From positions 62,001-126,000 of the forward strand of contig NZ_KB907453.1 in the NCBI RefSeq assembly GCF_000382045.1: 64,000 nucleotides of DNA, written 5' to 3'. This DNA comes from Variovorax atrisoli 110B (GTDB lineage Bacteria; Pseudomonadota; Gammaproteobacteria; Burkholderiales; Burkholderiaceae_C). The notes beneath the pieces are model-generated. The model worked only from the letters and a program-made list of their open reading frames with translations, made no database searches and was not told where the DNA came from. Made by a program: the position numbers and the translations under genes. Below, in pieces: positions 1 to 64,000 of this stretch; position 1 is the first letter of the stretch; the number at the start of each line of letters is the position of its first letter.

Positions 1-1
1 C

Positions 2-1963
2 GAGAACAGCGCGAGCGAAGCCACCGCGGCCGCCACGCTCGCAGCCTCCGTCAACTACCCGCTGCGCGGTGCCGTCACCTTCAAGGCCACCGTGGGTACC
101 AATGTGGCCTCCGACGCGCTGGCCAACCTGGCCTCGGGCGGCGTGACCGGTGGCGCGCTCATCATCGTGGGCGAGGACTATGGCGAAGGCTCGTCGATCA
201 TGCAGGAACGCAGCCACGCCTTCGCAATGAAGTCGCAGATCTGGCTCCTCGATCCGCGGCCCAACCTGCCCAGCATCGTCGATGCGGTGAAGCAGGGCTT
301 CGACCTCTCCGAAGCCAGCAACACGCCGGTGATGCTGCAACTGCGCATCCGCGCCTGCCACGTGCACGGCCACTTCGTCGCGGGCGACAACAAGCGCGCG
401 AAGTTCACGCTGAAGGACGCGCTCGAGAACCCGCAGCGCGATGTCGGCCGCATCGTGCTGCCGCCTGCGAGCTTCGTGCACGAGCAGGAGAAGGTGAAGG
501 ACCGCTGGCCCGCTGCCGTGCGCTTCATCGAGGAGCGCAAGCTCAACGAGTTCTTCTCGGAAGACGCCGACGACATCGGCATCATCGTGCAGGGCGGCAG
601 CTACAACACGCTGGTGCGCGCCCTCGAACGCCTCGGCCTCGCGGACGTCTACGGCAACACCCAGGTGCCGCTGTACGTGATGAACGTCGCCTATCCCGTC
701 ATCGAGAGCGAGGTGATCCGCTTCTGCGAAGGCAAGCGCGCGGTGCTCGTGGTGGAAGAGGGGCAGCCCAACTTCGTCGAGCAGAACCTCGCGACCATCC
801 TGCGCCAGGCCGGGTCCTCCACGGTGCTGCACGGCAAGGACATGCTGCCGGTGGCCGGCGAATACACCGCCTCCGAGCTGCTCAAGGGCGCGCGCAGCTT
901 CTGCGAGCGCTATGAACGCCTCGCGCCATTGCCGGTGCCCGCGCCCGTGCGCAAGGTGATCCCGCTGACCGAGGTCGCGGCCGAGCCTGCGCAGCCCGTC
1001 GCGCCGCTCGGCGAAGTGGTCCACGCCCGTCCGCCGGGCTTCTGCACCGGCTGCCCGGAGCGTCCCATCTTCAGTGCGATGAAGCTGGTCGAGCGCGAGC
1101 TCGGTCCGCACCACGTGAGTGCCGACATCGGCTGCCACCTGTTCTCCATCCTGCCGCCCTTCAACATCGGCAACACCACCATGGGCTACGGCCTCGGTGG
1201 GGCGGGTGCCGCTGCGCTCAATGCACCTGCAGGCAAGCGCGCGATCTCGATGATGGGAGACGGCGGCTTCTGGCACAACGGCCTGACCAGCGGCGTCGCC
1301 AACGCGGTCTTCAACAAGAGCGACAACCTCACCATCGTCGTCGACAACAACTACACCTCGGCCACCGGCGGGCAGGACATCCTCTCGTCGAACGCCGTCA
1401 ACAAGACGCGCAGCACGGGCCACGAGATCGAGAGCGCCGTGCGCGGCGTGGGCGTGAAGTGGGTGAAGACCATGCGCCGCACCTATGACATCGCCGGCAT
1501 GCGCGACGCGCTCAAGGAGGCGCTCACCACCAGGGAGAAGGGCCCGAAGGTGCTGATCGCGCAGTCGGAGTGCATGCTCAACAAGCAGCGCCGCGAGAAG
1601 CCGCTGGTGCGCAAAGCCATCGCCGACGGCAAGCGCATGGTGCGCGAGAAGTTCGGCGTCGACTCCGACACCTGCACCGGCGACCACTCCTGCATCCGCC
1701 TCTCGGGCTGCCCGTCGCTGTCGATCAAGCCCAACCCCGATCCGCTTCGCACCGACCCGGTCGCGGCCGTGCTCGACAGCTGCGTGGGCTGCGGCGTGTG
1801 CGGCGAGGTCTCGCACGCTGCCGTGCTGTGCCCCTCCTTCTACAAGGCGCAGATCGTGAGCAACCCCAGCCGCTGGGACCAGCTGCGCGAGCGCGTGCGC
1901 GCGGCCGTCATCGGCTGGATGCAGCGCGGCGAGGCTCGCCGCCGTCAAGCCTATGCCTTCTGA
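2..1963 (+). CDS. iorA: 2-oxoacid (indolepyruvate-type) ferredoxin oxidoreductase alpha subunit, 5' end outside window
   Basis: The reading frame is open at the left edge, so the start is not in the window; 653 residues are visible. The family oxidatively decarboxylates aryl 2-oxoacids to aryl-CoA with ferredoxin as acceptor. The middle shows a thiamine-diphosphate domain (FCTGCPERP, then GDGGFWHNG and the metal-binding VDNNYTSATGG). The C-terminus carries two cysteine clusters, CTGDHSCIRLSGCP and CVGCGVCG followed by CP, as in IorA. The beta subunit follows at 2101. Beside an isatin-hydrolase-like gene, I infer the substrate may be isatinate (2-aminophenylglyoxylate) rather than indolepyruvate; phenylglyoxylate oxidoreductases are a precedent. 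Confidence 0.9.
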   Translation, partial: ENSASEATAAATLAASVNYPLRGAVTFKATVGTNVASDALANLASGGVTGGALIIVGEDYGEGSSIMQERSHAFAMKSQIWLLDPRPNLPSIVDAVKQGFDLSEASNTPVMLQLRIRACHVHGHFVAGDNKRAKFTLKDALENPQRDVGRIVLPPASFVHEQEKVKDRWPAAVRFIEERKLNEFFSEDADDIGIIVQGGSYNTLVRALERLGLADVYGNTQVPLYVMNVAYPVIESEVIRFCEGKRAVLVVEEGQPNFVEQNLATILRQAGSSTVLHGKDMLPVAGEYTASELLKGARSFCERYERLAPLPVPAPVRKVIPLTEVAAEPAQPVAPLGEVVHARPPGFCTGCPERPIFSAMKLVERELGPHHVSADIGCHLFSILPPFNIGNTTMGYGLGGAGAAALNAPAGKRAISMMGDGGFWHNGLTSGVANAVFNKSDNLTIVVDNNYTSATGGQDILSSNAVNKTRSTGHEIESAVRGVGVKWVKTMRRTYDIAGMRDALKEALTTREKGPKVLIAQSECMLNKQRREKPLVRKAIADGKRMVREKFGVDSDTCTGDHSCIRLSGCPSLSIKPNPDPLRTDPVAAVLDSCVGCGVCGEVSHAAVLCPSFYKAQIVSNPSRWDQLRERVRAAVIGWMQRGEARRRQAYAF

Positions 1964-2002
1964 ATGAGTCCCTCCATGCAAAGCAAAAACATGGTGTCGA
2001 AG

Positions 2003-2097
2003 TTCCAGGGATGCCGCGGAACCGGCCTTGCCGGGCCGCAGGTATCGCCCCCGATAGGGGGTTGGCGGCTACACGAAGTGAGCAAGCCTGGGGGGGA
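2003..2097 (-). repeat. Dispersed palindromic repeat, copy A (reverse orientation)
   Basis: It fills the gap between the alpha and beta oxidoreductase genes. Read on the minus strand it has the family layout: CCCCCAGGCTT, CACTTCGTGT, a short C-run/G-run hairpin, CGGCCCGGCAAGGCCGGTTCCGCGG in two halves, and a TTCC/GGAA-type end. Copies in the opposite orientation are at 5945, 10603, 14671 and 44489. Confidence 0.75.
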
Positions 2098-2100
2098 GCA

Positions 2101-3594
2101 ATGAGCCCGATCAAGATCGCGATCCTCGCCATGGGCGGTGAGGGCGGTGGCGTGCTCGCCGACTGGATCGTCGACATGGGCGAGGCCAACGGCTATGTCG
2201 CCCAGACCACCTCCGTGCCGGGCGTGGCCCAGCGCACCGGCGCGACCATCTACTACGTCGAGCTCTACCCCGCGGCGCAGGCCGAGGCCGACAGCGGCAC
2301 CCCGGTGCTCGCTCTGATGCCGCTGCCGGGCGACGTCGACGTGGTGCTCGCATCCGAGCTGATGGAAGCCGGCCGCGCCGTGCAGCGTGGCCTGGTCACG
2401 CGCGAGCGCACCACGCTGATCGCCTCCACGCACCGCGTGTTCTCCATCGCCGAGAAGAGCGCGATGGGCGATGGCCGCGTCGACAGCGGCCAGCTCCTGG
2501 CCCACACCGCGAACGCAGCCAAGCGCTTCATCCGCTTCGACATGGCCCAGGCCGCCGAGGCTTCGGGCAGCGTGATCAGCGCGGTGCTCTTCGGTGCGTT
2601 GGCAGGTTCGGGCGTGCTGCCGTTCAGCCGCGCGCAGTTCGAGGCGACCATCGAACGCGGCGGCGTAGGCGTGAAGCCCAGCCTCAAGGCCTTCGGTGCG
2701 GCATTCGAACGAGCTCAGGGCGGCGACGATGGCGAGCCGGCGAAGGAGGCACCGGTCGCCGCCCCCGCGCCACAGCCGCGACACCCTGCAGTGCGGGCGT
2801 TGGTCGAGCGTGTGCACAACAGCTTCCCGACGGCAGCGCAAGACCTGCTGCTCGAAGGCGTGCGCCGGCTCATCGACTACCAGGACCCGGCCTACGCCGG
2901 CCTCTATCTCGACCGCATGGCCGCCATTGCGGCCTTGCCCGCGGGAGACCACCGCCTGCTTCGCGAAACCGCGCGCCACCTCGCGCTCTGGATGTCCTAC
3001 GAAGACACCGCCCGCGTCGCGGCCCTGAAGACCCGCGCCACCCGCTTCGAGCGCGTGCGCGGCGAGGCGCGCGTGCAGCCCGGGCAGGTGCTCGCCATCA
3101 ACGAATACATGCATCCGCGCCTGCAGGAGATCTGCGAGACGCTGCCCGGCGGCATCGGCCGCTGGCTCATGAACTCCACGCTGCCGAAGAAGATCGTCGA
3201 GCGCTTCACGCAGCGCGGCCGCGTGATCCAGACCAGCTCGCTGCGCGGCTACCTCATGCTGCGCATGGTGGCGGCATGCAGGCGCTGGCGCCTGTCGACC
3301 ATGCGCTACGCGGAGGAGAACCGCCGCATCGAGGAATGGCTGCAGCGCATCGCCGCCACGGCGCAGCGCAATCCGGACCTTGCCGTCGAGCTCGCCCAGT
3401 GCCAGCGCCTCGTCAAGGGCTACAGCGACACGCACGAGCGCGGCATCCGCAACTACGACACCGTGATGCGCGCCTTCGAGCGCGCGGGCGACAGGCTCGC
3501 ACCGGCCACGCTGCGCGAACTGCGCGACGCCGCGCTGGCCGACGAACACGGCCACAAGCTGCAGGCCGCGCTGGCGCAGCACGCGCTGGCCTGA
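2101..3594 (+). CDS. iorB: 2-oxoacid (indolepyruvate-type) ferredoxin oxidoreductase beta subunit
   Basis: A 497-residue partner of the preceding alpha subunit. Residues 1 to about 190 are the gamma domain of the pyruvate-ferredoxin oxidoreductase family, with the Gly-rich AMGGEGGGVLADW near the N-terminus and SVPGVAQRTGATIYY. The C-terminal ~300 residues match the helical DUF6537-type extension of long IorB proteins. The ATG follows a GGGGGGAGCA stretch that is also the edge of repeat copy A, so the repeat seems to supply the ribosome binding site. Such enzymes are usually oxygen-sensitive, which is notable beside oxygenase genes, though aerobic IorAB forms are known. Confidence 0.88.
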   Translation: MSPIKIAILAMGGEGGGVLADWIVDMGEANGYVAQTTSVPGVAQRTGATIYYVELYPAAQAEADSGTPVLALMPLPGDVDVVLASELMEAGRAVQRGLVTRERTTLIASTHRVFSIAEKSAMGDGRVDSGQLLAHTANAAKRFIRFDMAQAAEASGSVISAVLFGALAGSGVLPFSRAQFEATIERGGVGVKPSLKAFGAAFERAQGGDDGEPAKEAPVAAPAPQPRHPAVRALVERVHNSFPTAAQDLLLEGVRRLIDYQDPAYAGLYLDRMAAIAALPAGDHRLLRETARHLALWMSYEDTARVAALKTRATRFERVRGEARVQPGQVLAINEYMHPRLQEICETLPGGIGRWLMNSTLPKKIVERFTQRGRVIQTSSLRGYLMLRMVAACRRWRLSTMRYAEENRRIEEWLQRIAATAQRNPDLAVELAQCQRLVKGYSDTHERGIRNYDTVMRAFERAGDRLAPATLRELRDAALADEHGHKLQAALAQHALA

Positions 3595-3610
3595 AGAGAA
3601 GAGAACGACG

Positions 3611-4603
3611 ATGAGCACAAATCCAGCCACCCTCTCGCTGCGCGTTGCCGAGGCGCGCGAACTGAACCCGCTGATCCGCATGCTGCGCCTGCGCGCCGAC
3701 GACGGCCGCGCGCTGCCCGGCTTCGCGGCGGGTGCCCATATCCGCGTGCAGGTGTCGCTGCCCGGCGGCAAGACCGACTGGCGCCACTACTCGCTCATCA
3801 ACTTCGACACGGCGCGCAACGCCACCAACGCACCGACCGAGTACGTGATCGCGGTGCGCAAGGAGGCCGAAGGCCGCGGCGGCTCGCGCTTCATGCACGA
3901 CGGTCTGAAGGAGGGCGACACCATCGCCATTGAGCCGCCGAAGAACGACTTTCCGCTGCACACCGGCCCGGGCGGCACCGTGCTCGTGGCGGGCGGCATC
4001 GGCGTCACGCCCATGGCCACCATGGCCGCGCGCCGCCGCGCCGAGGGTGCTGCCGTGCGCATGCACTACGCCGGTCGCAGCCGCGAGCTGATGGCCTTCC
4101 TGCCCGAACTGCAGGCGCTGCTGGGCGACGACCTGCACGTGCACGCCGATGCAGAGGCTGGCGCGCCGCTGGCCATCGACGCTTTGCTCGATGGCGTTCC
4201 TGCAGGCGACCGCCTGTATGTGTGCGGCCCCAAGGTCATGCTCGACGCGGTGCTCGAACGCACCCAGGCACGCGGCTGGGAGCACGACCGCGTGCACTTC
4301 GAGCTCTTCAACGAGCCCGTCGCGGAAGAGGGCGACCAGCCCTTCGAAGTGGAGCTTGCCCAGTCGGGCCAGCGCTTCACGGTGCCGGCGGACCAGAGCA
4401 TCCTCGACTGCCTCATCGAGCACGGCTGCGACCCGATGTTCGACTGCAAGCGCGGCGAATGCGGCGTGTGCGCAGTGCCCGTGCTCGAAGGCGAGATCGA
4501 CCATCGCGACTACGTGCTCACAGCCCGGGAGAAGGCGGAAGGCAACGTCATGCAGATCTGCATCTCGCGCGCCAAGGGGGCGCGCCTCGTGCTGGACATC
4601 TGA
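3611..4603 (+). CDS. Phthalate-dioxygenase-reductase-type FMN/2Fe-2S oxidoreductase
   Basis: A 330-residue electron-transfer protein taking electrons from NAD(P)H to a Rieske oxygenase. Domains in order: flavin-binding barrel with RHYSL near residue 58, nucleotide-binding domain with GGIGVTPM near 127 and YVCGP near 205, then a plant-type [2Fe-2S] ferredoxin domain with C279, C284, C287 and a fourth Cys near 317. The RxYS form and the C-terminal ferredoxin are typical of the FMN-dependent PDR/VanB class. It sits 21 nt before the first Rieske alpha gene and is the only reductase in the locus, so it probably serves both Rieske pairs. It corresponds to the reductase of iad-type loci (inference). 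Confidence 0.88.
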   Translation: MSTNPATLSLRVAEARELNPLIRMLRLRADDGRALPGFAAGAHIRVQVSLPGGKTDWRHYSLINFDTARNATNAPTEYVIAVRKEAEGRGGSRFMHDGLKEGDTIAIEPPKNDFPLHTGPGGTVLVAGGIGVTPMATMAARRRAEGAAVRMHYAGRSRELMAFLPELQALLGDDLHVHADAEAGAPLAIDALLDGVPAGDRLYVCGPKVMLDAVLERTQARGWEHDRVHFELFNEPVAEEGDQPFEVELAQSGQRFTVPADQSILDCLIEHGCDPMFDCKRGECGVCAVPVLEGEIDHRDYVLTAREKAEGNVMQICISRAKGARLVLDI

Positions 4604-4623
4604 AGCAAGGAGCCACCAGAGCC

Positions 4624-5937
4624 ATGACCTCCTACAGAGACAACCCCGATGCCATCCGTGCGCTGGTGCAGAACGACCGGGTGCACCGCGACCTGTACAC
4701 CAGCCAGGAGCTCTTCGAGCTGGAGCAGGAGCACTTCTTCGCCAACACCTGGAACTACGTCGGCCACGAGAGCCAGCTGCCCAGGCCCGGCGACTGGATC
4801 AGCAACGAGATCGCAGGCCGCCCGCTGATCGTGGTGCGCCACTCCGACGGCAGCGTGCGCGTGATGATGAACCGCTGTGCCCACAAGGGCTCTCGCCTCG
4901 TCAACGGGCCCTGCGGCAACACCGGCAAGTTCTTCCGCTGCCCCTATCACGCCTGGACCTTCAAGACCGACGGCGCGCCGCTGGCGATTCCGCTGAAGAC
5001 GGGCTACGAGAACACCCAGCTGCACGAGTGCGAGTCGGGCAAGGGCCTGACCACCGTGAAGCACGTGCGCAGCCACCGCGGCTTCATCTTCGTGAAGATC
5101 AACGATGCCGGCCCCGATTTCGACGAGTACTTCGGCGACTCGTTGAGCTCCATCGACAACATGGCCGACCGCTCGCCCGAAGGCGAACTGGAGATCGCCG
5201 GCGGCTGCCTGCGCTTCATGCACCAGTGCAACTGGAAGATGTTCGTGGAGAACCTCAACGACACCATGCACCCGATGGTGGCGCACGAGTCGTCGGCCGG
5301 CACCGCCAAGCGCATGTGGGCCGACAAGCCCGAGAGCGAGCCCAAGCCCATGGCGGTGGAGCAGTTCGTGCCCTTCATGTCCGACTACAAGTTCTTCGAG
5401 GACATGGGCATCCGCACCTACGACAACGGCCACAGCTTCACCGGCGTGCACTTCAGCATCCACAGCAAGTACAAGGCGATCCCCGAGTACGACAACGCGA
5501 TGAAGGCCCGCTACGGCGAGGAGAAGACTGCGCAGATACTCGGCATGGCGCGGCACAACACCGTCTACTACCCGAATCTCACGATCAAGGGCGCGATCCA
5601 GGCGATCCGCGTGGTCAAGCCGATCTCCGCCGACAAGACCCTCATCGAGAGCTGGACCTTCCGCCTCAAGGGCGCGCCGCCCGAGCTGCTGCAGCGCACC
5701 GCCATGTACAACCGCCTCATCAACTCGCCTTTCTCGGTGGTGGGCCATGACGACCTGCAGGCCTATCGCGGAATGCAGGCCGGCCTGCACGCGAGCGGCA
5801 ACGAGTGGGTCAGCTTGCACCGCGACTACGACCCGGCCGAACTGAAGGGCGGCGAGATCACCACCGGCGGCACCAACGAACTGCCGATGCGCAACCAGTA
5901 CCGCAGCTGGGTCCAGCGCATGACGGAGACAATGTAA
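4624..5937 (+). CDS. Rieske non-haem iron ring-hydroxylating oxygenase, alpha subunit (pair 1)
   Basis: A 437-residue catalytic subunit. The Rieske [2Fe-2S] site is C85-x-H87 and C106-x2-H109. The mononuclear iron site is D213-x2-H216-x4-H221, with D213 the usual bridging Asp. The ATG has AGGAG upstream. The beta subunit follows at 6056, separated only by repeat copy B. It is clearly paralogous to the alpha subunit at 14803: same length, same positions for all ligands. In an auxin-degrading reading, one of the two pairs would oxidise indole-3-acetate to dioxindole-3-acetate; which pair does so cannot be told from sequence. Confidence 0.9.
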   Translation: MTSYRDNPDAIRALVQNDRVHRDLYTSQELFELEQEHFFANTWNYVGHESQLPRPGDWISNEIAGRPLIVVRHSDGSVRVMMNRCAHKGSRLVNGPCGNTGKFFRCPYHAWTFKTDGAPLAIPLKTGYENTQLHECESGKGLTTVKHVRSHRGFIFVKINDAGPDFDEYFGDSLSSIDNMADRSPEGELEIAGGCLRFMHQCNWKMFVENLNDTMHPMVAHESSAGTAKRMWADKPESEPKPMAVEQFVPFMSDYKFFEDMGIRTYDNGHSFTGVHFSIHSKYKAIPEYDNAMKARYGEEKTAQILGMARHNTVYYPNLTIKGAIQAIRVVKPISADKTLIESWTFRLKGAPPELLQRTAMYNRLINSPFSVVGHDDLQAYRGMQAGLHASGNEWVSLHRDYDPAELKGGEITTGGTNELPMRNQYRSWVQRMTETM

Positions 5938-5944
5938 TGGCCAA

Positions 5945-6040
5945 CCCCCAGGCTTCGCGCACTTCGTGTCGCTTCTCCAACCCCCTTGCAGGGGGCAACA
6001 CCAGCGGCCCGGCAAAGCCGGTTCCGCGGTGTTCCTCGAA
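5945..6040 (+). repeat. Dispersed palindromic repeat, copy B
   Basis: A ~95 bp element between Rieske alpha and beta genes: CCCCCAGGCTTCGCGCACTT, GTGTCGCTTC, hairpin CCCCCTTGCAGGGGG, CGGCCCGGCAAAGCCGG, TTCCGCGGTGTTCCT. It matches copies C, D and E closely in the same orientation and copy A in reverse. Confidence 0.8.
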
Positions 6041-6055
6041 TGAGGGGGTGCTCGA

Positions 6056-6538
6056 ATGACATCGGTGACGCATCAGGACCTGATCGACTTCGTCGTGAAC
6101 GAGGCGTACCTGCTCGACACCCGCCGCTACGAGGAGTGGAACGCGCTCTTCACCGACGACGCCTTCTACTGGATACCGTTGATTCCCGACCAGGAAGACG
6201 GCCTCAACCACACCTCGCACCTCTACGAGGACAAGCTGCTGCGCGACCTTCGCATCGAGCGCCTGAAGAGCCCGCGCGCCTTCTCGCAGCAGCCGCCGAG
6301 CCGCTGCCACCACCTGCTGCAGGTGCCGGTGGTCGAGCAGTTCGACGCGGAAGCCAACCGCTACGTGGTGCGCACCTCGTTCCACTACACCGAGTCGCAG
6401 GGCGACGAGATCCAGTTCTACGTGGGCACCTTCTTCCACCACCTCACGGTGCAGGACGGCGCGCTGCGCATGACGCTCAAGCGCGTCAACCTGCTCAACT
6501 GCGACGCGGCCCTGCCGGCCGTGCAGCTCTTCATCTGA
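6056..6538 (+). CDS. Rieske oxygenase beta subunit (pair 1)
   Basis: A 160-residue small subunit of the SnoaL/NTF2-like fold that packs the alpha subunits into an alpha3beta3 hexamer and carries no cofactor. Family features are the N-terminal DLIDFVVNEAYLLDTRRYEEW, FTDDAFYWIP, the YEDKLLRDLRIERL segment and the C-terminal PAVQLFI end. It is paralogous to the 154-residue protein at 16125. It ends 10 nt before the CoA ligase gene, so it is in the same transcript. Confidence 0.88.
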   Translation: MTSVTHQDLIDFVVNEAYLLDTRRYEEWNALFTDDAFYWIPLIPDQEDGLNHTSHLYEDKLLRDLRIERLKSPRAFSQQPPSRCHHLLQVPVVEQFDAEANRYVVRTSFHYTESQGDEIQFYVGTFFHHLTVQDGALRMTLKRVNLLNCDAALPAVQLFI

Positions 6539-6548
6539 CAGGGACGCG

Positions 6549-8174
6549 ATGCCACACGCCACCGTCCATCAAGTCTTCGCGGCCACGGCCGCGCGTACGC
6601 CGCAGGCCGAATTCCTCTTCACCGAATCGGTGACCGCCGCCGCCTACGGCATCGAAGCGGGCGCCATCCACTGGGGCGATGCGGCGGAGCGCATCGAGCG
6701 CCTGCGCACAGCCTATGCACGGGCCGGCTACGGCCACGGCCATCGCGTCGGCCTGCTGCTGGAGAACCGGCCGGCCTTCATCTTCCACTGGCTCGCGCTG
6801 AACGCGCTGGGCGTGAGCGTGGTGCCGATCAACGCAGAGATGCGCTCGGCCGAACTGGTCTACCTGATCGGCCACAGCGAGATCGGCCTGGCCGTCACGC
6901 TGCCGGAGCGCGCGGGCGACCTGCGTGCCGCGGCTGCGAAGGCGGGCATCGCCTTCGAGACCATGGGCCCAGACGATGCAGTGCCTCCCGCGAAGACAGC
7001 TGCGCCTCGCGCCCACGAGCCCGTGGGTGTCGACACCGAGTGCGGCCTGCTCTACACCTCCGGCACCACGGGCCGCCCCAAGGGCTGCATCCTGAGCAAT
7101 GACTACTTCCTGCGCGCAGGCGAGTGGTATGCGGCGCTCGACGGCGTGTGCAGCATCCGGCCCGACAGCGAGCGCGTGATCACACCGCTGCCGCTCAACC
7201 ACATGAACGCGATGGCCTTCTCCACCATGGTGGTGCTGGTCGCTGGCGGCTGCCTGGTGCAGCTCGACCGCTTCCATCCGAAGACCTGGCTGGCGAGCGC
7301 GAAGGAGAGCGGCGCGACCATCGTCCACTACCTGGGCGTGATGCCCGCCATGCTGCTGTCCGCGCCTGCATCGGCAGCCGACCGCGACCATGCCATCCGC
7401 TGGGGCTTCGGCGCGGGTGTGGACCGCAAGAACCACGCGCCCTTCGAGGAGCGCTTCGGCTTCCCGCTGGTGGAGGCCTGGGCCATGACCGAGACTGGCG
7501 CGGCCGCCTGCATCATGGCCAACCGGGAGCCGCGCCTGGTGGGTACCAGCTGCTTCGGGCGGCAGGAGGACTTCGTCGAGATCCGCCTCGTGGGCGACGA
7601 TGGCAGCGATGTCGGCGTCGATGCACCGGGCGAACTTCTGGTGCGCTCGGCCGGCCGCGATCCGCGGCGCCACTTCTTCTCCGGCTACTTGAAGGACGAC
7701 GAAGCCACGCGCGAAGCCTGGGCCGACGGCTGGTTCCACACCGGCGACCTGGTGCGCCGCGATGCCGAGGGCAACTTCTTCTTCGTCGATCGCAAGAAGA
7801 ACGTGATCCGCCGCAGCGGCGAGAACATCTCGGCCGTCGAAGTCGAGAGCGTGCTCAACCAGCATCCGGCCGTGAAGGCATCGGCCGTGGCCGCCACGCC
7901 CGACGAGGTGCGCGGCGACGAGGTGCTTGCCTGCATCGTGATGCGCGAAGGCGCCGATGCCTCGAAGCCGCAGCAGACGGCAGCCAGCATCGTGGAGCAC
8001 GCGCTCGCGCAGCTCGCCTACTACAAGGCGCCCGGCTACGTGGCCTTCGTCGAAGCGCTGCCGCTCACGCCCTCGCAGAAGATCCAGCGCGGACAGCTGC
8101 GCGAGATGGCGCAGTCGCTGCCCGGCCAGGCCCATTGCATCGACACCCGCTCGATGAAGAAGAGGCAGGCATGA
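6549..8174 (+). CDS. AMP-forming acyl-CoA ligase 1
   Basis: A 541-residue ANL-superfamily enzyme that makes an acyl-adenylate and then the CoA thioester. Motifs: P-loop YTSGTTGRPKG near residue 170, AWAMTETG adenine motif, GWFHTGDLVRRDAEG, and the hinge/A8 region RKKNVIRRSGENIS, plus a C-terminal Lys in SQKIQRG. The CaiC/benzoate-CoA-ligase-like subgroup fits best. In context it would activate the oxidised aryl-acetate (for example dioxindole-3-acetate) before side-chain cleavage. Its stop overlaps the next start (ATGA), indicating translational coupling. A second ligase lies at 21489. Confidence 0.88.
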   Translation: MPHATVHQVFAATAARTPQAEFLFTESVTAAAYGIEAGAIHWGDAAERIERLRTAYARAGYGHGHRVGLLLENRPAFIFHWLALNALGVSVVPINAEMRSAELVYLIGHSEIGLAVTLPERAGDLRAAAAKAGIAFETMGPDDAVPPAKTAAPRAHEPVGVDTECGLLYTSGTTGRPKGCILSNDYFLRAGEWYAALDGVCSIRPDSERVITPLPLNHMNAMAFSTMVVLVAGGCLVQLDRFHPKTWLASAKESGATIVHYLGVMPAMLLSAPASAADRDHAIRWGFGAGVDRKNHAPFEERFGFPLVEAWAMTETGAAACIMANREPRLVGTSCFGRQEDFVEIRLVGDDGSDVGVDAPGELLVRSAGRDPRRHFFSGYLKDDEATREAWADGWFHTGDLVRRDAEGNFFFVDRKKNVIRRSGENISAVEVESVLNQHPAVKASAVAATPDEVRGDEVLACIVMREGADASKPQQTAASIVEHALAQLAYYKAPGYVAFVEALPLTPSQKIQRGQLREMAQSLPGQAHCIDTRSMKKRQA

Positions 8175-9346
8175 CGGCGAAGCGGCGGCTTTCCTATGAG
8201 GGCGTGGCGGTCGCGGTGCCCGTGACCGTGCCCTACGTGCGCTACTCCACGCGCACCGCGCACTGGTTCGTTGGGCAGGCCATCGAGGCGCTGGTGAAGG
8301 CCAGCGGCGTGCCCAAGGAACAGATCGACGGCCTGTGCCTCAGCAGCTTCTCGCTCGCGCCCGACACGGCCGTGGGCGTGACGCAGCACCTGGGCCTGTC
8401 GCCGCGCTGGCTCGACCACGTGCCCACCGGCGGTGCCTCGGGCGTGATGTGCCTGCGCCGTGCGGCGCGCGCGGTGCAGGCGGGCGATGCCGACATCGTG
8501 GCCTGCGTGGGGGCCGACACCAATCACGTCGATTCCTTCCGCCAGACCCTGGGCAGCTTCAGCAACTTCGCACGCGACGCGAGCTATCCCTACGGCTCTG
8601 GCGGCCCGAACTCGATCTTCGCGTTCATCACCGCCAACTACATGCGCACCTATGGCGCCCGGCGCGAAGACTTCGGCCGCATCTGCGTGGACCAGCGCAC
8701 CAACGCGCTGGGCAACCCGAACGCGATGTTCAAGAAGGGGCTGACGCTCGACGAGTACATGGCGGCGCGGCCCATCTCCGACCCGATCCATCTCTTCGAT
8801 TGCGTGATGCCCTGTGCCGGTGCCGACGCCTTCCTCGTGATGAGCGAGGAGCGCGCCCGCGACCTCGGACTGGCGCACGTGGTGATTCGCGGCGCCATCG
8901 AGCGCCACAACGCCTACGCAGAAGACCCGGTGATGGTGCAGGGCGGCTGGCGCAAGGACCGCGACGACCTCTACGCGCAAGCCGGCATCCGGCCCGCGGA
9001 AGTCGACTTCGTGCAGACCTATGACGACTACCCCGTCATCGTGATGATGCAGTTCGAGGACCTGGGCTTCTGCGAGAAGGGCGAAGGGCCGGCCTTCGTG
9101 CAGGCCAACACCATGACCTTCGACGGCAGCTTTCCGAACAACACGAGCGGCGGGCAACTGTCTGCCGGGCAGGCCGGTGCGGCGGGCGGCTTCCTCGGCA
9201 TGGTCGAGGCGATCCGCCAGTTGATCGGCGAAGCCGGCGCGCGCACCGTGCCCGACGCACAACTGGGCCTCGTCGCCGGCTTCGGCATGGTGACCTACGA
9301 CCGCTGCCTGTGCACAGGCGCGGTGATCCTCGGGAGATCGGCATGA
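8171..9346 (+). CDS. Thiolase-like (lipid-transfer/Ltp2-type) protein lacking the nucleophilic Cys; candidate acyl-CoA retro-aldolase
   Basis: A 391-residue SCP2/Ltp-type thiolase-fold protein. At the usual nucleophile position it reads PTGGASG, with Gly88 where thiolases have Cys. The usual GHP motif reads as GQAGAAGG within NTSGGQLSAGQ. It therefore cannot act as a normal thiolase. In steroid side-chain degradation such proteins (Ltp2) pair with a DUF35 protein and perform retro-aldol cleavage of tertiary 3-hydroxyacyl-CoAs. The next gene, overlapping by 4 nt, begins with a DUF35 domain. I infer cleavage of dioxindole-3-acetyl-CoA to isatin plus acetyl-CoA. Confidence 0.82.
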   Translation: MTAKRRLSYEGVAVAVPVTVPYVRYSTRTAHWFVGQAIEALVKASGVPKEQIDGLCLSSFSLAPDTAVGVTQHLGLSPRWLDHVPTGGASGVMCLRRAARAVQAGDADIVACVGADTNHVDSFRQTLGSFSNFARDASYPYGSGGPNSIFAFITANYMRTYGARREDFGRICVDQRTNALGNPNAMFKKGLTLDEYMAARPISDPIHLFDCVMPCAGADAFLVMSEERARDLGLAHVVIRGAIERHNAYAEDPVMVQGGWRKDRDDLYAQAGIRPAEVDFVQTYDDYPVIVMMQFEDLGFCEKGEGPAFVQANTMTFDGSFPNNTSGGQLSAGQAGAAGGFLGMVEAIRQLIGEAGARTVPDAQLGLVAGFGMVTYDRCLCTGAVILGRSA

Positions 9347-10596
9347 CGATGCCCCTGATGCGCCCCCCGCGCAAGAACCCGGTGCTGCGCACCCGGCAGA
9401 TGAACCTGCCGCCAGGCGCGCGCGGCCGCGTCGCGCTGGGCCTGACCGCTGCCGCGGCCGAAGGCCGCTTCGAGCTCCAGACCTGCGACGACTGCGGCAC
9501 GGTGCAGTACCCGCCGCGCGAGGTCTGCCACAAGTGTCTTTCCGCCGCGCTGCGCTGGCGGCAGCAGAGCGGCGAGGGCGAACTGCTCGGCAGCACCACG
9601 CTGCATCACAGCAACGACCTGTTCTTCCGCGAGCGGCTGCCCTGGCGGCTGGGCCTGGTGCACCTGGATGCCGGCCCCACGCTCATGGTCCACCTGCACG
9701 GCGAGGTCGGCGACGCGCCGCAGCGCGTGCGCGTAGGCGCCCGGCTCGACCGCGCGGGCCAGGCCGTTCTCATTGCTTTTCCGAACGAAGGGAGTCCCCA
9801 CATGGCCGACGACAAGATGCTGCGCGAGATGACCAGCGACCCCAAGTTCCGCAAGGTGCTGGTGACAGACGGCAAGACCGAGACCGGCCAGGCCGTCGTG
9901 CGCGCGCTGGTCAAGGCCGGCGCCGACATCGTCTGGGTCGGACACGCCGAGCCCTGGAAGAAGATGGGCGACGGCCTCGACGACATCTCGGCGCTGCCGC
10001 AGGTCACGCTGGTGCCGCTGGACCTGACCAACGGCCGCCAGGTGACGGAACTTGCGGGCTCCATAGGCGGCAAGGTCGACATCGTCATCAACAACGCGGA
10101 GGTGCACCGCACCTTCGGCATCGGCGCACGGCGCGGCACCGACGTGGCCAAGGCCGAGATGGACATCAACTACTTCGGACTGCTGCGCCTGGCGCAGGAG
10201 TTCGGCCCCGCGCTCAAGGGCCGCTCTGCCGACGGCGTGACGGGCGCGACGGCGTGGGTCAATCTGCTGTCGATCTACGCGCTGAGCAACTTCCCGCCGC
10301 ACGGCACCTTCAGCGCCTCGAAGGCGGCGGCGCATTCGCTCGCGCAATGTCTGCGCGCGGAGATGCGGCCTGCGGGCATCCGCGTGATCAACGTGTTCCC
10401 CGGTCCTATCGACGATGAATGGAACCAGCACACGCCGCCGCCCAAGCTCGCGCCCGCCGCGCTGGCCAACGCCATCGTGAAGGCGCTGCGCGACGGCGTG
10501 GAAGACGTGTACCCCGGCGACGTGGCGCAGGAGTGGCTGGAGCGCTGGCGCGACAACCCCAAGGTGCTCGAGCGCGAGCTGGCCGCAGGAGCATGA
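9343..10596 (+). CDS. Fusion: DUF35 zinc-ribbon/OB-fold domain + degenerate short-chain dehydrogenase
   Basis: A 417-residue fusion. Residues about 1-150 are a DUF35 acyl-CoA-associated domain with zinc ribbon CDDC...CHKC (near residues 48-66). The rest is SDR-like but altered: the cofactor loop reads TDGKTETG instead of TGxxxGxG, NNAG reads NNAE, and the catalytic Tyr position is Phe323 in FSASK. The DUF35 part probably forms the aldolase complex with the preceding thiolase-like protein. The start overlaps that gene's stop (ATGA). A second ATG at 9802 with a strong upstream Shine-Dalgarno could give a free SDR-like protein of about 264 residues. Confidence 0.8.
   Translation: MTMPLMRPPRKNPVLRTRQMNLPPGARGRVALGLTAAAAEGRFELQTCDDCGTVQYPPREVCHKCLSAALRWRQQSGEGELLGSTTLHHSNDLFFRERLPWRLGLVHLDAGPTLMVHLHGEVGDAPQRVRVGARLDRAGQAVLIAFPNEGSPHMADDKMLREMTSDPKFRKVLVTDGKTETGQAVVRALVKAGADIVWVGHAEPWKKMGDGLDDISALPQVTLVPLDLTNGRQVTELAGSIGGKVDIVINNAEVHRTFGIGARRGTDVAKAEMDINYFGLLRLAQEFGPALKGRSADGVTGATAWVNLLSIYALSNFPPHGTFSASKAAAHSLAQCLRAEMRPAGIRVINVFPGPIDDEWNQHTPPPKLAPAALANAIVKALRDGVEDVYPGDVAQEWLERWRDNPKVLERELAAGA
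9788..9804 (+). promoter_or_regulatory. Candidate internal ribosome binding site and start in the DUF35-SDR fusion
   Basis: AAGGGAG lies 7 nt before an in-frame ATG at 9802, exactly at the domain boundary (residue 154). The spacing is ideal for initiation. It may be a relic of two originally separate genes or may produce a second, SDR-only product. Initiation here is inferred, not shown. Confidence 0.4.
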
Positions 10597-10602
10597 GGCA
10601 CA

Positions 10603-10698
10603 CCCCCAGGCTTCGCGCACTTCGTGTCGCTTCGCCAACCCCCTTGCAGGGGGCAACACCTGCGGCCTGGCAAAGCCGGTTGCGCGGTGTTCCTGGAA
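10603..10698 (+). repeat. Dispersed palindromic repeat, copy C
   Basis: Nearly identical to copy B: CCCCCAGGCTTCGCGCACTT start, CCCCCTTGCAGGGGG hairpin, a CGGCCTGGCAAAGCCGG arm with one change in the stem, and a GTGTTCCTGGAA end. It occupies the gap between the DUF35-SDR gene and the cyclase-family gene. Confidence 0.8.
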
Positions 10699-10716
10699 TA
10701 GAGATCGGAGAATGAA

Positions 10717-11529
10717 ATGACGAGAGCCACAGAACCGATGTCCACCGCCGAGATCCTCGGCGGTCTGGTGACCGCCATGGCCAGCGGCCGCATCCGCGTG
10801 ATCGACCTCACGCAGACGCTGACGCCCGAGTTCCCGCAGATCGCGCTGCCACCCGAGATGGGCCAGTGCTGGCCCTTCCGCATCGAGGAGGTGTCGAAGT
10901 ACGACGAGCGCGGTCCCGGCTGGTACTGGAACAACTTCTCCTGCGGCGAACACACCGGCACGCACTTCGATGCGCCGATCCACTGGATCTCGGGCCGCGA
11001 CCTGCCGAACAACTCCGTCGACACCATCCCCGTGCAGCACTTCGTGGCGCCGGCCTGCGTGATCGACTGCTCGCCGCAGGTGAAGGACGACCCCGACTAC
11101 CTGCTGACCCTGGAAGACATCGAGGCCTACGAGGCTGCCCATGGCCGCATCCCGAAGGGCGCATGGGTGCTGATGCGCACCGACTGGTCGAAGCGCACCG
11201 ACCCCGAGGCCTACCAGAACTTCGACGAGACGGGCCAGCACACGCCTGGCCCGAGCACCGCGGCCGTGCGCTTCCTGGTCGAGCAGCGCGACGTACTGGG
11301 CTTCGGCTCGGAGGCCATCGGCACCGATGCAGGGCAGGGCTACCACCTGCGCCCGCCGTACCCGTGCCATTACTACATGCACGGTGCGGGCCGCTACGGG
11401 CTGCAGTGCCTGAGCAACCTCGACCTGCTGCCGCCTTCGGGTGCGGTGCTGATCTGCCCGCCGCTGAAGATCGAGAAGGGCAGTGGCAGTCCGCTGCGCG
11501 TGCTGGCGCTGGTGGGAGCGCAGGCATGA
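10717..11529 (+). CDS. Cyclase-family metal hydrolase, candidate isatin hydrolase
   Basis: A 270-residue protein of the cyclase/kynurenine-formamidase fold. The Mn/Zn-binding signature HTGTHFDAPIHW begins at H79 (H79, H83, D85 and H89 are the expected ligands), with a later GTDAG and SEAIGTD segment typical of the family. AGA-rich sequence precedes the ATG. Isatin hydrolases, which open isatin to isatinate in bacterial auxin breakdown, belong to this family and are longer at the N-terminus than kynurenine formamidase, as here. Its presence among Rieske, CoA ligase and iorAB genes favours isatin hydrolase over formamidase. The exact substrate is inference. Confidence 0.75.
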   Translation: MTRATEPMSTAEILGGLVTAMASGRIRVIDLTQTLTPEFPQIALPPEMGQCWPFRIEEVSKYDERGPGWYWNNFSCGEHTGTHFDAPIHWISGRDLPNNSVDTIPVQHFVAPACVIDCSPQVKDDPDYLLTLEDIEAYEAAHGRIPKGAWVLMRTDWSKRTDPEAYQNFDETGQHTPGPSTAAVRFLVEQRDVLGFGSEAIGTDAGQGYHLRPPYPCHYYMHGAGRYGLQCLSNLDLLPPSGAVLICPPLKIEKGSGSPLRVLALVGAQA

Positions 11530-12260
11530 GCGCGGCTGCCCCCAGGGTCGCAGCCGTCACCGGCGGCAGCGCCGGCATCGGCAAGGCCATCTGCGAAGAC
11601 CTGCTCGCACAGGGCTACGAGGTGGTGTCGCTCGCGCGCCGCAAGGCCGAGATCGACCATCCGAAGCTGCACAGCATCGAGGTCGACCTGAGCGACCGCG
11701 CCGCCACCGGCGAGGCGGTGCGCGAACTGGTCGAGCGCTTCTCGCCCACCACCATCGTGCACAACGCCGGCGTGATCCGAGCCGCGCTGCTGCCCGACGT
11801 GAAGCTCGACGACCTCGACGCGCTGGTCGACCTGCACCTGGGCTGTGCGATCCAGCTCGTGCAAGGTGCATTGCCCGCGATGCGTGCGCAGCGCTTCGGC
11901 CGTGTTGTGCTGCTGTCGTCGCGCGCTGCGCTGGGGCTGGCCACACGCACCAGCTATTCGGCCACCAAGGCCGGCATGCTGGGCATGGCGCGCACCTGGG
12001 CGCTGGAGCTTGCGGCCGACGGCATCACGGTGAACGTGGTGGCACCGGGCCCCATTCGCACCGACATGTTCTACGACGTGGTCGAGGCCGGCAGCGAGAA
12101 GGAACGCGCGCTCGCCGCATCGGTGCCCGTCAGGCGGCTAGGCGAATCGGCCGACGTGGCACGCGCCGTGCGTTTCTTCGCCGATGCCGACAACAGCTTC
12201 GTCACCGGCCAGGTGCTGTACGTGTGCGGCGGCACCAGCGTCGGCAGCCTGGCCCTTTGA
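11526..12260 (+). CDS. Short-chain dehydrogenase/reductase (classical SDR)
   Basis: A 244-residue NAD(P)-dependent oxidoreductase with intact motifs: TGGSAGIG at residues 12-19, HNAG, and Y144-x3-K148 (YSATK). The C-terminal DNSFVTGQVLYVCGG is typical of FabG-like SDRs. The start overlaps the stop of the cyclase gene by 4 nt. Substrate unknown; in the proposed auxin route an SDR could act on an oxindole or a hydroxyacyl-CoA intermediate. Confidence 0.85.
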   Translation: MSAAAPRVAAVTGGSAGIGKAICEDLLAQGYEVVSLARRKAEIDHPKLHSIEVDLSDRAATGEAVRELVERFSPTTIVHNAGVIRAALLPDVKLDDLDALVDLHLGCAIQLVQGALPAMRAQRFGRVVLLSSRAALGLATRTSYSATKAGMLGMARTWALELAADGITVNVVAPGPIRTDMFYDVVEAGSEKERALAASVPVRRLGESADVARAVRFFADADNSFVTGQVLYVCGGTSVGSLAL

Positions 12261-12321
12261 ACCTGCTCTTCCTTTCCTGCTTTCTCTCGTCCCTCAAAAA
12301 AACCACCTCTGGAGCTCCGCC

Positions 12322-13488
12322 ATGAAAGTACTGAATCGAATTCGCACATTCGCGGCCATCGCCGCGGGCCTCGGCGCGCTGAGTGCCGCGGGCGCGTGGG
12401 CCGCCGATCTCAAGGTCGGCTTCATCACTTCGATGTCGGGGCCGGTGTCGTCGCTGGGCATTCCATACGACAAGGGCATGAAGGCGGCCGTGGCCTACAA
12501 GTCGGAAGTCGGCGGCCGCAAGGTCCAGGTGATCCAGCTCGACGACGCGTCCGATCCGTCCACGGCAGCGCGCAACGCGCGCAAGCTGATCGAGGAGGAC
12601 AAGGTCGACGTCATCATCGGCACCGCCGGCGCACCGGGTTCGCTGGCCATTGCCGGCGTGGCGCGCGAGACGAAGACGCCGCTGATCTCCATCGCCAACG
12701 CCGACCTGCCCGGCGACGACGGCGCATGGATGGTGACGCTGCCCCAGCCCGCGCCGCTGATGATGGGTGCGATGGTCGAGAAGATGAAGCAGTCGGGCGT
12801 GAAGACGGTGGCCTACATCGGCTATTCCGACGCCTGGGGCGACCTGGTGTACGACGCGCTGACGAAGTCGGCGCCGGCTGCGGGCATCAAGGTGGTGAGC
12901 AACGAGCGCTATGCGCGCAGCGATTCGTCGGTGGCCGGCCAGGTGCTGAAGATCGTGGCGCTGCGCCCCGACGCGGTGATCACCGGCGCATCGGGCACGC
13001 CCGGCGCGCTGCCCTACCTGGCGCTGCAGGAGCGCGGCTACAAGGGAAAGATCTACGGCATGCATTCGCTGATCAACCCCGACTTCATCCGCGTCGGCGG
13101 TCCCTCGGTCGAAGGCCTGCTGGCACCCACGGGCCCGGTGGTGGTGGCCGAGCAACTGCCCGACGCCAACCCGATGAAGAAGATCGCGATGGACTTCCGC
13201 TCCGCCTTCCAGAAGGCCAACGGCGCGCCGCCCACCGACACCTTCTCGGCCTACAGCTTCGATGCCTGGCTGATCTATCTCGACGCCGCGCAGCGCGCGC
13301 TGGCCACCAAGGCCGAACCCGGCACGTCGCAGTTCCGCGTCGCGCTGCGCGATGCCATCGTGAGCACCAAGGAGCTGGTGGGCACGCACAGCGTCTACAA
13401 CTTCAAGCCGACCGACCGCTACGGCTCGGACGACCGCTCGCGCGTCGTGGTGCGGCTCGACAAGGGCCAATGGAAGCTCGTCCCCTGA
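12322..13488 (+). CDS. LIV-type ABC transporter substrate-binding protein 1
   Basis: A 388-residue periplasmic protein of the Leu/Ile/Val-binding (Peripla_BP_6) family. The signal peptide ends in AWA before ADLKVGF. The mature part opens with GFITSMSGPVSSLG and contains RNARKLIEEDKVDVIIG, as in binding proteins for aromatic acids. GGAG lies 7 nt before the ATG. It is the first of three close paralogues (13511 and 16648) beside a single transporter. I infer import of an aromatic or indolic acid. Confidence 0.88.
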   Translation: MKVLNRIRTFAAIAAGLGALSAAGAWAADLKVGFITSMSGPVSSLGIPYDKGMKAAVAYKSEVGGRKVQVIQLDDASDPSTAARNARKLIEEDKVDVIIGTAGAPGSLAIAGVARETKTPLISIANADLPGDDGAWMVTLPQPAPLMMGAMVEKMKQSGVKTVAYIGYSDAWGDLVYDALTKSAPAAGIKVVSNERYARSDSSVAGQVLKIVALRPDAVITGASGTPGALPYLALQERGYKGKIYGMHSLINPDFIRVGGPSVEGLLAPTGPVVVAEQLPDANPMKKIAMDFRSAFQKANGAPPTDTFSAYSFDAWLIYLDAAQRALATKAEPGTSQFRVALRDAIVSTKELVGTHSVYNFKPTDRYGSDDRSRVVVRLDKGQWKLVP

Positions 13489-13510
13489 AACGCCCGACGT
13501 GAAGACCCCC

Positions 13511-14665
13511 ATGAAAAAGATCACCCGCATCCTCGCCGCCACGGCCGCCGCTGCAGCCGCACTGGCAGCGGCGCAGGCCATGGCCGCCGACCTGAAGATC
13601 GGCTTCATCAGTTCGCTCTCCGGCCCGGTGGCCGCGCTGGGCGTGCCCTACGAGAAGGGCATCCGCGCCGCCATCGCGGAGCGCCCCGAGATCGCCGGGC
13701 GCAAGGTGCAGCTCATCGTGCTCGACGATGCCTCCGACCCCACCACCGCGGGCCGCAACGCCCGCAAGCTGGTGACCGAGGACAAGGTCGACGTGCTCAT
13801 CGGCACCTCGGGCGTGCCGGGCGCGATGGCCATCGCCTCGGTGGCGCGCGAGCTCAACACGCCGCTGATCTCGCCCACGCCGGTGACCATTCCCGGCCCC
13901 GAGGGCGCGTGGACAGTGACGGTTTCGCAGCCTTTCCAGCTCATGGTGGCGGGCGTGGTCGAGCGCATGAAGGCGTCGGGCGTGAAGACGGTGGCCTTCA
14001 TCGGCTTCTCCGACGCGCTGGGCGACCTGGCGTACGACTCGCTGGTCAAGAGCGCCGACGCCGCCGGCATCAAGGTGGTGGCGAACGAGCGCTATGCGCG
14101 CAGCGATTCGTCGGTGGCCGGGCAGGTGCTGAAGATCGTCGCGGCCCGGCCCGACGCGGTGTTCGCGGGCAACTCGGGCACGCCCGGCGCGCTGCCCTAC
14201 ATCGCGCTGGCCGAGCGCGGCTACAAGGGCAGGATCTACGGCACGCACGGCCTCATCAACGCCGACTTCGTGCGCGTGGGCGGCGCCTCCATCGAGGGCC
14301 TGCAGGTGCCCAGCGGCCCGGTGCTGGTGGCCGACCAGCTGCCCGACAGCAACCCGATTAAGAAGGTGTCGATGGGCTTTCGCAATGCGTACCAGAAGCT
14401 CAACGGCGCGGTGCCGACCGATGCCTTCTCGTCGTACACCTACGACGCCTACCTGCTGCTGGCCGACGCGGCCTCGCGCACCAAGGGCGAGCCCGGCACG
14501 CCGGCCTACCGCACGGCGCTGCGCGATGCGATCGTGAGCACGAAGGAGCTGGTGGGCACGCACGGCGTCTACACCTTCAAGCCCGACGACCGCTACGGTT
14601 CCGACCAGCGCGGCGTGGTCATCGTGCAGATGACAAAGGGCCAGTGGAAGCTGGTGCCGCAATGA
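13511..14665 (+). CDS. LIV-type ABC transporter substrate-binding protein 2
   Basis: A 384-residue paralogue of the proteins at 12322 and 16648, with an Ala-rich signal peptide ending AMA before ADLKIGF. I chose the ATG at 13511 because MKKITRIL is a normal signal-peptide start; an in-frame GTG four codons upstream is possible. It shares ERYARSDSSVAGQVLKI with protein 1, so duplication is fairly recent. It lies 22 nt after that gene and is followed by repeat copy D. Confidence 0.85.
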   Translation: MKKITRILAATAAAAAALAAAQAMAADLKIGFISSLSGPVAALGVPYEKGIRAAIAERPEIAGRKVQLIVLDDASDPTTAGRNARKLVTEDKVDVLIGTSGVPGAMAIASVARELNTPLISPTPVTIPGPEGAWTVTVSQPFQLMVAGVVERMKASGVKTVAFIGFSDALGDLAYDSLVKSADAAGIKVVANERYARSDSSVAGQVLKIVAARPDAVFAGNSGTPGALPYIALAERGYKGRIYGTHGLINADFVRVGGASIEGLQVPSGPVLVADQLPDSNPIKKVSMGFRNAYQKLNGAVPTDAFSSYTYDAYLLLADAASRTKGEPGTPAYRTALRDAIVSTKELVGTHGVYTFKPDDRYGSDQRGVVIVQMTKGQWKLVPQ

Positions 14666-14670
14666 GCTCG

Positions 14671-14767
14671 CCCCCAGGCTGCGCGCACTGCGTGTCGCTT
14701 CGCCAACCCCCGACCGGGGGCAACACCGGTGGCCCGGCGAGGCCGGTTCCACGGTGGTGTTTCGCGA
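14671..14767 (+). repeat. Dispersed palindromic repeat, copy D
   Basis: Same orientation as B and C: CCCCCAGGCTGCGCGCACT, GTGTCGCTTCGCCAAC, hairpin CCCCCGACCGGGGG, GGCCCGGCGAGGCCGG, TTCCACGGTGGTGTT. Stem bases differ from the other copies but remain paired, suggesting that the structure is conserved. It lies between binding protein 2 and the second Rieske alpha gene. Confidence 0.78.
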
Positions 14768-14802
14768 AGTAGCGCAGCGCTACCCGAGTCAGGAGTAAGT
14801 CC

Positions 14803-16128
14803 ATGAACACTTATCGCAATCGCCCCGATCTCGTCGCGGCGCTGGTGCAGGACGACCGGGTCCACCGCGACCTGTACCTCAGCGAGGAGCTTTTCGCGCT
14901 GGAGCAGGAGCACCTTTTCGCCGGCACCTGGGTCTTCCTGGGCCATGCGAGCCAGGTGCCGCAGCCCGGCGACTTCGTGACGCAGGAGATCGCCGGGCGG
15001 CCGCTGCTCATGGTGCGCCAGCCCGATGGCGATGTGCACGTGCTCTACAACCGCTGCGCCCACAAGGGCACGCAGCTGGTGACGGACGAGTGCGGCAACA
15101 CCGGCCGCTTCTTCCGCTGCCCGTATCACGCCTGGACCTACAAGCTCGACGGCGCGCCGCTCGGCCTGCCGCTGAAGAACGGCTACGAGGGCACGCAGCT
15201 CAAGGCCTGCGAGTCGGGGCAGGGGCTCTCGGTGGTGAAGAACGTGAAGGTGTACCGCGACTTCGTGTTCGTGCGGCTCTCCGACACCGGCCCTTCGTTC
15301 GACGAGTACTTCGGCGAGGTGCTGGGCGCCATCGACAACATGGTCGACCGTTCGCCCGAAGGCAAGCTCACGGTGGGCGGCGGCGTGCTGCGCAACATCG
15401 TCCACTGCAACTGGAAGATGTACCTGGAGAACATCAACGACACGGTGCATCCGATGTCCACGCACGAGTCGGCCACCAAGGCGGCCGAGGCGCTGTGGGA
15501 GGGCCATGCGCCTACCGACCCCAAGCCGATGGCGATGGAGCAGATCCTGCCCTTCGGATCGGGCTACGAGTTCTTCGACCGGATGGGAGGTCGCGTGTTC
15601 GCCAACGGGCACAGCGTGCTGGGGGTGAACTTCAGCATCCACTCCAACTACGCGCAGCTGCCCGAATACGAAGCCGCCATGCGCGCCGCGCACGGTGAGG
15701 CGCGTGCGGCCGAGATTCTTCAGCGCTCGCCGCAGAACTCGGTCTTCTTCCCGAGCCTGTCGGTCAAGGGCTCGCCGCTGGCCATCCGCGTGATCCGCCC
15801 GCTGGCGGCCGACCGCACGCTGATCGAGGCCTGGAGCTTCAGCGCCGCCGGCGCGCCTGCGCTGCTCTTCGAGCGCGCCATGAGCTACAACCGGCTGGTG
15901 TTCTCGCCGATGTCGGTGGTCGCGCACGACGACGTGCACCTGTTCGAGAGCATCCAGCAGGGCCTGCGTGCCGGCGGCAATGAATGGGTGAGCCTGCATC
16001 GCAACTTCGATCCGGCCGAGAAGCAGCAGGCCACGATCACCACCAACGGCACCAACGAGCTGCTGATGCGCAACCAGTTCCGCGCCTGGGCGAAGGCCAT
16101 GGCGGCGGGCATGGAGGCCACGGCATGA
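14803..16128 (+). CDS. Rieske non-haem iron ring-hydroxylating oxygenase, alpha subunit (pair 2)
   Basis: A 441-residue catalytic subunit paralogous to the one at 4624. Rieske ligands are C85-x-H87 and C106-x2-H109; the iron site is D213-x2-H216-x4-H221. All key residues are present, so both copies should be active. AGGAG precedes the ATG. Its stop overlaps the beta-subunit start. It may take the same substrate as pair 1 or act at a second step such as an anthranilate-like product. The reductase at 3611 is the only apparent electron donor in the window. Confidence 0.9.
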   Translation: MNTYRNRPDLVAALVQDDRVHRDLYLSEELFALEQEHLFAGTWVFLGHASQVPQPGDFVTQEIAGRPLLMVRQPDGDVHVLYNRCAHKGTQLVTDECGNTGRFFRCPYHAWTYKLDGAPLGLPLKNGYEGTQLKACESGQGLSVVKNVKVYRDFVFVRLSDTGPSFDEYFGEVLGAIDNMVDRSPEGKLTVGGGVLRNIVHCNWKMYLENINDTVHPMSTHESATKAAEALWEGHAPTDPKPMAMEQILPFGSGYEFFDRMGGRVFANGHSVLGVNFSIHSNYAQLPEYEAAMRAAHGEARAAEILQRSPQNSVFFPSLSVKGSPLAIRVIRPLAADRTLIEAWSFSAAGAPALLFERAMSYNRLVFSPMSVVAHDDVHLFESIQQGLRAGGNEWVSLHRNFDPAEKQQATITTNGTNELLMRNQFRAWAKAMAAGMEATA

Positions 16129-16589
16129 CGGACCCGCGCGATTTCGTCGCCCACGAGGCGGCGCTGCTCGACGAACGCCGCTTCGACGACTGGCTGGCCC
16201 TGTTCTCCGAGGACGGCCACTACTGGGTGCCGCTGCTCGGCGCGGCGCAGGCCGATCCCTTCTCGCACAACTCGCTGGCCTACGAGGACCGGCTTCTGCT
16301 GCAGCTGCGCGTGGAGCGGCTGAAGAACCCGCGCGCGCATTCGCAGCACCCCGCAAGCCACAGCCAGCATGTGCTGCAGCCCTCGCGCATCGAGCGCGAG
16401 GAGGGCGACGAAGCGTGGCTGCGCACGCCGTTCCTCTATGTCGAGGCGCGCGGCGAAGGCCAGCTGCTGCTCAGCGGTACGGCGCGCCACCACCTCGTTC
16501 GCACATCGACGGGATGGCTGATCCGCGAGAAGCGCGTCGACCTGCTCAATGCGGGGCGAGCCTTGCCGGCCATCCAGCTGTTTATCTGA
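16125..16589 (+). CDS. Rieske oxygenase beta subunit (pair 2)
   Basis: A 154-residue SnoaL/NTF2-fold subunit with SEDGHYWVPLL, YEDRLLLQLRVERLKNPRAHS and the C-terminal PAIQLFI shared with the 6056 paralogue. The ATG overlaps the stop of the alpha gene (ATGA), so synthesis of the two is coupled. No cofactor motif is expected. It ends 58 nt before binding protein 3. Confidence 0.88.
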   Translation: MTDPRDFVAHEAALLDERRFDDWLALFSEDGHYWVPLLGAAQADPFSHNSLAYEDRLLLQLRVERLKNPRAHSQHPASHSQHVLQPSRIEREEGDEAWLRTPFLYVEARGEGQLLLSGTARHHLVRTSTGWLIREKRVDLLNAGRALPAIQLFI

Positions 16590-16647
16590 TCGCCCGAGTT
16601 ACCCACCCACCTCTGTCCATTCCAACCATCCTCACCGGAGCTACGAC

Positions 16648-17811
16648 ATGAAGAGCCTGATGCAGACCTTGACGCGCGGTGCCCTTGCCGCCGCGCTGAC
16701 CGCCTGTGGCATTGCCAGCGCCATCGCCGCCGACCTCAAGGTCGGCCTGAGCGTGTCGCTGTCGGGGCCGAATTCCTCGCTGGGCGTGCCCTATGCCAAG
16801 GGCATGCAGGCCGCGCTGGCCTACAAGCCCGAGGTGAACGGCCGCAAGATCCAGCTCGTCGTGCTCGACGACGGTTCCGACCCGACCACGGCCGGGCGCA
16901 ACGCGCGCAAGCTGATCGAGGAGGAGAAGGTCGACGTGCTCATGGGCACTTCCGGCGTGCCCGCCGCCATCGCGATGGCGCAGGTCGGCAAGGAAGCGAA
17001 GACGCCCCTGATCGGCCTCACGCCCATCCTGCTGGACGCCAACGACAACCCCTGGGTGATGACGGTGGCCCAGCCCACGCAGTTGATGATCGACGCGGTG
17101 GTCGAGCGCATGAAGCGCAACAACGTGAAGACCGTGGGCTACATCGGTTTCTCCGATGCCTGGGGCGACCTGGTGTACGAGGCGCTGATGAAGGCCGCGC
17201 CCGCCGCCGGCATCAAGGTGGTGAGCAACGAGCGCTATGCGCGCTCCGACGCCTCGGTGACCGGCCAGGTGCTGAAGATCGTGGCGCTGCGCCCCGACGC
17301 GGTGATGACCGGCGGCGCCGGCACGCCCGGCGCGCTGCCTTTCCTGGCGCTGCAGGAGCGCGGCTTCAAGGGCGGCGTGTACGGCCAGCACGGCCTCATC
17401 AACCCCGACTTCGTGCGCGTGGTCGGTGCTGCCGGCCAGAACGCGCTGATGCCGACGGGCCCGGTGATCGTCGCCGAGCAGCTGCCGGCCGACTACCCGA
17501 CGAAGAAGATCGCGACCGACTTCCGCGCCGTCTTCCAGAAGGTCAACAACGCACCGACCAGCGATGCCTTCTCTGCCTATTCCTTCGACGGCTGGCTGGT
17601 GTTCGCCGACGCGGCATCGCGCGCGATGAAGAAGGCCGAGCCGGGCACGCCCGAGTTCCGCGTGGCGCTGCGCGACGCCATCTTCAGCACCAAGGAAGTG
17701 GTGGGCACGCACGGCGTCTACACCTTCAAGCCCGGCAGCCTCTACGGCGTGGATGAACGCGCCCGGGTGATCGTCAAGCTCGACAACGGCCAATGGAAGC
17801 TCGCACCTTGA
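16648..17811 (+). CDS. LIV-type ABC transporter substrate-binding protein 3
   Basis: A 387-residue periplasmic binding protein, third paralogue in the locus. The signal peptide ends near AIA before ADLKVGLSVS. It retains RNARKLIEEEKVDVLMG and NERYARSDASVTGQVLKI. CCGGAG lies 9 nt before the ATG. It is directly followed (34 nt) by the permease gene, so it is the most likely cognate binding protein of this transporter. Confidence 0.88.
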   Translation: MKSLMQTLTRGALAAALTACGIASAIAADLKVGLSVSLSGPNSSLGVPYAKGMQAALAYKPEVNGRKIQLVVLDDGSDPTTAGRNARKLIEEEKVDVLMGTSGVPAAIAMAQVGKEAKTPLIGLTPILLDANDNPWVMTVAQPTQLMIDAVVERMKRNNVKTVGYIGFSDAWGDLVYEALMKAAPAAGIKVVSNERYARSDASVTGQVLKIVALRPDAVMTGGAGTPGALPFLALQERGFKGGVYGQHGLINPDFVRVVGAAGQNALMPTGPVIVAEQLPADYPTKKIATDFRAVFQKVNNAPTSDAFSAYSFDGWLVFADAASRAMKKAEPGTPEFRVALRDAIFSTKEVVGTHGVYTFKPGSLYGVDERARVIVKLDNGQWKLAP

Positions 17812-17845
17812 ACCTCCTGCCTTCGACTCTGCGGAGGGCCGCGCG

Positions 17846-18901
17846 ATGACCTGGGACGTGGCCCTCATCCTCATCACCGACGGCCTCGCCAACGGTGCCA
17901 TCTACCTGCTGGCCGGCCTCGGGCTGGTGCTGATCTTCTCGGTCACGCGGGTGGTGTTCGTGCCCTTCGGCGACATTGCGGCCTTCGCGGCGCTGTCGCT
18001 CGCGGCCTTCGAGACCGGCCGCGTGCCGCCGACGATCGGCATGGTCGCGGTGCTCGCTGCGCTGGCGCTTGCCACCGAGATCGGCAGCCTGGTGCGGCGC
18101 GGCGAGACCGCGCGCATTCCGAAGGCGGTGCTGACCTGGGGCGTGCTGCCCGCCATTCCCTGCGCGCTGGCGTGGCTCGCAGCCCGGCCCGGCGTGCCGG
18201 TGGCGGTGCACATCGCGGTGGCGGTTCTGCTGGTTGTGCCCATCGCGCCGCTGCTGGCGCGGGTGGTTTTCCAGCCGATCGCCGATGCCTCGGTGCTGGT
18301 GCTGCTGATCGTGTCGCTCGCGCTGCACTTCCTGCTGTCGGGCCTGGGCCTGCTGTTCTTCGGGCCCGAGGGCTCGCGCACCACGCCGCTGACCAGCGCC
18401 GTGTTCACGCTGGGCGAAGGCTTCACAGTCAGCGGCCAGGTGGTGCTGATGGTGGGGGCGGCCATCGTGCTGAGCGGGCTGTTCTTCCTGGTGTTCGAGC
18501 GCACGGTGGCCGGCAAGGCGCTGCGCGCGACGGCGGTGAACCGCGTAGGCGCGCGGCTGGTCGGCATCCGGCCGGTGCGCACGGCGCTGCTGGCGTACGG
18601 CTGCGCCTCGTTGCTGGCGGGGCTGATCGGCGTGCTGATCGCGCCGGTGACGACGATGTACTACGACTCGGGCTTCATCATCGGCCTGAAGGCCTTCGTG
18701 GCCGCGATCATCGGCGGGCTCGTGAGCTACCCGATGACGGCCGTGGGCGCGCTCGCGGTCGGCGTGGTGGAAAGCTTCGCCTCGTTCTGGAGCGGCGCAC
18801 TGAAGGACGTGATCGTGTTCAGCCTGCTGATCCCGGTGCTGATGCTGCGCTCCTTCGCGGCCGCGCATGCCGAAGAGGAAGAAGACGAGGTGGAAGAATG
18901 A
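17846..18901 (+). CDS. livH: LIV-type ABC transporter permease (LivH-like)
   Basis: A 351-residue inner-membrane protein with about eight hydrophobic segments. It opens with ITDGLANGAIYLLAGLGLVL, the usual LivH N-terminus, and carries the family's cytoplasmic loop RTVAGKALRATAVNR. The C-terminus is a short acidic tail (EEEEDEVEE). GGAGG precedes the ATG. The next gene overlaps by 4 nt. It forms the transmembrane pore with the LivM half of the next protein. Confidence 0.88.
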   Translation: MTWDVALILITDGLANGAIYLLAGLGLVLIFSVTRVVFVPFGDIAAFAALSLAAFETGRVPPTIGMVAVLAALALATEIGSLVRRGETARIPKAVLTWGVLPAIPCALAWLAARPGVPVAVHIAVAVLLVVPIAPLLARVVFQPIADASVLVLLIVSLALHFLLSGLGLLFFGPEGSRTTPLTSAVFTLGEGFTVSGQVVLMVGAAIVLSGLFFLVFERTVAGKALRATAVNRVGARLVGIRPVRTALLAYGCASLLAGLIGVLIAPVTTMYYDSGFIIGLKAFVAAIIGGLVSYPMTAVGALAVGVVESFASFWSGALKDVIVFSLLIPVLMLRSFAAAHAEEEEDEVEE

Positions 18902-20685
18902 ACGGCAATCGCAAGCGCATGGCGTGGATCGCCGGGCTGGTCGTGGTGCTGGCGCTGGTGCCGGTGTTCGCGGGCAGCTTCACCGTCTCGCTGCTCAACG
19001 ACATCGGCATCGGCGCGCTCGTGGCGCTGGGACTCGTGCTGCTGACCGGCGTGGGCGGCGCCACCTCCTTCGGGCAGGCGGCCTTCGTGGGCATCGCGGC
19101 CTACGCGACCGCGTGGCTCACCACCACGCAGGGCATGTCGCCGTGGCTCGGGCTGTTGTTCGCGCTGCTGCTCACGGGGCTGTCGGCATTGGCCATCGGC
19201 ATGCTCACGCTGCGGCTGGGCGGGCACTTCCTGCCGCTGAGCACCATCGCCTGGGGGCTCTCCATCGCGATGCTGTTCGGCAACGTGGATGGCCTGGGCC
19301 GGCACACGGGCCTGTCGAACATACCGGCGCTGCAGATCGCAGGCTGGTCGCTGGCCGATCCGCGTGCGATGTACTTCCTGATCTGGACGGTGGTGGGCCT
19401 GGCCTGCCTGTTCAGCCACAACCTGCTGCAGTCTCGGCCGGGGCGTGCCATCCGCGGGCTGCGCGGCGGTGCGACGCTGCTGGCGAGCGTGGGCGCCGAT
19501 GCATATCGCGTGCGGCTCTCGCTGTTCGTCACCGCGGCGCTGCTCGCGGGGCTGGCGGGCTGGCTCTACGCGCACATGAACCGCTTCGTGAGTCCGTCGC
19601 CCTTCGACGTGCGCGCCAGCATCGAGTACTTGCTGATGGCGGTGGCCGGCGGCCTGGGCCAGCTGGGCGGAGCGCTCGTGGGTGCCGCGCTGGTGCTGGT
19701 GCTGAAGAACGGCCTGCAGGACGTGCTGCCGATGCTCACGCAGCGCGCCGGCCAGCTGGAGGCGGTGGCCTTCGCCGCGCTCTTCATCCTGCTGCTGCAC
19801 TTCGCGCGCGGTGGCGTGATGGGGCTGCTGCGCCGCTGGACCCGACGCCGCGCCGGCGCGCGGGGGCCTTCGCGCCACGAAGGGCCCGCGGTCGAACCGC
19901 TGCCCAACCGCACGCTGCCCGCGCGCGGCTCGCCCGTGCTGTCGGTGAACGGCGCGGTCAAGCGCTTCGGCGGCCTCGTGGCGGTGAACGACGTGAGCTT
20001 CGACGTGAAGGCCGGCGAGATCGTCGGGCTGATCGGGCCGAACGGCGCGGGCAAGTCGACCATGTTCAATCTGCTGACCTGCACGCTGCCGATGAGCTCG
20101 GGCCAGGTGCGCTTCCTCGAGCACGACATCGCCGGCATGCCGCAGCGCGAGGTGGCGCGTCTGGGGCTGGCGCGCACCTTCCAGCACGTGAAGCTGCGCC
20201 CGCACATGAGCCTGCTCGACAACGTGGCGCTGGGTGCGCATTCGCGCACGCGCTCGGGCATCCTGAAGGCGGGCCTGCGGCTCGATCGCACGGAAGAGCA
20301 GCAGATCCTGCAGGAAGCGCAGCGCCAGCTCGACCGCATCGGCCTGGGCGACCGCGCGCACGAGCAGGCGGGTAGCCTGCCGCTGGGCACGCAGCGCATC
20401 CTGGAGATCGCTCGCGCGCTGGCCGCCGACCCGGTGCTGCTGGTGCTCGACGAGCCTGCGGCCGGGCTGCGGCGCAAGGAGAAGATGGCGCTCGGCGACC
20501 TTCTGCGCAAGCTGCGCGAGGAAGGCGTGACCATCCTCATCGTGGAACACGACATGGACTTCGTGATGAAACTGGTGGATCGGCTGGTGGTGATGAATTT
20601 CGGCTCCAAGCTCGTGGAGGGCGTGCCGTCGGCGGTGCGTGCCGACGAGCGCGTTCAGGCGGCCTACCTGGGGAGCGTCGTATGA
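18898..20685 (+). CDS. LIV-type ABC transporter permease-ATPase fusion (LivM-LivG)
   Basis: A 595-residue fusion. Residues about 1-320 are a LivM-like permease (SFGQAAFVGIAAY, RLGGHFLPLSTIAWG). Residues about 345-595 are a LivG-like ATPase: Walker A GPNGAGKS near residue 380, Q-loop ARTFQH, Walker B VLLVLDEPAAGL, switch His IVEHD. The ABC signature region reads SLPLGTQRILE, in line with LivG-type ATPases. Such fusions occur elsewhere in the family. The linker contains a run of basic residues (RRWTRRRAGAR). Confidence 0.88.
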   Translation: MNGNRKRMAWIAGLVVVLALVPVFAGSFTVSLLNDIGIGALVALGLVLLTGVGGATSFGQAAFVGIAAYATAWLTTTQGMSPWLGLLFALLLTGLSALAIGMLTLRLGGHFLPLSTIAWGLSIAMLFGNVDGLGRHTGLSNIPALQIAGWSLADPRAMYFLIWTVVGLACLFSHNLLQSRPGRAIRGLRGGATLLASVGADAYRVRLSLFVTAALLAGLAGWLYAHMNRFVSPSPFDVRASIEYLLMAVAGGLGQLGGALVGAALVLVLKNGLQDVLPMLTQRAGQLEAVAFAALFILLLHFARGGVMGLLRRWTRRRAGARGPSRHEGPAVEPLPNRTLPARGSPVLSVNGAVKRFGGLVAVNDVSFDVKAGEIVGLIGPNGAGKSTMFNLLTCTLPMSSGQVRFLEHDIAGMPQREVARLGLARTFQHVKLRPHMSLLDNVALGAHSRTRSGILKAGLRLDRTEEQQILQEAQRQLDRIGLGDRAHEQAGSLPLGTQRILEIARALAADPVLLVLDEPAAGLRRKEKMALGDLLRKLREEGVTILIVEHDMDFVMKLVDRLVVMNFGSKLVEGVPSAVRADERVQAAYLGSVV

Positions 20686-20686
20686 G

Positions 20687-20760
20687 CGCCCCACGGCCGC
20701 CCGAAGGCGCGGACCCCCGTCAGGGGGCGCGTGAAGTACACGAAGCGACGAGCATGGGGG
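20687..20760 (-). repeat. Dispersed palindromic repeat, divergent variant F
   Basis: Read on the minus strand it starts CCCCCATGCTCGTCGCTTCG with TGTACTTCAC and a CCCCCTGACGGGGG hairpin, like the main family, but its second half (CGCGCCTTCGGGCGGCC) differs. It lies in the gap between the fused permease-ATPase gene and livF. I treat it as a second subfamily. Confidence 0.5.
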
Positions 20761-20767
20761 TGTCGGT

Positions 20768-21499
20768 ATGACAGCGATGCTCGAGATCGGCGACCTGCAT
20801 GTCTCCTATGGACAGGTGGAGGCGGTACGCGGTGTGTCGCTCGACCTTCAGCCGGGCCAGATCATCTCGGTGATCGGCCCCAACGGCGCGGGCAAGACCA
20901 CGCTGCTGGCCGCCGCCATGGGCCTGCTGCCGTGCAGGGGCACGCTGCGCTTCGAGGGCGAGGACCTGCAGGGGCTCGACGTGGAGGCGCGCGTGGAGCG
21001 CGGCCTGTGCCTCGTGCCCGAGAAGCGCGAGCTCTTCGGCGAGCTCACCGTGCTCGACAACCTGCAGCTCGGCGCATTCGCCAAGCGGCTGCGCGGCGAT
21101 GCGATGAAGAAGCGGCTGCAGTCGGTATACGACCGCTTTCCGCGTCTGGCCGAACGCCGCTCGCAGCGCGCCGACACGCTCTCGGGCGGCGAGCGCCAGA
21201 TGCTGGCCGTGGGCCGCGCGCTGATGTCGGCGCCGCGCCTGCTGATGCTCGACGAGCCCAGCCTCGGCCTGGCGCCGCTGATCGTGCGCGACATCCTGGC
21301 GATCGTGCGCAAGCTGCGGGAGGATGGCGTGTCGATCCTGCTGGTGGAGCAGAACGCGCGCGCCGCGCTCGAAAGCTCCGACCACGGCTATGTGCTGGAG
21401 ACGGGCGAGATCGCGCTCTCCGGGGCCTCCGCCGAACTGGCGAGCGACTCGCGGGTGCAGGCGACCTACCTCGGCGGGGGCACGCACGATGACGACTGA
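20768..21499 (+). CDS. livF: LIV-type ABC transporter ATP-binding protein (LivF-like)
   Basis: A 243-residue ATPase with Walker A GPNGAGKT, signature LSGGERQ, Walker [14 protein letters not shown] and switch His replaced by the LivF-typical LVEQN. It completes the transporter with the LivH and LivM-LivG proteins and three binding proteins. The start is the ATG at 20768, right after repeat F. The following CoA ligase starts 11 nt before this gene ends, in another frame. Confidence 0.9.
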
Positions 21500-23078
21500 A
21501 CCCCGCGCCGTGCCGCCCGCGCAGCGCACGCTGCCGGCAATGCTGCAGCGGCAGGCCGGGCTGTTCGGCTCGCGCGCGCTGCTGAAGATCGCGCGGAGCG
21601 AGTGGACGCATCGCGATGCAGCCCGCGTCGCGGCGGCGCGGGCCGGCGCGCTGGCGGCGGCCGGCGTGGTGCGCGGCGATCGCATCGCGGTGATGTGCGG
21701 CAACCGCGTCGAGTTCCTCGAGAGCTTCCTGGGCGCGGGATGGCTGGGGGCGTCGACGGTGCCGGTCAATACGGCGTCGATGGGGCCGCAGATCGAATAC
21801 TTCCTCGCGAACAGCGAGGCGAAGCTGCTGGTGATCGAAGGCGCCTTCCTGGAACGGCTCGCGGCGGCGGACCTGGGGCGTACCGCGCTGCGGGAGATCT
21901 GGGTCGTCGGCGAGATCGCCTCGGGTGCCTGGCAGGCGCCTGCGGGCGTGCGCGTCGTGGCGTATCCCGCGCATGGAGAACCCGTCGAGCCGGCACCCGT
22001 GCAGCCCGGCGACGCACTCGCGATCCTCTACACCTCGGGCACGACCGGGCCCGCCAAGGGCGTGGTCTGCCCGCACGCACAGTATTTCTGGTGGGGCGTG
22101 AACAGCGCGGAGGTGCTCGGCGTGGGCGCCGACGACGTGCTTTGCACCACGCTGCCGCTCTTCCACATCAACGCGCTCAACACCTTCGCCCAGGCCGCTC
22201 TGACGGGCTCGCAGGTCGTGTTCGAGACGCGCTTCTCGGCGTCGGGCTTCTGGCCGACGATGCGCGCGAGCGGGGCGACTGTGGTCTACCTGCTGGGCGC
22301 GATGGTGCCGATCCTGCTGGCCCAGCCCGAAGGTGCCGGGGAGCGCGACCACCGCGTGCGCATCGGACTGGGGCCCGGCGTGCCGGCCGCCGCCGGAGCC
22401 GCGTTCAAGGCGCGCACGGGCGTGTCACTGCTGGAGGGCTATGGCTCGACCGAGACCAACTTCGCCATCGCCACCGCACCGGATTCGCCGCGCGGCGGCG
22501 TGATGGGCTGGCTGCGCCCGGGTTTCCAGGCGCGCGTGGCCGACGAGGACGACGTGGCCCTGCCGGCCGGCGAGGCGGGCGAACTGCTGCTGCGCGCCGA
22601 CGAACCCCATGCCTTCGCGAGCGGCTACTTCAACATGCCGGAGAAGACGGTCGAGGCCTGGCGCAACCTCTGGTTCCACACCGGCGACCGCGTGGTGCGC
22701 GATGCTGACGGGGCCTTCCGCTTCGTCGACCGCATCAAGGACGCGATCCGGCGGCGCGGGGAGAACATCTCCTCGTTCGAGGTCGAGCAGGTGGTGCTGA
22801 GCCATCCAGGCGTGGCTTCGTGCGCGGTGTATCCCGTGCGCTCCGAACTCGCCGAGGACGAGGTGATGGCCGCGCTGGTGGCCCGCGAAGGCGCGGCCAT
22901 CGACCCCGCCGAGCTCGCGCGCTTCTGCGAGGGCCGGCTGCCGTACTTCGCCGTGCCGCGCTACATCGACGTGCTGGCCGACCTGCCGCGCACCGAGAAC
23001 GGCAAGGTCCAGAAGTTCAAGCTGCGGGAACGCGGCGTGGGGCCGCAGACCTGGGACGGCCGGCCCGCGAAGGCCTGA
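21489..23078 (+). CDS. AMP-forming acyl-CoA ligase 2
   Basis: A 529-residue ANL-superfamily ligase with [11 protein letters not shown] near residue 180, [39 protein letters not shown] and a C-terminal catalytic Lys in [10 protein letters not shown]. It is in the same CaiC-like subgroup as the ligase at 6549 but clearly divergent from it. It may activate a different intermediate (for example the substrate itself versus the oxindole product). The start overlaps livF, which supports expression with the transporter. Confidence 0.87.
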
Positions 23079-23080
23079 GC

Positions 23081-23833
23081 ATGGCGAGCCTGGCGCCGCA
23101 GCTTCCTCTTTCCGGGCGTGTGGCGTTCGTGACGGGAGCGGGGCAGGGCCTGGGCGCGGCCATCGCGAAGGGGCTGGCACAGGCGGGCGCACGGGTGGCG
23201 CTGGCCGACCTCGAGCTGTCGTCGACGGTGGCCGTGGCCGACGGGATCGGCGGCCTCGCGCTGCGGCTCGACGTGCGCGACGAAGCGGCATTCCGCGAGT
23301 GCTTCGACAGGGCCGTGGCGCATTTCGGCTGTGTCGACATCATGGTCAACAACGCGGCGCGTACGCCATCGACCTCGCTGTGGGACATCACGCCCGAGGA
23401 GTGGGACGACGTGCTGGCCATCAACCTGCGCGGCAGCTTCTTCGGCTGCCGCATCGCAGGGCGCCACATGCGCGAGCGCGGCGAGGGGCGCATCGTCAAT
23501 CTCGGTTCGATGGCTGGGCAGCAGGCGAGCCGCGCGACGGGCGTGCACTACGCGGCGAGCAAGGCCGGGCTGCTGGCGCTGACGCGGTCGTTCGCGCAGG
23601 AGCTGGCGCCTCATGGCGTGACGGTGAATGCGCTCGCGCCGGCGGCGATCCGTAGTCCCGCGCTCGATGCCATGGAGCCGGCGAGGCAGCAGGCGCTGCA
23701 GGCCGGCATCCCGCTCGGCCGCTTCGGACTGGCCGAGGAAGTGGCCGCGGCCGTGATCTACCTGGCTTCTCCTGCGGCGGCCTTCATGACCGGCGCGACG
23801 CTGGACCTCAACGGCGGCCGTTTCATGCGCTGA
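23081..23833 (+). CDS. Short-chain dehydrogenase/reductase (FabG-like)
   Basis: A 250-residue classical SDR with TGAGQGLG at residues 18-25, NNAA in place of NNAG, and Y157-x3-K161 (YAASK). It has the Asp after beta-2 (LADLE) that favours NAD(H). It starts 2 nt after the ligase stop. A role in converting a hydroxyacyl-CoA or oxindole intermediate is plausible but not shown. Confidence 0.85.
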   Translation: MASLAPQLPLSGRVAFVTGAGQGLGAAIAKGLAQAGARVALADLELSSTVAVADGIGGLALRLDVRDEAAFRECFDRAVAHFGCVDIMVNNAARTPSTSLWDITPEEWDDVLAINLRGSFFGCRIAGRHMRERGEGRIVNLGSMAGQQASRATGVHYAASKAGLLALTRSFAQELAPHGVTVNALAPAAIRSPALDAMEPARQQALQAGIPLGRFGLAEEVAAAVIYLASPAAAFMTGATLDLNGGRFMR

Positions 23834-23860
23834 CAAGGCTTGCCGGGCCATCCGGTTAAA

Positions 23861-23880
23861 ATGGTTCAGAACTAAATCAT
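23861..23880 (+). promoter_or_regulatory. Candidate MarR-type operator before the SDR-MarR-thioesterase genes
   Basis: An imperfect inverted repeat, ATGGTTCAGA/ACTAAATCAT, with 7 of 10 arm positions paired. It lies 6 nt before the ATG at 23887 in an unusually AT-rich spot (GGTTAAAATGG just upstream). MarR sites are typically palindromes of this size, and a MarR gene is second in the downstream unit, so autoregulation is likely. Confidence 0.5.
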
Positions 23881-23886
23881 TCAGGT

Positions 23887-24663
23887 ATGCAATCAAATTC
23901 ACTGACTGGCCGGCACGCCCTCGTCACGGGCGCTGCGCGCGGCATCGGGGCGGAGATCGCCCGCACCCTGGCTGCCGAAGGCGCCACGCTGACATTGCTG
24001 GGTCGTGACCGCGAGGCGCTGCAGCGGGTGGCGGATTCGCTCGCCGGCAGCGGGCACGGCGTCGTCGCCGCGGACGTGGCGAACCCGCAGGCCGTGCAGG
24101 CGGCGTTCGCTGAGGCACGCGCGGCGCGCGGGCCCGTGGCGGTGCTCGTCAACAACGCGGGGGCGGCGGAGAGCGCGCCTTTCCTCAAGACCTCGTTCGA
24201 GCTCTGGCAGCGGATGCTGTCGGTCAACCTCACGGGCAGCTTCCTCTGCGCGCAGGCGGCGCTGCCAGACATGCTCGACGCGGGCTGGGGGCGCATCGTC
24301 AACATCGCCAGCACGGCGGGGCAGAAGGGCTACGCCTACGTGGCGGCCTACACCGCGGCCAAGCACGGCGTGGTCGGGCTCACGCGCTCGCTGGCGCTGG
24401 AGGTGGCGCGCAAGGGCATCACGGTGAATGCCGTGTGCCCGGGCTATACCGACACCGACATCCTGCGCAACAGCGTTGCCAACGTGGTCGGCAAGACCGG
24501 GCGCAGCGAGGCCGATGCGCTCGCGGAGTTCTCCAGCGTCAATCCGCAGAAGCGCATCGTGCAGCCGGCCGAAGTGGCCGATGCCGTGCGCTGGCTGTGC
24601 GGCGCGGGCGCTGCATCGGTCACCGGCCAGTCGATCTCGGTTTCAGGGGGAGAAGTGACATGA
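23887..24663 (+). CDS. Short-chain dehydrogenase/reductase (3-hydroxyacyl-CoA dehydrogenase-like)
   Basis: A 258-residue SDR with TGAARGIG at residues 14-21, NNAG and Y155-x3-K159 (YTAAK). The CPGYTDTD segment after the active site and [17 protein letters not shown] resemble 3-hydroxybutyrate and 3-hydroxyacyl-CoA dehydrogenase SDRs. It is the first gene after the candidate operator at 23861. Its stop overlaps the MarR start by 4 nt. Confidence 0.85.
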
Positions 24664-25193
24664 CCACACGCAACGACGCCTCGCATGCCGTGCTGAGCGA
24701 TGCGGAAGAACTGGGCCACGAGGCCCGCGCCGGCCACGACGACCACGCGGTGCTCAAGCTGTGGCTTCGCATGCTGGCCAGCACCACGCAGATCGAGTCC
24801 GAGATCCGCCGCCGCCTGCGCGAGCGTTTCGGCATCTCGCTGGCGCGCTTCGACTACATGGCGCAGCTCTACCGCTACAAGGACGGGCTGAAGATGCGCG
24901 TGCTGTCGCGCTACCTGATGGTGACCGGCGGCAATGTCACCGGCCTGACGGACGAACTCGAGCGCGAAGGCATGGTCGCCCGCGCGCCGAGCCCCGACGA
25001 CCGCCGCGCCTGGATCGTGAGCCTCACGCCCACCGGCCGCCGCACCTTCGAGACCATGGCGAGCGAGCACGAGCAGTGGATCCTCGAGATGTTCTCGGGC
25101 CTCGACATGAAGACCGTCAAGCAGCTGCACATGCAGCTCGGCCTGCTGCGCGTGCACGTAATGCGCGGCGAACCGGCAAGCGAGGAGGGCTGA
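24660..25193 (+). CDS. MarR-family transcriptional regulator
   Basis: A 177-residue winged-helix repressor-type protein. The DNA-binding region runs from about residue 70 ([20 protein letters not shown]) through the wing [16 protein letters not shown]; dimerisation helices lie at both ends. MarR proteins are usually released from DNA by an aromatic ligand, and in Variovorax iad loci a MarR regulator senses indole-3-acetate. I therefore infer control of this locus by its substrate, with the inverted repeat at 23861 as a probable target. The ATGA overlap with the SDR gene couples translation. Confidence 0.9.
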
Positions 25194-25195
25194 GC

Positions 25196-25630
25196 ATGGC
25201 CGAGGGCAGCGAGTTCTGCAGGCCGCGGCTGATCCGCTTCTCGGACTGCGATCCGGCGGGCATCGTCTTCTATCCGCAATACTTCGTGATGCTCAACGGC
25301 CTCGTCGAAGACTGGGTGAACGAAGGCCTGGGCCTCAGCTACCACGGGCTGGTGGCGCAGCGGCGCATCGGCCTGCCCACGGTGAAGCTCGAGGTCGACT
25401 TCCGAGCGGTGAGCCGCATGGGCGACCAGGTGATGCTGGGGCTGGCCGTAGAGCGCCTCGGTTCCCGTTCGTTGACCTTGCAGGTGCGCTGCTTCGAGCC
25501 AGTGAGCGGAGAAGTGCGCATGCAGATGCAGCAGGTACTGGTGACCACGTCGCTGGAGACCCATCGGGCCGTCGCCATTCCGGGCGACATGCGTGCGGCC
25601 ATCGTGCGCAACGCGCCCGCGCTGGGCTGA
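25196..25630 (+). CDS. 4-hydroxybenzoyl-CoA thioesterase-family (hot-dog) thioesterase
   Basis: A 144-residue acyl-CoA thioesterase. The signature DCDPAGIVFYPQYF places the catalytic carboxylate at D19, matching the active-site Asp of 4-hydroxybenzoyl-CoA thioesterase. It starts 2 nt after the MarR stop. If the iorAB products make anthraniloyl-CoA, this enzyme could release anthranilate; it might instead rescue CoA from dead-end esters. It is the last gene of the block and converges on the HTH gene 7 nt away. Confidence 0.85.
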   Translation: MAEGSEFCRPRLIRFSDCDPAGIVFYPQYFVMLNGLVEDWVNEGLGLSYHGLVAQRRIGLPTVKLEVDFRAVSRMGDQVMLGLAVERLGSRSLTLQVRCFEPVSGEVRMQMQQVLVTTSLETHRAVAIPGDMRAAIVRNAPALG

Positions 25631-25637
25631 ATCCTCT

Positions 25638-26033
25638 TCAGGCCGCGGGGTCGCCGCCGGCTGCGGCATCCTGCGCGCGCTTCTTCAGCCAGCCACTGAG
25701 CTCTTTCTTTCCCTTGGAATTGGCTGATCGCCATGCCTCACGCGCCGCTGCGATGAAGCGCTCCTCCGCCGCGTCCGGCACTTCGCTGGGCCGGTCTTCC
25801 TCGTCGAGCCAGCCGAGCTCGACGCCGCAGTGCCTTTCGATCTGCCTGGCCAGGTTGTCGCCAATGGGACGGGAGCTCTTGATCTGGCTCCACATGCTGG
25901 GGGAAATCTCGATCTTCTTCGCGAACGCCTGGTCCAACCCCTTGGCTGGCAAGCCTGCGGCAACGGCCTCTTCGAGAAAGCGGCGGTGCAGCGCAAGCGC
26001 ATTGCGGCGGCGCGCGACGGTGATATTGGGCAC
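25638..26033 (-). CDS. Small HTH (XRE/phage-repressor-like) regulator
   Basis: A 131-residue protein with a GTG start; the codon two before it is a stop, so no longer start exists. Residues about 35-70 (KKIEISPSMWSQIKSSRP, then IGDNLARQIERHCGV) form a lambda-repressor-type HTH followed by GWLDEE, common in small regulators from mobile elements. The C-terminal half is helical and charged. It faces a plus-strand promoter with an inverted repeat at 26088-26102 and may repress it. Function inferred from fold only. Confidence 0.65.
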   Translation of the reverse strand: MPNITVARRRNALALHRRFLEEAVAAGLPAKGLDQAFAKKIEISPSMWSQIKSSRPIGDNLARQIERHCGVELGWLDEEDRPSEVPDAAEERFIAAAREAWRSANSKGKKELSGWLKKRAQDAAAGGDPAA

Positions 26034-26076
26034 TGTTCAAAAACAACAACAAGACAAAAAAAGATTGTCCCGGTTG

Positions 26077-26105
26077 TTGACGCCGTCGTAAACACTATTT
26101 ACAGT
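26077..26105 (+). promoter_or_regulatory. Candidate promoter with inverted repeat over the -10 box
   Basis: TTGACG at 26077, a 17 nt spacer and TACAGT at 26100 make a fair sigma-70 promoter reading away from the HTH gene. GTAAA-CACTA-TTTAC (26088-26102) is a perfect 5-5-5 inverted repeat overlapping the -10 box, a natural place for a repressor. The stretch 26034-26110 is much richer in A+T than its surroundings. Confidence 0.45.
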
Positions 26106-26187
26106 TGCCTTCAATCGCGGCCCCAAGCCGTACCTTTTTTCCAACCCCTAACGGCCGACAACGGCAATTTTTGACTCAGGAACCATC

Positions 26188-26391
26188 GTGAACACCGCAC
26201 TGATCCTCACCAGCATTCGTCCCGCATCGGGCCGATCGCTCGTGCGCGTCTGGGCGTGCGGTGGTTTCGACGGCATGCCGTCGGTCCGATCGAACCAGCA
26301 CCAGAGCCACGTGTATTCCACGAAAGCCGCAGCCAGCCTGCGTTTTGGAAAAACCGAGGATCAGGTGCTACCGGGTGGAGGTTGCGCATAG
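26188..26391 (+). CDS. Possible small protein of unknown function
   Basis: A 67-codon frame starting GTG with AGGAA 6 nt upstream (AGGAACCATCGTG). It lies between the candidate promoter at 26077 and the strong terminator at 26421, so the unit would make a transcript of about 345 nt. The predicted peptide is basic, contains three Cys near its ends and matches no family I recognise. The transcript could equally be a non-coding RNA. Confidence 0.3.
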   Translation: MNTALILTSIRPASGRSLVRVWACGGFDGMPSVRSNQHQSHVYSTKAAASLRFGKTEDQVLPGGGCA

Positions 26392-26420
26392 GCGCACACC
26401 TTCCAAGCTCTCTCGTTCAG

Positions 26421-26458
26421 AGGCCCGGAAACCGCAAGGTTCCGGGCCTTTTTGTTTT
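26421..26458 (+). terminator. Strong rho-independent terminator
   Basis: GGCCCGGAAACC, loop GCAA, GGTTCCGGGCC (stem of about 11 bp with one bulged A), followed by TTTTTGTTTT. It ends the short unit that starts near 26110. Confidence 0.8.
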
Positions 26459-26769
26459 GTCGTGCGGTTTCTTGTTTTGCCATTCCGGGTGTGCCTTCAC
26501 CACACCGCCAGAGCCCACCGCGTAGACGGTCTGGCGGGATGTGCAGGAATTGATCACTCCTGTGCAGCGACGTCGTACGGGACAGCGCCCAGCGTGCTGT
26601 CCGTCGCGTGAGGACACAACCGAAATGGAAAGCGGACCGCCGTTTTCTCGAACGACCACATGACCGAACCCGAGCGGGACGGGGCCATGCAGATGGCCCT
26701 CCCGCGGAAACCGGCCGCAAAGATTGAGCGGCGCCGGAACTCGTAACCGGACACTTTTTTGTCTTGCCG
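26459..26769. other. Non-coding stretch with a perfect hairpin and a direct repeat
   Basis: No convincing gene. CCGCCAGA (26505-26512) pairs with TCTGGCGG (26530-26537). TGTGCAG occurs at 26540 and again at 26561, 21 bp apart, on either side of the palindrome TGATCA. A smaller hairpin, GGCCAT-GCAG-ATGGCC, lies near 26684. The tRNA-Arg gene follows. Confidence 0.5.
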
Positions 26770-26846
26770 CCCGCGTTAGCTCAATGGATCAGAGCACTTG
26801 CCTACGAAGCAAGGGGTTGCACGTTCGAGTCGTGCACGTGGGGCCA
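26770..26846 (+). tRNA. tRNA-Arg(ACG), atypical
   Basis: Full cloverleaf of 77 nt with encoded CCA. Acceptor CCCGCGT/ACGTGGG (one G-T pair), D stem GCTC/GAGC with loop AATGGATCA, anticodon arm CTTGC-CTACGAA-GCAAG, T arm GCACG-TTCGAGT-CGTGC, discriminator G. The acceptor starts with C and the sequence differs from the usual betaproteobacterial tRNA-Arg(ACG), which begins GCGCCCG. It looks like an extra, acquired copy. Confidence 0.85.
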
Positions 26847-26895
26847 GATTCTTTTCGTTCCTTTTCCGCTGTCACATCACCAGGGAGTAGTCACC

Positions 26896-27099
26896 ATGCG
26901 CAAGCGCAACACCCCGATCCGGATGATCACCGTGCGCCCGGCGCAGCCGCGTGAACGCACCACCATGCTGGCACTTGCCCGGCGCTTCGGTTTCAGCGCC
27001 GGAGCACGCCGTGGCGATGAGGGCCAGCCGGGGCGCGAGCCGCAGCAGCCCGACGGACTCGATCTCGACCAGCGCGTCCGCGCAGTCGGCGAGTGGTGA
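26896..27099 (+). CDS. Possible small basic/acidic protein of unknown function
   Basis: A 67-codon frame with ATG and GGGAG 8 nt upstream. The N-terminal half is strongly basic (MRKRNTPIRMITVRP), the second half acidic and Gln/Pro-rich. No family recognised. It lies between the two atypical tRNA genes. The good ribosome binding site is the main support. Confidence 0.4.
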   Translation: MRKRNTPIRMITVRPAQPRERTTMLALARRFGFSAGARRGDEGQPGREPQQPDGLDLDQRVRAVGEW

Positions 27100-27130
27100 G
27101 CCGACAGGCATCCGCTGCTTCTTCTTCATG

Positions 27131-27204
27131 GTGCGCGTAGCTCAATGGCAGAGCCGCGGGTTGTGGTCCCGCTAACGACGGTTCGATTCCGTTCGCGCAC
27201 CCCA
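27131..27204 (+). tRNA. tRNA-His(GTG), atypical
   Basis: Acceptor GTGCGCG pairs perfectly with CGCGCAC; the base before it (27130) is G and pairs with discriminator C, giving the His-specific G-1:C73. D stem GCTC/GAGC with a 7 nt loop, anticodon arm GCGGG-TTGTGGT-CCCGC, T arm GACGG-TTCGATT-CCGTT, then encoded CCA. The D arm closely resembles that of the tRNA-Arg at 26770 and is short for a normal chromosomal tRNA-His. Confidence 0.85.
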
Positions 27205-27261
27205 TGGCTTCGTTCCTTCATTCACCAACCCTGCAACCTTCGCCGCGAAAGGAGGCGATTC

Positions 27262-27825
27262 ATGCACCCTCACGTCCTGCAACTCGATATTCAGGGCACG
27301 CCGCAAGCCTGGATCTCGCTGGAGCAGGCGGTGTTGCACTACGCGACCGGCTCGGTCGCCTGGGAAGACGGCGACCAGCCGCTGGCCACGCTGCGCGGTG
27401 GATTCAACGTGGCGCGCGGCGTGCAGTCGCGCATCGAGGTCGCGCCGATCATTGCGCTGCGCGGCGCATCGAAGATCAACCTCTTCGAAGTGATTCCGAG
27501 CGTCACCAAGAGCAAGCTGCTGCGTCGCGACCGCTACACCTGTGCCTACTGCGCAGGCGTCTTCCACGAGCGCGACCTCCAGTGCGAGCACGTGCTGCCC
27601 GAATCGCGCGGAGGTCCGTGGACCTGGACCAACCTCGTGAGCGCATGCGCGGTCTGCAACAACCGCAAGGCTGCGCGCACGCCGGAGGAAGCAGGCATGC
27701 CTCTGGTCTACCTGCCGTATGTGCCGAGCCGCTACGAGAACTTCCTGCTGGAAGGCCGCAACATCCGCGCGGACGTGCACGAGTGGCTGGCGAAGCGGTT
27801 GCCCAAGGGCTCGCGGCTGCAATAG
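27262..27825 (+). CDS. HNH endonuclease
   Basis: A 187-residue protein with a C-terminal HNH domain: C94-x2-C97, E109-H110 with the following PESRGG, N124 in WTNLVSAC, and C129-x2-C132. The N-terminal ~85 residues resemble the small beta-rich domain common before HNH in this subgroup. AAAGGAGG lies 5 nt before the ATG. It starts 58 nt after tRNA-His. HNH nucleases beside tRNA genes can be homing or anti-phage functions; free-standing copies of unknown role are also common in Burkholderiales. A terminator follows. Confidence 0.85.
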   Translation: MHPHVLQLDIQGTPQAWISLEQAVLHYATGSVAWEDGDQPLATLRGGFNVARGVQSRIEVAPIIALRGASKINLFEVIPSVTKSKLLRRDRYTCAYCAGVFHERDLQCEHVLPESRGGPWTWTNLVSACAVCNNRKAARTPEEAGMPLVYLPYVPSRYENFLLEGRNIRADVHEWLAKRLPKGSRLQ

Positions 27826-27863
27826 AGGCGGAGCAATGACGGTCTTCCTGGCTCACGCCCATG

Positions 27864-27902
27864 AAAAAAGCCCGCTGTCCTTCGGACGGCGGGCTTTTCT
27901 TG
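27864..27902. terminator. Bidirectional terminator
   Basis: AAAAAAGCCCGC and GCGGGCTTTTCTT flank an inner hairpin (TGTCC-TTCG-GACG). The A-run/T-run symmetry lets it end the HNH gene on the plus strand and the small minus-strand gene at 27923. Confidence 0.8.
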
Positions 27903-27922
27903 TTCGTGCGAAAGACCGCTGG

Positions 27923-28099
27923 TCAGCGCCCGATGCCGAAGAATCGATAGGCGATCACCCCAGCGGCAGCCAGGCCACCGACGATCGCCAAGACGACTCG
28001 TGTCGTTCGATTGGAGCCGCGCTTCGAACGGGGCCAGTGGTCCGGCCCGATCAGGTCGATGGGGACGGTGGGTTTGCCTATGTCGGACGCCTTTTCCAT
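27923..28099 (-). CDS. Small predicted membrane protein
   Basis: A 58-residue frame starting MEKASDIGKPTVPIDLIGPD. After a basic stretch (RSKRGSNRTTR) comes one transmembrane helix (VVLAIVGGLAAAGVIAYRFF), as in small single-pass proteins. It is read toward the bidirectional terminator at 27864, which supports a real transcript. No ribosome binding site is obvious. Function unknown. Confidence 0.45.
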   Translation of the reverse strand: MEKASDIGKPTVPIDLIGPDHWPRSKRGSNRTTRVVLAIVGGLAAAGVIAYRFFGIGR

Positions 28100-28357
28100 G
28101 GGAGGCAATATAGCTTACGCCCGAAAGCATGGCTCCGAGCCGGGCACATTCGTCGGCGTTGGACGGCGCGAGTCGAAGCCGGCGTAGATCGCGCAAAAAA
28201 ATACCCGCATGAGCGGGCCGAACGAGCCTTGACGGCTTCGAAGTTGCTATCCCTGGGTCTTTCTTGTTCGATGCGTGACAGCAGGAGCAAGATGCCACGT
28301 CGCATGGAGGCCACTTGTAACTCCGGGGCAAGCGGCATGTAGCTGATGGAGTAAATC

Positions 28358-28774
28358 GTGAAATATTTCCTCATGAACAAAGAAATCATTCTCGAAAGCT
28401 TGAAGCGAGCGTTGGAGAGCTGGGTGCGCAATGCTTCGGCAGCGCAGCTGTGGCAGGTGCATCAGGAGGGCGGGCTTGGCGCGTCGATCGAGGCGGACGA
28501 GGACGTGGTGCAGGTGCGCATCGTCCTTGGCGTCGTGAGCGATGCGCTCTCGGAACTCGGCAGGACCGACGGGTGCCTGCCGGTCACAGAGGCCTACCTG
28601 GGCACAGCTGCCTGGGGAGCGCCCCCACCGCAGGGAAATCCCGACCGCGAGCAATGGTTCCTGTCGAGTGAACTGGCACAGGCGCACGCGCGCGAATACT
28701 TGGCCGCCGAAGTCGTGGAAAGAGGAGATCTGCTGGAGCGTTGCGTCGACGAGTGGATCGCGCGTCATCAGTAA
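28358..28774 (+). CDS. Hypothetical protein
   Basis: A 138-residue protein with a GTG start; GGAG lies 6 nt upstream, better placed than for the ATG five codons later. It is acidic and mostly helical (LKRALESWVRNASAAQLWQ, SSELAQAHAREYLAAEVVER). No family recognised. G+C is lower at the start than in the core genes. The 258 bases before it (28100-28357) hold no gene I can support. Confidence 0.6.
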   Translation: MKYFLMNKEIILESLKRALESWVRNASAAQLWQVHQEGGLGASIEADEDVVQVRIVLGVVSDALSELGRTDGCLPVTEAYLGTAAWGAPPPQGNPDREQWFLSSELAQAHAREYLAAEVVERGDLLERCVDEWIARHQ

Positions 28775-28821
28775 AGCGCGCCCGGGTCTTGCTCGTGACC
28801 CAGCCGCATGTCGGCCGGGCA

Positions 28822-28856
28822 AAGAAAAAGCCTCCTCGGAATGATCGGAGGAGGCT
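28822..28856 (-). terminator. Rho-independent terminator, minus strand
   Basis: On the minus strand AAGCCTCCTC and GAGGAGGCTT pair and a T-run (TTTTTCTTT) follows. It lies downstream of tRNA-Lys and convergent to the hypothetical gene at 28358. Confidence 0.65.
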
Positions 28857-28862
28857 TAATCA

Positions 28863-28893
28863 AAAGAATAGCGCGGAGACCGCGCTATTCTTG
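28863..28893 (-). terminator. Rho-independent terminator of tRNA-Lys, minus strand
   Basis: A perfect 12 bp stem, AGAATAGCGCGG with CCGCGCTATTCT, and a 3 nt loop, followed on the minus strand by TTTG. It begins 8 nt after the tRNA CCA end. Together with the hairpin at 28822 it forms a tandem terminator. Confidence 0.7.
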
Positions 28894-28900
28894 GTGTTGG

Positions 28901-28976
28901 TGGTGGGCCCTGAGTGACTCGAACACTCGACCTACGGATTAAGAGTCCGCTGCTCTACCAACTGAGCTAAGAGCCC
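28901..28976 (-). tRNA. tRNA-Lys(CTT)
   Basis: Read on the minus strand: acceptor GGGCTCT/AGGGCCC, D stem GCTC/GAGC, anticodon arm GCGGA-CTCTTAA-TCCGT with anticodon CTT, T arm GAGTG-TTCGAGT-CACTC, discriminator A and encoded CCA. A normal chromosomal tRNA. Confidence 0.92.
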
Positions 28977-29116
28977 TTGCGTTGAAAACGTTAGTGTTTT
29001 CTGGCAAGACCACGAGTATATCCCATAAATCGAGCTTGTCCAAAAAATTTGTGACTTGCAGCGTTAGGATTCGTCATCACCGATGGGGCAGGGGCCCTCA
29101 ACCCAGGAGAACTTCG

Positions 29117-29824
29117 ATGAGCGACGCCAGCACCACGCCACATATCTTGATCACCGGCGCTGCCGGCGCGCTCGGCCGCGCGGTGGCCCAGCACTTCATC
29201 GACCAGGGTGCGCGCCTTGCGCTGGTCGATCACCACGCGGGTCGTCTGGCCGAGGTGTTTCCCGGGCTCGACAATTCGCAGCACCTGCTGCTGTCCGGCG
29301 ACGTGACTTCCACGACCGAGATGGCCGCTCTTGCAGAGCAGGTGCTCAAGTCCTTCGGCCGCATCGACACGCTGGTGCACATCGCGGGTGGCTTCGAGAT
29401 GGGAGAGGCGACTCACGCGCTCTCCCGCGCAAGCTGGGACCGCATGATGAATCTCAATGCCTGGTCGTTCGTCGCCGTGACGCAGGCGGTGCTGCCTTCG
29501 ATGATCGAGCGTCGCTCCGGCAGCGTCATCGCCGTCACTGCGAAGGTCGCGGCGCGCGGCGTACCGGCCATGGCTGCGTACGTCGCATCGAAGAGCGCAT
29601 TGCAAAGGCTGGTGGAGGCCATGGCGGCCGAGGCGGCGCCGCATGGGGTCAACATCAACAGCGTGGCTCCCAGCGTGCTCGATACGCCCGCTAACCGGCA
29701 GGCGATGCCCGATGCGAACCCCGCCGAATGGGTGTCGACATCGGTCGCCGCGCAGACCATCGCTTTCCTCGCGTCGCCTGGCGCGGCAGCGCTGCATGGG
29801 CAGCATCTGACGCTCGATACCTGA
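29117..29824 (+). CDS. SDR-family oxidoreductase with altered active site
   Basis: A 235-residue SDR with TGAAGALG at residues 13-20 and Y155-x3-K159 (YVASK). The Ser expected about 13 residues before the Tyr is missing; the segment reads VTAKVAARG (Thr141-Ala142), which recalls dihydropteridine-reductase-like SDRs with a similar A-K-A motif. CAGGAGA precedes the ATG. It stands alone between tRNA-Lys and tRNA-Ala, transcribed opposite to both. Substrate unknown. Confidence 0.8.
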   Translation: MSDASTTPHILITGAAGALGRAVAQHFIDQGARLALVDHHAGRLAEVFPGLDNSQHLLLSGDVTSTTEMAALAEQVLKSFGRIDTLVHIAGGFEMGEATHALSRASWDRMMNLNAWSFVAVTQAVLPSMIERRSGSVIAVTAKVAARGVPAMAAYVASKSALQRLVEAMAAEAAPHGVNINSVAPSVLDTPANRQAMPDANPAEWVSTSVAAQTIAFLASPGAAALHGQHLTLDT

Positions 29825-29833
29825 GCCAAAAGA

Positions 29834-29865
29834 GAAAAGGCCCTGGCGGATGCCAAGGCCTTTTC
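29834..29865. terminator. Bidirectional terminator
   Basis: GAAAAGGCC and GGCCTTTTC enclose TGGC-GGAT-GCCA. It separates the plus-strand SDR gene from the minus-strand tRNA-Ala and can serve both. Confidence 0.8.
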
Positions 29866-29874
29866 GGTGTCGGT

Positions 29875-29950
<76 letters not shown>

Positions 29951-30041
29951 AAACGCAAGGCGAATTTTAACCAGAACTCCCGTTTTGGCGCATGCCGCCG
30001 TGCCAAGATGCGCGCCTCGTGAAACACGGAGCAAAGACTGC

Positions 30042-30908
30042 ATGGCCTCGTTCGACCCCGCCTGGCTGGAAGGCATGTACAACAACCTCGCGCGGGTCAG
30101 GAACCATCCCGCGTATTTCGAGCGCTGGGCGAAGGAATCGGCTGCGGCGCGCGAAGCTCTTCCGGCCCGCATCGACGTGCCCTACGGCCAGGGCGTGAAC
30201 GAGACGCTCGACATCTTTCCCGCGCCGGTGCCCGATGCGCCGGTACTGGTTTTCATCCATGGCGGCTACTGGCGCGCGATGGACAAGAAAGACCATTCCT
30301 TCATCGCCCCGGCTTTCAACGATCGCGGCATCTGCGTGGTGCAGCCCAACTACGCGCTGTGCCCCGGAACTTCCGAGCGGCCGGTCACGGTGCCCGGCAT
30401 CATGCTGCAGATGGTGCGTGCGCTCGAATGGACGTGGCGCCACATTGCTGATCACGGCGGCGATCCGACGCGGATCACCGTCGCGGGACACTCGGCGGGG
30501 GGGCACATGGCGGCGGCGCTGCTGGCCTGCGACTGGAAGGCAGTCGCCCCCGACCTGCCTGCGCATCTGGTGCGCAATGCGCTGTCGATCTCGGGCCTCT
30601 ACGATCTCCGTCCGCTGCAGCGCACGCCGTTCCTCGAGAACACGCTCAAGCTGACCGACGCCGACGTACTGCGCGCCAGTCCTGCCTTGTGGCCGGCGCC
30701 GAAGCGCGGCCAGCTCTATGCGGTTGCCGGCGGCAGCGAAAGCGAGGAATTCATCCGCCACAACGCCATGATCCGCGACGCGTGGGGCCGCAACACCGTG
30801 CCGGTGTGCGAAGTGCTCCCAGGACTCAACCACTTCGACGTGGTGGACGCGCTCGCCGATACGGCGCATCCGCTGCACCGTCACGCGGTGCAGCTCCTGG
30901 AAGCCTGA
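30042..30908 (+). CDS. Alpha/beta hydrolase (arylformamidase/esterase-like)
   Basis: A 288-residue hydrolase with oxyanion motif HGGYW (73-77), nucleophile S151 in GHSAGG and a C-terminal His in LNHFDVVD. The HGGYW form and length are like KynB-type arylformamidases and HSL-family esterases. CGGAG precedes the ATG. It converges on guaC 9 nt away. No kynurenine genes are adjacent, so the substrate is open. Confidence 0.8.
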   Translation: MASFDPAWLEGMYNNLARVRNHPAYFERWAKESAAAREALPARIDVPYGQGVNETLDIFPAPVPDAPVLVFIHGGYWRAMDKKDHSFIAPAFNDRGICVVQPNYALCPGTSERPVTVPGIMLQMVRALEWTWRHIADHGGDPTRITVAGHSAGGHMAAALLACDWKAVAPDLPAHLVRNALSISGLYDLRPLQRTPFLENTLKLTDADVLRASPALWPAPKRGQLYAVAGGSESEEFIRHNAMIRDAWGRNTVPVCEVLPGLNHFDVVDALADTAHPLHRHAVQLLEA

Positions 30909-30917
30909 CGGGGGCAG

Positions 30918-31895
30918 TTACATCAGCAGGTGCTCGCCGGCGTTGTCGCCGCCGAGCGTCACGTAGTTGACCTTGCGGATGTCCATCAGCGCGCGGCCGC
31001 CCGCGTAGCTGATCGAGCTCTGGACGTCCTGCTCCATCTCGATCAGCGTATCGGCCAGCTTGCCCTTTATGGGTTCGAGGATGCGCTTGCCCTCGACGTG
31101 CTTGTATTCGCCCTTGTTGAAGTCGCTGGCCGAGCCGTAGTACTCCTTGAACAGCTTGCCTTCGACCTCGACGGTCTTGCCGGGCGATTCCTCGTGCCCC
31201 GCGAACAGCGAGCCGATCATGACCATCGACGCGCCGAATCGCACGCTCTTGGCGATGTCGCCGTGGTCGCGGATGCCTCCGTCGGCAATGATCGGCTTGG
31301 TCGCCACGCGGGCGCACCACTTGAGCGCCGACAGCTGCCAGCCGCCCGTGCCGAAGCCGGTCTTGAGCTTGGTGATGCAGACCTTGCCCGGGCCGATGCC
31401 GACCTTGGTCGCGTCGGCGCCCCAGTTCTCGAGGTCGATCACCGCCTCGGGCGTGCCGACGTTGCCGGCGATCACGAAGGTCTTCGGCAGCTTCTGCTTG
31501 AGGTAGCCGATCATGTTCTTCACGCTGTCTGCGTGGCCGTGCGCGATGTCGATCGTGACGTACTCGGGCACGAGGCCCTGGGCCACCAGCTGGTCGATGG
31601 TGTCGTAGTCCGCCTTCTTCACGCCCAGCGAGATGGAGGCAAACACGCCCTTGCCCTGCATGTCCTTGACGAACTTGACGTTGTCGAGGTCGAAGCGGTG
31701 CATCACGTAGAAGTAGCCGTTCTGTGCCAGCCACAGGCAGATCGACTCGTCCACCACCGTCTTCATGTTGGCGGGAACCACCGGCAGGCGGAAGCAGCGC
31801 TCGCCCAGCGTGACGCTGGTGTCGCACTCGGAACGGCTCTCCACGCGGCACTTGCGCGGGAGGAGGAGGATGTTGTCGTAATCGAAAATCTGCAT
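30918..31895 (-). CDS. guaC: GMP reductase
   Basis: A 325-residue enzyme of the IMPDH/GMP reductase family that deaminates GMP to IMP with NADPH in purine salvage. The catalytic loop is [11 protein letters not shown] with C173, followed by [14 protein letters not shown], as in the short bacterial GuaC group rather than in IMP dehydrogenase (no CBS domains). I chose the ATG at 31895 because [13 protein letters not shown] is the conserved start and CAGGAG lies just upstream. A hairpin with a T-run lies between this start and the divergent helicase gene and may attenuate transcription. Confidence 0.92.
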
Positions 31896-31986
31896 GACCA
31901 GGCTCCTGGAAGGAATCGTTGAGAGGAACGAATGAGCGCTTGGTCCGGCCGGCTCCTGCAGTACGTTTCGCAAAGGAAACGCCCAC

Positions 31987-32018
31987 AAAAAACCGGGCGC
32001 AAGAAACTTGGGCCCGGT
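31987..32018 (-). terminator. Terminator-like hairpin in the guaC leader (candidate attenuator)
   Basis: On the minus strand ACCGGGC-C-CAAG, loop TTT, CTTG-C-GCCCGGT, then TTTTTT. It lies about 90 nt before the guaC ATG with no minus-strand gene upstream, since the neighbour at 32102 is divergent. TAAAAT at 32024-32029 (minus strand) could be a -10 box just before it. I recognise no known riboswitch aptamer. Confidence 0.55.
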
Positions 32019-32101
32019 GATTGATTTTACGCGGACTCGCGAAGTCAGGTCTTCCGCTTCTTCATATAACCCGCATACGCCGTGGTTTCTACAATCGGAG
32101 G

Positions 32102-34522
32102 ATGTTGTTTAACGATCCCGCGGCCGACGCCAACCCCCCAGCGCTGCCGCTGCTCCAGAATCTGAACGCGGAGCAACTCGCCGCGGTCACGTTGCCAGAA
32201 GGCAACGCCCTCATCCTGGCAGGCGCCGGCTCCGGCAAGACGCGCGTGCTCACCACCCGCATCGCCTGGCTGCTGCAGACGGGCCAGGTCTCCGCCGGCG
32301 GCATCCTCGCCGTGACCTTCACCAACAAGGCCGCCAAGGAAATGATGACGCGCCTGACGGCGATGCTGCCCGTCAACGTGCGCGGCATGTGGATCGGCAC
32401 CTTCCACGGCCTGTGCAACCGCCTGCTGCGTGCGCACTGGAAGCTCGCCAACCTGCCTTCCACCTTCCAGATCCTCGACACGCAGGACCAGCTCTCGGCC
32501 ATCAAGCGCCTGATGAAGCAGTTCAACGTCGACGACGAACGCTTCCCCGCCAAGCAGACCCAGTGGTTCATCGCCGGCGCCAAGGAAGACGGCCTGCGCC
32601 CCGACGCCATCGAGGTGCGCAACGACGACGACCGCAAGAAGGTCGAGCTCTACCGCCTCTACGAAGAACAGTGCCAGCGCGAGGGCGTGGTCGACTTCGG
32701 CGAGCTCATGCTTCGCAGCTACGAGCTGCTTCGCGACAACGAACCGGTGCGCGAGCACTACCAGCGGCGCTTCCGCCACATCCTGATCGACGAGTTCCAG
32801 GACACCAACCGCCTGCAATACGCGTGGATCAAGATGCTTGCGGGCAACACCGTCGAGGGCCGCTTCGTCCCGGGCGAGCACAACAGCGTGATCGCCGTGG
32901 GCGACGACGACCAGAGCATCTATGCCTTCCGCGGTGCGCGCGTGGGCAACATGACCGACTTCGTGCGCGAGTTCGACGTGCGCCACCAGATCAAGCTGGA
33001 GCAGAACTACCGCAGCTACAGCAACATCCTCGATTCCGCCAACGAGCTCATCGGCCACAACAAGAAGCGGCTGGGCAAGAACCTGCGCACCGACCAGGGC
33101 CCCGGCGAGCCCGTGCGCGTGTACGAGGCCCCCACCGACCTCGCGGAGGCGCAGTGGATGGTCGAGGAAATGCGCCAGCTGGTGCGCGACGGCTACGAGC
33201 GCAAGGAAATGGCCGTGCTCTACCGCAGCAATGCGCAGAGCCGGGTGCTCGAAACCGCGCTCTTCAACGCCTCGGTGCCGTACCGTGTGTACGGCGGCCT
33301 TCGCTTCTTCGAGCGCGCCGAAATCAAGCATGCGCTGGCCTACCTGCGCCTGCTGGAGAACAAGGACGACGACACCAGCTTCCTGCGCGTCGTCAACTTC
33401 CCGCCGCGCGGCATCGGCGCGCGCACGCTCGAAACCCTGCAGGACGCCGCGCGCGCGGCCAACCGTTCGCTGCACGACGCCGTGAGTGTGGTCGGCGGCA
33501 AGGCGGGTGCGAACCTCACGGGCTTCGTCGCCAAGATCGACGTGCTGCGCGAGCAGACCCAGGGCGCTAGCTTGCGCGAGATCATCGAACTGGTGCTCGA
33601 CCACAGCGGGCTCGTCGAGCACTACAGGGCCGACCGCGAAGGCGCGGACCGCATCGAGAACCTGGAGGAACTGGTGAACGCGGCCGAGAGCTTCGTCACG
33701 CAGGAAGGCTTCGGCCGTGACGCCGTGGCGCTGCCGGTGGACGAACTGCGCCAGTCGCCCGCGAGCCAGGGCCTGGACCCGAACCGCCCGGTGCTCGACG
33801 AGCCCCTGGCGCCCGACGCCGAGACCGGCGAAACGCTGAGTCCGCTGGCCGCCTTCCTCACGCACGCCGCGCTCGAATCGGGCGACAACCAGGCACAGGC
33901 GGGCCAGGATGCGGTGCAGCTCATGACCGTGCACGCCGCCAAGGGCCTGGAGTTCGACTGCGTGTTCATCACCGGCATGGAAGAGGGCCTGTTCCCCCAC
34001 GAGAACTCGATGAGCGATTTCGAGGCGCTGGAGGAAGAGCGCCGGCTGATGTACGTGGCGATCACGCGTGCCCGCAAGCGCCTGTACCTGAGCCACTCGC
34101 AGACCCGCATGCTGCACGGCCAGACCCGCTACAACGTCAAGAGCCGCTTCTTCGACGAGCTGCCCGAAGGCGCTCTCAAGTGGCTCACGCCCAAGAACCA
34201 GGGCTTCGCGCCCTCGGCCTTCGGCTATGGCGGCGGGTATGGCAGCACCCGCGGCGGCTCAGGCGGATACGGTGGCGGTTATGGCGGCAGTTCGGGCGGA
34301 GGCCGCGACAAGGACACCTTCGCCAGTCCGCCCGTGCCGCCGCAGAAGACCGCGCCTTCGCACGGCCTGCGCTCGGGCATGCAGGTGTTCCACAACAAGT
34401 TCGGCGAAGGCACCGTGACCGCACTCGAGGGCACCGGCGACGATGCACGCGCTCAGGTCAAGTTCGCGCGCCACGGCGTGAAGTGGCTGGCGCTGTCGGT
34501 GGCCAAGCTCACGCCGATCTGA
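32102..34522 (+). CDS. uvrD: UvrD/PcrA-type DNA helicase
   Basis: An 806-residue superfamily 1A 3'-5' helicase for repair and replication. Motifs: I AGAGSGKT (40-47), Ia [60 protein letters not shown]. Near the C-terminus is a Gly-rich linker ([20 protein letters not shown]) before a small Tudor-like end ([22 protein letters not shown]), the usual UvrD layout. GGAGG directly abuts the ATG, too close for normal use; a TTG at 32021 is an alternative. Confidence 0.92.
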
Positions 34523-34590
34523 TCCGGCGGTCCAACGGATAGCGGACGGCGGCAGTCAAGCTGCCGTGCCTGCCGCGGCGGAGGCGGCGA

Positions 34591-35430
34591 TCAGTCGGGG
34601 TAGAAGGTGTCGCGGAAGGTGAACCAGTTCGACGCCTGTGTCATCGCCGCGAGCGTCAGCACGGTGCCGAGCATCAGCAGGTTGCCGGCCGTCATCGCAC
34701 CGGTGTCGGAGCCCAGCGAGCCCACGCCGATCACGATGGTGCCCACCAGCGCCGCTGCCAGCAGGCCGAGCAGCAGCACGCCGCACCACGCCAGCCAGTA
34801 CAGCGCATAGGCGCCGAAGTTGCGGAACATCGCGACCAGGCTGAAGAAGATGCTCTTCACCGGCTCGACGCGGTGCCAGTGAACCAGCGCGGGCGCATGC
34901 CAGATGGCGGCAATCAGCGGCAGGGTGAGGCACATCTGCAGCAGGTTGGCCAACTGGAAGCGGCTGCTTTCCATTACCTCCTTGGCAGGGGCCTCGCCGG
35001 CGAAGTAGCTGCGCATGAACTGGCCGCCATCGACGACCGCGGTCACGAAGACCGTCAGCAGGCAGTACACCGCCGAGATCACGCCGAGCACTGCCAGCGA
35101 GCGCCATTCCGCCCGCATGGCCCGCGCCACCGACAGGAACATGAGCGCGCCGGTCGGCTTCCTCGGGCCGGGCGTGCCGTCCGTTTCGGCAGCCTTGTCG
35201 CTGGCGGAGGCGTCGGCCACCGAGGCCGCGACCATGAAGCCCAGCGTGGAGAAGGGCAGCAGCACGAAGGGAAGGAACCTGCCGATGACCGGCAGCTGCG
35301 AGATCGTCGAGATCAGCGCCATGAACATCAGGAACAGCGACACGAAGGCCAGCGGCTGCCGCCAGAAGTTCTTGAGCCCTAGGCGGACCCATTCCACGCC
35401 GGTTCGCGCCGGCACGAGGTTGAGTTTCAT
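34591..35430 (-). CDS. BPSS1780-family integral membrane protein
   Basis: A 279-residue membrane protein with about six hydrophobic segments. The N-terminus (VPARTGVEWVRLGLKNFWRQP) and C-terminus (NWFTFRDTFYPD) match a betaproteobacterial family of unknown function that often lies beside thrB, as here. It starts 9 nt after thrB ends, so the two are cotranscribed. Confidence 0.8.
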   Translation of the reverse strand: MKLNLVPARTGVEWVRLGLKNFWRQPLAFVSLFLMFMALISTISQLPVIGRFLPFVLLPFSTLGFMVAASVADASASDKAAETDGTPGPRKPTGALMFLSVARAMRAEWRSLAVLGVISAVYCLLTVFVTAVVDGGQFMRSYFAGEAPAKEVMESSRFQLANLLQMCLTLPLIAAIWHAPALVHWHRVEPVKSIFFSLVAMFRNFGAYALYWLAWCGVLLLGLLAAALVGTIVIGVGSLGSDTGAMTAGNLLMLGTVLTLAAMTQASNWFTFRDTFYPD

Positions 35431-35439
35431 GTGTGCAGG

Positions 35440-36504
35440 TCAGGCAGCCAGCAGCGGCTCGAGGGCCTGCGCCATGGCATGCGGATGGGTGGCGCGCTCA
35501 CGCAGCACGCGCTCGAAGTGCGTGGGGTCATGGGGCTTGAGCATGCTCGCCTCGCGAGGCAGATGGAAGTCCCAGAGCCGCGAGATCCAGAAGCGCAGCG
35601 CCGCGGCGCGCAGCATCGCGGGCAGCAGGGCGCGCTCGGACGCGTTCAGCGCACGCACGGACTCGTAGGCCGACAGCAGCGCATCGGCGCGTTCGGGATC
35701 GTGGCGGCCGGTGGGCAGGTCGATGGCCCAGTCGTTCAGGCACACGGCCAGGTCGAACAGCCAGGTGTCGGTGCCGGCGAAGTAGAAGTCGAACACGCCC
35801 GTCAGCCGCGGGGCGGCGCCGGGCTCGCCGTCGGTCGCGAACATCACGTTGTCGCGGAACATGTCGGCGTGCACCGGGCCGCGCGGCAGCGCCGCATAGG
35901 CCGACGATTCTGCGATGTGATTCTGGTAGGCCAGCTCGGCGCGCAGCAGGTTCGCCTGTGATTCCTCGATGTACGGCAGCACCACCGGCACCGTCTCGTT
36001 CCACCAGGGCAGGCCGCGCAGGTTCGGCTGGATGCGGGGGTAGTCGCGCCCCGCGAGATGCATGCGCGCCAGCATCGAGCCCAGTTCGGTGCAGTGCGCC
36101 GCGGTCGGGGCCAGCTCGCTGCGGCCCGAAAGCTTCTGCACCACCGCAGCCGGCTTGCCGGCGACGACATGCAGCAGGTCGCAGGACGCGGCGGCCTCGG
36201 CGGGGGGCGTGGGCTGTCCCTTGCGGACCTTGCCTGCCGTATCGGGCTCGGGTTGCGCCACCGGGGCAGGTACCGGCAGGCCGGCGTCCGCCAGATGCTT
36301 CATCAGGCAAAGGTAGTAGGGCAGCTGCTCGGCGCTCAGGCGCTCGAACAGTGTCAGCACGAACTCGCCGGACTCGGTGGTCGCGAAGTAGTTGGTGTTC
36401 TCGATGCCGCCCTCGATGCCGCGCAGCTCGCGCAGCGGGCCCAGCCCCAGGCTCTGGACGAGCGCGTCGGCCTCGCCGAAGCCGACTTCGGTAAAAACTG
36501 CCAT
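35440..36504 (-). CDS. thrB: Homoserine kinase
   Basis: A 354-residue kinase of the aminoglycoside-phosphotransferase fold (ThrB type 2), making O-phospho-homoserine for threonine synthesis. The N-terminus MAVFTEV and RGIEGGIENTNYF are family hallmarks; the catalytic loop is HADMFRDNV and the metal-binding Asp is in GVFDFYFAGTD. Residues about 90-110 form an inserted Pro/Ala-rich loop (DTAGKVRKGQPTPPAEAAA). It is transcribed with the membrane protein at 34591. Confidence 0.92.
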   Translation of the reverse strand: MAVFTEVGFGEADALVQSLGLGPLRELRGIEGGIENTNYFATTESGEFVLTLFERLSAEQLPYYLCLMKHLADAGLPVPAPVAQPEPDTAGKVRKGQPTPPAEAAASCDLLHVVAGKPAAVVQKLSGRSELAPTAAHCTELGSMLARMHLAGRDYPRIQPNLRGLPWWNETVPVVLPYIEESQANLLRAELAYQNHIAESSAYAALPRGPVHADMFRDNVMFATDGEPGAAPRLTGVFDFYFAGTDTWLFDLAVCLNDWAIDLPTGRHDPERADALLSAYESVRALNASERALLPAMLRAAALRFWISRLWDFHLPREASMLKPHDPTHFERVLRERATHPHAMAQALEPLLAA

Positions 36505-36562
36505 GGCGGTACTCAGCGCCGCATTGCTGCCGCGAAAACCAGAACGGAAGGCCTCATTGCGG

Positions 36563-36934
36563 TCAGAACTTCAGCACGTTCCAGACACGGGGGCCGTTGG
36601 CGCCGGTTTCGCTCGAACCCTGGCGGCCGGTGGCGGCATCTGCCGGCAGCACCTCGTAGCCGGGCATGTTCGACTTGGGCTTGACGTTGATGCTCTGGGT
36701 GCGGCCGCCGTAGCGCACTTCGTCGACCGAGGCTCCGCTGTCCTCGGTGTGGATGTTCTCCACCTTCTGGTTGCGTCGGCCCTCGGCCTTGGCCTGCTCC
36801 TGATTTGGGAGCGCCTCGGCCGGAGCCGCCGCGGGGGCGGGCGTGGCCTGCTGCGCCTGCACGGCGGCAAAGGGGGTTGCGAAGGCCAGCGCCAGCAGGA
36901 TGCGGCGGGCGACCAGGAGTGTGGAGCTAGGCAT
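36563..36934 (-). CDS. DUF2782-family secreted protein
   Basis: A 123-residue protein with a signal peptide (cleavage after AAVQA). After a Pro/Ala-rich stretch comes the family core: HTEDSGASVDEVRYGGR, then INVKPKSNMPGYEVLPAD. Function unknown. It is divergent from polA by 97 nt, a conserved neighbourhood in this group. The longer frame upstream is ignored because it would overlap polA and lose the signal peptide. Confidence 0.8.
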   Translation of the reverse strand: MPSSTLLVARRILLALAFATPFAAVQAQQATPAPAAAPAEALPNQEQAKAEGRRNQKVENIHTEDSGASVDEVRYGGRTQSINVKPKSNMPGYEVLPADAATGRQGSSETGANGPRVWNVLKF

Positions 36935-37031
36935 GCAAGCATTGTAGGCTCGCAGCCGCTTGCGGACCGTCGGTTGACACCTCACGCCGTCGTGGTTCGG
37001 GGCGCCGGCGCGGGCACGGCAAAATGGCCCG

Positions 37032-39851
37032 ATGACCGACAAGAAAACGCTGCTGCTCGTCGATGGCTCGAGCTACCTCTACCGCGCCTTCCACGCCATG
37101 CCCGACCTTCGGGCCGTGCCAGGCGACCCGAAGAGCCCGGCGACCGGCGCCATCCGGGGAATGATCAACATGATGACCGCGCTGCGCCGCGAGGTGCGCG
37201 CGGACTACGCCGCCTGCATCTTCGACGCGCCCGGCAAGACCTTCCGCGACGACTGGTACCCCGAGTACAAGGCCAACCGCTCGCCCATGCCCGACGACCT
37301 GCGCAGCCAGATCGAACCCATCCATGAAGTGGTGAAGCTGCTCGGCTGGCCCGTGCTCAGCGTGCCCGACGTGGAGGCCGACGACGTCATCGGCACGCTC
37401 GCCCGGATCGCCGCCTCGCAGGGCGTCGAGGTCATCGTCTCCAGCGGCGACAAGGACCTGAGCCAGTTGGTCGACGAGCACATCACCATCATCGACACGA
37501 TGAACGGCAAGAAGCGCGACGTGGCCGGCGTCACGGCCGAGTTCGGCGTGCCGCCCAGCCTGATGATCGACTACCAGACGCTGGTGGGCGACTCGGTCGA
37601 CAACGTGCCCGGCGTGCCCAAGGTCGGCCCCAAGACGGCCGCCAAGTGGCTGCTCGAATACGGCTCGCTCGACGCGCTGATCGAGCGCGCCGCCGAGGTG
37701 AAGGGCGCCGCGGGCGAGAACCTGCGCAACGCCCTCGGGCAGCTGCCGCTGAGCCGGCGCCTGGTGACCATCCGCACCGACTGCGACCTCGATGGCCACG
37801 TCACGGGCCTGCCCTCGCTCGAAGGCCTGCCGGTGGGCGTACCGCAGACGGCCGAGCTGAAGCCCTTCTACGAGAAGTTCGGGTTCAAGAGCCTGGTCAA
37901 GGGGCTCGAGGCGCAGGCCGTGCCGCCCGAGCTGATCGAGGAAAACCTCAGGAAGAAGGCGGCTTCCGGCAAGGCCGATGCCGACCAGGGCGGCCTGTTC
38001 GACGAGCCTTCCGAGATGCAGGCGCTGGAGGCCGCCTCTCCCGCGAGCAACCTGAAGTACGAGACCATCACGACCTGGGAGCAGCTCGACGCCTGGCTCG
38101 CCAAGCTCGAGGCGGCGGATCTCGCCGCCATCGACACCGAGACCAACTCGCTCGACGAGATGGTCGCGCAGATCGTCGGCATCAGCTTCAGCGTCACCCC
38201 GGGCGAGGCCGCGTACATCCCGCTGATGCACAACTACCCCGACGCGCCGCAGCAGCTGCCCTTCGACGAGGTGCTCGCGAAACTCCGGCCCTGGCTGGAG
38301 AACGGCGCGAAGAAGAAGCTCGGCCAGCACATCAAGTACGACCGGCACGTGTTCGCCAACCATGGCATCGAGGTGCAGGGCTACGCGCACGACACCATGC
38401 TGCAGAGCTATGTGCTCGAGGTGCACAAGCCGCACGGCCTTTCGAGCCTCGCCGAGCGCCACCTGGGCCGCAGCGGCATCTCGTACGAAGACCTGTGCGG
38501 CAAGGGCGCGCACCAGATCCCGTTCAGCCAGGTCGACATCGCCAAGGCCGCCGAGTATTCGTGCGAGGACAGCGACCAGACGCTGGACGTGCACAACACG
38601 CTCTGGCCGCGACTGCAGGCCGACGAAAAGCTGCGCTTCATCTACCAGCTCGAGATGGATTCGAGCGAGGCGCTCTACCGCGTGGAACGCAACGGCGTGC
38701 TGATCGACGCACCCACGCTGGCCGCGCAGAGCCACGAGCTCGGCAAGCGCATCATGGAGCTGGAGCAGGAGGCCTACGAGATCGCGGGCCAGCCCTTCAA
38801 CCTCGGCTCGCCCAAGCAGATCGGGGAGATCTTCTTCACCAAGCTGGGCCTGCCCGTGGTCAAGAAGACGCCGAGCGGCGCGCCCAGCACCGACGAAGAG
38901 GTGCTCGAAAAGCTGGCCGAAGACTACCCCCTGCCGGCCAAGATCCTCGAGCACCGCAGCCTCTCCAAGCTCAAGGGCACCTACACCGACAAGCTCGGCC
39001 AGCTCGCCAACCCGCGTACCGGCCGAGTGCACACGCACTATGCGCAGGCGGTGGCCGTCACGGGCCGCCTGAGCAGCAACGACCCGAACCTGCAGAACAT
39101 CCCGATCCGCACGCCCGAAGGCCGGCGCGTGCGCGAGGCCTTCGTGGCGCCGGCGGGCAGCGTGATCGCCAGCGCCGACTACTCGCAGATCGAGCTGCGC
39201 ATCATGGCCCACATCAGCGGCGACGAATCGCTGCTGCGTGCGTTCACCGAAGGCATCGACGTGCACCGCGCGACGGCCGCCGAGGTGTTCGGCTCCACGC
39301 CCGACCAGGTGTCGAGCGAACAGCGCCGCTACGCCAAGGTCATCAACTTCGGCCTGATCTACGGCATGAGCAGCTTCGGGCTCGCCAAGAACCTGGGCAT
39401 CGAGAACAAGGCTGCGGCCTCCTACATCGAACGCTACTTCGCGCGCTATCCGGGCGTGAAGGCCTACATGGACGAGACCAAGGCGCTGGCCAAGGAGCAG
39501 GGCTACGTCGAGACCGTGTTCGGCCGGCGCCTGTACCTGCCCGAGATCAATTCGCCCAACGGCCCGCGCCGCGGTGGCGCCGAGCGCGCGGCCATCAACG
39601 CGCCGATGCAGGGCACCGCGGCCGACCTCATCAAGCTCAGCATGGTCAAGGTACAGAACGTGCTTGACGAGGAGAAGCGCGCCACGCGGATGATCATGCA
39701 GGTGCACGACGAACTGGTGTTCGAGGTGCCCGAGGCCGAGATCGAATGGGTGCGCACCGAGATCCCGCGCATCATGGCGGGCGTCGCCTCGCTGAAGGTG
39801 CCGCTGCTGGCCGAGATCGGCGTCGGTCCCAACTGGGACAAGGCGCACTGA
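37032..39851 (+). CDS. polA: DNA polymerase I
   Basis: A 939-residue polymerase with all three activities. The N-terminal 5'-nuclease shows LLLVDGSSYLYRAF and GVEVIVSSGDKDLSQL; the 3'-5' exonuclease has intact Exo I AAIDTETNSLD; the polymerase has motif A DYSQIELR, motif B RRYAKVINFGLIYGMSSFG and motif C MQVHDELVFEV. Length is normal for the family. It acts in Okazaki fragment processing and excision repair. Upstream is the divergent DUF2782 gene. Confidence 0.97.
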   Translation: MTDKKTLLLVDGSSYLYRAFHAMPDLRAVPGDPKSPATGAIRGMINMMTALRREVRADYAACIFDAPGKTFRDDWYPEYKANRSPMPDDLRSQIEPIHEVVKLLGWPVLSVPDVEADDVIGTLARIAASQGVEVIVSSGDKDLSQLVDEHITIIDTMNGKKRDVAGVTAEFGVPPSLMIDYQTLVGDSVDNVPGVPKVGPKTAAKWLLEYGSLDALIERAAEVKGAAGENLRNALGQLPLSRRLVTIRTDCDLDGHVTGLPSLEGLPVGVPQTAELKPFYEKFGFKSLVKGLEAQAVPPELIEENLRKKAASGKADADQGGLFDEPSEMQALEAASPASNLKYETITTWEQLDAWLAKLEAADLAAIDTETNSLDEMVAQIVGISFSVTPGEAAYIPLMHNYPDAPQQLPFDEVLAKLRPWLENGAKKKLGQHIKYDRHVFANHGIEVQGYAHDTMLQSYVLEVHKPHGLSSLAERHLGRSGISYEDLCGKGAHQIPFSQVDIAKAAEYSCEDSDQTLDVHNTLWPRLQADEKLRFIYQLEMDSSEALYRVERNGVLIDAPTLAAQSHELGKRIMELEQEAYEIAGQPFNLGSPKQIGEIFFTKLGLPVVKKTPSGAPSTDEEVLEKLAEDYPLPAKILEHRSLSKLKGTYTDKLGQLANPRTGRVHTHYAQAVAVTGRLSSNDPNLQNIPIRTPEGRRVREAFVAPAGSVIASADYSQIELRIMAHISGDESLLRAFTEGIDVHRATAAEVFGSTPDQVSSEQRRYAKVINFGLIYGMSSFGLAKNLGIENKAAASYIERYFARYPGVKAYMDETKALAKEQGYVETVFGRRLYLPEINSPNGPRRGGAERAAINAPMQGTAADLIKLSMVKVQNVLDEEKRATRMIMQVHDELVFEVPEAEIEWVRTEIPRIMAGVASLKVPLLAEIGVGPNWDKAH

Positions 39852-39964
39852 CGAGTCAGCGCGACGCGGCGCAAGTCGGCGCACAGGCAAGAAAAAGAAG
39901 ACACAGCAGGGAACGGACAAGCACGCGGCAACCAGCCAGCCAGAGAAGAAAGAAACCACAGCAC

Positions 39965-41260
39965 ATGAAGAACCGATTCCCGCAACGCGGATTCCTGCTC
40001 GCCGCCGTCTGCGCCGCCTTCGTCGGCAGCGCTTTCGCGGCGCCCGATGCCAACGTCGCAGCGCTCGCGGCCAAGGAAAAGCCGGCCCTGCTCGACACGC
40101 TGAAGGAGCTGGTCTCAATCGAGTCCGGCAGCCGCGATCTCGACGGCCTCGAGAAGATCTCCGACCTCATCGCCGCGAAGTTCAAGGCGCTCGGTGGCGA
40201 GGTCGAGCTGATCGACCCCAGCGCGGAGGCCTACCGCATGGAAGACACGCCCGAGAAGATCGGCCGCGTTGTGCGCGCCACCTTCAAGGGCACCGGCAAG
40301 AAGAAGATCCTGCTGATCGCGCACATGGACACGGTCTACACCGTGGGCATGATCAACAGGCAGCCCTTCCGCATCGACGGCGACAAGGCCTACGGCCTGG
40401 GCATCGCCGACGACAAGCAGGGCGTGGCCGTCATCACGCACATCGTGTCGATGCTGCAGGCGATGAAGTTCAAGGACTACGGCACCCTCACCGTGCTCAT
40501 CAACGGCGACGAGGAGATCAGCTCGCCCGGCGCACGCGCGCTCATCACGCGCATGGGCGGCGAGCACGATGCGGTGCTGTCGTTCGAGGGCGCCTACGTC
40601 AAGGAGGACAAGCTCTCGCTCGCCACGGCCGGCATCGCCTCGGTCACGCTGAACGTCACCGGCAAGGCCTCGCATGCGGGCTCGGCGCCGGAGCTGGGCG
40701 TGAATGCGCTGTACGAGCTCTCGCACCAGATCCTGCAGATGCGCGACCTGTCCGACCCGGCCACGGGCCTGAAGATGAACTGGACCATCTCCAAGTCGGG
40801 CAGCAACCGCAACGTGATCCCGGCCAGCGCCACCGCGGGCGCCGACGTACGCGTGCTCAAGGTGAGCGACTACGACCGCATCGAGCAGCAGGTGAACGAG
40901 CGGGTGAAGAAGCAGCTCATTCCCGAGGCCAAGGTGGAGCTGAAGTTCGAGCGGCGCCGTCCGCCGCTGGAAGCCACCGACGCCTCGCGCGCGCTGGCCC
41001 GGCACGCCCAGCAGATCTACAAGGACGAGCTCGGCCTGCCGCTGGGCGCGGACGACAAGGCCGCCGGCGGCGGCACCGACGCCGCCTTCGCCGCGCTGAA
41101 GACCAAGGCGCCGGTCATCGAGCGTTTCGGCCTGCAGGGCTTCGGCGCGCACTCGGCCGATGCCGAGTACGTGCTGATCAACTCGATCGAGCCGCGCCTC
41201 TACCTCGGCACGCGCATGGTGATGGACATCGCCCGCGGCAAGGCGCCAGTGGGCAACTGA
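39965..41260 (+). CDS. M20 metallopeptidase, glutamate carboxypeptidase-like (copy 1)
   Basis: A 431-residue zinc peptidase of the CPG2 type with a signal peptide (GSAFA before APDAN), so periplasmic. Zinc-site residues: HMDTVY, GIADDK, GDEEISS (catalytic and bridging Glu) and FGAHSADAEYV. The dimerisation domain contains GKASHAGSAPELGVNALYEL. CPG2 enzymes cut C-terminal Glu from folates or peptides. A paralogue with the same layout lies at 58574. A LysR gene begins 14 nt downstream. The 113 nt before the start hold no other gene. Confidence 0.88.
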   Translation: MKNRFPQRGFLLAAVCAAFVGSAFAAPDANVAALAAKEKPALLDTLKELVSIESGSRDLDGLEKISDLIAAKFKALGGEVELIDPSAEAYRMEDTPEKIGRVVRATFKGTGKKKILLIAHMDTVYTVGMINRQPFRIDGDKAYGLGIADDKQGVAVITHIVSMLQAMKFKDYGTLTVLINGDEEISSPGARALITRMGGEHDAVLSFEGAYVKEDKLSLATAGIASVTLNVTGKASHAGSAPELGVNALYELSHQILQMRDLSDPATGLKMNWTISKSGSNRNVIPASATAGADVRVLKVSDYDRIEQQVNERVKKQLIPEAKVELKFERRRPPLEATDASRALARHAQQIYKDELGLPLGADDKAAGGGTDAAFAALKTKAPVIERFGLQGFGAHSADAEYVLINSIEPRLYLGTRMVMDIARGKAPVGN

Positions 41261-41274
41261 CCCCTTCGCTCGCG

Positions 41275-42177
41275 ATGCGACTGCGCCACATCGAAGTCTT
41301 CAACGCGATCATGCTCACGGGCAGCGTGAGCGCGGCGGCGCGGCTCATCAACATCACGCAGCCGGCGGTGAGCCGCACGCTGCAGCATGCCGAGCTGCAG
41401 CTGGGCTTTCCGCTGTTCCAGCGCGCCAAGGGCCGGCTCACGCCGACCACCGAGGCGCTCACGCTGTACCCGCACATCGAGCGGCTCTTCGCGCAGCTCG
41501 ACGAGGTGCAGCGGCTCGCCTCCAACCTGCGCACCGCGGGCGACACGGGTGAACTGCGCATCCTGAGCGTGCTGGCGCTGAGCTACGACATCCTGCCGCG
41601 CGCGCTCAAGGCATTCCGGGAGAAGCATCCGGGCTATGCGATCACGGTGGAGTCGCTGCATTCGCCGCAGATCATGTCGGCGCTGCTGCTGCAGGAGGCC
41701 GACGTGGGCTTCGCATTCAGCCCGGCGGTGCATCCTTCGCTCACGCAGGAGACGCTGGCCGACAGCCGCATGGTGTGCATCGCGCCCAAGGGCATGCTGC
41801 CGCGGGCGCTGGTGCGCAACGGCTCGGTTGCGCTGCACGACCTCGTGGACCGGCCGGTGATCGGCCTGGACAGCCGCGACCCCGTGGGCACCAGCCTGAG
41901 CCAGGCCTGCCGGCAGGCGGGTGTGGGCTTCCAGCAGGCGGTGGTGACGGTGCAGACCTACCACGCGGCATTGGCCATGGCGCACCATGGCATCGGCATT
42001 GCGCTGGTCGACGGCTGCACCGCGCGCTCGGCCGACCGCGAGAAGGTCGACGTGTTGATGCTGGAGCCGCACATCCCGGTGCCGATCCGCGCTCTGCGCT
42101 TCGCGGCGCGGCCCGATTCGGTGGCGGTGCGCGGCATCACCCGCTGCATGCAGCAGGCGATCCAGGAAACGATCTAG
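41275..42177 (+). CDS. LysR-family transcriptional regulator
   Basis: A 300-residue regulator with an N-terminal winged HTH (residues 1-60: MRLRHIEVFNAIMLTGSVSA, then NITQPAVSRTLQHAE) and a periplasmic-binding-like effector domain. It follows the M20 peptidase gene by 14 nt and converges on dadA with 3 nt between stops. LysR proteins near D-amino acid dehydrogenase, binding protein and racemase genes often control them; the target here could also be the M20 gene. Confidence 0.88.
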   Translation: MRLRHIEVFNAIMLTGSVSAAARLINITQPAVSRTLQHAELQLGFPLFQRAKGRLTPTTEALTLYPHIERLFAQLDEVQRLASNLRTAGDTGELRILSVLALSYDILPRALKAFREKHPGYAITVESLHSPQIMSALLLQEADVGFAFSPAVHPSLTQETLADSRMVCIAPKGMLPRALVRNGSVALHDLVDRPVIGLDSRDPVGTSLSQACRQAGVGFQQAVVTVQTYHAALAMAHHGIGIALVDGCTARSADREKVDVLMLEPHIPVPIRALRFAARPDSVAVRGITRCMQQAIQETI

Positions 42178-42180
42178 GGC

Positions 42181-43392
42181 CTAGGCTCCCAAGGCCTGCG
42201 CGACGCGCAGCGCCGAACCGAAGGCCAGCGTGAAGCCCAGCGCGCCGTGGCCGGTGTTGAACAGCATGTTCGAAGGTGCGCCGTCCAGCCGGCCGATGAT
42301 CGGCAGGCCCTTGGGTGTGGCGGGGCGCATGCCGGTCCACGGGTGCAGCTCTTCGAGCCGGCTCGCATGCGGAAAGAGGGCGCGCGTGGCGGCCGCCAGC
42401 GTCTCGATGCGCGTGGCCGGAATGCTCGCGTCGTGCCCCACCAGTTCGGCCATGCCCGCCACCCGAAGGCGCGAGCCGATGCGCGCGAACACCACCTTGC
42501 GCGCACTGTCGGTCACGTTCACGCGCGGGGCGGCGCCGGGGGCAGGATCGACCTCCACCGTGATGCTGTAGCCCTTGAGCGGATACACCGGCAGGTAGGC
42601 TCCGAGCGCGCGCCCCAGCTTGTGCGAGGCCGAGCCCAGCGCCATCACGAAGGCATCGGCTTCCACGTCGCCGTTGCCGGTGCGCACCGCGGCGACGCGG
42701 CTTGCGCTGCGCACGAAGCTGCTCACCTCGGTGCCGGAGATGAAGCGCACGCCGCGCTCGGCCAGGGCCTTCGCCAGCTCGGTGCAGACCTTGAGGCAGT
42801 CGGCCGCGCATTCGCTCGGCGTGTAGACGGCGCCTGCCATCCTGTCGCGGTAGCCGGCGAGCGCAGGCTCGATCGCAATGCATTCCTCCGGCGTCACCAG
42901 CCGCTGCTCGCTGCCCATGGTGCGCTGCAGTTCGAGCTGCGCTCGCGCGCTTTCGAGCGATGCTGTGCTGGCGTAGAGCACCAGCTTGCCGGTGGCGGAG
43001 AAATCGCAGTCGGGCGAGAGTTCGGCGCGCATGGCCTCGAACTCGATGCGGCTCGATGCGGCCAGCTCCAGCAGCCGCGCGGTGGTTTCGCGCGAAGTGC
43101 GCGCGTTGCAGGCTGCGAGAAACTCCATGCCCCAGCGCCATTGAAGCGGATCGAGCTGCGGGCGCAGCTTCAGCGGCGAGCTGGGCGACAGCAGCAGCTT
43201 GGGCAGCTGCCTCCAGATCGACGGATCGGCCAGCGGCTGCACGTAGGAATAGCTCAGCTGCGCGCCATTGCCGCCGCTGGCGCCCGAGCCGGGGGCGGCG
43301 CGGTCGATCACGGTGACTTGATGGCCCTGGCGGTCGAGCTGCCAGGCGGTCGCCAGGCCCACGATGCCGGCGCCGAGCACACACACATGCAT
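42181..43392 (-). CDS. dadA: D-amino acid dehydrogenase, small subunit
   Basis: A 403-residue FAD enzyme oxidising D-amino acids to 2-oxoacids at the membrane. The FAD motif VLGAGIVGLATAW is at the N-terminus; GSGASGGNGAQLSYSYVQPL is the DadA-specific segment; the C-terminus has NTGHGALGFTLAFGSA. I chose MHVCVLGAG as start (GGAAAG 7 nt upstream). It is divergent from the amino-acid binding protein gene with 191 nt between. Confidence 0.9.
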   Translation of the reverse strand: MHVCVLGAGIVGLATAWQLDRQGHQVTVIDRAAPGSGASGGNGAQLSYSYVQPLADPSIWRQLPKLLLSPSSPLKLRPQLDPLQWRWGMEFLAACNARTSRETTARLLELAASSRIEFEAMRAELSPDCDFSATGKLVLYASTASLESARAQLELQRTMGSEQRLVTPEECIAIEPALAGYRDRMAGAVYTPSECAADCLKVCTELAKALAERGVRFISGTEVSSFVRSASRVAAVRTGNGDVEADAFVMALGSASHKLGRALGAYLPVYPLKGYSITVEVDPAPGAAPRVNVTDSARKVVFARIGSRLRVAGMAELVGHDASIPATRIETLAAATRALFPHASRLEELHPWTGMRPATPKGLPIIGRLDGAPSNMLFNTGHGALGFTLAFGSALRVAQALGA

Positions 43393-43583
43393 GGGGCAGC
43401 TTTCCGGAGATTGAATCGAGACAGTGAACGCGACTGTAGGCGCGCGCGGCCGGCGCCGGAAATGCCAAAAGCGCCCCCGCCCATAACCTTTGGGCATGGC
43501 CCGGCCTGCTATTGGAATTTGTCGTTTCATTTGTCCTCTTCCTACACTGGCCGCCTGTTCAGTTCAACCGTATGAGGGCCCGA

Positions 43584-44483
43584 ATGAAACGCTCCGTCCT
43601 GATGGCCTCCGTGGCCTCCATCGCTGCCTCGCTGCTCTTCGCCTCCACGGGCGCCCAGGCTGCCGACACGCTCGCCAAGATCGCGCAGTCCGGCAAGATC
43701 ACGCTGGCCTACCGTGAATCGTCGGTGCCCTTCAGCTACCTCGAAGGGCCCGGCAAGCCGATCGGGATGGCGGTCGATCTTTCCAACGCCGTGGTCGAGG
43801 CGGTGAAGAAGAAGCTGAACAAGCCCGACCTGCAGGTGGCGCTGATGCCCGTGACCTCGCAGAACCGCATTCCCCTGATCACCAACGGCACCATCGACCT
43901 GGAGTGCGGCTCCACCACCAACAACACCGCACGCGGCAAGGAAGTGGCCTTCGCCATCAACCACTTCTATACCGGCACTCGCCTGCTCGTGAAGAAGTCG
44001 TCCAACATCAAGAACTACGCTGACCTCGCGAAGAAGACCATCGCCAGCACCACGGGCACCACCAATGTGCTGGTCATGCGCAAGTACAACATCGAGAAGA
44101 ACCTCGGCATGGACATCGTGCTCGGCAAGGACCATGCCGACGCCTTCCTGCTGCTCGAGAGCGACCGTGTCGTGGCCTTCGCCATGGACGACATCCTGCT
44201 GTACGGCCTGATCGCCAACGCCAAGACGCCGGGCGACTACGAAGTGGTGGGCGACTCGCTGCAGGTGGAGCCCTACGCCTGCATGCTGCCGAAGGACGAC
44301 CCCGCCTTCAAGAAGCTGGTGGACGACACCTTCGCGGGCCTGATGAAGAGCGGCGAGTTCGAGAAGCTCTACAACAAGTGGTTCATGCAGCCGATCCCCC
44401 CGAAGAACGTGCCGCTGAACCTGCCGATGAGCCCGCAGCTGAAGGAAAACCTCAAGGCCCTCAGCGACAAGCCCGCGACTTGA
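43584..44483 (+). CDS. Amino-acid ABC transporter substrate-binding protein (GltI-like)
   Basis: A 299-residue periplasmic binding protein (family 3) with a signal peptide ending AQA before ADTLAKI. YRESSVPFSYLEG, DLSNAVVEAV and IDLECGSTTNNTARGKEVAF are typical of glutamate/aspartate-binding GltI. Start at 43584 (MKRSVLMAS); an in-frame ATG at 43572 is possible. No permease or ATPase gene lies nearby, so it must use components encoded elsewhere. A racemase-family gene follows after repeat copy E. Confidence 0.85.
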   Translation: MKRSVLMASVASIAASLLFASTGAQAADTLAKIAQSGKITLAYRESSVPFSYLEGPGKPIGMAVDLSNAVVEAVKKKLNKPDLQVALMPVTSQNRIPLITNGTIDLECGSTTNNTARGKEVAFAINHFYTGTRLLVKKSSNIKNYADLAKKTIASTTGTTNVLVMRKYNIEKNLGMDIVLGKDHADAFLLLESDRVVAFAMDDILLYGLIANAKTPGDYEVVGDSLQVEPYACMLPKDDPAFKKLVDDTFAGLMKSGEFEKLYNKWFMQPIPPKNVPLNLPMSPQLKENLKALSDKPAT

Positions 44484-44488
44484 GTCCA

Positions 44489-44583
44489 CCCCCGGGCTGC
44501 GCGCACTTCGCGTCGCGCACGCCTTCCCCCTTCCGGGGGCAATACCAGCGGGCCGGCGAAGCCGGTTCCGCGGTATTCCTGAA
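44489..44583 (+). repeat. Dispersed palindromic repeat, copy E
   Basis: CCCCCGGGCTGCGCGCACTT, CCCCCTTCCGGGGG hairpin, GGGCCGGCGAAGCCGG, TTCCGCGGTATTCCTGAA. It shows that the repeat is not confined to the catabolic locus. It sits between two co-directional genes, as the other copies do. Confidence 0.78.
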
Positions 44584-44606
44584 ACAGAGATAGAGACAGA
44601 GAGATC

Positions 44607-45356
44607 ATGAGTTCGACCAACGTCGTCGGCATTCTTGGCGGCATGGGCCCGGCGGCCGGCGCCGACTTCGTGCGGCTGTTCGTGCAGGCCTGCGCGCAGC
44701 AGCTGCGCGCGCGCGGCGAACCGGTGCGCGACCAGTCCTTTCCGGAGCACTGGCTGGCCCAGGTGCCGGTTCCCGACCGCACCGACGCGCTGGCTTCTCC
44801 CGAACAGGGCGCGCACCAGCCGCTGGAGCCGATGCTGCAGGCGCTGGGCCGCCTCGCCGCGCTCGGCAGCCGTGCCGTGGCCATCGCCTGCAACACGGCC
44901 CATGCCTGGCACGCGAGCCTTCAGGAGCGCTTTCCGCAGGTCGAGCTGCTGCACATGGCGCGCGAGACGGCGCAGCACCTGGCCCGCCAGGGCGCGAGCG
45001 GCGTGGCGCTGATGGCCACCGAGGGCACCTACCGCGTGCGGCTCTACGAGCAGGCGCTGGCCGAGGCCGGACTGGGCTGCCACATCCCTTTGCCCGATGA
45101 GCGCCAGGCCATCACGCGAGGCATCTTCGACGGCGTGAAGGCCGGCAACATGCTGCTGGCCGAGCAATGCTTCTCGGAGGTCGCGCTGAGGCTGGCCGAG
45201 CGGCACGGCCCGGTCTCCATCATCATGGGCTGCACCGAGGTGCCGCTGGGCCTGCAGGACTCGGCCGCGGTGGCGGGGCTCGACCTGGTCGACCCGGCGC
45301 AGGTGCTCGCGGCGGCGCTGGCCCGGCGGGCCTACGGGGCGCGCCAACCCCATTGA
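44607..45356 (+). CDS. Aspartate/glutamate racemase-family protein
   Basis: A 249-residue cofactor-independent racemase. The two catalytic Cys are C95 (ACNTAH) and C209 (GCTEVPL); the N-terminus GILGGMGPAAGADF is the family's substrate-binding loop. It likely interconverts L- and D-Asp or Glu in the cytoplasm. It follows a GltI-like binding protein and faces dadA, giving an import-racemise-oxidise set. Confidence 0.88.
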   Translation: MSSTNVVGILGGMGPAAGADFVRLFVQACAQQLRARGEPVRDQSFPEHWLAQVPVPDRTDALASPEQGAHQPLEPMLQALGRLAALGSRAVAIACNTAHAWHASLQERFPQVELLHMARETAQHLARQGASGVALMATEGTYRVRLYEQALAEAGLGCHIPLPDERQAITRGIFDGVKAGNMLLAEQCFSEVALRLAERHGPVSIIMGCTEVPLGLQDSAAVAGLDLVDPAQVLAAALARRAYGARQPH

Positions 45357-45460
45357 AGTTTGGGGGACATAGGGGCAGCGGCCGATTTCGCCTACATTGC
45401 GGCGTGCGTTTTTCCACAACGCCACGTCCCTTGTCCGACGATCCAACCGGAGCCCGATAC

Positions 45461-46360
45461 ATGCCTCTCGACGACGACAGCCGTTCCGACTTCGATTCGC
45501 TTCGCCCCGGCGACAGCACCGAGCAGGGTGCCACGCGCCGCACCGCCCTCAAGGCCGCCATCGGCGTGGGCTATGCCGCAGCCGTGATGCCGGTGAGGGC
45601 GCAGACCGCCATCAGCACCCCGGCCGACGGCCTGAAGGCCGGCCCCATCAAGTACGCCGTCGGGGACTTCGAGGTGCCCGCCTATGCGGCGGCGCCCGCC
45701 GGAAAGACCGGCCTGCCGGTGATCCTGGTGATCCAGGAGATCTTCGGCGTGCACGAATACATCGCCGACACCTGCCGCCGCTTCGCCAAGCTCGGCTGCC
45801 TGGCCATCGCCCCCGAGCTGTATGCGCGCCAGGGCGACCCGCGCGGCTACACCGACATCCCGAAGCTGCAGGCCGACATCGTCTCCAAGGTGCCCGACGC
45901 GCAGGTCATGGCCGACCTCGACGGCGCACTGGCCTATGCCAAGGCCAACGGCGGCGACACCAGCAAGGCCGGCATCACCGGCTTCTGCTGGGGCGGACGC
46001 ATCGTCTGGCTCTATGCGGCCACCGGCAAGGTCAAGGCGGGCGTGGCTTGGTATGGCCGCCTGGTCGGCCAGGCCAGCGAGCTGACGCCGAAGCACCCGG
46101 TCGATGTCGCCGCCAGCCTGCAGGCGCCGGTGCTCGGCCTCTATGGCGGAAAAGACCAGGGCATCCCCCTTGACACGGTTGATAAGATGAAAGCAGCTCT
46201 GGCAACCGGAACCCCGGCGGCCAAGGCCTCGAACTTCGTCGTGTATCCCGAAGCGGGCCACGCGTTCCATGCCGACTACCGACCCAGCTATGTGAAGAGC
46301 GCGGCGGAAGACGGCTGGCAGCGTGCCACGGCCTGGTTCAAAGCCAACGGCGTCGCCTGA
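45461..46360 (+). CDS. Dienelactone hydrolase-family protein, probably exported
   Basis: A 299-residue alpha/beta hydrolase with nucleophile C176 in GFCWGGR, the conserved Glu in QEIFGVHEY and a C-terminal His in GHAFHADYRPSY, the Cys-His-Asp set of dienelactone hydrolases. Residues 24-47 (TRRTALKAAIGVGYAAAVMP) look like a twin-arginine signal peptide ending VRA, so it probably acts in the periplasm. No ring-cleavage genes are adjacent. A terminator follows at 46389. Confidence 0.85.
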   Translation: MPLDDDSRSDFDSLRPGDSTEQGATRRTALKAAIGVGYAAAVMPVRAQTAISTPADGLKAGPIKYAVGDFEVPAYAAAPAGKTGLPVILVIQEIFGVHEYIADTCRRFAKLGCLAIAPELYARQGDPRGYTDIPKLQADIVSKVPDAQVMADLDGALAYAKANGGDTSKAGITGFCWGGRIVWLYAATGKVKAGVAWYGRLVGQASELTPKHPVDVAASLQAPVLGLYGGKDQGIPLDTVDKMKAALATGTPAAKASNFVVYPEAGHAFHADYRPSYVKSAAEDGWQRATAWFKANGVA

Positions 46361-46388
46361 AGACGGCGCCCGTCAGCCAACCCCGCCG

Positions 46389-46420
46389 AAGGCCGTCCTC
46401 GTGACGGCCTTTCTCTTTTT
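46389..46420 (+). terminator. Rho-independent terminator
   Basis: AAGGCCGTC, loop CTCGT, GACGGCCTT followed by TCTCTTTTT. It ends the dienelactone hydrolase-like gene. Confidence 0.8.
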
Positions 46421-46478
46421 ATGATCGGTATGCGGCCCCGGAAAAGTTCCAGCGGCCGTCTTTCTTGCGCAAGCAGCT

Positions 46479-47399
46479 ATGAATTTGATAGTCATCATCG
46501 CGGCGACCCTGGTTGCCGGTATCGGAAGCGTGTGGGTCGCGGCCCTGCTGTTGAAGGTGGGGGTGCGCAGCGGCTCGGGCGGCGTGAACCCGCAGCACCT
46601 GTTGAGCCTGGCGGCCGGCGCGCTGCTCGCCACCGCATTCATGCACTTGCTGCCCGAGGCCTTCGAAAGCCGCATCGAGCCCGGACTGCTGTTCGGCGTG
46701 CTGCTGTTCGGGCTGGTGTTCTTCTTCCTGCTCGACAAGGCGGAGCTGTGGCACCACGGGCACGAGCACCATCATGGCGAAGAGAAGAAGGGCGCGGCAG
46801 ACGGCCACGATCACCGCCACCACGGGCACGACCACTCCCACGGCCATGTCCATGCACACGACCATGACCACAGCCACGGCCCCCGCACGGGCGGCTGGGC
46901 CGTGCTCACCGGCGACAGCGTGCACTGCTTCGGCGACGGCATCCTGATCGCCTCCGCCTTCACCGCCGACCTGCGCCTGGGCATCGTGGCCGCGCTCGCG
47001 GTGCTGGCGCACGAGATCCCGCACCACATCGGCGACCTCGTCGTGCTGCGACAGAGTTCCGCCAACCAGCGCGCGGCGCTGGTGAAGGTGTCGCTCGCCG
47101 GCACCATGACCGCGCTGGGCGGCATCGTGGGTTGGTGGCTGGTCGACCAGCTCCACGGCCTGCTGCCGTACTTCCTGGTGCTGGCTGGCAGCAGCTTCGT
47201 CTACGTGGCGCTCGCCGACCTGATCCCGCAGTTGCAGAAGCGCCTGCCCGCGCGCCAGACCGCCGCGCAGATCCTTTGGCTGGTGGCGGGCATTGCGCTG
47301 GTCACGCTGGTCAGCCGTCTCGCGCACGGCGAGCACGGGCACGAGCACGGCCATGACGACCCCGGCCACGGGGAGCATGGCCACGTGCACAAGGACTGA
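46479..47399 (+). CDS. ZIP-family metal transporter
   Basis: A 306-residue inner-membrane protein with about eight transmembrane helices. The metal-binding signatures are HCFGDG in helix 4 and HEIPHHIGD in helix 5. Residues about 92-136 form a very His-rich cytoplasmic loop (HHGHEHHHGEEKK and following), and the C-terminus has a second His-rich tail. ZIP proteins import zinc, sometimes iron or manganese. It stands alone between terminators and a small acidic gene. Confidence 0.88.
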   Translation: MNLIVIIAATLVAGIGSVWVAALLLKVGVRSGSGGVNPQHLLSLAAGALLATAFMHLLPEAFESRIEPGLLFGVLLFGLVFFFLLDKAELWHHGHEHHHGEEKKGAADGHDHRHHGHDHSHGHVHAHDHDHSHGPRTGGWAVLTGDSVHCFGDGILIASAFTADLRLGIVAALAVLAHEIPHHIGDLVVLRQSSANQRAALVKVSLAGTMTALGGIVGWWLVDQLHGLLPYFLVLAGSSFVYVALADLIPQLQKRLPARQTAAQILWLVAGIALVTLVSRLAHGEHGHEHGHDDPGHGEHGHVHKD

Positions 47400-47514
47400 T
47401 CTTCAGGCCGGCGCGCGAAACTTTCCGACACCGACACCTCGCGCCGGATGATCCGCAACGGCCCAAACAGGCGCACCATAGGGGGCCTGTCAGAAACAAG
47501 CCGAGGAACAGATC

Positions 47515-47718
47515 ATGAACGCCACCGCGCGATCCGCTTCACCCGCCGAAGACGATGAGGACGACCTGCCCGTCGACGACTTCGAGGAGCCCGACACCGA
47601 CGTGGGCGACGATCTCTCGGAGGAAACGGGCATCGATCTTTCCGATGCGAGCGAACTCGACGCGGACAACGTGCCGGCCGATGAGGAATTCGACCGCGTG
47701 ATGAACGCGCCCGATTGA
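47515..47718 (+). CDS. Small highly acidic protein of unknown function
   Basis: A 67-residue protein in which about 27 residues are Asp or Glu and only three are basic, with DDEDDLPVDDFEEPDTD-like runs. GAGGAA lies 7 nt before the ATG. It may be disordered or a protein-binding mimic. No family recognised. It converges on the deacylase gene at 47799. Confidence 0.55.
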   Translation: MNATARSASPAEDDEDDLPVDDFEEPDTDVGDDLSEETGIDLSDASELDADNVPADEEFDRVMNAPD

Positions 47719-47798
47719 AGGGCTCGCCCGGCTTCGCGAACTTGCACTTTCCTTGTGTCGCTGCGGGCTCCAGGGCATCCCCGCAGAGGGGCTGTTCG

Positions 47799-49247
47799 CT
47801 AGCGCCGCGTGATCACCTGCCCGTTGCGTGCCCCGCAGTGCGCTCCGTTGCGCCATGTCAGCGCGCCGTTCACGATCACCGCATCGATGCCTTCGGCCGG
47901 CTGCATCGGTGATTCGTAGTTCGCGGTGTCGCGCACCGTCGCGGCATCGAAGATCACCACGTCGGCATGGTGGCCCGGCTTCAGCGTGCCGCGCTCGTGC
48001 AGGCCGAAGTTGCGTGCGGTGAGCCCTGTCATCTTCCATACCGCCGTCTCCAGCGGGAACAGGCCGACGTCGCGGCTGTAGTGCCCCAGTACGCGCGGGA
48101 AGGTGCCCCACAGGCGCGGGTGCGGCTTGTCGCCCAGCGGGATGCCGTCGGAGCCGATCATGGTCTCGTCGAAGGCGAGGATGCGCTGCACGTCGTCCTC
48201 GTCCATCATGAAGTAGATCGCGCTGCCGGGCTGCAGCCGCTTCGCCGCCTCTTCGCCCGACACGCCCCATTCGGCCGCGATGTCCTTCAGGTCGCGGCCC
48301 GCGCATTCGGGGTGCGGCACGCTCGAGGCGATGAGCACGCGGCCTTCCATCATCCCGCGGTCGGTGCGGATCATGGTGGAGCCGGCGGTGTAGGGGTAGC
48401 AGTCGAGCCCGATGCACTGGTGCTTCATCGCTTCCTCGATGAAGGGCAGCGTGACCTTCGTCTTGCCGAAGTTGCGCGTGTTCTGCACCTTGTGGTGCGA
48501 CACCACCACCGGAATGCCCAGCGCGCGCCCGATGTGGAAGGTTTCCCCCAGCGACTCCATCACGCGGTCGCTCTCGTCGCGCATGTGCGTCACGTAAAGC
48601 GCCTTGCGCGAGGTGAGCGGGCGGCCGACCTCGATGATCTCCTCGGTCGTCGCCTTCACCGCCGGCGGGTAGAAGGTGCCGGTCGACAGGCCGATGGCGC
48701 CGGCCTGCATCGCTTCCTCGACCATCGCCTGCATGGCCTTGATCTCGGCTTCGTTCGCGGGCCGGTCGAGGTCGGACATGGAGACCGCGCGCAATGTCGA
48801 ATGGCCCACCATCGCAGCGACGTTCACCGATGAAGGCGTGGCGCGCAGCGCATCGAGGTACGCGGCGAAGCTGGTGAAGCGGCCTTCTGCGGGCGAATCG
48901 AGCAGGCTCAGCGGCATCGGCAGGTCCATGTCGGCGCGCAGCGGTGCGGCGCTGATGCCGCAGTTGCCCGCCACCACGGTCGTCACGCCCTGCGACACCT
49001 TGAACGGCATCTGCGCCTGAGACAGCACCGCCTGGTCGTCGTGCGTGTGCGAATCGATGAAGCCCGGCGCGACGATCCGGCCGCTGGCGTCGATCGTCTG
49101 TTCCGCCGTGTGGCCCGCGAGCTTGCCGATGGCGACGATGCGGTCGCCGACGATGCCGACGTCGGCGTCGAAGCGCGGAGCCTTGGTGCCGTCGATCACG
49201 GTGCCGCCGCGGATCAGCAGTTCGTAGTGGGGGAGCTTGTCGGACAC
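47799..49247 (-). CDS. N-acyl-D-amino-acid deacylase (D-aminoacylase)
   Basis: A 482-residue amidohydrolase with a GTG start (AAAGGA 6 nt upstream). Metal site: DSHTHDD (HxH), VVAGNCG with the Cys characteristic of D-aminoacylases, then HMRDESDR and SHHK. It hydrolyses N-acyl-D-amino acids to D-amino acids. It is the last gene of the minus-strand operon that also encodes an oligopeptide-type transporter, an M81 peptidase and an FAD oxidoreductase. Confidence 0.88.
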   Translation of the reverse strand: MSDKLPHYELLIRGGTVIDGTKAPRFDADVGIVGDRIVAIGKLAGHTAEQTIDASGRIVAPGFIDSHTHDDQAVLSQAQMPFKVSQGVTTVVAGNCGISAAPLRADMDLPMPLSLLDSPAEGRFTSFAAYLDALRATPSSVNVAAMVGHSTLRAVSMSDLDRPANEAEIKAMQAMVEEAMQAGAIGLSTGTFYPPAVKATTEEIIEVGRPLTSRKALYVTHMRDESDRVMESLGETFHIGRALGIPVVVSHHKVQNTRNFGKTKVTLPFIEEAMKHQCIGLDCYPYTAGSTMIRTDRGMMEGRVLIASSVPHPECAGRDLKDIAAEWGVSGEEAAKRLQPGSAIYFMMDEDDVQRILAFDETMIGSDGIPLGDKPHPRLWGTFPRVLGHYSRDVGLFPLETAVWKMTGLTARNFGLHERGTLKPGHHADVVIFDAATVRDTANYESPMQPAEGIDAVIVNGALTWRNGAHCGARNGQVITRR

Positions 49248-49282
49248 GGGGGAATCCTTTCTTTCGAGTTTCTTGTCTCTCT

Positions 49283-50271
49283 TCAGCGGAAATGGCAGGC
49301 GACCAGGTGGCTTCCGTTCGCGGACGACGAAGGTCGCTCGCCGAGCTCCGGCGCCTTCTCCTTGCACACGGCCTGCGCCATCGGGCAGCGGGTGTGGAAG
49401 CGGCAGCCCGAGGGCGGGTTGGCCGGGCTCGGCGGATCGCCCTGCAGCAGCATGCGGCGCGCCGGCGTGCGCGGGTTGGGCACCGGCACGGCCGACAGGA
49501 GAATCTCGGTGTACGGATGCAGCGGCGCCGAGAACAGCGTGTCGCGGTCGGCGATCTCGACGATGTGGCCGAGGTACATCACGGCGACGCGGTGGCTGAT
49601 GTGCCGCACCACCGCGAGGTCGTGCGCGACGAAGAGGTACGCGATGCCGAACTCGGCCTGCAGGTCCATCAGCAGGTTGACCACCTGCGCCTGCACCGAC
49701 ACGTCGAGCGCCGACACCGGCTCGTCGCACACGATCAGCTTCGGGTTCAGCGCCAGGGCGCGCGCGATGCCCAGGCGCTGCCGCTGCCCGCCCGAGAATT
49801 CGTGCGGAAACTTCTTCGCCGCCTCGGGCCGCAGCCCCACGCGCGAGAAGAGCCACTGCACGCGTTCGCGCCGCTCGGCGGCCGCGCCCATGCCGAAGTT
49901 GCGCAGCGGTTCCGCCACGATGTCTCCGGCCGTCAGCCGCGGATTCAGCGAGGCATACGGGTCCTGGAAGATGATCTGCAAATCGCGCCGGCGCATGCGC
50001 ATGTCCTCGGCCGAGAGCGACAGCAGCTCCCGGCCTTCGAGCTGCACCGAGCCCGAGGTCGGCTCGACCAGCCGCATCACCGACTTGGCCGTGGTCGTCT
50101 TGCCGCAGCCCGATTCGCCGACCAGCGAGAGCGTCTCGCCGCGCGCGACGTCGAAGGAGACGCCGTTCACCGCCTGGATCGACGGCCTGGCCGGCCGCAG
50201 CCAGCGCTTGGGCGTGGTGTAGTGCTTGCGCAGGTCACGCACTTTCAGCAAGGGCGTTGCAGCGGTTGTCG

Positions 50272-50275
<4 letters not shown>
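49283..50275 (-). CDS. dppF: Dipeptide/oligopeptide ABC transporter ATP-binding protein (DppF-like)
   Basis: A 330-residue ATPase with Walker A GESGCGKT, signature FSGGQRQR, Walker [13 protein letters not shown] and the C-terminal oligopeptide-transporter domain (RFHTRCP, a Cys motif that can hold an Fe-S cluster in the family). It overlaps the next ATPase gene by 4 nt. It works as a heterodimer with the DppD-like protein. Confidence 0.9.
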
Positions 50276-51303
<1,028 letters not shown>

Positions 51304-51316
51304 GGCCTGCCGTCCT

Positions 51317-52237
51317 TCACAGTTGCCGTGCCAGGCGCGGGTCCAGCGCGTCGCGCAGGCCGTCGCCCAGCAGGTTGATGGCCAGCACCGTGGCCGCCAG
51401 CAGCAGGCCCGGGTACAGGATGATGTGGAACGCCACCGCCACGAAGTTGCGGCCCTCGGCCATCATGTTGCCCCAGCTCGGCGTCTGCGAAGGCACGCCC
51501 ACGCCGAGAAAGGACAGCGCAGCCTCCGTCAGCACGGCGGCGGCGGCCACGAAGGTGGCCTGCACGATCAGCGGCGCCACGGTGTTCGGCAGCACGTGGC
51601 GCACCAGGATCACCGGAAGGCGCGTGCCCACCGCATGCGCGGCCTCCACGAAGAGCTGCTCGCGCAGGGTGAGCGCCAGCGAGCGCACCAGCCGCACCAC
51701 GCGCGGTATCTCCGGCACCGTGATGGCGACGATCACCGTCGTCAGGCTGGCGCGGGTCACGGCCATCAGCGCGATCGCCAGCAGGATGCCCGGGATGGCC
51801 ATGAGCCCGTCCATCACCCGCATGATCGGCCCGTCCGCCCATCGCACGAAGCCCGCCACCAGCCCCAGCGCGACGCCGAGGAAGGTGGCCAGCAGCGCCA
51901 CCGAGGCGCCGACGATCATCGACACCCGTCCACCCCACACGGCGCGGCTGAACACGTCGCGCCCCAGCGCGTCGGTGCCGAACCAGTGCTCGGCCGAGGG
52001 CAGCTGCATGCGCGCGAGCGGGTCGATGTCCTGCGGGTCGTGCGTGGCGATCCACGGCGCGGCGATGGAAAGCGCCGCCACCGCGATCAGCAGCAGCGCG
52101 CCGACGATCAGCGTCGGGTGCTTGCGCAGCCAGCGCAGGCGCGGCGGAACGAAGGGGGCCTCGGCCGGCGGCGCGACTTCGGCTTGGGCAGGCGTCGCGG
52201 GCACGTCGATGTCGCTCATGGGTAGTACGGAGGACAT
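51317..52237 (-). CDS. dppC: Dipeptide/oligopeptide ABC transporter permease (DppC-like)
   Basis: A 306-residue membrane protein with six helices. The N-terminal cytoplasmic part is Pro/Ala-rich; [15 protein letters not shown] is the DppC/OppC hallmark and [21 protein letters not shown] is the EAA loop that contacts the ATPase. Start either at 52237 or six codons later at 52219; neither has a clear ribosome binding site. Confidence 0.88.
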
Positions 52238-52244
52238 TGCGGGT

Positions 52245-53180
52245 TCAGTACTGGATTCGCGGATCGAAGAGCCGGTAGCTCAGGTCGATCAGCAGGTTGA
52301 TCAGCACGTACACGCCCGCCGACAGCAGCAGCACGCTCTGGATCACGGGGTAGTCGTGCCGCTGCACCGAGTCGATCACCAGCCGGCCCACGCCGGGAAT
52401 GGCGAACACCGTCTCGGTGACCACTACGCCGCCGATCAGCAGCGCGATGCCCGCGCCCACGGTGGTGGCGATGGGAATGGCCGCGTTGCGCAGCGCATGC
52501 CCCAGCACCGGCAGCACGCCCAGGCCCTTGGCGCGCGCGGTGCGGATGTAGTCCTCGTGCAGCACTTCGAGCACGGTGGCGCGCGTCATGCGCGTCACCA
52601 GCGCGATGTAGACCAGGGCCAGGTTCACGCAAGGCAGCACTAGGGAGCGCAGCCACTCGCCCGGGCCCTCTGCGAAGCGCACGTAGCCCTGCACCGGAAA
52701 CCACGGCAGCTGGATCGCGAAGCTGTAGACCAGCAGGTAGCCCACCAGGAAGACGGGCACCGAGAAGGCCAGCACCGCGAAGAGCATCACCAGCCGGTCG
52801 ATCCAGCTGCCCGCGCGGTAGGCCGCGAGCGTACCCAGCGGCACCGACACCACCAGCGTGATGAGCATGGTCAGCGCGGCGATCGACACCGTGGGCTCCA
52901 GCCGCTGGCCCAGCAGCTGCGTGACGGGCATCTGCGTGAAGATCGAAGTGCCCAGGTCGCCGGTGAAGAGCTTGCCGATCCACAGCCCGAACTGCTGCCA
53001 CAGCGGCAGGTTCAAGCCGAGCGCGGCGCGCAGCTTCTCGATGTCTTCGGTGGTGGCGAGGTCGCCCGCGATGAGTGCGGCCGGGTCGCCCGGCGAGAGG
53101 TGGATCAGCAGGAACACCACCACGGCCACCACCGCCATGACGGGCAGGGTCGCGATGAAGCGTCGAACGATGTAGCCCAT
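52245..53180 (-). CDS. dppB: Dipeptide/oligopeptide ABC transporter permease (DppB-like)
   Basis: A 311-residue permease. The N-terminus MGYIVRRFIATLPVM, the FLLIHLSPGDPA motif and the EAA-like loop IRTARAKGLGVLPVLGHALRN are typical of DppB/OppB. It lies 19 nt after the binding-protein gene and 7 nt before dppC. Confidence 0.9.
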   Translation of the reverse strand: MGYIVRRFIATLPVMAVVAVVVFLLIHLSPGDPAALIAGDLATTEDIEKLRAALGLNLPLWQQFGLWIGKLFTGDLGTSIFTQMPVTQLLGQRLEPTVSIAALTMLITLVVSVPLGTLAAYRAGSWIDRLVMLFAVLAFSVPVFLVGYLLVYSFAIQLPWFPVQGYVRFAEGPGEWLRSLVLPCVNLALVYIALVTRMTRATVLEVLHEDYIRTARAKGLGVLPVLGHALRNAAIPIATTVGAGIALLIGGVVVTETVFAIPGVGRLVIDSVQRHDYPVIQSVLLLSAGVYVLINLLIDLSYRLFDPRIQY

Positions 53181-53199
53181 GGCGGTGTCCTTCCGGCCC

Positions 53200-54792
53200 T
53201 TACTGCCTGTCGAGCGCCCAGACCGTCGGCATGCCGGACCAGAGCTTGTCCAGGCCCTTCAGGCTGGTGCGCGCGGCGAAGGCGGCCGAGTACTGGCCGG
53301 CGTTGATGTACGGCACGGCCTCGTAGGCGCGGGCCTGGAAGGCGTCGAGCAGTTCCTTGCGCCTGGCGGGCACGGTCTCCTTCAGCCAGGCGGTGCGCAG
53401 GTCGTCGAGCTGCTTGTCGCAGGGCCAGCCGGGCAGGGTGTTGCCGCAGGCTGCGCTCAGGTAGGCGTTGCTGATGGGCGAGTTGGCGTCGAACTCGCCG
53501 GCCACGGTGACGTAGATGTTCCAGCCGCCGGCGTCGGGTGCATCGCGCTTGGCGCGGCGCGCGCCGATGGAAGCCCAGTCCATGGTCTGGGCATCGACGT
53601 TCAGGCCGATGCTCTTCATGGTCTGCGCGGCCATCAGCGCCTCGGCGTTCAGGTAGGGCACGTCGCTGGGTACCAGCAGCACCACCTTCTCGCCCTTGTA
53701 GCCGGCGTCGGCGAGCATCTTCTTGGCCTTGGCGACGTCGGCCTTGCGGTAGGGCTCGGCGCCGGCCGCGGTGTCGTTGGGACTGCCGCAGATGAAATAG
53801 GTGGCGCAGTAGGCCATGCGCATGTCCAGCGGGAAGCCCATGGCCGCCATGAAGCGCTCCTGGCTCACGGCCTGCAGCAGTGCCTGGCGCACCTTCGGGT
53901 TGTTGAAGGGCGGATGCAGCTGGTTCATCACCAGGAAGCCCTGGTAGGCGCCGCCGGAGCCGATCTTCACGCCCGTGTCGGTGCGCAGCGGCGCGATGTA
54001 GTCGGGCGGCAGCTGCTCGATGATGTCGACCTCGCCGCGCTTGAGGGCGGCCACCGCGCTGTTGGCGTCGGGCAGGTAGAGCCACTCGACGCGGTCGAAG
54101 TTGCTCTTCTTGCTGCCGGCCAGGCCGCTCGGCGGTTCGCTGCGCGCCACGTAGTTGGGGTTGCGCACGAACACGGCCTTGTTGCCCGGCACCCATTCGT
54201 CGCGCTTGAACACGTACGGGCCGGAGCCCAGCACTTCGGTAAGCGGCGCGGTGGCCGGCAGCTTCGCCAGCCGCTCGGGCAGCACCACCGGCGGAAAGCC
54301 CGAGGGCTTGGCCAGCGCGTCGAGCACCATGCCGAAGGGTTCGGCGAGCGTGAGCGTGAAGGTGCGCGCGTCCGTCGCCTTCCACTCGGCGCCGCTGGCC
54401 GCCATGGCGCGGCCGAGGCTGTCGCGTGCGGCCCAGCGCTGCAGCGACGCGACCGCGTCGGCCGAGGTGACTGCGCTGCCGTCGGAGAACTTGAGGTTGG
54501 GGCGCAGCGTGAAGCTCCACTGCTTGCCGTCCTTCGAGGCGGTGTACTTCTCCACCATCTGCGGCTGCGGCTTGCCGTTCGCGTCCTGCGCGAAGAGCGT
54601 GTCGTACACCATGTAGCCGAAGTTGCGCGAGATGTAGGCGGTGGTGAAGGTCGGGTCGAGGATCTTCAGGTCGGCATGCGCCACCACCTTCAGCGTCTTG
54701 GGCTGCGGCGTCTGGGCATGCGCGGGAAGGCTCGCCGCGAAGGCGGTGGAAAGGGCCAGGGCGGCGAGAGCGCCAAGCGTCCGTCGTTTCAT
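53200..54792 (-). CDS. dppA: Peptide-type ABC transporter substrate-binding protein (DppA-like, family 5)
   Basis: A 530-residue periplasmic protein with a signal peptide ending AHA before QTPQPKTL. It has the family-5 pattern: early YDTLFAQDANGKPQPQMVEKY, SDGSAVTSADAVASLQRW, and PFNNPKVRQALLQAVSQERF. Cargo may be di- or oligopeptides, but this family also carries opines, glutathione and other small amides. It is the third gene of the operon. Confidence 0.9.
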   Translation of the reverse strand: MKRRTLGALAALALSTAFAASLPAHAQTPQPKTLKVVAHADLKILDPTFTTAYISRNFGYMVYDTLFAQDANGKPQPQMVEKYTASKDGKQWSFTLRPNLKFSDGSAVTSADAVASLQRWAARDSLGRAMAASGAEWKATDARTFTLTLAEPFGMVLDALAKPSGFPPVVLPERLAKLPATAPLTEVLGSGPYVFKRDEWVPGNKAVFVRNPNYVARSEPPSGLAGSKKSNFDRVEWLYLPDANSAVAALKRGEVDIIEQLPPDYIAPLRTDTGVKIGSGGAYQGFLVMNQLHPPFNNPKVRQALLQAVSQERFMAAMGFPLDMRMAYCATYFICGSPNDTAAGAEPYRKADVAKAKKMLADAGYKGEKVVLLVPSDVPYLNAEALMAAQTMKSIGLNVDAQTMDWASIGARRAKRDAPDAGGWNIYVTVAGEFDANSPISNAYLSAACGNTLPGWPCDKQLDDLRTAWLKETVPARRKELLDAFQARAYEAVPYINAGQYSAAFAARTSLKGLDKLWSGMPTVWALDRQ

Positions 54793-54846
54793 CGTCGGTT
54801 CTCCGGTGGGAAGGCAGCAGGAAAGGAAGGCGAAAAGAAGGAGGGC

Positions 54847-56298
54847 TCAGGCCGCGACGCCGATCGGCCATTTCGGCAGGCGGGCCTTGCGATAAGGCAG
54901 CGTGTTCAGGTCGAGCGTGACGGCGCCCGGCGCGCCCGCATAGATGACGTGCTTCGCCACCTTGGAGTACGACGCGTAGAAATGCTGCGACGACTTCACG
55001 ACGATGATCTTCTTCGCTGAGAGGTCGCAACCGAGCTGCGTGAACAGGTCGGTGCCCATCGCCTGGTTGCGCAGCGTGATCAGCACGATCTCGATGCCGT
55101 TGGCCTCGACGAGCGCGCTGTCGCCCATCAGCGTGGGCGTGCCGGCCAGGCCGGTCATCACCAGGTCGTGCTTGAGCGCCTTCACGGTGCATTCGAGGTC
55201 GAGCGGGTCGCCGGACAGGGGGCTGATCTTGCCGCCGATGCGCATCGGCAGCTTCGCGCCCACGCCGGCGTCGAAGGCGATGCGCACCGCGATCGGGTCC
55301 CACAGCGGGCCCAGCGCCGCGTTGGCGATGCCGCGTTCGACCATGCGTCGCAGGATGAATGTGGAGTCGCTCGCGGCGCCGCCGCCGGGGTTGTCGGCAC
55401 CGTCGGAGATCACCACCGGGCCGCCGTTGAAGGCCAGGGCCTCGTCGAGCGATGCATCGATGCCGGGGTAGTTCACGGTGAGGCCGTCGCGCATCGCGAT
55501 GACCTCGTCGGCGAGCTGGCGCGCCAGCATGTCGGCCTTGGCCTTGTCGCCGTCGGTGTAGACCAGCACCTTGGTGCCCATCTCGGGCACGTCGCCCCAA
55601 GAGAACCCGTGCGTGAGCGAGATAGAGAGCACGCCGTCCTTGCCCTCGAGCGACTGCATGCGCTCGACGAAGCCGCGCGCCGGCTGGCGCGAGGTGTGGA
55701 CGGTGACGATCATGTCGCAGTCGACCACCGCCGCCACCGGACGCACCTTGCCCTCGACCGTGGCGGCGCAGATGTCGACCAGCTCCAGCCCGCGTTCGAG
55801 CACGTCGGTGTGCGGGTACTCCTTGAAGGAGATCATGACGTCGGCGTTGGAGATCATCTCGGGCGTGAGGTGGTTGTGCGGATCGAGCTCCGCGCCGATC
55901 ACCACGTCGGGCCCGACGATCTGCCGCACGCGCGCCAGCAGGTCGCCTTCGCAGTCGTCGTAGCCGTCGGCGACCATCGCGCCGTGCAGGCCGAGCAGCA
56001 CCATGTCGACCGGCAGCACGGCGCGCAGGTCGTTCAGCAGCTCGTCGCGCAGCGTCTCGTAGGCGTGGCGCGTGGTGGTGCCGCTGGGCTGCGCGCCGGC
56101 CACCATGCCTTCGAACAGCGTCCAGCCCTTGTCGGCGCCGCGCATGCGGGCGGCCCACAGCGGGCCCGAGAAGAGCGTCATCGCCTCGGGGTGCTTGCCG
56201 GCGGGGAAGTAGCCGCGGTCCTTGAAGGAGGCGAGACCCGTCGGCATCGGGCCGAAGGTGTTGGTTTCGGTGGCCAGGGAAGCACTGAAGACGCGCAT
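54847..56298 (-). CDS. M81-family metallopeptidase (MlrC-like)
   Basis: A 483-residue protein of the microcystinase C family, which cuts linear microcystin tetrapeptide and probably other D-residue-containing peptides. Conserved segments: ATETNTFGPMPT at the start, LLGLHGAMVADGYDDCEGD, then the probable zinc site AELDPHNHLTPEM with FKEYPHTD. The DUF1485-type C-terminal half includes ISDGADNPGGGAASDST. It lies between the FAD oxidoreductase and the transporter genes. Confidence 0.88.
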   Translation of the reverse strand: MRVFSASLATETNTFGPMPTGLASFKDRGYFPAGKHPEAMTLFSGPLWAARMRGADKGWTLFEGMVAGAQPSGTTTRHAYETLRDELLNDLRAVLPVDMVLLGLHGAMVADGYDDCEGDLLARVRQIVGPDVVIGAELDPHNHLTPEMISNADVMISFKEYPHTDVLERGLELVDICAATVEGKVRPVAAVVDCDMIVTVHTSRQPARGFVERMQSLEGKDGVLSISLTHGFSWGDVPEMGTKVLVYTDGDKAKADMLARQLADEVIAMRDGLTVNYPGIDASLDEALAFNGGPVVISDGADNPGGGAASDSTFILRRMVERGIANAALGPLWDPIAVRIAFDAGVGAKLPMRIGGKISPLSGDPLDLECTVKALKHDLVMTGLAGTPTLMGDSALVEANGIEIVLITLRNQAMGTDLFTQLGCDLSAKKIIVVKSSQHFYASYSKVAKHVIYAGAPGAVTLDLNTLPYRKARLPKWPIGVAA

Positions 56299-56349
56299 GG
56301 TCGAACCTCGTGGAGTGTTTGTGTGGTTGTTGTGAGAAGCAGGCCGGGC

Positions 56350-57507
56350 TCAGCCCGCGGCCGCACGCAGCCGCTGCGGACCCAGCATTTCCGCCGTGAG
56401 CCCGAAGGAGGCGATGCGCTCCGGCAGCGGTAGCCCGCGCGCGAGCGCGGCGCAGGCCTCGCCCATGGCAGCCGAGGTCTGGATGCCGTAGCCGCCCTGT
56501 GCCGCCACCCAGAAGAAGCCGGGCACGCCGGACTCGAAGCCGCCGACCAGGTCGCCGTCGGGCACGAAGGAGCGCAGGCCGGCCCAGGTGCGCGTGGGGC
56601 GGCGGATGGAGAGCGTGGTCGCCTCCTCGATGCGGTGCATGGCGATGGCGATGTCCATCTCCTCGGGCTGCACGTCCTGCGGCTCGACCGGGTCGGCATT
56701 GGCCGGCGAGCCCAGCAGCATGCCGGCGTCGGGCTTGATGTACCAGCCTTCGTCGGCGCCGAACACCATCGGCCAGTGCGCCACGCTCTGGCCTTCGGGC
56801 GGAGCGAAGATGAAGGCGGAGCGCCGGCGCGGCTCGATGCCCAGCGGAGGCACGCCGGCCATGCGGGCGATGGTGTCGACCCATGCGCCGGCGGCGTTGA
56901 GAACCACGGGCGCTTCGTAGACTGAGCCGCCGGCTTCGACGCGCCAGCGCTCGCCGACGCGCTCGATGGCCGTCACGCCCGCATCGCACACCAGCCTGCC
57001 GCCCGCGCGGCGCATGCCGCGCAGGTAGCCCTGGTGGATGGCGTGCACGTCCATGTCGGCGGCGTCGGGCTCGTACACGGCGCCCAGCACCTGTTCGGGG
57101 CGCAGCGCGGGCACCATCTCGCGCGCCTGCTCGCCGCTCAGGCGGGAGGCGCCGGTGTCCATGGCGCGCAGCACTTCCCAGTGGGCTTCGAGCTCGGCCA
57201 TGTGTTCTGCGCCCGCGACCATCATCGCGCCGCGCGGCGTGAGCAGCGGATGCTCGCTGAAGCCTTCGGGCGGGTGTTCGAGGAAGGCGCGGCTCGCCAT
57301 GGTGAGGGCGCGCACCTGCGCTGTGCCGTAGCTTTCCATGAAGAGGGCAGCGGACCGGCCGGTGGAGTGGTAGCCCGGTTGCGATTCGCGTTCGAGAAGG
57401 ATCACGCGTGCGTGCGGAGCGAGCCAGTGGGCCACCGAGGCCCCGGCGATGCCGCCGCCGATCACGAGGAAGTCAGCCACGACGGGCTCTGCAGTGCTTG
57501 AAGTCAT
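56350..57507 (-). CDS. FAD-dependent oxidoreductase (DAO family, glycine/D-amino acid oxidase-like)
   Basis: A 385-residue flavoenzyme: FAD motif VIGGGIAGASVAHWL near residue 14, ERESQPGYHSTGRSAALF, and the C-terminal FFWVAAQGGYGIQTS. It belongs to the DadA/SoxB-like group acting on amines of amino acids. It is first in the operon. No ribosome binding site precedes the ATG at 57507, and the predicted promoter (TTGCGT-N17-TACACT) would start RNA within a few bases of it, so the message may be leaderless. Confidence 0.85.
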   Translation of the reverse strand: MTSSTAEPVVADFLVIGGGIAGASVAHWLAPHARVILLERESQPGYHSTGRSAALFMESYGTAQVRALTMASRAFLEHPPEGFSEHPLLTPRGAMMVAGAEHMAELEAHWEVLRAMDTGASRLSGEQAREMVPALRPEQVLGAVYEPDAADMDVHAIHQGYLRGMRRAGGRLVCDAGVTAIERVGERWRVEAGGSVYEAPVVLNAAGAWVDTIARMAGVPPLGIEPRRRSAFIFAPPEGQSVAHWPMVFGADEGWYIKPDAGMLLGSPANADPVEPQDVQPEEMDIAIAMHRIEEATTLSIRRPTRTWAGLRSFVPDGDLVGGFESGVPGFFWVAAQGGYGIQTSAAMGEACAALARGLPLPERIASFGLTAEMLGPQRLRAAAG

Positions 57508-57515
57508 CGACGAAA

Positions 57516-57544
57516 AGTGTAGGAACAATTTTGCGGATACGCAA
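57516..57544 (-). promoter_or_regulatory. Candidate promoter of the FAD oxidoreductase-Dpp operon
   Basis: On the minus strand TTGCGT (57544-57539) is separated by 17 nt from TACACT (57521-57516). The -35 box lies inside palindromic box 1, so a bound regulator would block RNA polymerase. The predicted start is about 2 nt before the ATG. Confidence 0.55.
57531..57544. promoter_or_regulatory. Operator box 1 (TTGCG-N4-CGCAA)
   Basis: TTGCGGATACGCAA, perfect 5-bp arms. First of three identical-arm palindromes between the operon and the divergent XRE-cupin regulator gene; it overlaps the -35 box of the operon promoter. Confidence 0.7.
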
Positions 57545-57595
57545 ATTGATTCGGCAGCTCCAAGGGGAAACCATGATGCACCGACCTGGTGAAAT

Positions 57596-57609
57596 TTGCG
57601 TTCGCGCAA
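57596..57609. promoter_or_regulatory. Operator box 2 (TTGCG-N4-CGCAA)
   Basis: TTGCGTTCGCGCAA, perfect 5-bp arms. It lies 65 bp (centre to centre) from box 1 and 15 bp from box 3. Confidence 0.7.
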
Positions 57610-57610
57610 T

Positions 57611-57624
57611 TTGCGTATACGCAA
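57611..57624. promoter_or_regulatory. Operator box 3 (TTGCG-N4-CGCAA)
   Basis: TTGCGTATACGCAA, palindromic over all 14 bases. With box 2 it probably controls the regulator's own promoter. Confidence 0.7.
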
Positions 57625-57709
57625 CTTCCGGGCCCGCCCAGCGCGGGTCGGCATGGATGAGGCGCGCCCCGGCTGGCAGAATTGCCGGCACCACAAGAGA
57701 AAGCCAAGC

Positions 57710-58486
57710 GTGAATCCACACACAGGGACCAAGACGGGGACGAAGCCCAGGGAAGAGCCGCCCACGCTGGACCGCGCCACCTTCGGCAACCGCCTGCGCA
57801 GCGCGCGCAAGCGTTTCGGCTGGACGCTGGCGCAACTGGCGGAGCGCTCGGGCGTATCGATCACCACCATCTCGCGCGCCGAGCGTGGCCAGCTCGCGCT
57901 GGGCTACGAGAACTTCACCGCGCTGGGCCGCGCGCTCGAGATGGACATGAACGCGATGTTCGCCGGCGCAGGCGTCAAGCCCGCGCAGCTCGACGGGCCG
58001 GTGGTCACCCGCTCCGGCAAGGGCGTGGTCTACAAGGGGCTTTCCATCGCCTACGAATTCCTCGGCACCACCGCGGCCGGCAAGCAGATGAGCCCCATCG
58101 TCGGCACGGTGCACGCGCGCAAGATCCACGGTCCTGAAGACTTCGTGCGGCATGGCGGGGAGGAGTTCGCCTATGTGCTGTCGGGCGAGATCGAGGTGCA
58201 CTTCGACAACGGCGAGGTGGTGCGCATGGCCAAGGGCGACTCGCTCTACTTCGACAGCCGCCTGGGCCACGCGTACATCAGCGTGAGCCGGCAGCTCGCG
58301 CGCATCGTGGGCATGACCATCGGCGAGAGCGGGCACATGCAGTCGGCGCGGGAGGGAGAGGAGCGTCCCATGCCGGCACCAGCCGCCCGGAAAGGCGAGG
58401 AGCCCGTTGCGTCGGCGCTGCCCGCGAAGGCGTCGAAGGGGCAGTCGAAGCCCTCGCGGAAAGCCGCGGCGGCAAAGAGCGCGTAG
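57710..58486 (+). CDS. XRE-family regulator with C-terminal cupin domain
   Basis: A 258-residue regulator. The HTH (LRSARKRFGWTLAQLAERSG then SITTISRAERG) lies at residues about 28-60; a cupin sensor domain (GGEEFAYVLSGEIEVHFDNG) at about 145-205; the C-terminus is Lys/Ala-rich. Such HTH-cupin proteins often control amino-acid or polyamine catabolism. I chose the GTG at 57710 (VNPHTGTKTG); an ATG at 57653 would add 19 residues. It is divergent from the FAD oxidoreductase-Dpp operon with three palindromes between, so it likely regulates both. Confidence 0.85.
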   Translation: MNPHTGTKTGTKPREEPPTLDRATFGNRLRSARKRFGWTLAQLAERSGVSITTISRAERGQLALGYENFTALGRALEMDMNAMFAGAGVKPAQLDGPVVTRSGKGVVYKGLSIAYEFLGTTAAGKQMSPIVGTVHARKIHGPEDFVRHGGEEFAYVLSGEIEVHFDNGEVVRMAKGDSLYFDSRLGHAYISVSRQLARIVGMTIGESGHMQSAREGEERPMPAPAARKGEEPVASALPAKASKGQSKPSRKAAAAKSA

Positions 58487-58573
58487 CCGCCCCTGCGCCG
58501 TGTCTCCGATTTGCTCGCCGCGCGGGGCCGCATGGCTATGCTGTGCGCCGTCATCCACTCCAGAGAAAAAACC

Positions 58574-59842
58574 ATGACCTCGCGTCTGCCTTCATTCCCG
58601 CTTCGCTCCATGGCGCTGGCCTGCGGCCTTGCGCTCGGCGCCGTCGCCGGCGCCCACGCGGCCCCCGATGCGAAGCTGCTCGCTGCCGCCGAGAAGGCGC
58701 AGCCCGCGGTGATCGACAACCTCAAGGAGATGGTGCTGATCGAATCGGGCAGCCTCAACGTCGACGGCCTGCTCAAGATGGCCGACGTGGTCGAAGGGCG
58801 CCTGAAGGCTGCCGGCTTCAAGACCGAGCGCCGCAAGGCCACGGCCGGCGCGGGTGCCGACATCGTGATCGGCACGCTCAAGGGCACGGGCAAGCGCAAG
58901 ATCATGCTCCAGGGCCACATGGACACGGTTTACGCGCCGGGCATTCTCAACAGCCAGCCCTACAAGATCGACGGCAACCGCATCTACGGCCCCGGCATCG
59001 CCGACGACAAGGGCGGCCTCGCAGTCATGCTGGCTTCGCTGAAGATCCTGGCCGACGCCGGCTGGCGCGACTACGACACGCTCACCGTGCTGATGAACCC
59101 CGACGAGGAAGTGGGCTCGGTCGGCTCCGGCGAGCTGATCGCGACCATCGCCGACCAGCACGACACGGTGCTGTCGTTCGAGCCGACGGTGGCGAAGTCG
59201 GTGGTCAAGGGCGAATCGCTGCTGCTCGGCGCGGCCGGCATCGCCACGGCCACGCTCGAGGTGAAGGGGCGCGCGTCGCACGCTGGCGCAGCGCCCGATC
59301 TGGGCCGCAACGCGCTGTACGAGCTCTCGTACCAGATGCTGCAGACCAAGGATCTCGCCAAGGACATTCCGGGCGTTACGCTCAACTGGACCGTGGCGCG
59401 CGCCACCGGCCCGCTCAACCAGATCACCGAGAAGGCGCAGGCGCAGGGCGACGTCCGCATCACCCAGCCCGGTGCCGAGAAGAAGCTGGCCGAGGCGCTG
59501 CAGGCGAAGATCGCATCGGGCAAGCTGATCCCCGACACCGAGACCACGGTGAAGGTGGAGGTGGGCCGACCGGCCTTCATCGCGGGCGACAAGGGCCGCG
59601 CGCTGGCCGAGAAGGCGCAGGCCATCTACAAGGAAATCGACCGCGAACTCGCGCTGACGCCGATGACCGGCGGCGGCACCGACGCGGGCTACGCAGGCCG
59701 CTCGGGCAAGGCCACGGTGGTCGAGAGCTTCGGCCTCGCGGGCTTCGGCTATCACGCACGCGACGAGTACATCGAAGCCGATTCGATCGTGCCGCGCGTC
59801 TATCTCGTCACGCGGCTGCTGACGGAGATCGGCAAGAACTGA
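58574..59842 (+). CDS. M20 metallopeptidase, glutamate carboxypeptidase-like (copy 2)
   Basis: A 422-residue paralogue of the protein at 39965, with a signal peptide ending AHA before APDAKLL. Zinc-site residues: GHMDTVY, GIADDKGG, NPDEEVGS and FGYHARDEYIE. The dimerisation domain has GRASHAGAAPDLGRNALYEL. Probably a periplasmic carboxypeptidase. It converges on the DUF3300 gene with 30 nt between. Confidence 0.88.
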   Translation: MTSRLPSFPLRSMALACGLALGAVAGAHAAPDAKLLAAAEKAQPAVIDNLKEMVLIESGSLNVDGLLKMADVVEGRLKAAGFKTERRKATAGAGADIVIGTLKGTGKRKIMLQGHMDTVYAPGILNSQPYKIDGNRIYGPGIADDKGGLAVMLASLKILADAGWRDYDTLTVLMNPDEEVGSVGSGELIATIADQHDTVLSFEPTVAKSVVKGESLLLGAAGIATATLEVKGRASHAGAAPDLGRNALYELSYQMLQTKDLAKDIPGVTLNWTVARATGPLNQITEKAQAQGDVRITQPGAEKKLAEALQAKIASGKLIPDTETTVKVEVGRPAFIAGDKGRALAEKAQAIYKEIDRELALTPMTGGGTDAGYAGRSGKATVVESFGLAGFGYHARDEYIEADSIVPRVYLVTRLLTEIGKN

Positions 59843-59872
59843 AGTCGAAGGGAAGCGGCCCCGCCGCGCCCG

Positions 59873-62011
<2,139 letters not shown>

Positions 62012-62170
62012 CTGGATTTCCATGAAGACGCCCGGGGGCATACCCGGACTTCTTCAACGGAACTCGGCATCAAGCGATGACAGAGCTTGCGCCGCGGATG
62101 CAACGGTCTGTGTCGGTTCCGTGCCGCCAAGCCTGTCGGCGCAGAACCACACGGCGCGGAGGCCGCGGCC

Positions 62171-62812
62171 TTACTTCGAGCCGCCGGTGTACTTGGTGAC
62201 GGTGGCCGCGCTCACGTGGTAGCCGCTCACGCCCATCATCGAATCGTTGCGCAGGGTCTGCAGCTTGCCGGTGACCCATACCGTGTCCATTGCGCGGAAC
62301 TTGGCACCCTTCTGCGGCACCACGTGCAGGATCTGGTTGGCAGGCGGCGGCGGCGTGTGGATGCAAGCGCCGAAGTAGGGCACCAGCAGGAATTCGGTGA
62401 CCTCGCCCTTGGCTTCCTCGAGCGGCACGATGAAGCCGGGGATCTTGATCTCCGCGCCGTTCATCGCCGGATTGGTCGGTGCGTTGTTCGACACCTCCTG
62501 CATCTTCATGAGCAGTTCGTTGGCGCGCGGGTCGCCGTCGTCGAGCGCGCTCAGGTCCATGCCCTTGAACTCCTTGGCCGGGTCCCAGTCCTTGGGCACC
62601 AGCTCTTCCCAGGTGATCTGGCGCGGCTGGCCCGGTGCGGCCTTGGAGGCCGCTGCGGGAGAAGTCTTGCCGCCCAGCGGATTTGCGGCGGTGGTGTCCT
62701 TGGGGGCGGGTTCGGCGGCCCAGGCAGCGGCCGCGAGGCCGGCACCTGCGATCAGCATCGAAAGCCGAGTGAAAGCTTTGCTCGTGGACAAGGTCTTCTG
62801 TGCGATGGGCAT
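62171..62812 (-). CDS. DUF3299-family exported protein
   Basis: A 213-residue protein with a signal peptide ending AWA before AEPAPKD. The core TWEELVPKDWDP, KIPGFIVPLE, LLVPYFGACIHTPPPPANQ with a conserved Cys-His pair is the DUF3299 signature. It is transcribed 3 nt after an FtsX/MacB-type permease gene. From memory, pseudomonads carry a similar permease-DUF3299 operon that responds to zinc; a metal role is therefore a guess. Confidence 0.85.
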   Translation of the reverse strand: MPIAQKTLSTSKAFTRLSMLIAGAGLAAAAWAAEPAPKDTTAANPLGGKTSPAAASKAAPGQPRQITWEELVPKDWDPAKEFKGMDLSALDDGDPRANELLMKMQEVSNNAPTNPAMNGAEIKIPGFIVPLEEAKGEVTEFLLVPYFGACIHTPPPPANQILHVVPQKGAKFRAMDTVWVTGKLQTLRNDSMMGVSGYHVSAATVTKYTGGSK

Positions 62813-62815
62813 GGT

Positions 62816-64000
62816 TCAAATCCTCGGTGAGAGGCCGTCTGCAAGAGAGAGTCGATAGGCGCGGATGCCGGGCAAGAGGCTTGCCAGCCAACCGGCGGCC
62901 AGCAGGCTCGCCATCAGCAGCCATTCGTTCAGTGTAGGTTCGGAAAGGCTCAATGTCAGCCCGAACTGCGACTGCAGCCATGGCGAGAGCAGGGCGATGC
63001 CGAGCACCGCCATCACCACGCCCAGCACCACGCCGAGCACGGTGACCAGCGCACCTTCGAGGGCAAGCAGCGCCAGCACATGGCGCAGGCCCGCGCCCAC
63101 CGCGCGCAGCACCGCGAGTTCGCGGCGCCGCTCGTTGAGGCCCGCCATCACCACCGACACCAGCCCCGCGAGGCTCACCAGCGCGACCAGTGCCGACATC
63201 AGCAGCAGCGCGTTCTCGCCGACGCCGATCACGCTCCACAGCTCGTCGAGCGCCACGCCGGGCAGGATGGCCATCAGCGGTTCGCCGGTGTAGGTCGAGA
63301 TCCAGCGCTGCACGCCGAACACGGCAGCGCGGTTCTTCAGGCCCACCAGCACGGCCGTCACGTTCTTGGGCGTGAGGTCGAACTTGCGCACCTGCTCGGG
63401 CGAGATGTGCACGCCCGGCATCGGCGCGCCGCCCACCCATTCGAGGTGGATGGCTTCCATGGCCGCGAGGCCGATGTGCACCGTGCGGTCGACCGGCGTG
63501 CCGGTGCGTGCGAGCACGCCGACCACGGTGAAGGGCTTGTCCGCATGCTCGGCCACGTTGAGCTCGCCGCTGCCGTGCGCGAGCGTGATCTTCTGGCCCA
63601 CGTGGTAGTTGAGCTTGTCGGCAACCTCGGCGCCGACCACCGCGTCGAAGAGTTCGCTGAAGGGCTTGCCCTCGCGCAGCTTCAGCGTCTGCCTGTCGCC
63701 GTAGCGGAAGCGGGTGAAGTAGTCGGTGGAGGTGGCCAGCACCGAGAAGCCGCGATGCGAATCACCCAGCGACAGCGGCACCACCCAGTCGACGCCCGGG
63801 TGCGACGAGAGCGCCTGCACGCTCTTCCACGAGATGTTGTTGGTGGCCGCGCCGATGCGGAACACCGAGTAAAGCAGCAGCTGCGTGGAGCCCGTGCGCG
63901 CGCCCACGATCAGGTCGGTGCCCGATACGGAGGACGCGAAGTTCTCGCGCAGCTCGGTGCGGATGCGTTCCACGCCCAGCAGCAGGAAGGTGGAGAGCGC
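62816..64000 (-). CDS. FtsX/MacB-type ABC transporter permease, N-terminus outside window
   Basis: The frame is open to the right edge; 394 residues are visible. A periplasmic MacB-like domain (TDLIVGARTGSTQLLLY to about residue 250) is followed by three transmembrane helices with the FtsX core LNERRRELAVLRAVGAG near the C-terminus and a final YRLSLADGLSPRI. It belongs to the lipoprotein-export/MacB class (mechanical energy transfer rather than a pore). Its ATPase should lie just right of the window. It forms an operon with the DUF3299 gene. Confidence 0.88.
   Translation of the reverse strand, partial: ALSTFLLLGVERIRTELRENFASSVSGTDLIVGARTGSTQLLLYSVFRIGAATNNISWKSVQALSSHPGVDWVVPLSLGDSHRGFSVLATSTDYFTRFRYGDRQTLKLREGKPFSELFDAVVGAEVADKLNYHVGQKITLAHGSGELNVAEHADKPFTVVGVLARTGTPVDRTVHIGLAAMEAIHLEWVGGAPMPGVHISPEQVRKFDLTPKNVTAVLVGLKNRAAVFGVQRWISTYTGEPLMAILPGVALDELWSVIGVGENALLLMSALVALVSLAGLVSVVMAGLNERRRELAVLRAVGAGLRHVLALLALEGALVTVLGVVLGVVMAVLGIALLSPWLQSQFGLTLSLSEPTLNEWLLMASLLAAGWLASLLPGIRAYRLSLADGLSPRI

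Follow-up and report, generated by a model that had tools for sequence, protein, structure and literature searches.

The aerobic degradation of the auxin indole-3-acetate (IAA) by iad loci has been described in Variovorax paradoxus CL14 (PMC9613470, PMC10374108, PMC12633357), and root bacteria are being equipped with iad genes by engineering so as to balance auxin (PMC12633357). Oxidation steps have been reported for the CL14 proteins IadCDE and IadJ, the first being described in a preprint as a monooxygenation, followed by dehydrogenation by IadJ (PMC12633357). In the same preprint, deletions of iadF, iadG, iadH and iadI each resulted in the accumulation of C10H9NO4, read as dioxindole-3-acetate (DOAA), and the authors stated that the reactions of iadG/H/I were inferred from annotation. 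The genes iadA and iadB are given as exclusive markers of iad-like loci (PMC9613470), and IAA induction and growth with anthranilate as the product are reported for relatives (PMC9613470, PMC11630574).

The window in the present study is a stretch of 64,000 nucleotides from Variovorax atrisoli 110B (contig C4:62001-126000; NZ_KB907453.1). Judged from sequence, positions 1-25630 are the iad locus of a Variovorax, a locus type that is already published and near-core in the genus, with iadH present in 90 of 101 genomes. The locus is an ordinary one, but when it is compared among bacteria, two of its enzymes seem to act in another way than the published account has it. Its 5' end is lost to the window edge: among the 24 locus genes, all of which were scanned with Pfam, 23 reach into the window and iadR lies outside it. 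The genes are as follows, in window coordinates.

-829 to -353 (C4:61171-61647), minus strand: iadR, IAA-sensing repressor, divergent (312 bits to 7KKI)
-208 to 1963 (1 to 1963 in the window), plus: iadA, TPP-dependent 2-oxoacid:ferredoxin oxidoreductase alpha (IOR_alpha 289.5 bits, below the equivalog cut-off of 650.9)
2101 to 3594, plus: iadB, oxidoreductase beta, POR domain and DUF6537 (Pfam)
3611 to 4603, plus: iadC, flavin/2Fe-2S reductase for the Rieske oxygenase (Pfam)
4624 to 5937, plus: iadD, Rieske oxygenase alpha, IAA oxygenase (998.9 bits to 9O71, 994.1 to 7YLS)
6056 to 6538, plus: iadE, Rieske oxygenase beta (343 bits to 7YLS_A)
6549 to 8174, plus: iadF, AMP-forming CoA ligase, proposed DOAA-CoA ligase (family match)
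8171 to 9346, plus: iadG, thiolase superfamily, read as Sal/Ltp2-type retro-aldolase (Gly88, Tyr284-Asp-Asp286-Tyr)
9343 to 10596, plus: iadH, DUF35 (zinc ribbon and OB) fused to a degenerate SDR (D176, E180, F323)
10717 to 11529, plus: iadI, predicted isatin hydrolase (HTGTHFDAPIH, WYW, GLQC; 371.7 bits to 5NNA)
11526 to 12260, plus: iadJ, SDR with TGxxxGxG and YxxxK intact, the DOAA-forming dehydrogenase of the published scheme
12322 to 13488, plus: iadK2, IAA solute-binding protein (703.8 bits to 7YLT)
13499 to 14665, plus: iadK3, related solute-binding protein (568 bits to 7YLT)
14803 to 16128, plus: second Rieske alpha (58% identical to IadD)
16125 to 16589, plus: second Rieske beta
16648 to 17811, plus: third solute-binding protein (Pfam)
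17846 to 18901, plus: LivH-type permease (Pfam)
18898 to 20685, plus: LivM-type permease fused to LivG-type ATPase
20768 to 21499, plus: LivF-type ATPase (Pfam)
21489 to 23078, plus: second AMP-forming CoA ligase (PRK06155 equivalog, 852.7 bits, cut-off 722)
23081 to 23833, plus: SDR 2
23887 to 24663, plus: SDR 3
24660 to 25193, plus: iadR2, MarR_50-type regulator
25196 to 25630, plus: 4HBT thioesterase

An earlier note on this DNA had proposed a complete-looking iad locus, and the assignment was borne out by the matches of IadD, IadE, IadK2 and IadR and by gene order; the comparison with the Variovorax locus that it had called for returned the R-ABCDEFGHIJ-K order of the published CL14 gene numbers. 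Every family it had named (oxidoreductase, Rieske oxygenase, reductase, CoA ligases, thiolase-like protein, DUF35, cyclase, SDRs, importer and MarR) was recovered by Pfam, and both exclusive markers are present, iadA as the TPP enzyme and iadB with POR and DUF6537. Its one-strand arrangement also held, with all 23 genes in the window on the plus strand and ATGA overlaps of four bases, taken from the coordinates, at six junctions (F/G, G/H, I/J, second Rieske alpha/beta, livH/livMG and SDR 3/MarR). The families are present as described, but the locus begins before the window, with iadR and iadA. The arrangement exceeds chance: of 80 named loci, 57 showed the complete order from iadR through iadA to iadJ, and among the 61 with a stretch of at least 21.3 kb it was complete in 55.

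IadR is proposed to repress the locus until IAA binds, and IAA would be imported via IadK2 and the Liv-type ABC importer. IadR (P0004) closely matched the solved V. paradoxus protein 7KKI, and by reading it keeps the seven published IAA-contact residues (Y15, A18, S28, H32, W45, R46 and V65); the proteins closely matched by IadR and IadK2 have been shown to bind IAA. The MarR regulator listed in the earlier note is present at 24660-25193; however, it is IadR2, a second regulator, and not the auxin sensor, which is IadR outside the window. The closest IadR2 paralogue in the genome belongs to an operon of the 2-aminobenzoyl-CoA type on contig C2, and IadR2 may hypothetically sense anthraniloyl-CoA. 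SDR 3 is presumably the positional counterpart of CL14 gene 51, the single gene released in the MarR_50 deletion.

IAA would be oxidized to DOAA by IadCDE and IadJ, and DOAA-CoA would be formed by IadF; the first oxidation step as the earlier note read it, from IAA to DOAA, is presumptive, and we infer the substrate assignments for this strain from homology. IadG, kept in place by the DUF35 moiety of IadH, may then cleave DOAA-CoA in a retro-aldol reaction in which Tyr284 takes a proton from the tertiary 3-hydroxyl, the side chain departs as the acetyl-CoA enolate, and Asp286 reprotonates the enolate, leaving isatin, which IadI would convert to isatinate. We infer this chemistry of IadG and IadH from aligned residues, and the route from DOAA-CoA to isatin and acetyl-CoA, and then to isatinate, appears likely. 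The accumulation of C10H9NO4 in the iadF, iadG, iadH and iadI deletion mutants fits this reading. The explanation as a whole, i.e. an iad locus with an IadG-IadH retro-aldolase, an isatin hydrolase in IadI and a non-catalytic SDR half in IadH, is considered highly probable.

The best solved relative of IadG was CtSal (9MYR, 185 bits), a bile-acid retro-aldolase, while TcLtp2 (6OK1) scored 144 bits. In the alignment, Gly88, Tyr284 and Asp286 of IadG corresponded to Gly89, the base Tyr302 and the acid Cys304 of CtSal. IadG lacks the thiolase nucleophile: Gly occupies this position in all 73 near rows and in 18 of 19 distant rows (two of which, L099 and L100, are genomes already in the near set), the exception, L130, being a gene that looks broken; the YDDY motif with the catalytic Tyr was present in all 73 near and all 19 distant rows. 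The acid residue of Sal (Cys) or Ltp2 (a second Tyr) is absent, Asp286 and Gln334 being found instead, and IadG may thus work like these enzymes while being neither a Sal nor an Ltp2 in the strict sense. The gene adjoined iadH in all 94 loci with iadH, and iadI came next in 90 of the 93 loci with room for it. In the named locus L085, iadF, iadG, iadH and iadI were absent from the 10 kb after iadD, iadE and iadJ, and the triad is therefore not obligatory for every iadDE.

The N-terminus of IadH matched the DUF35 chains 9MYR_B and 6OK1_B, and the zinc cysteines were found in 94 of 94 sequences. The glycine motif of its SDR half was broken in all 94 distinct sequences, the first Gly being Asp in 90 and Asn in four; in the present protein, D176 and E180 stand in this motif and F323 replaces the catalytic Tyr. 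The glycine motif and Tyr/Lys were together intact in none of the 94 IadH sequences versus 82 of 82 IadJ sequences. Since both Tyr and Lys are kept in four of the 94, and the Tyr is also absent from 5U4S (NADP-bound according to its title), the closest free-standing SDR with a solved structure, the missing Tyr alone proves little, and the argument against a dehydrogenase rests on the broken glycine motif. The published role as an alcohol dehydrogenase is doubtful, and the SDR half may be a retained non-catalytic domain.

The isatin hydrolase signature (HxG[T/A]HxDxPxH, WxW/FxW and GLQC/GLAS) defined previously (PMC6117287) was found in 71 of 71 near IadI rows, and the 19 distant rows had GLQC in 19, WYW in 17 and WKW in two. 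The protein encoded by iadI in the iad locus of Roseibium aggregatum shares 96.5% identity with the proven isatin hydrolase LaIHA (5NNA). The earlier note had read the thiolase/DUF35 pair as an aldolase yielding isatin and acetyl-CoA and the cyclase as an isatin hydrolase, and both fit the motifs better than the preprint annotation does; the DUF35 partner is present, with the correction that the protein (9343-10596) also comprises a fused SDR domain. An iadI mutant accumulated C8H7NO2, the formula of dioxindole, and not isatin, and the step was called reductive (PMC12633357); under the isatin hydrolase reading, other enzymes of the cell would have to reduce isatin.

In the published scheme, IadG acts as a ketothiolase (EC 2.3.1.16), the reductive removal of the acetyl side chain is aided by IadH as an alcohol dehydrogenase, and IadI is a broad amidase downstream of C8H7NO2, in line with this metabolite in the iadI mutant and with the reduced anthranilate in the iadG, iadH and iadI deletions (PMC12633357). 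We regard it as improbable because IadG carries Gly in place of the nucleophilic Cys of thiolases, the normal cofactor motif is missing from IadH in 94 of 94, and the IadI motif is the GLQC of isatin hydrolases, not the KynB type. Moreover, DOAA-CoA bears a tertiary alcohol and not a ketone, which counts against a ketothiolase. CtSal, with the same Gly, cannot perform thiolysis according to its authors (PMC12329534). The extra Rieske alpha/beta pair and the three solute-binding proteins could also point to another indole or aromatic acid as the main substrate, for example via the second pair, with IAA degraded on the side; a solved IAA-acting orthologue exists for the first Rieske pair only. 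This is very improbable considering the matches of IadR and IadK2 to IAA-binding proteins; moreover, Variovorax Root473, the IadD of which is 96% identical to that found here, is among the strains reported as IAA degraders and as IAA-induced (PMC11630574).

The fate of isatinate is the least certain part of the scheme: it may be converted to anthranilate, perhaps via anthraniloyl-CoA, of which IadAB would be the hypothetical source, and then the thioesterase. A strain without iadAB but with iadC-K2 still forms anthranilate (PMC12633357), which speaks in part against IadAB as the last step, and iadAB was not seen in the stretch read of five distant iadD loci (L128, L129, L131, L134 and L142). 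Both observations, together with the family annotation, suit a role of IadAB outside isatinate breakdown, such as the conversion of indole-3-pyruvate to indoleacetyl-CoA. We hold this role to be possible, with the balance somewhat against it: in Bradyrhizobium japonicum, iotA and iorB, equated with iadA and iadB in PMC9613470, went up 30.7- and 7.6-fold in response to IAA, the substrate being degraded (PMC3788728), a ring-cleavage 2-oxoacid is the apparent substrate of an IOR-family enzyme in the aerobic degradation of oestrogen (PMC7793797), and the published IadR site is followed first by iadA. Contig C2 of the genome carries a bifunctional FAD/OYE enzyme (salicylyl-CoA 5-hydroxylase/oxidoreductase by its NCBIfam name), a CoA ligase, an acyl-CoA dehydrogenase, an enoyl-CoA hydratase and a MarR regulator. 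A wider joint reading is offered tentatively, at rather less than even confidence: iadG-iadH-iadI would be a portable module at the core of iad pathways, with YDDY as a third active-site type of DUF35-dependent retro-aldolase, a dehydrogenase domain in IadH that lost its chemistry but was kept across lineages, and an isatin hydrolase, joined to differing front ends with or without a Rieske oxygenase in different bacteria; in Variovorax, anthraniloyl-CoA made by IadAB would enter a 2-aminobenzoyl-CoA pathway whose genes lie in another part of the genome, and IadR2, an orphan regulator, would sense this aryl-CoA and not auxin.

Auxin-balancing strains are designed around a pathway in which annotation supplied the middle steps. 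With a reductant-free retro-aldolase in IadG-IadH and an isatin hydrolase in IadI, this pathway would yield acetyl-CoA and isatin, and an engineered strain would have to remove the isatin, a reactive indole. The SDR domain of IadH, altered yet conserved, has a parallel in the inert hydratase domain of ChsH2 and makes the role of such domains testable in another system, and the paralogy of IadR2 with the regulator of a 2-aminobenzoyl-CoA-type operon provides a concrete candidate ligand class.

Among known systems, the iac loci of the Pseudomonas putida 1290 type, marked by an iacA-type monooxygenase, iacB and iacI, also encode aerobic IAA catabolism; an acyl-CoA-dehydrogenase-type gene, which we take an iacA-like gene to be, was absent among the 24 Pfam-scanned locus genes, and the published iad markers iadA and iadB are present. 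A gene set similar to that of the aerobic 2-aminobenzoyl-CoA pathway of Azoarcus evansii (PMC4539516) is located on contig C2, unlinked to iad. The top PDB match of IadG, the bile acid side-chain aldolase CtSal with its DUF35 partner CtShy (9MYR; PMC12329534, PMC11321319), has in common with it the Gly at the nucleophile site, the catalytic Tyr and two Gln residues (Gln347/Gln352 in CtSal, Gln329/Gln334 in IadG), as well as an adjacent DUF35 gene fused to another enzyme domain. In contrast, the acid is Cys in CtSal (YDCY) and Asp in IadG (YDDY), the substrate is a steroid and not the predicted indole, and IadH keeps the four-Cys zinc site while its fused domain is an SDR and not a MaoC hydratase. 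TcLtp2-ChsH2 (6OK1) is likewise a thiolase-fold retro-aldolase with a DUF35 partner, and ChsH2 also bears an enzyme domain without its catalytic residues (PMC11321319); however, TcLtp2 has YDHF and a second Tyr, whereas in IadG the motif is YDDY and a Gln stands in place of the second Tyr. IadI and LaIHA from Labrenzia aggregata (5NNA; PMC6117287) have HxGTHxDxPxH, WxW and GLQC in common, with no difference seen in the signature. The iad locus of V. paradoxus CL14 (PMC9613470, PMC10374108, PMC12633357) shares with the present one the genes for the regulator, oxygenase, ligase, thiolase-like protein, cyclase, SDR and solute-binding proteins, arranged alike by the published gene numbers, and its IadD (9O71) is nearly identical to that found here; LivM and LivG form one fused ORF in the present locus and, by gene numbers, are presumably separate in CL14, and IadG, IadH and IadI are read here differently than in the preprint.

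The window spans C4:62001-126000, on one contig of a 7.5-Mb genome, and its first 25.6 kb hold the iad locus for indole-3-acetate (IAA) degradation. The 5' part of the locus lies outside, with iadA starting at -208 and iadR, the divergent gene for the IAA-sensing MarR regulator, at -829..-353 (negative coordinates precede the window start). The claim of an iad-type auxin locus, which had been made from the sequence alone, was confirmed because four proteins matched solved proteins of V. paradoxus (IadD, 998.9 bits; IadE, 343; IadK2, 703.8; IadR, 312) and the full order of iadR and iadA to iadJ recurred in 57 of the 80 named loci, or in 55 of the 61 with a stretch of at least 21.3 kb. These loci were the best 80 of 220 confirmed and were picked by IadD; therefore, they hold iadD by construction. 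The seven IAA-contact residues listed for MarR_73 in PMC9613470 were all found in the window's IadR when its sequence was read by eye. With the window's own genome counted each time, an IadD-like match was present at E 1e-60 or better in 20 of 200 genomes of a family sample and at 1e-100 in 4 of 369 genomes of a class sample, and iadH was present in 90 of 101 Variovorax genomes. A gene pair for an octopine/nopaline-dehydrogenase-family protein and a 3-hydroxyacyl-CoA dehydrogenase lies upstream of iad (window -4596..-2526, L005:15404-17474 among the compared loci), and the same type of pair is located directly 3' of iadJ in Paracoccus saliphilus (L134:13126-15227).

IadG and IadH were described from annotation as a ketothiolase and an alcohol dehydrogenase in the preprint on the pathway steps (PMC12633357); a word search of its main text found neither "aldol" nor "DUF35". 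The top-scoring solved relative of IadG was CtSal (9MYR, 185 bits), which cleaves bile-acid side chains by a retro-aldol reaction; 4U4E and Ltp2 (6OK1) came next. In the printed alignment, IadG Gly88 is paired with CtSal Gly89 at the position of the thiolase nucleophile, Tyr284 with the base Tyr302, Asp286 with the acid Cys304, and Gln329 and Gln334 with Gln347 and Gln352; the offset of 24 between the CtSal chain and the numbering of the paper was derived by hand. All 73 rows of the first set (named loci plus the window) contain the Gly-Gly-Ala-Ser motif, as do 18/19 of the second, distant set, and YDDY occurs in 73/73 and 19/19, respectively; two of the 19 rows (L099 and L100) repeat the window's and Variovorax sp. 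Root473's own genes. The sole exception for Gly-Gly-Ala-Ser was L130, the gene of which appears broken. IadG is accordingly placed by us, on the basis of these motifs, as a putative YDDY retro-aldolase rather than a thiolase, and the chemistry together with the family suggests that it would split the CoA ester of dioxindole-3-acetate (DOAA-CoA), a tertiary alcohol of the beta-hydroxyacyl-CoA class, into isatin and acetyl-CoA. In L130, from Azospirillum thermophilum, annotation is missing for both iadH and the thiolase-like gene, the thiolase reading seems broken, and this locus may be decaying.

IadH carries the Pfam domains zf-ChsH2, OB_ChsH2_C, and then adh_short, and the DUF35 chains in the 9MYR and 6OK1 structures are among the matches to its N-terminus. 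Fused IadH sequences, 94 distinct ones including that of the window, were mostly from Variovorax and close kin, and 30 of them share less than 85% identity with that of the window. Only rows that begin no later than residue 30 and extend at least to 380 were used; among those left out was L150, the SDR half of which had neither motif by eye. The four zinc cysteines were intact in all 94, and the glycine motif TGxxxGxG in none, its first Gly being Asp in 90 and Asn in four. The active-site Tyr was present in 10/94 (Phe in 75) and the Lys in 78/94, with both together in four. As a control, the SDR IadJ kept both motifs in 82/82 distinct sequences from such loci (at least 45% identity, near-full length), and stand-alone SDR relatives kept the glycine motif in 12/12 rows covering that region. 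We did not retain the loss of Tyr alone as an argument against a dehydrogenase: this residue was also missing in 3/14 stand-alone rows and in 5U4S, which by its title was solved with NADP, and its absence is by itself weak evidence. The SDR fold is kept in the AlphaFold2 model (21 rows, mean pLDDT 83.1, pTM 0.82), with a target-normalised TM of 0.92 to 5U4S. Since the SDR half is conserved at least as well as the DUF35 part among the named loci (mean identity of 0.936 versus 0.895), it seems to be retained for something. Our interpretation of IadH is a DUF35 partner that carries a presumably dead dehydrogenase domain, namely, a pseudo-SDR.

IadI scored 371.7 bits to the isatin hydrolase LaIHA (5NNA) and 371.4 bits to RsIHA (5NMP), and the three signature motifs defined for these enzymes in PMC6117287 were all present in 71/71 near rows, on which basis it is a predicted isatin hydrolase. 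In the iad locus on the Roseibium aggregatum plasmid NZ_CP128604, the product of the gene between iadH and iadJ is 96.5% identical (254 residues) to the crystallised LaIHA; therefore, a biochemically studied isatin hydrolase is in effect an IadI, and we propose that LaIHA be regarded as such. The chemistry that the earlier note had put forward for the middle of the pathway is thus supported by the motifs in IadG, IadH, and IadI.

These three genes also travel together. iadG adjoins iadH in all 94 loci that hold iadH (71/80 named and 23/23 distant), and iadI is next in 90 of the 93 iadGH loci with room for it. The distant set, with 22 loci chosen by IadH and one (L150) by IadD, comprises stretches of 14-29 kb, within which iadD was found in 11/23 and iadA or iadB in 8/23. 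In the stretches examined, plasmids of Agrobacterium pusense, Pukyongiella, and Shinella hold iadGHI without iadCDE, and loci of Roseibium, Sulfitobacter, Ruegeria, and Paracoccus hold iadC to iadJ without iadAB. Nine of the 80 named loci had no visible iadH; eight of these stretches stop at most 3.5 kb past iadD, but the counter-case from Methylibium rhizosphaerae (L085) has iadD, iadE, and iadJ with no iadF, G, H, or I within 10 kb after iadD, and is perhaps a detoxifying short version. From this gene order, iadG-iadH-iadI is read as a putative portable module, which may be fed by different upstream chemistry in loci without iadCDE. Asp/Glu racemase-family genes were noted in five iadGHI loci without iadCDE in the stretch, by annotation in L132 and L136, by Pfam in L140, and only by eye in L138 and L141; L132 and L136 additionally hold organic hydroperoxide resistance genes.

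Isatinate is an aryl 2-oxoacid, and IadAB belongs to the 2-oxoacid:ferredoxin oxidoreductase family; therefore, its oxidation to anthraniloyl-CoA by IadAB would make chemical sense, with anthranilate then possibly freed by the thioesterase at 25196-25630. In favour of this oxidation, an enzyme of the IadAB family seems to use a 2-oxoacid from ring cleavage when oestrogens are broken down aerobically (PMC7793797), and B. japonicum iotA and iorB, which were equated with iadA and iadB (PMC9613470), are up 30.7- and 7.6-fold with IAA (PMC3788728). A deletion strain overexpressing iadC-K2, which lacks iadAB as judged by gene numbers, accumulates C8H7NO3 and C7H7NO (PMC12633357), the formulas of isatinic acid and 2-aminobenzaldehyde, respectively. 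However, the same strain still produces anthranilate (PMC12633357), and several loci show no iadAB, which leaves the oxidation of isatinate to anthraniloyl-CoA by IadAB at near even odds. TPP-dependent decarboxylase-like genes near iadGHI (L132:5323-6969 and L143:13171-14859) are possible alternative isatinate decarboxylases, and aldehyde dehydrogenase genes adjoining iad cores (L129:13812-15308 and L133:4470-5981) would fit a 2-aminobenzaldehyde intermediate.

The MarR protein encoded at 24660-25193 scored only 43 bits to the solved IadR and is, by position, the second regulator, MarR_50/IadR2 of strain CL14, for which no ligand was found. A protein with FAD monooxygenase and OYE domains was encoded near iadGHI in 2/23 distant stretches (L137 and L140) and 0/80 named stretches; its match to the NCBIfam model for bifunctional salicylyl-CoA 5-hydroxylase/oxidoreductase cleared the cut-off in L140 and fell slightly short of it in L137. 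We take this architecture to be that of 2-aminobenzoyl-CoA monooxygenase/reductase, which would offer a possible exit from the iad pathway. The genome under study has one such gene on another contig:

C2:602396-604660, bifunctional FAD monooxygenase and OYE gene

Its neighbours encode a CoA ligase, whose nearest family is benzoate-CoA ligase at a score slightly under that cut-off, together with an acyl-CoA dehydrogenase and an enoyl-CoA hydratase. Another neighbour encodes a MarR protein that is by far the closest IadR2 paralogue in the genome (158.3 bits, 52% identity; next IadR, 36.8 bits). In L140, a homologue is likewise flanked by a CoA ligase on one side and the bifunctional enzyme on the other. 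Based on this paralogy and the precedent of CouR, a MarR protein that answers to aryl-CoA and not the free acid (PMC4737184), IadR2 is predicted to sense anthraniloyl-CoA or a like thioester. An operator common to the C2 operon and the gap between SDR2 and SDR3 was sought, but the sole hit was 11 bases long and included one mismatch. The presence of iadH alongside the C2 bifunctional enzyme in Variovorax genomes was discarded as evidence because both are near-core and hence uninformative (90/101 and 98/101 genomes, own genome counted). The settings of ligases resembling the second CoA ligase point to no single role: such a ligase occupies the place of iadF in L091 and lies beside iadGHI in L130, but L137 and L140 have it close to the bifunctional enzyme. 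The second Rieske alpha/beta pair (window 14803-16589) has no reductase gene alongside. Its alpha subunit was found in 61 of the 80 named stretches; several of the 80 stop short of that position.

As the operator of IadR, a 26-bp near-palindrome in the iadR-iadA gap (window -259..-234) was considered and dropped because it was nearly absent among 62 relatives (exact in one, with one mismatch in one more); its score was reached by 10/500 shuffles. The 20-bp element at -299, ATGATTGTGGATACATTCAT, which recurs with 0-3 mismatches in 56/62 intergenic regions, appears to be a better candidate.

With a gene order common among relatives, the locus is a further copy of the published system and ordinary for Variovorax, the genus in which iad is best studied. 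As far as our literature search showed, what is new in comparison with that system is the reading of IadG as a probable YDDY retro-aldolase and of IadH as DUF35 fused to a putative pseudo-SDR.
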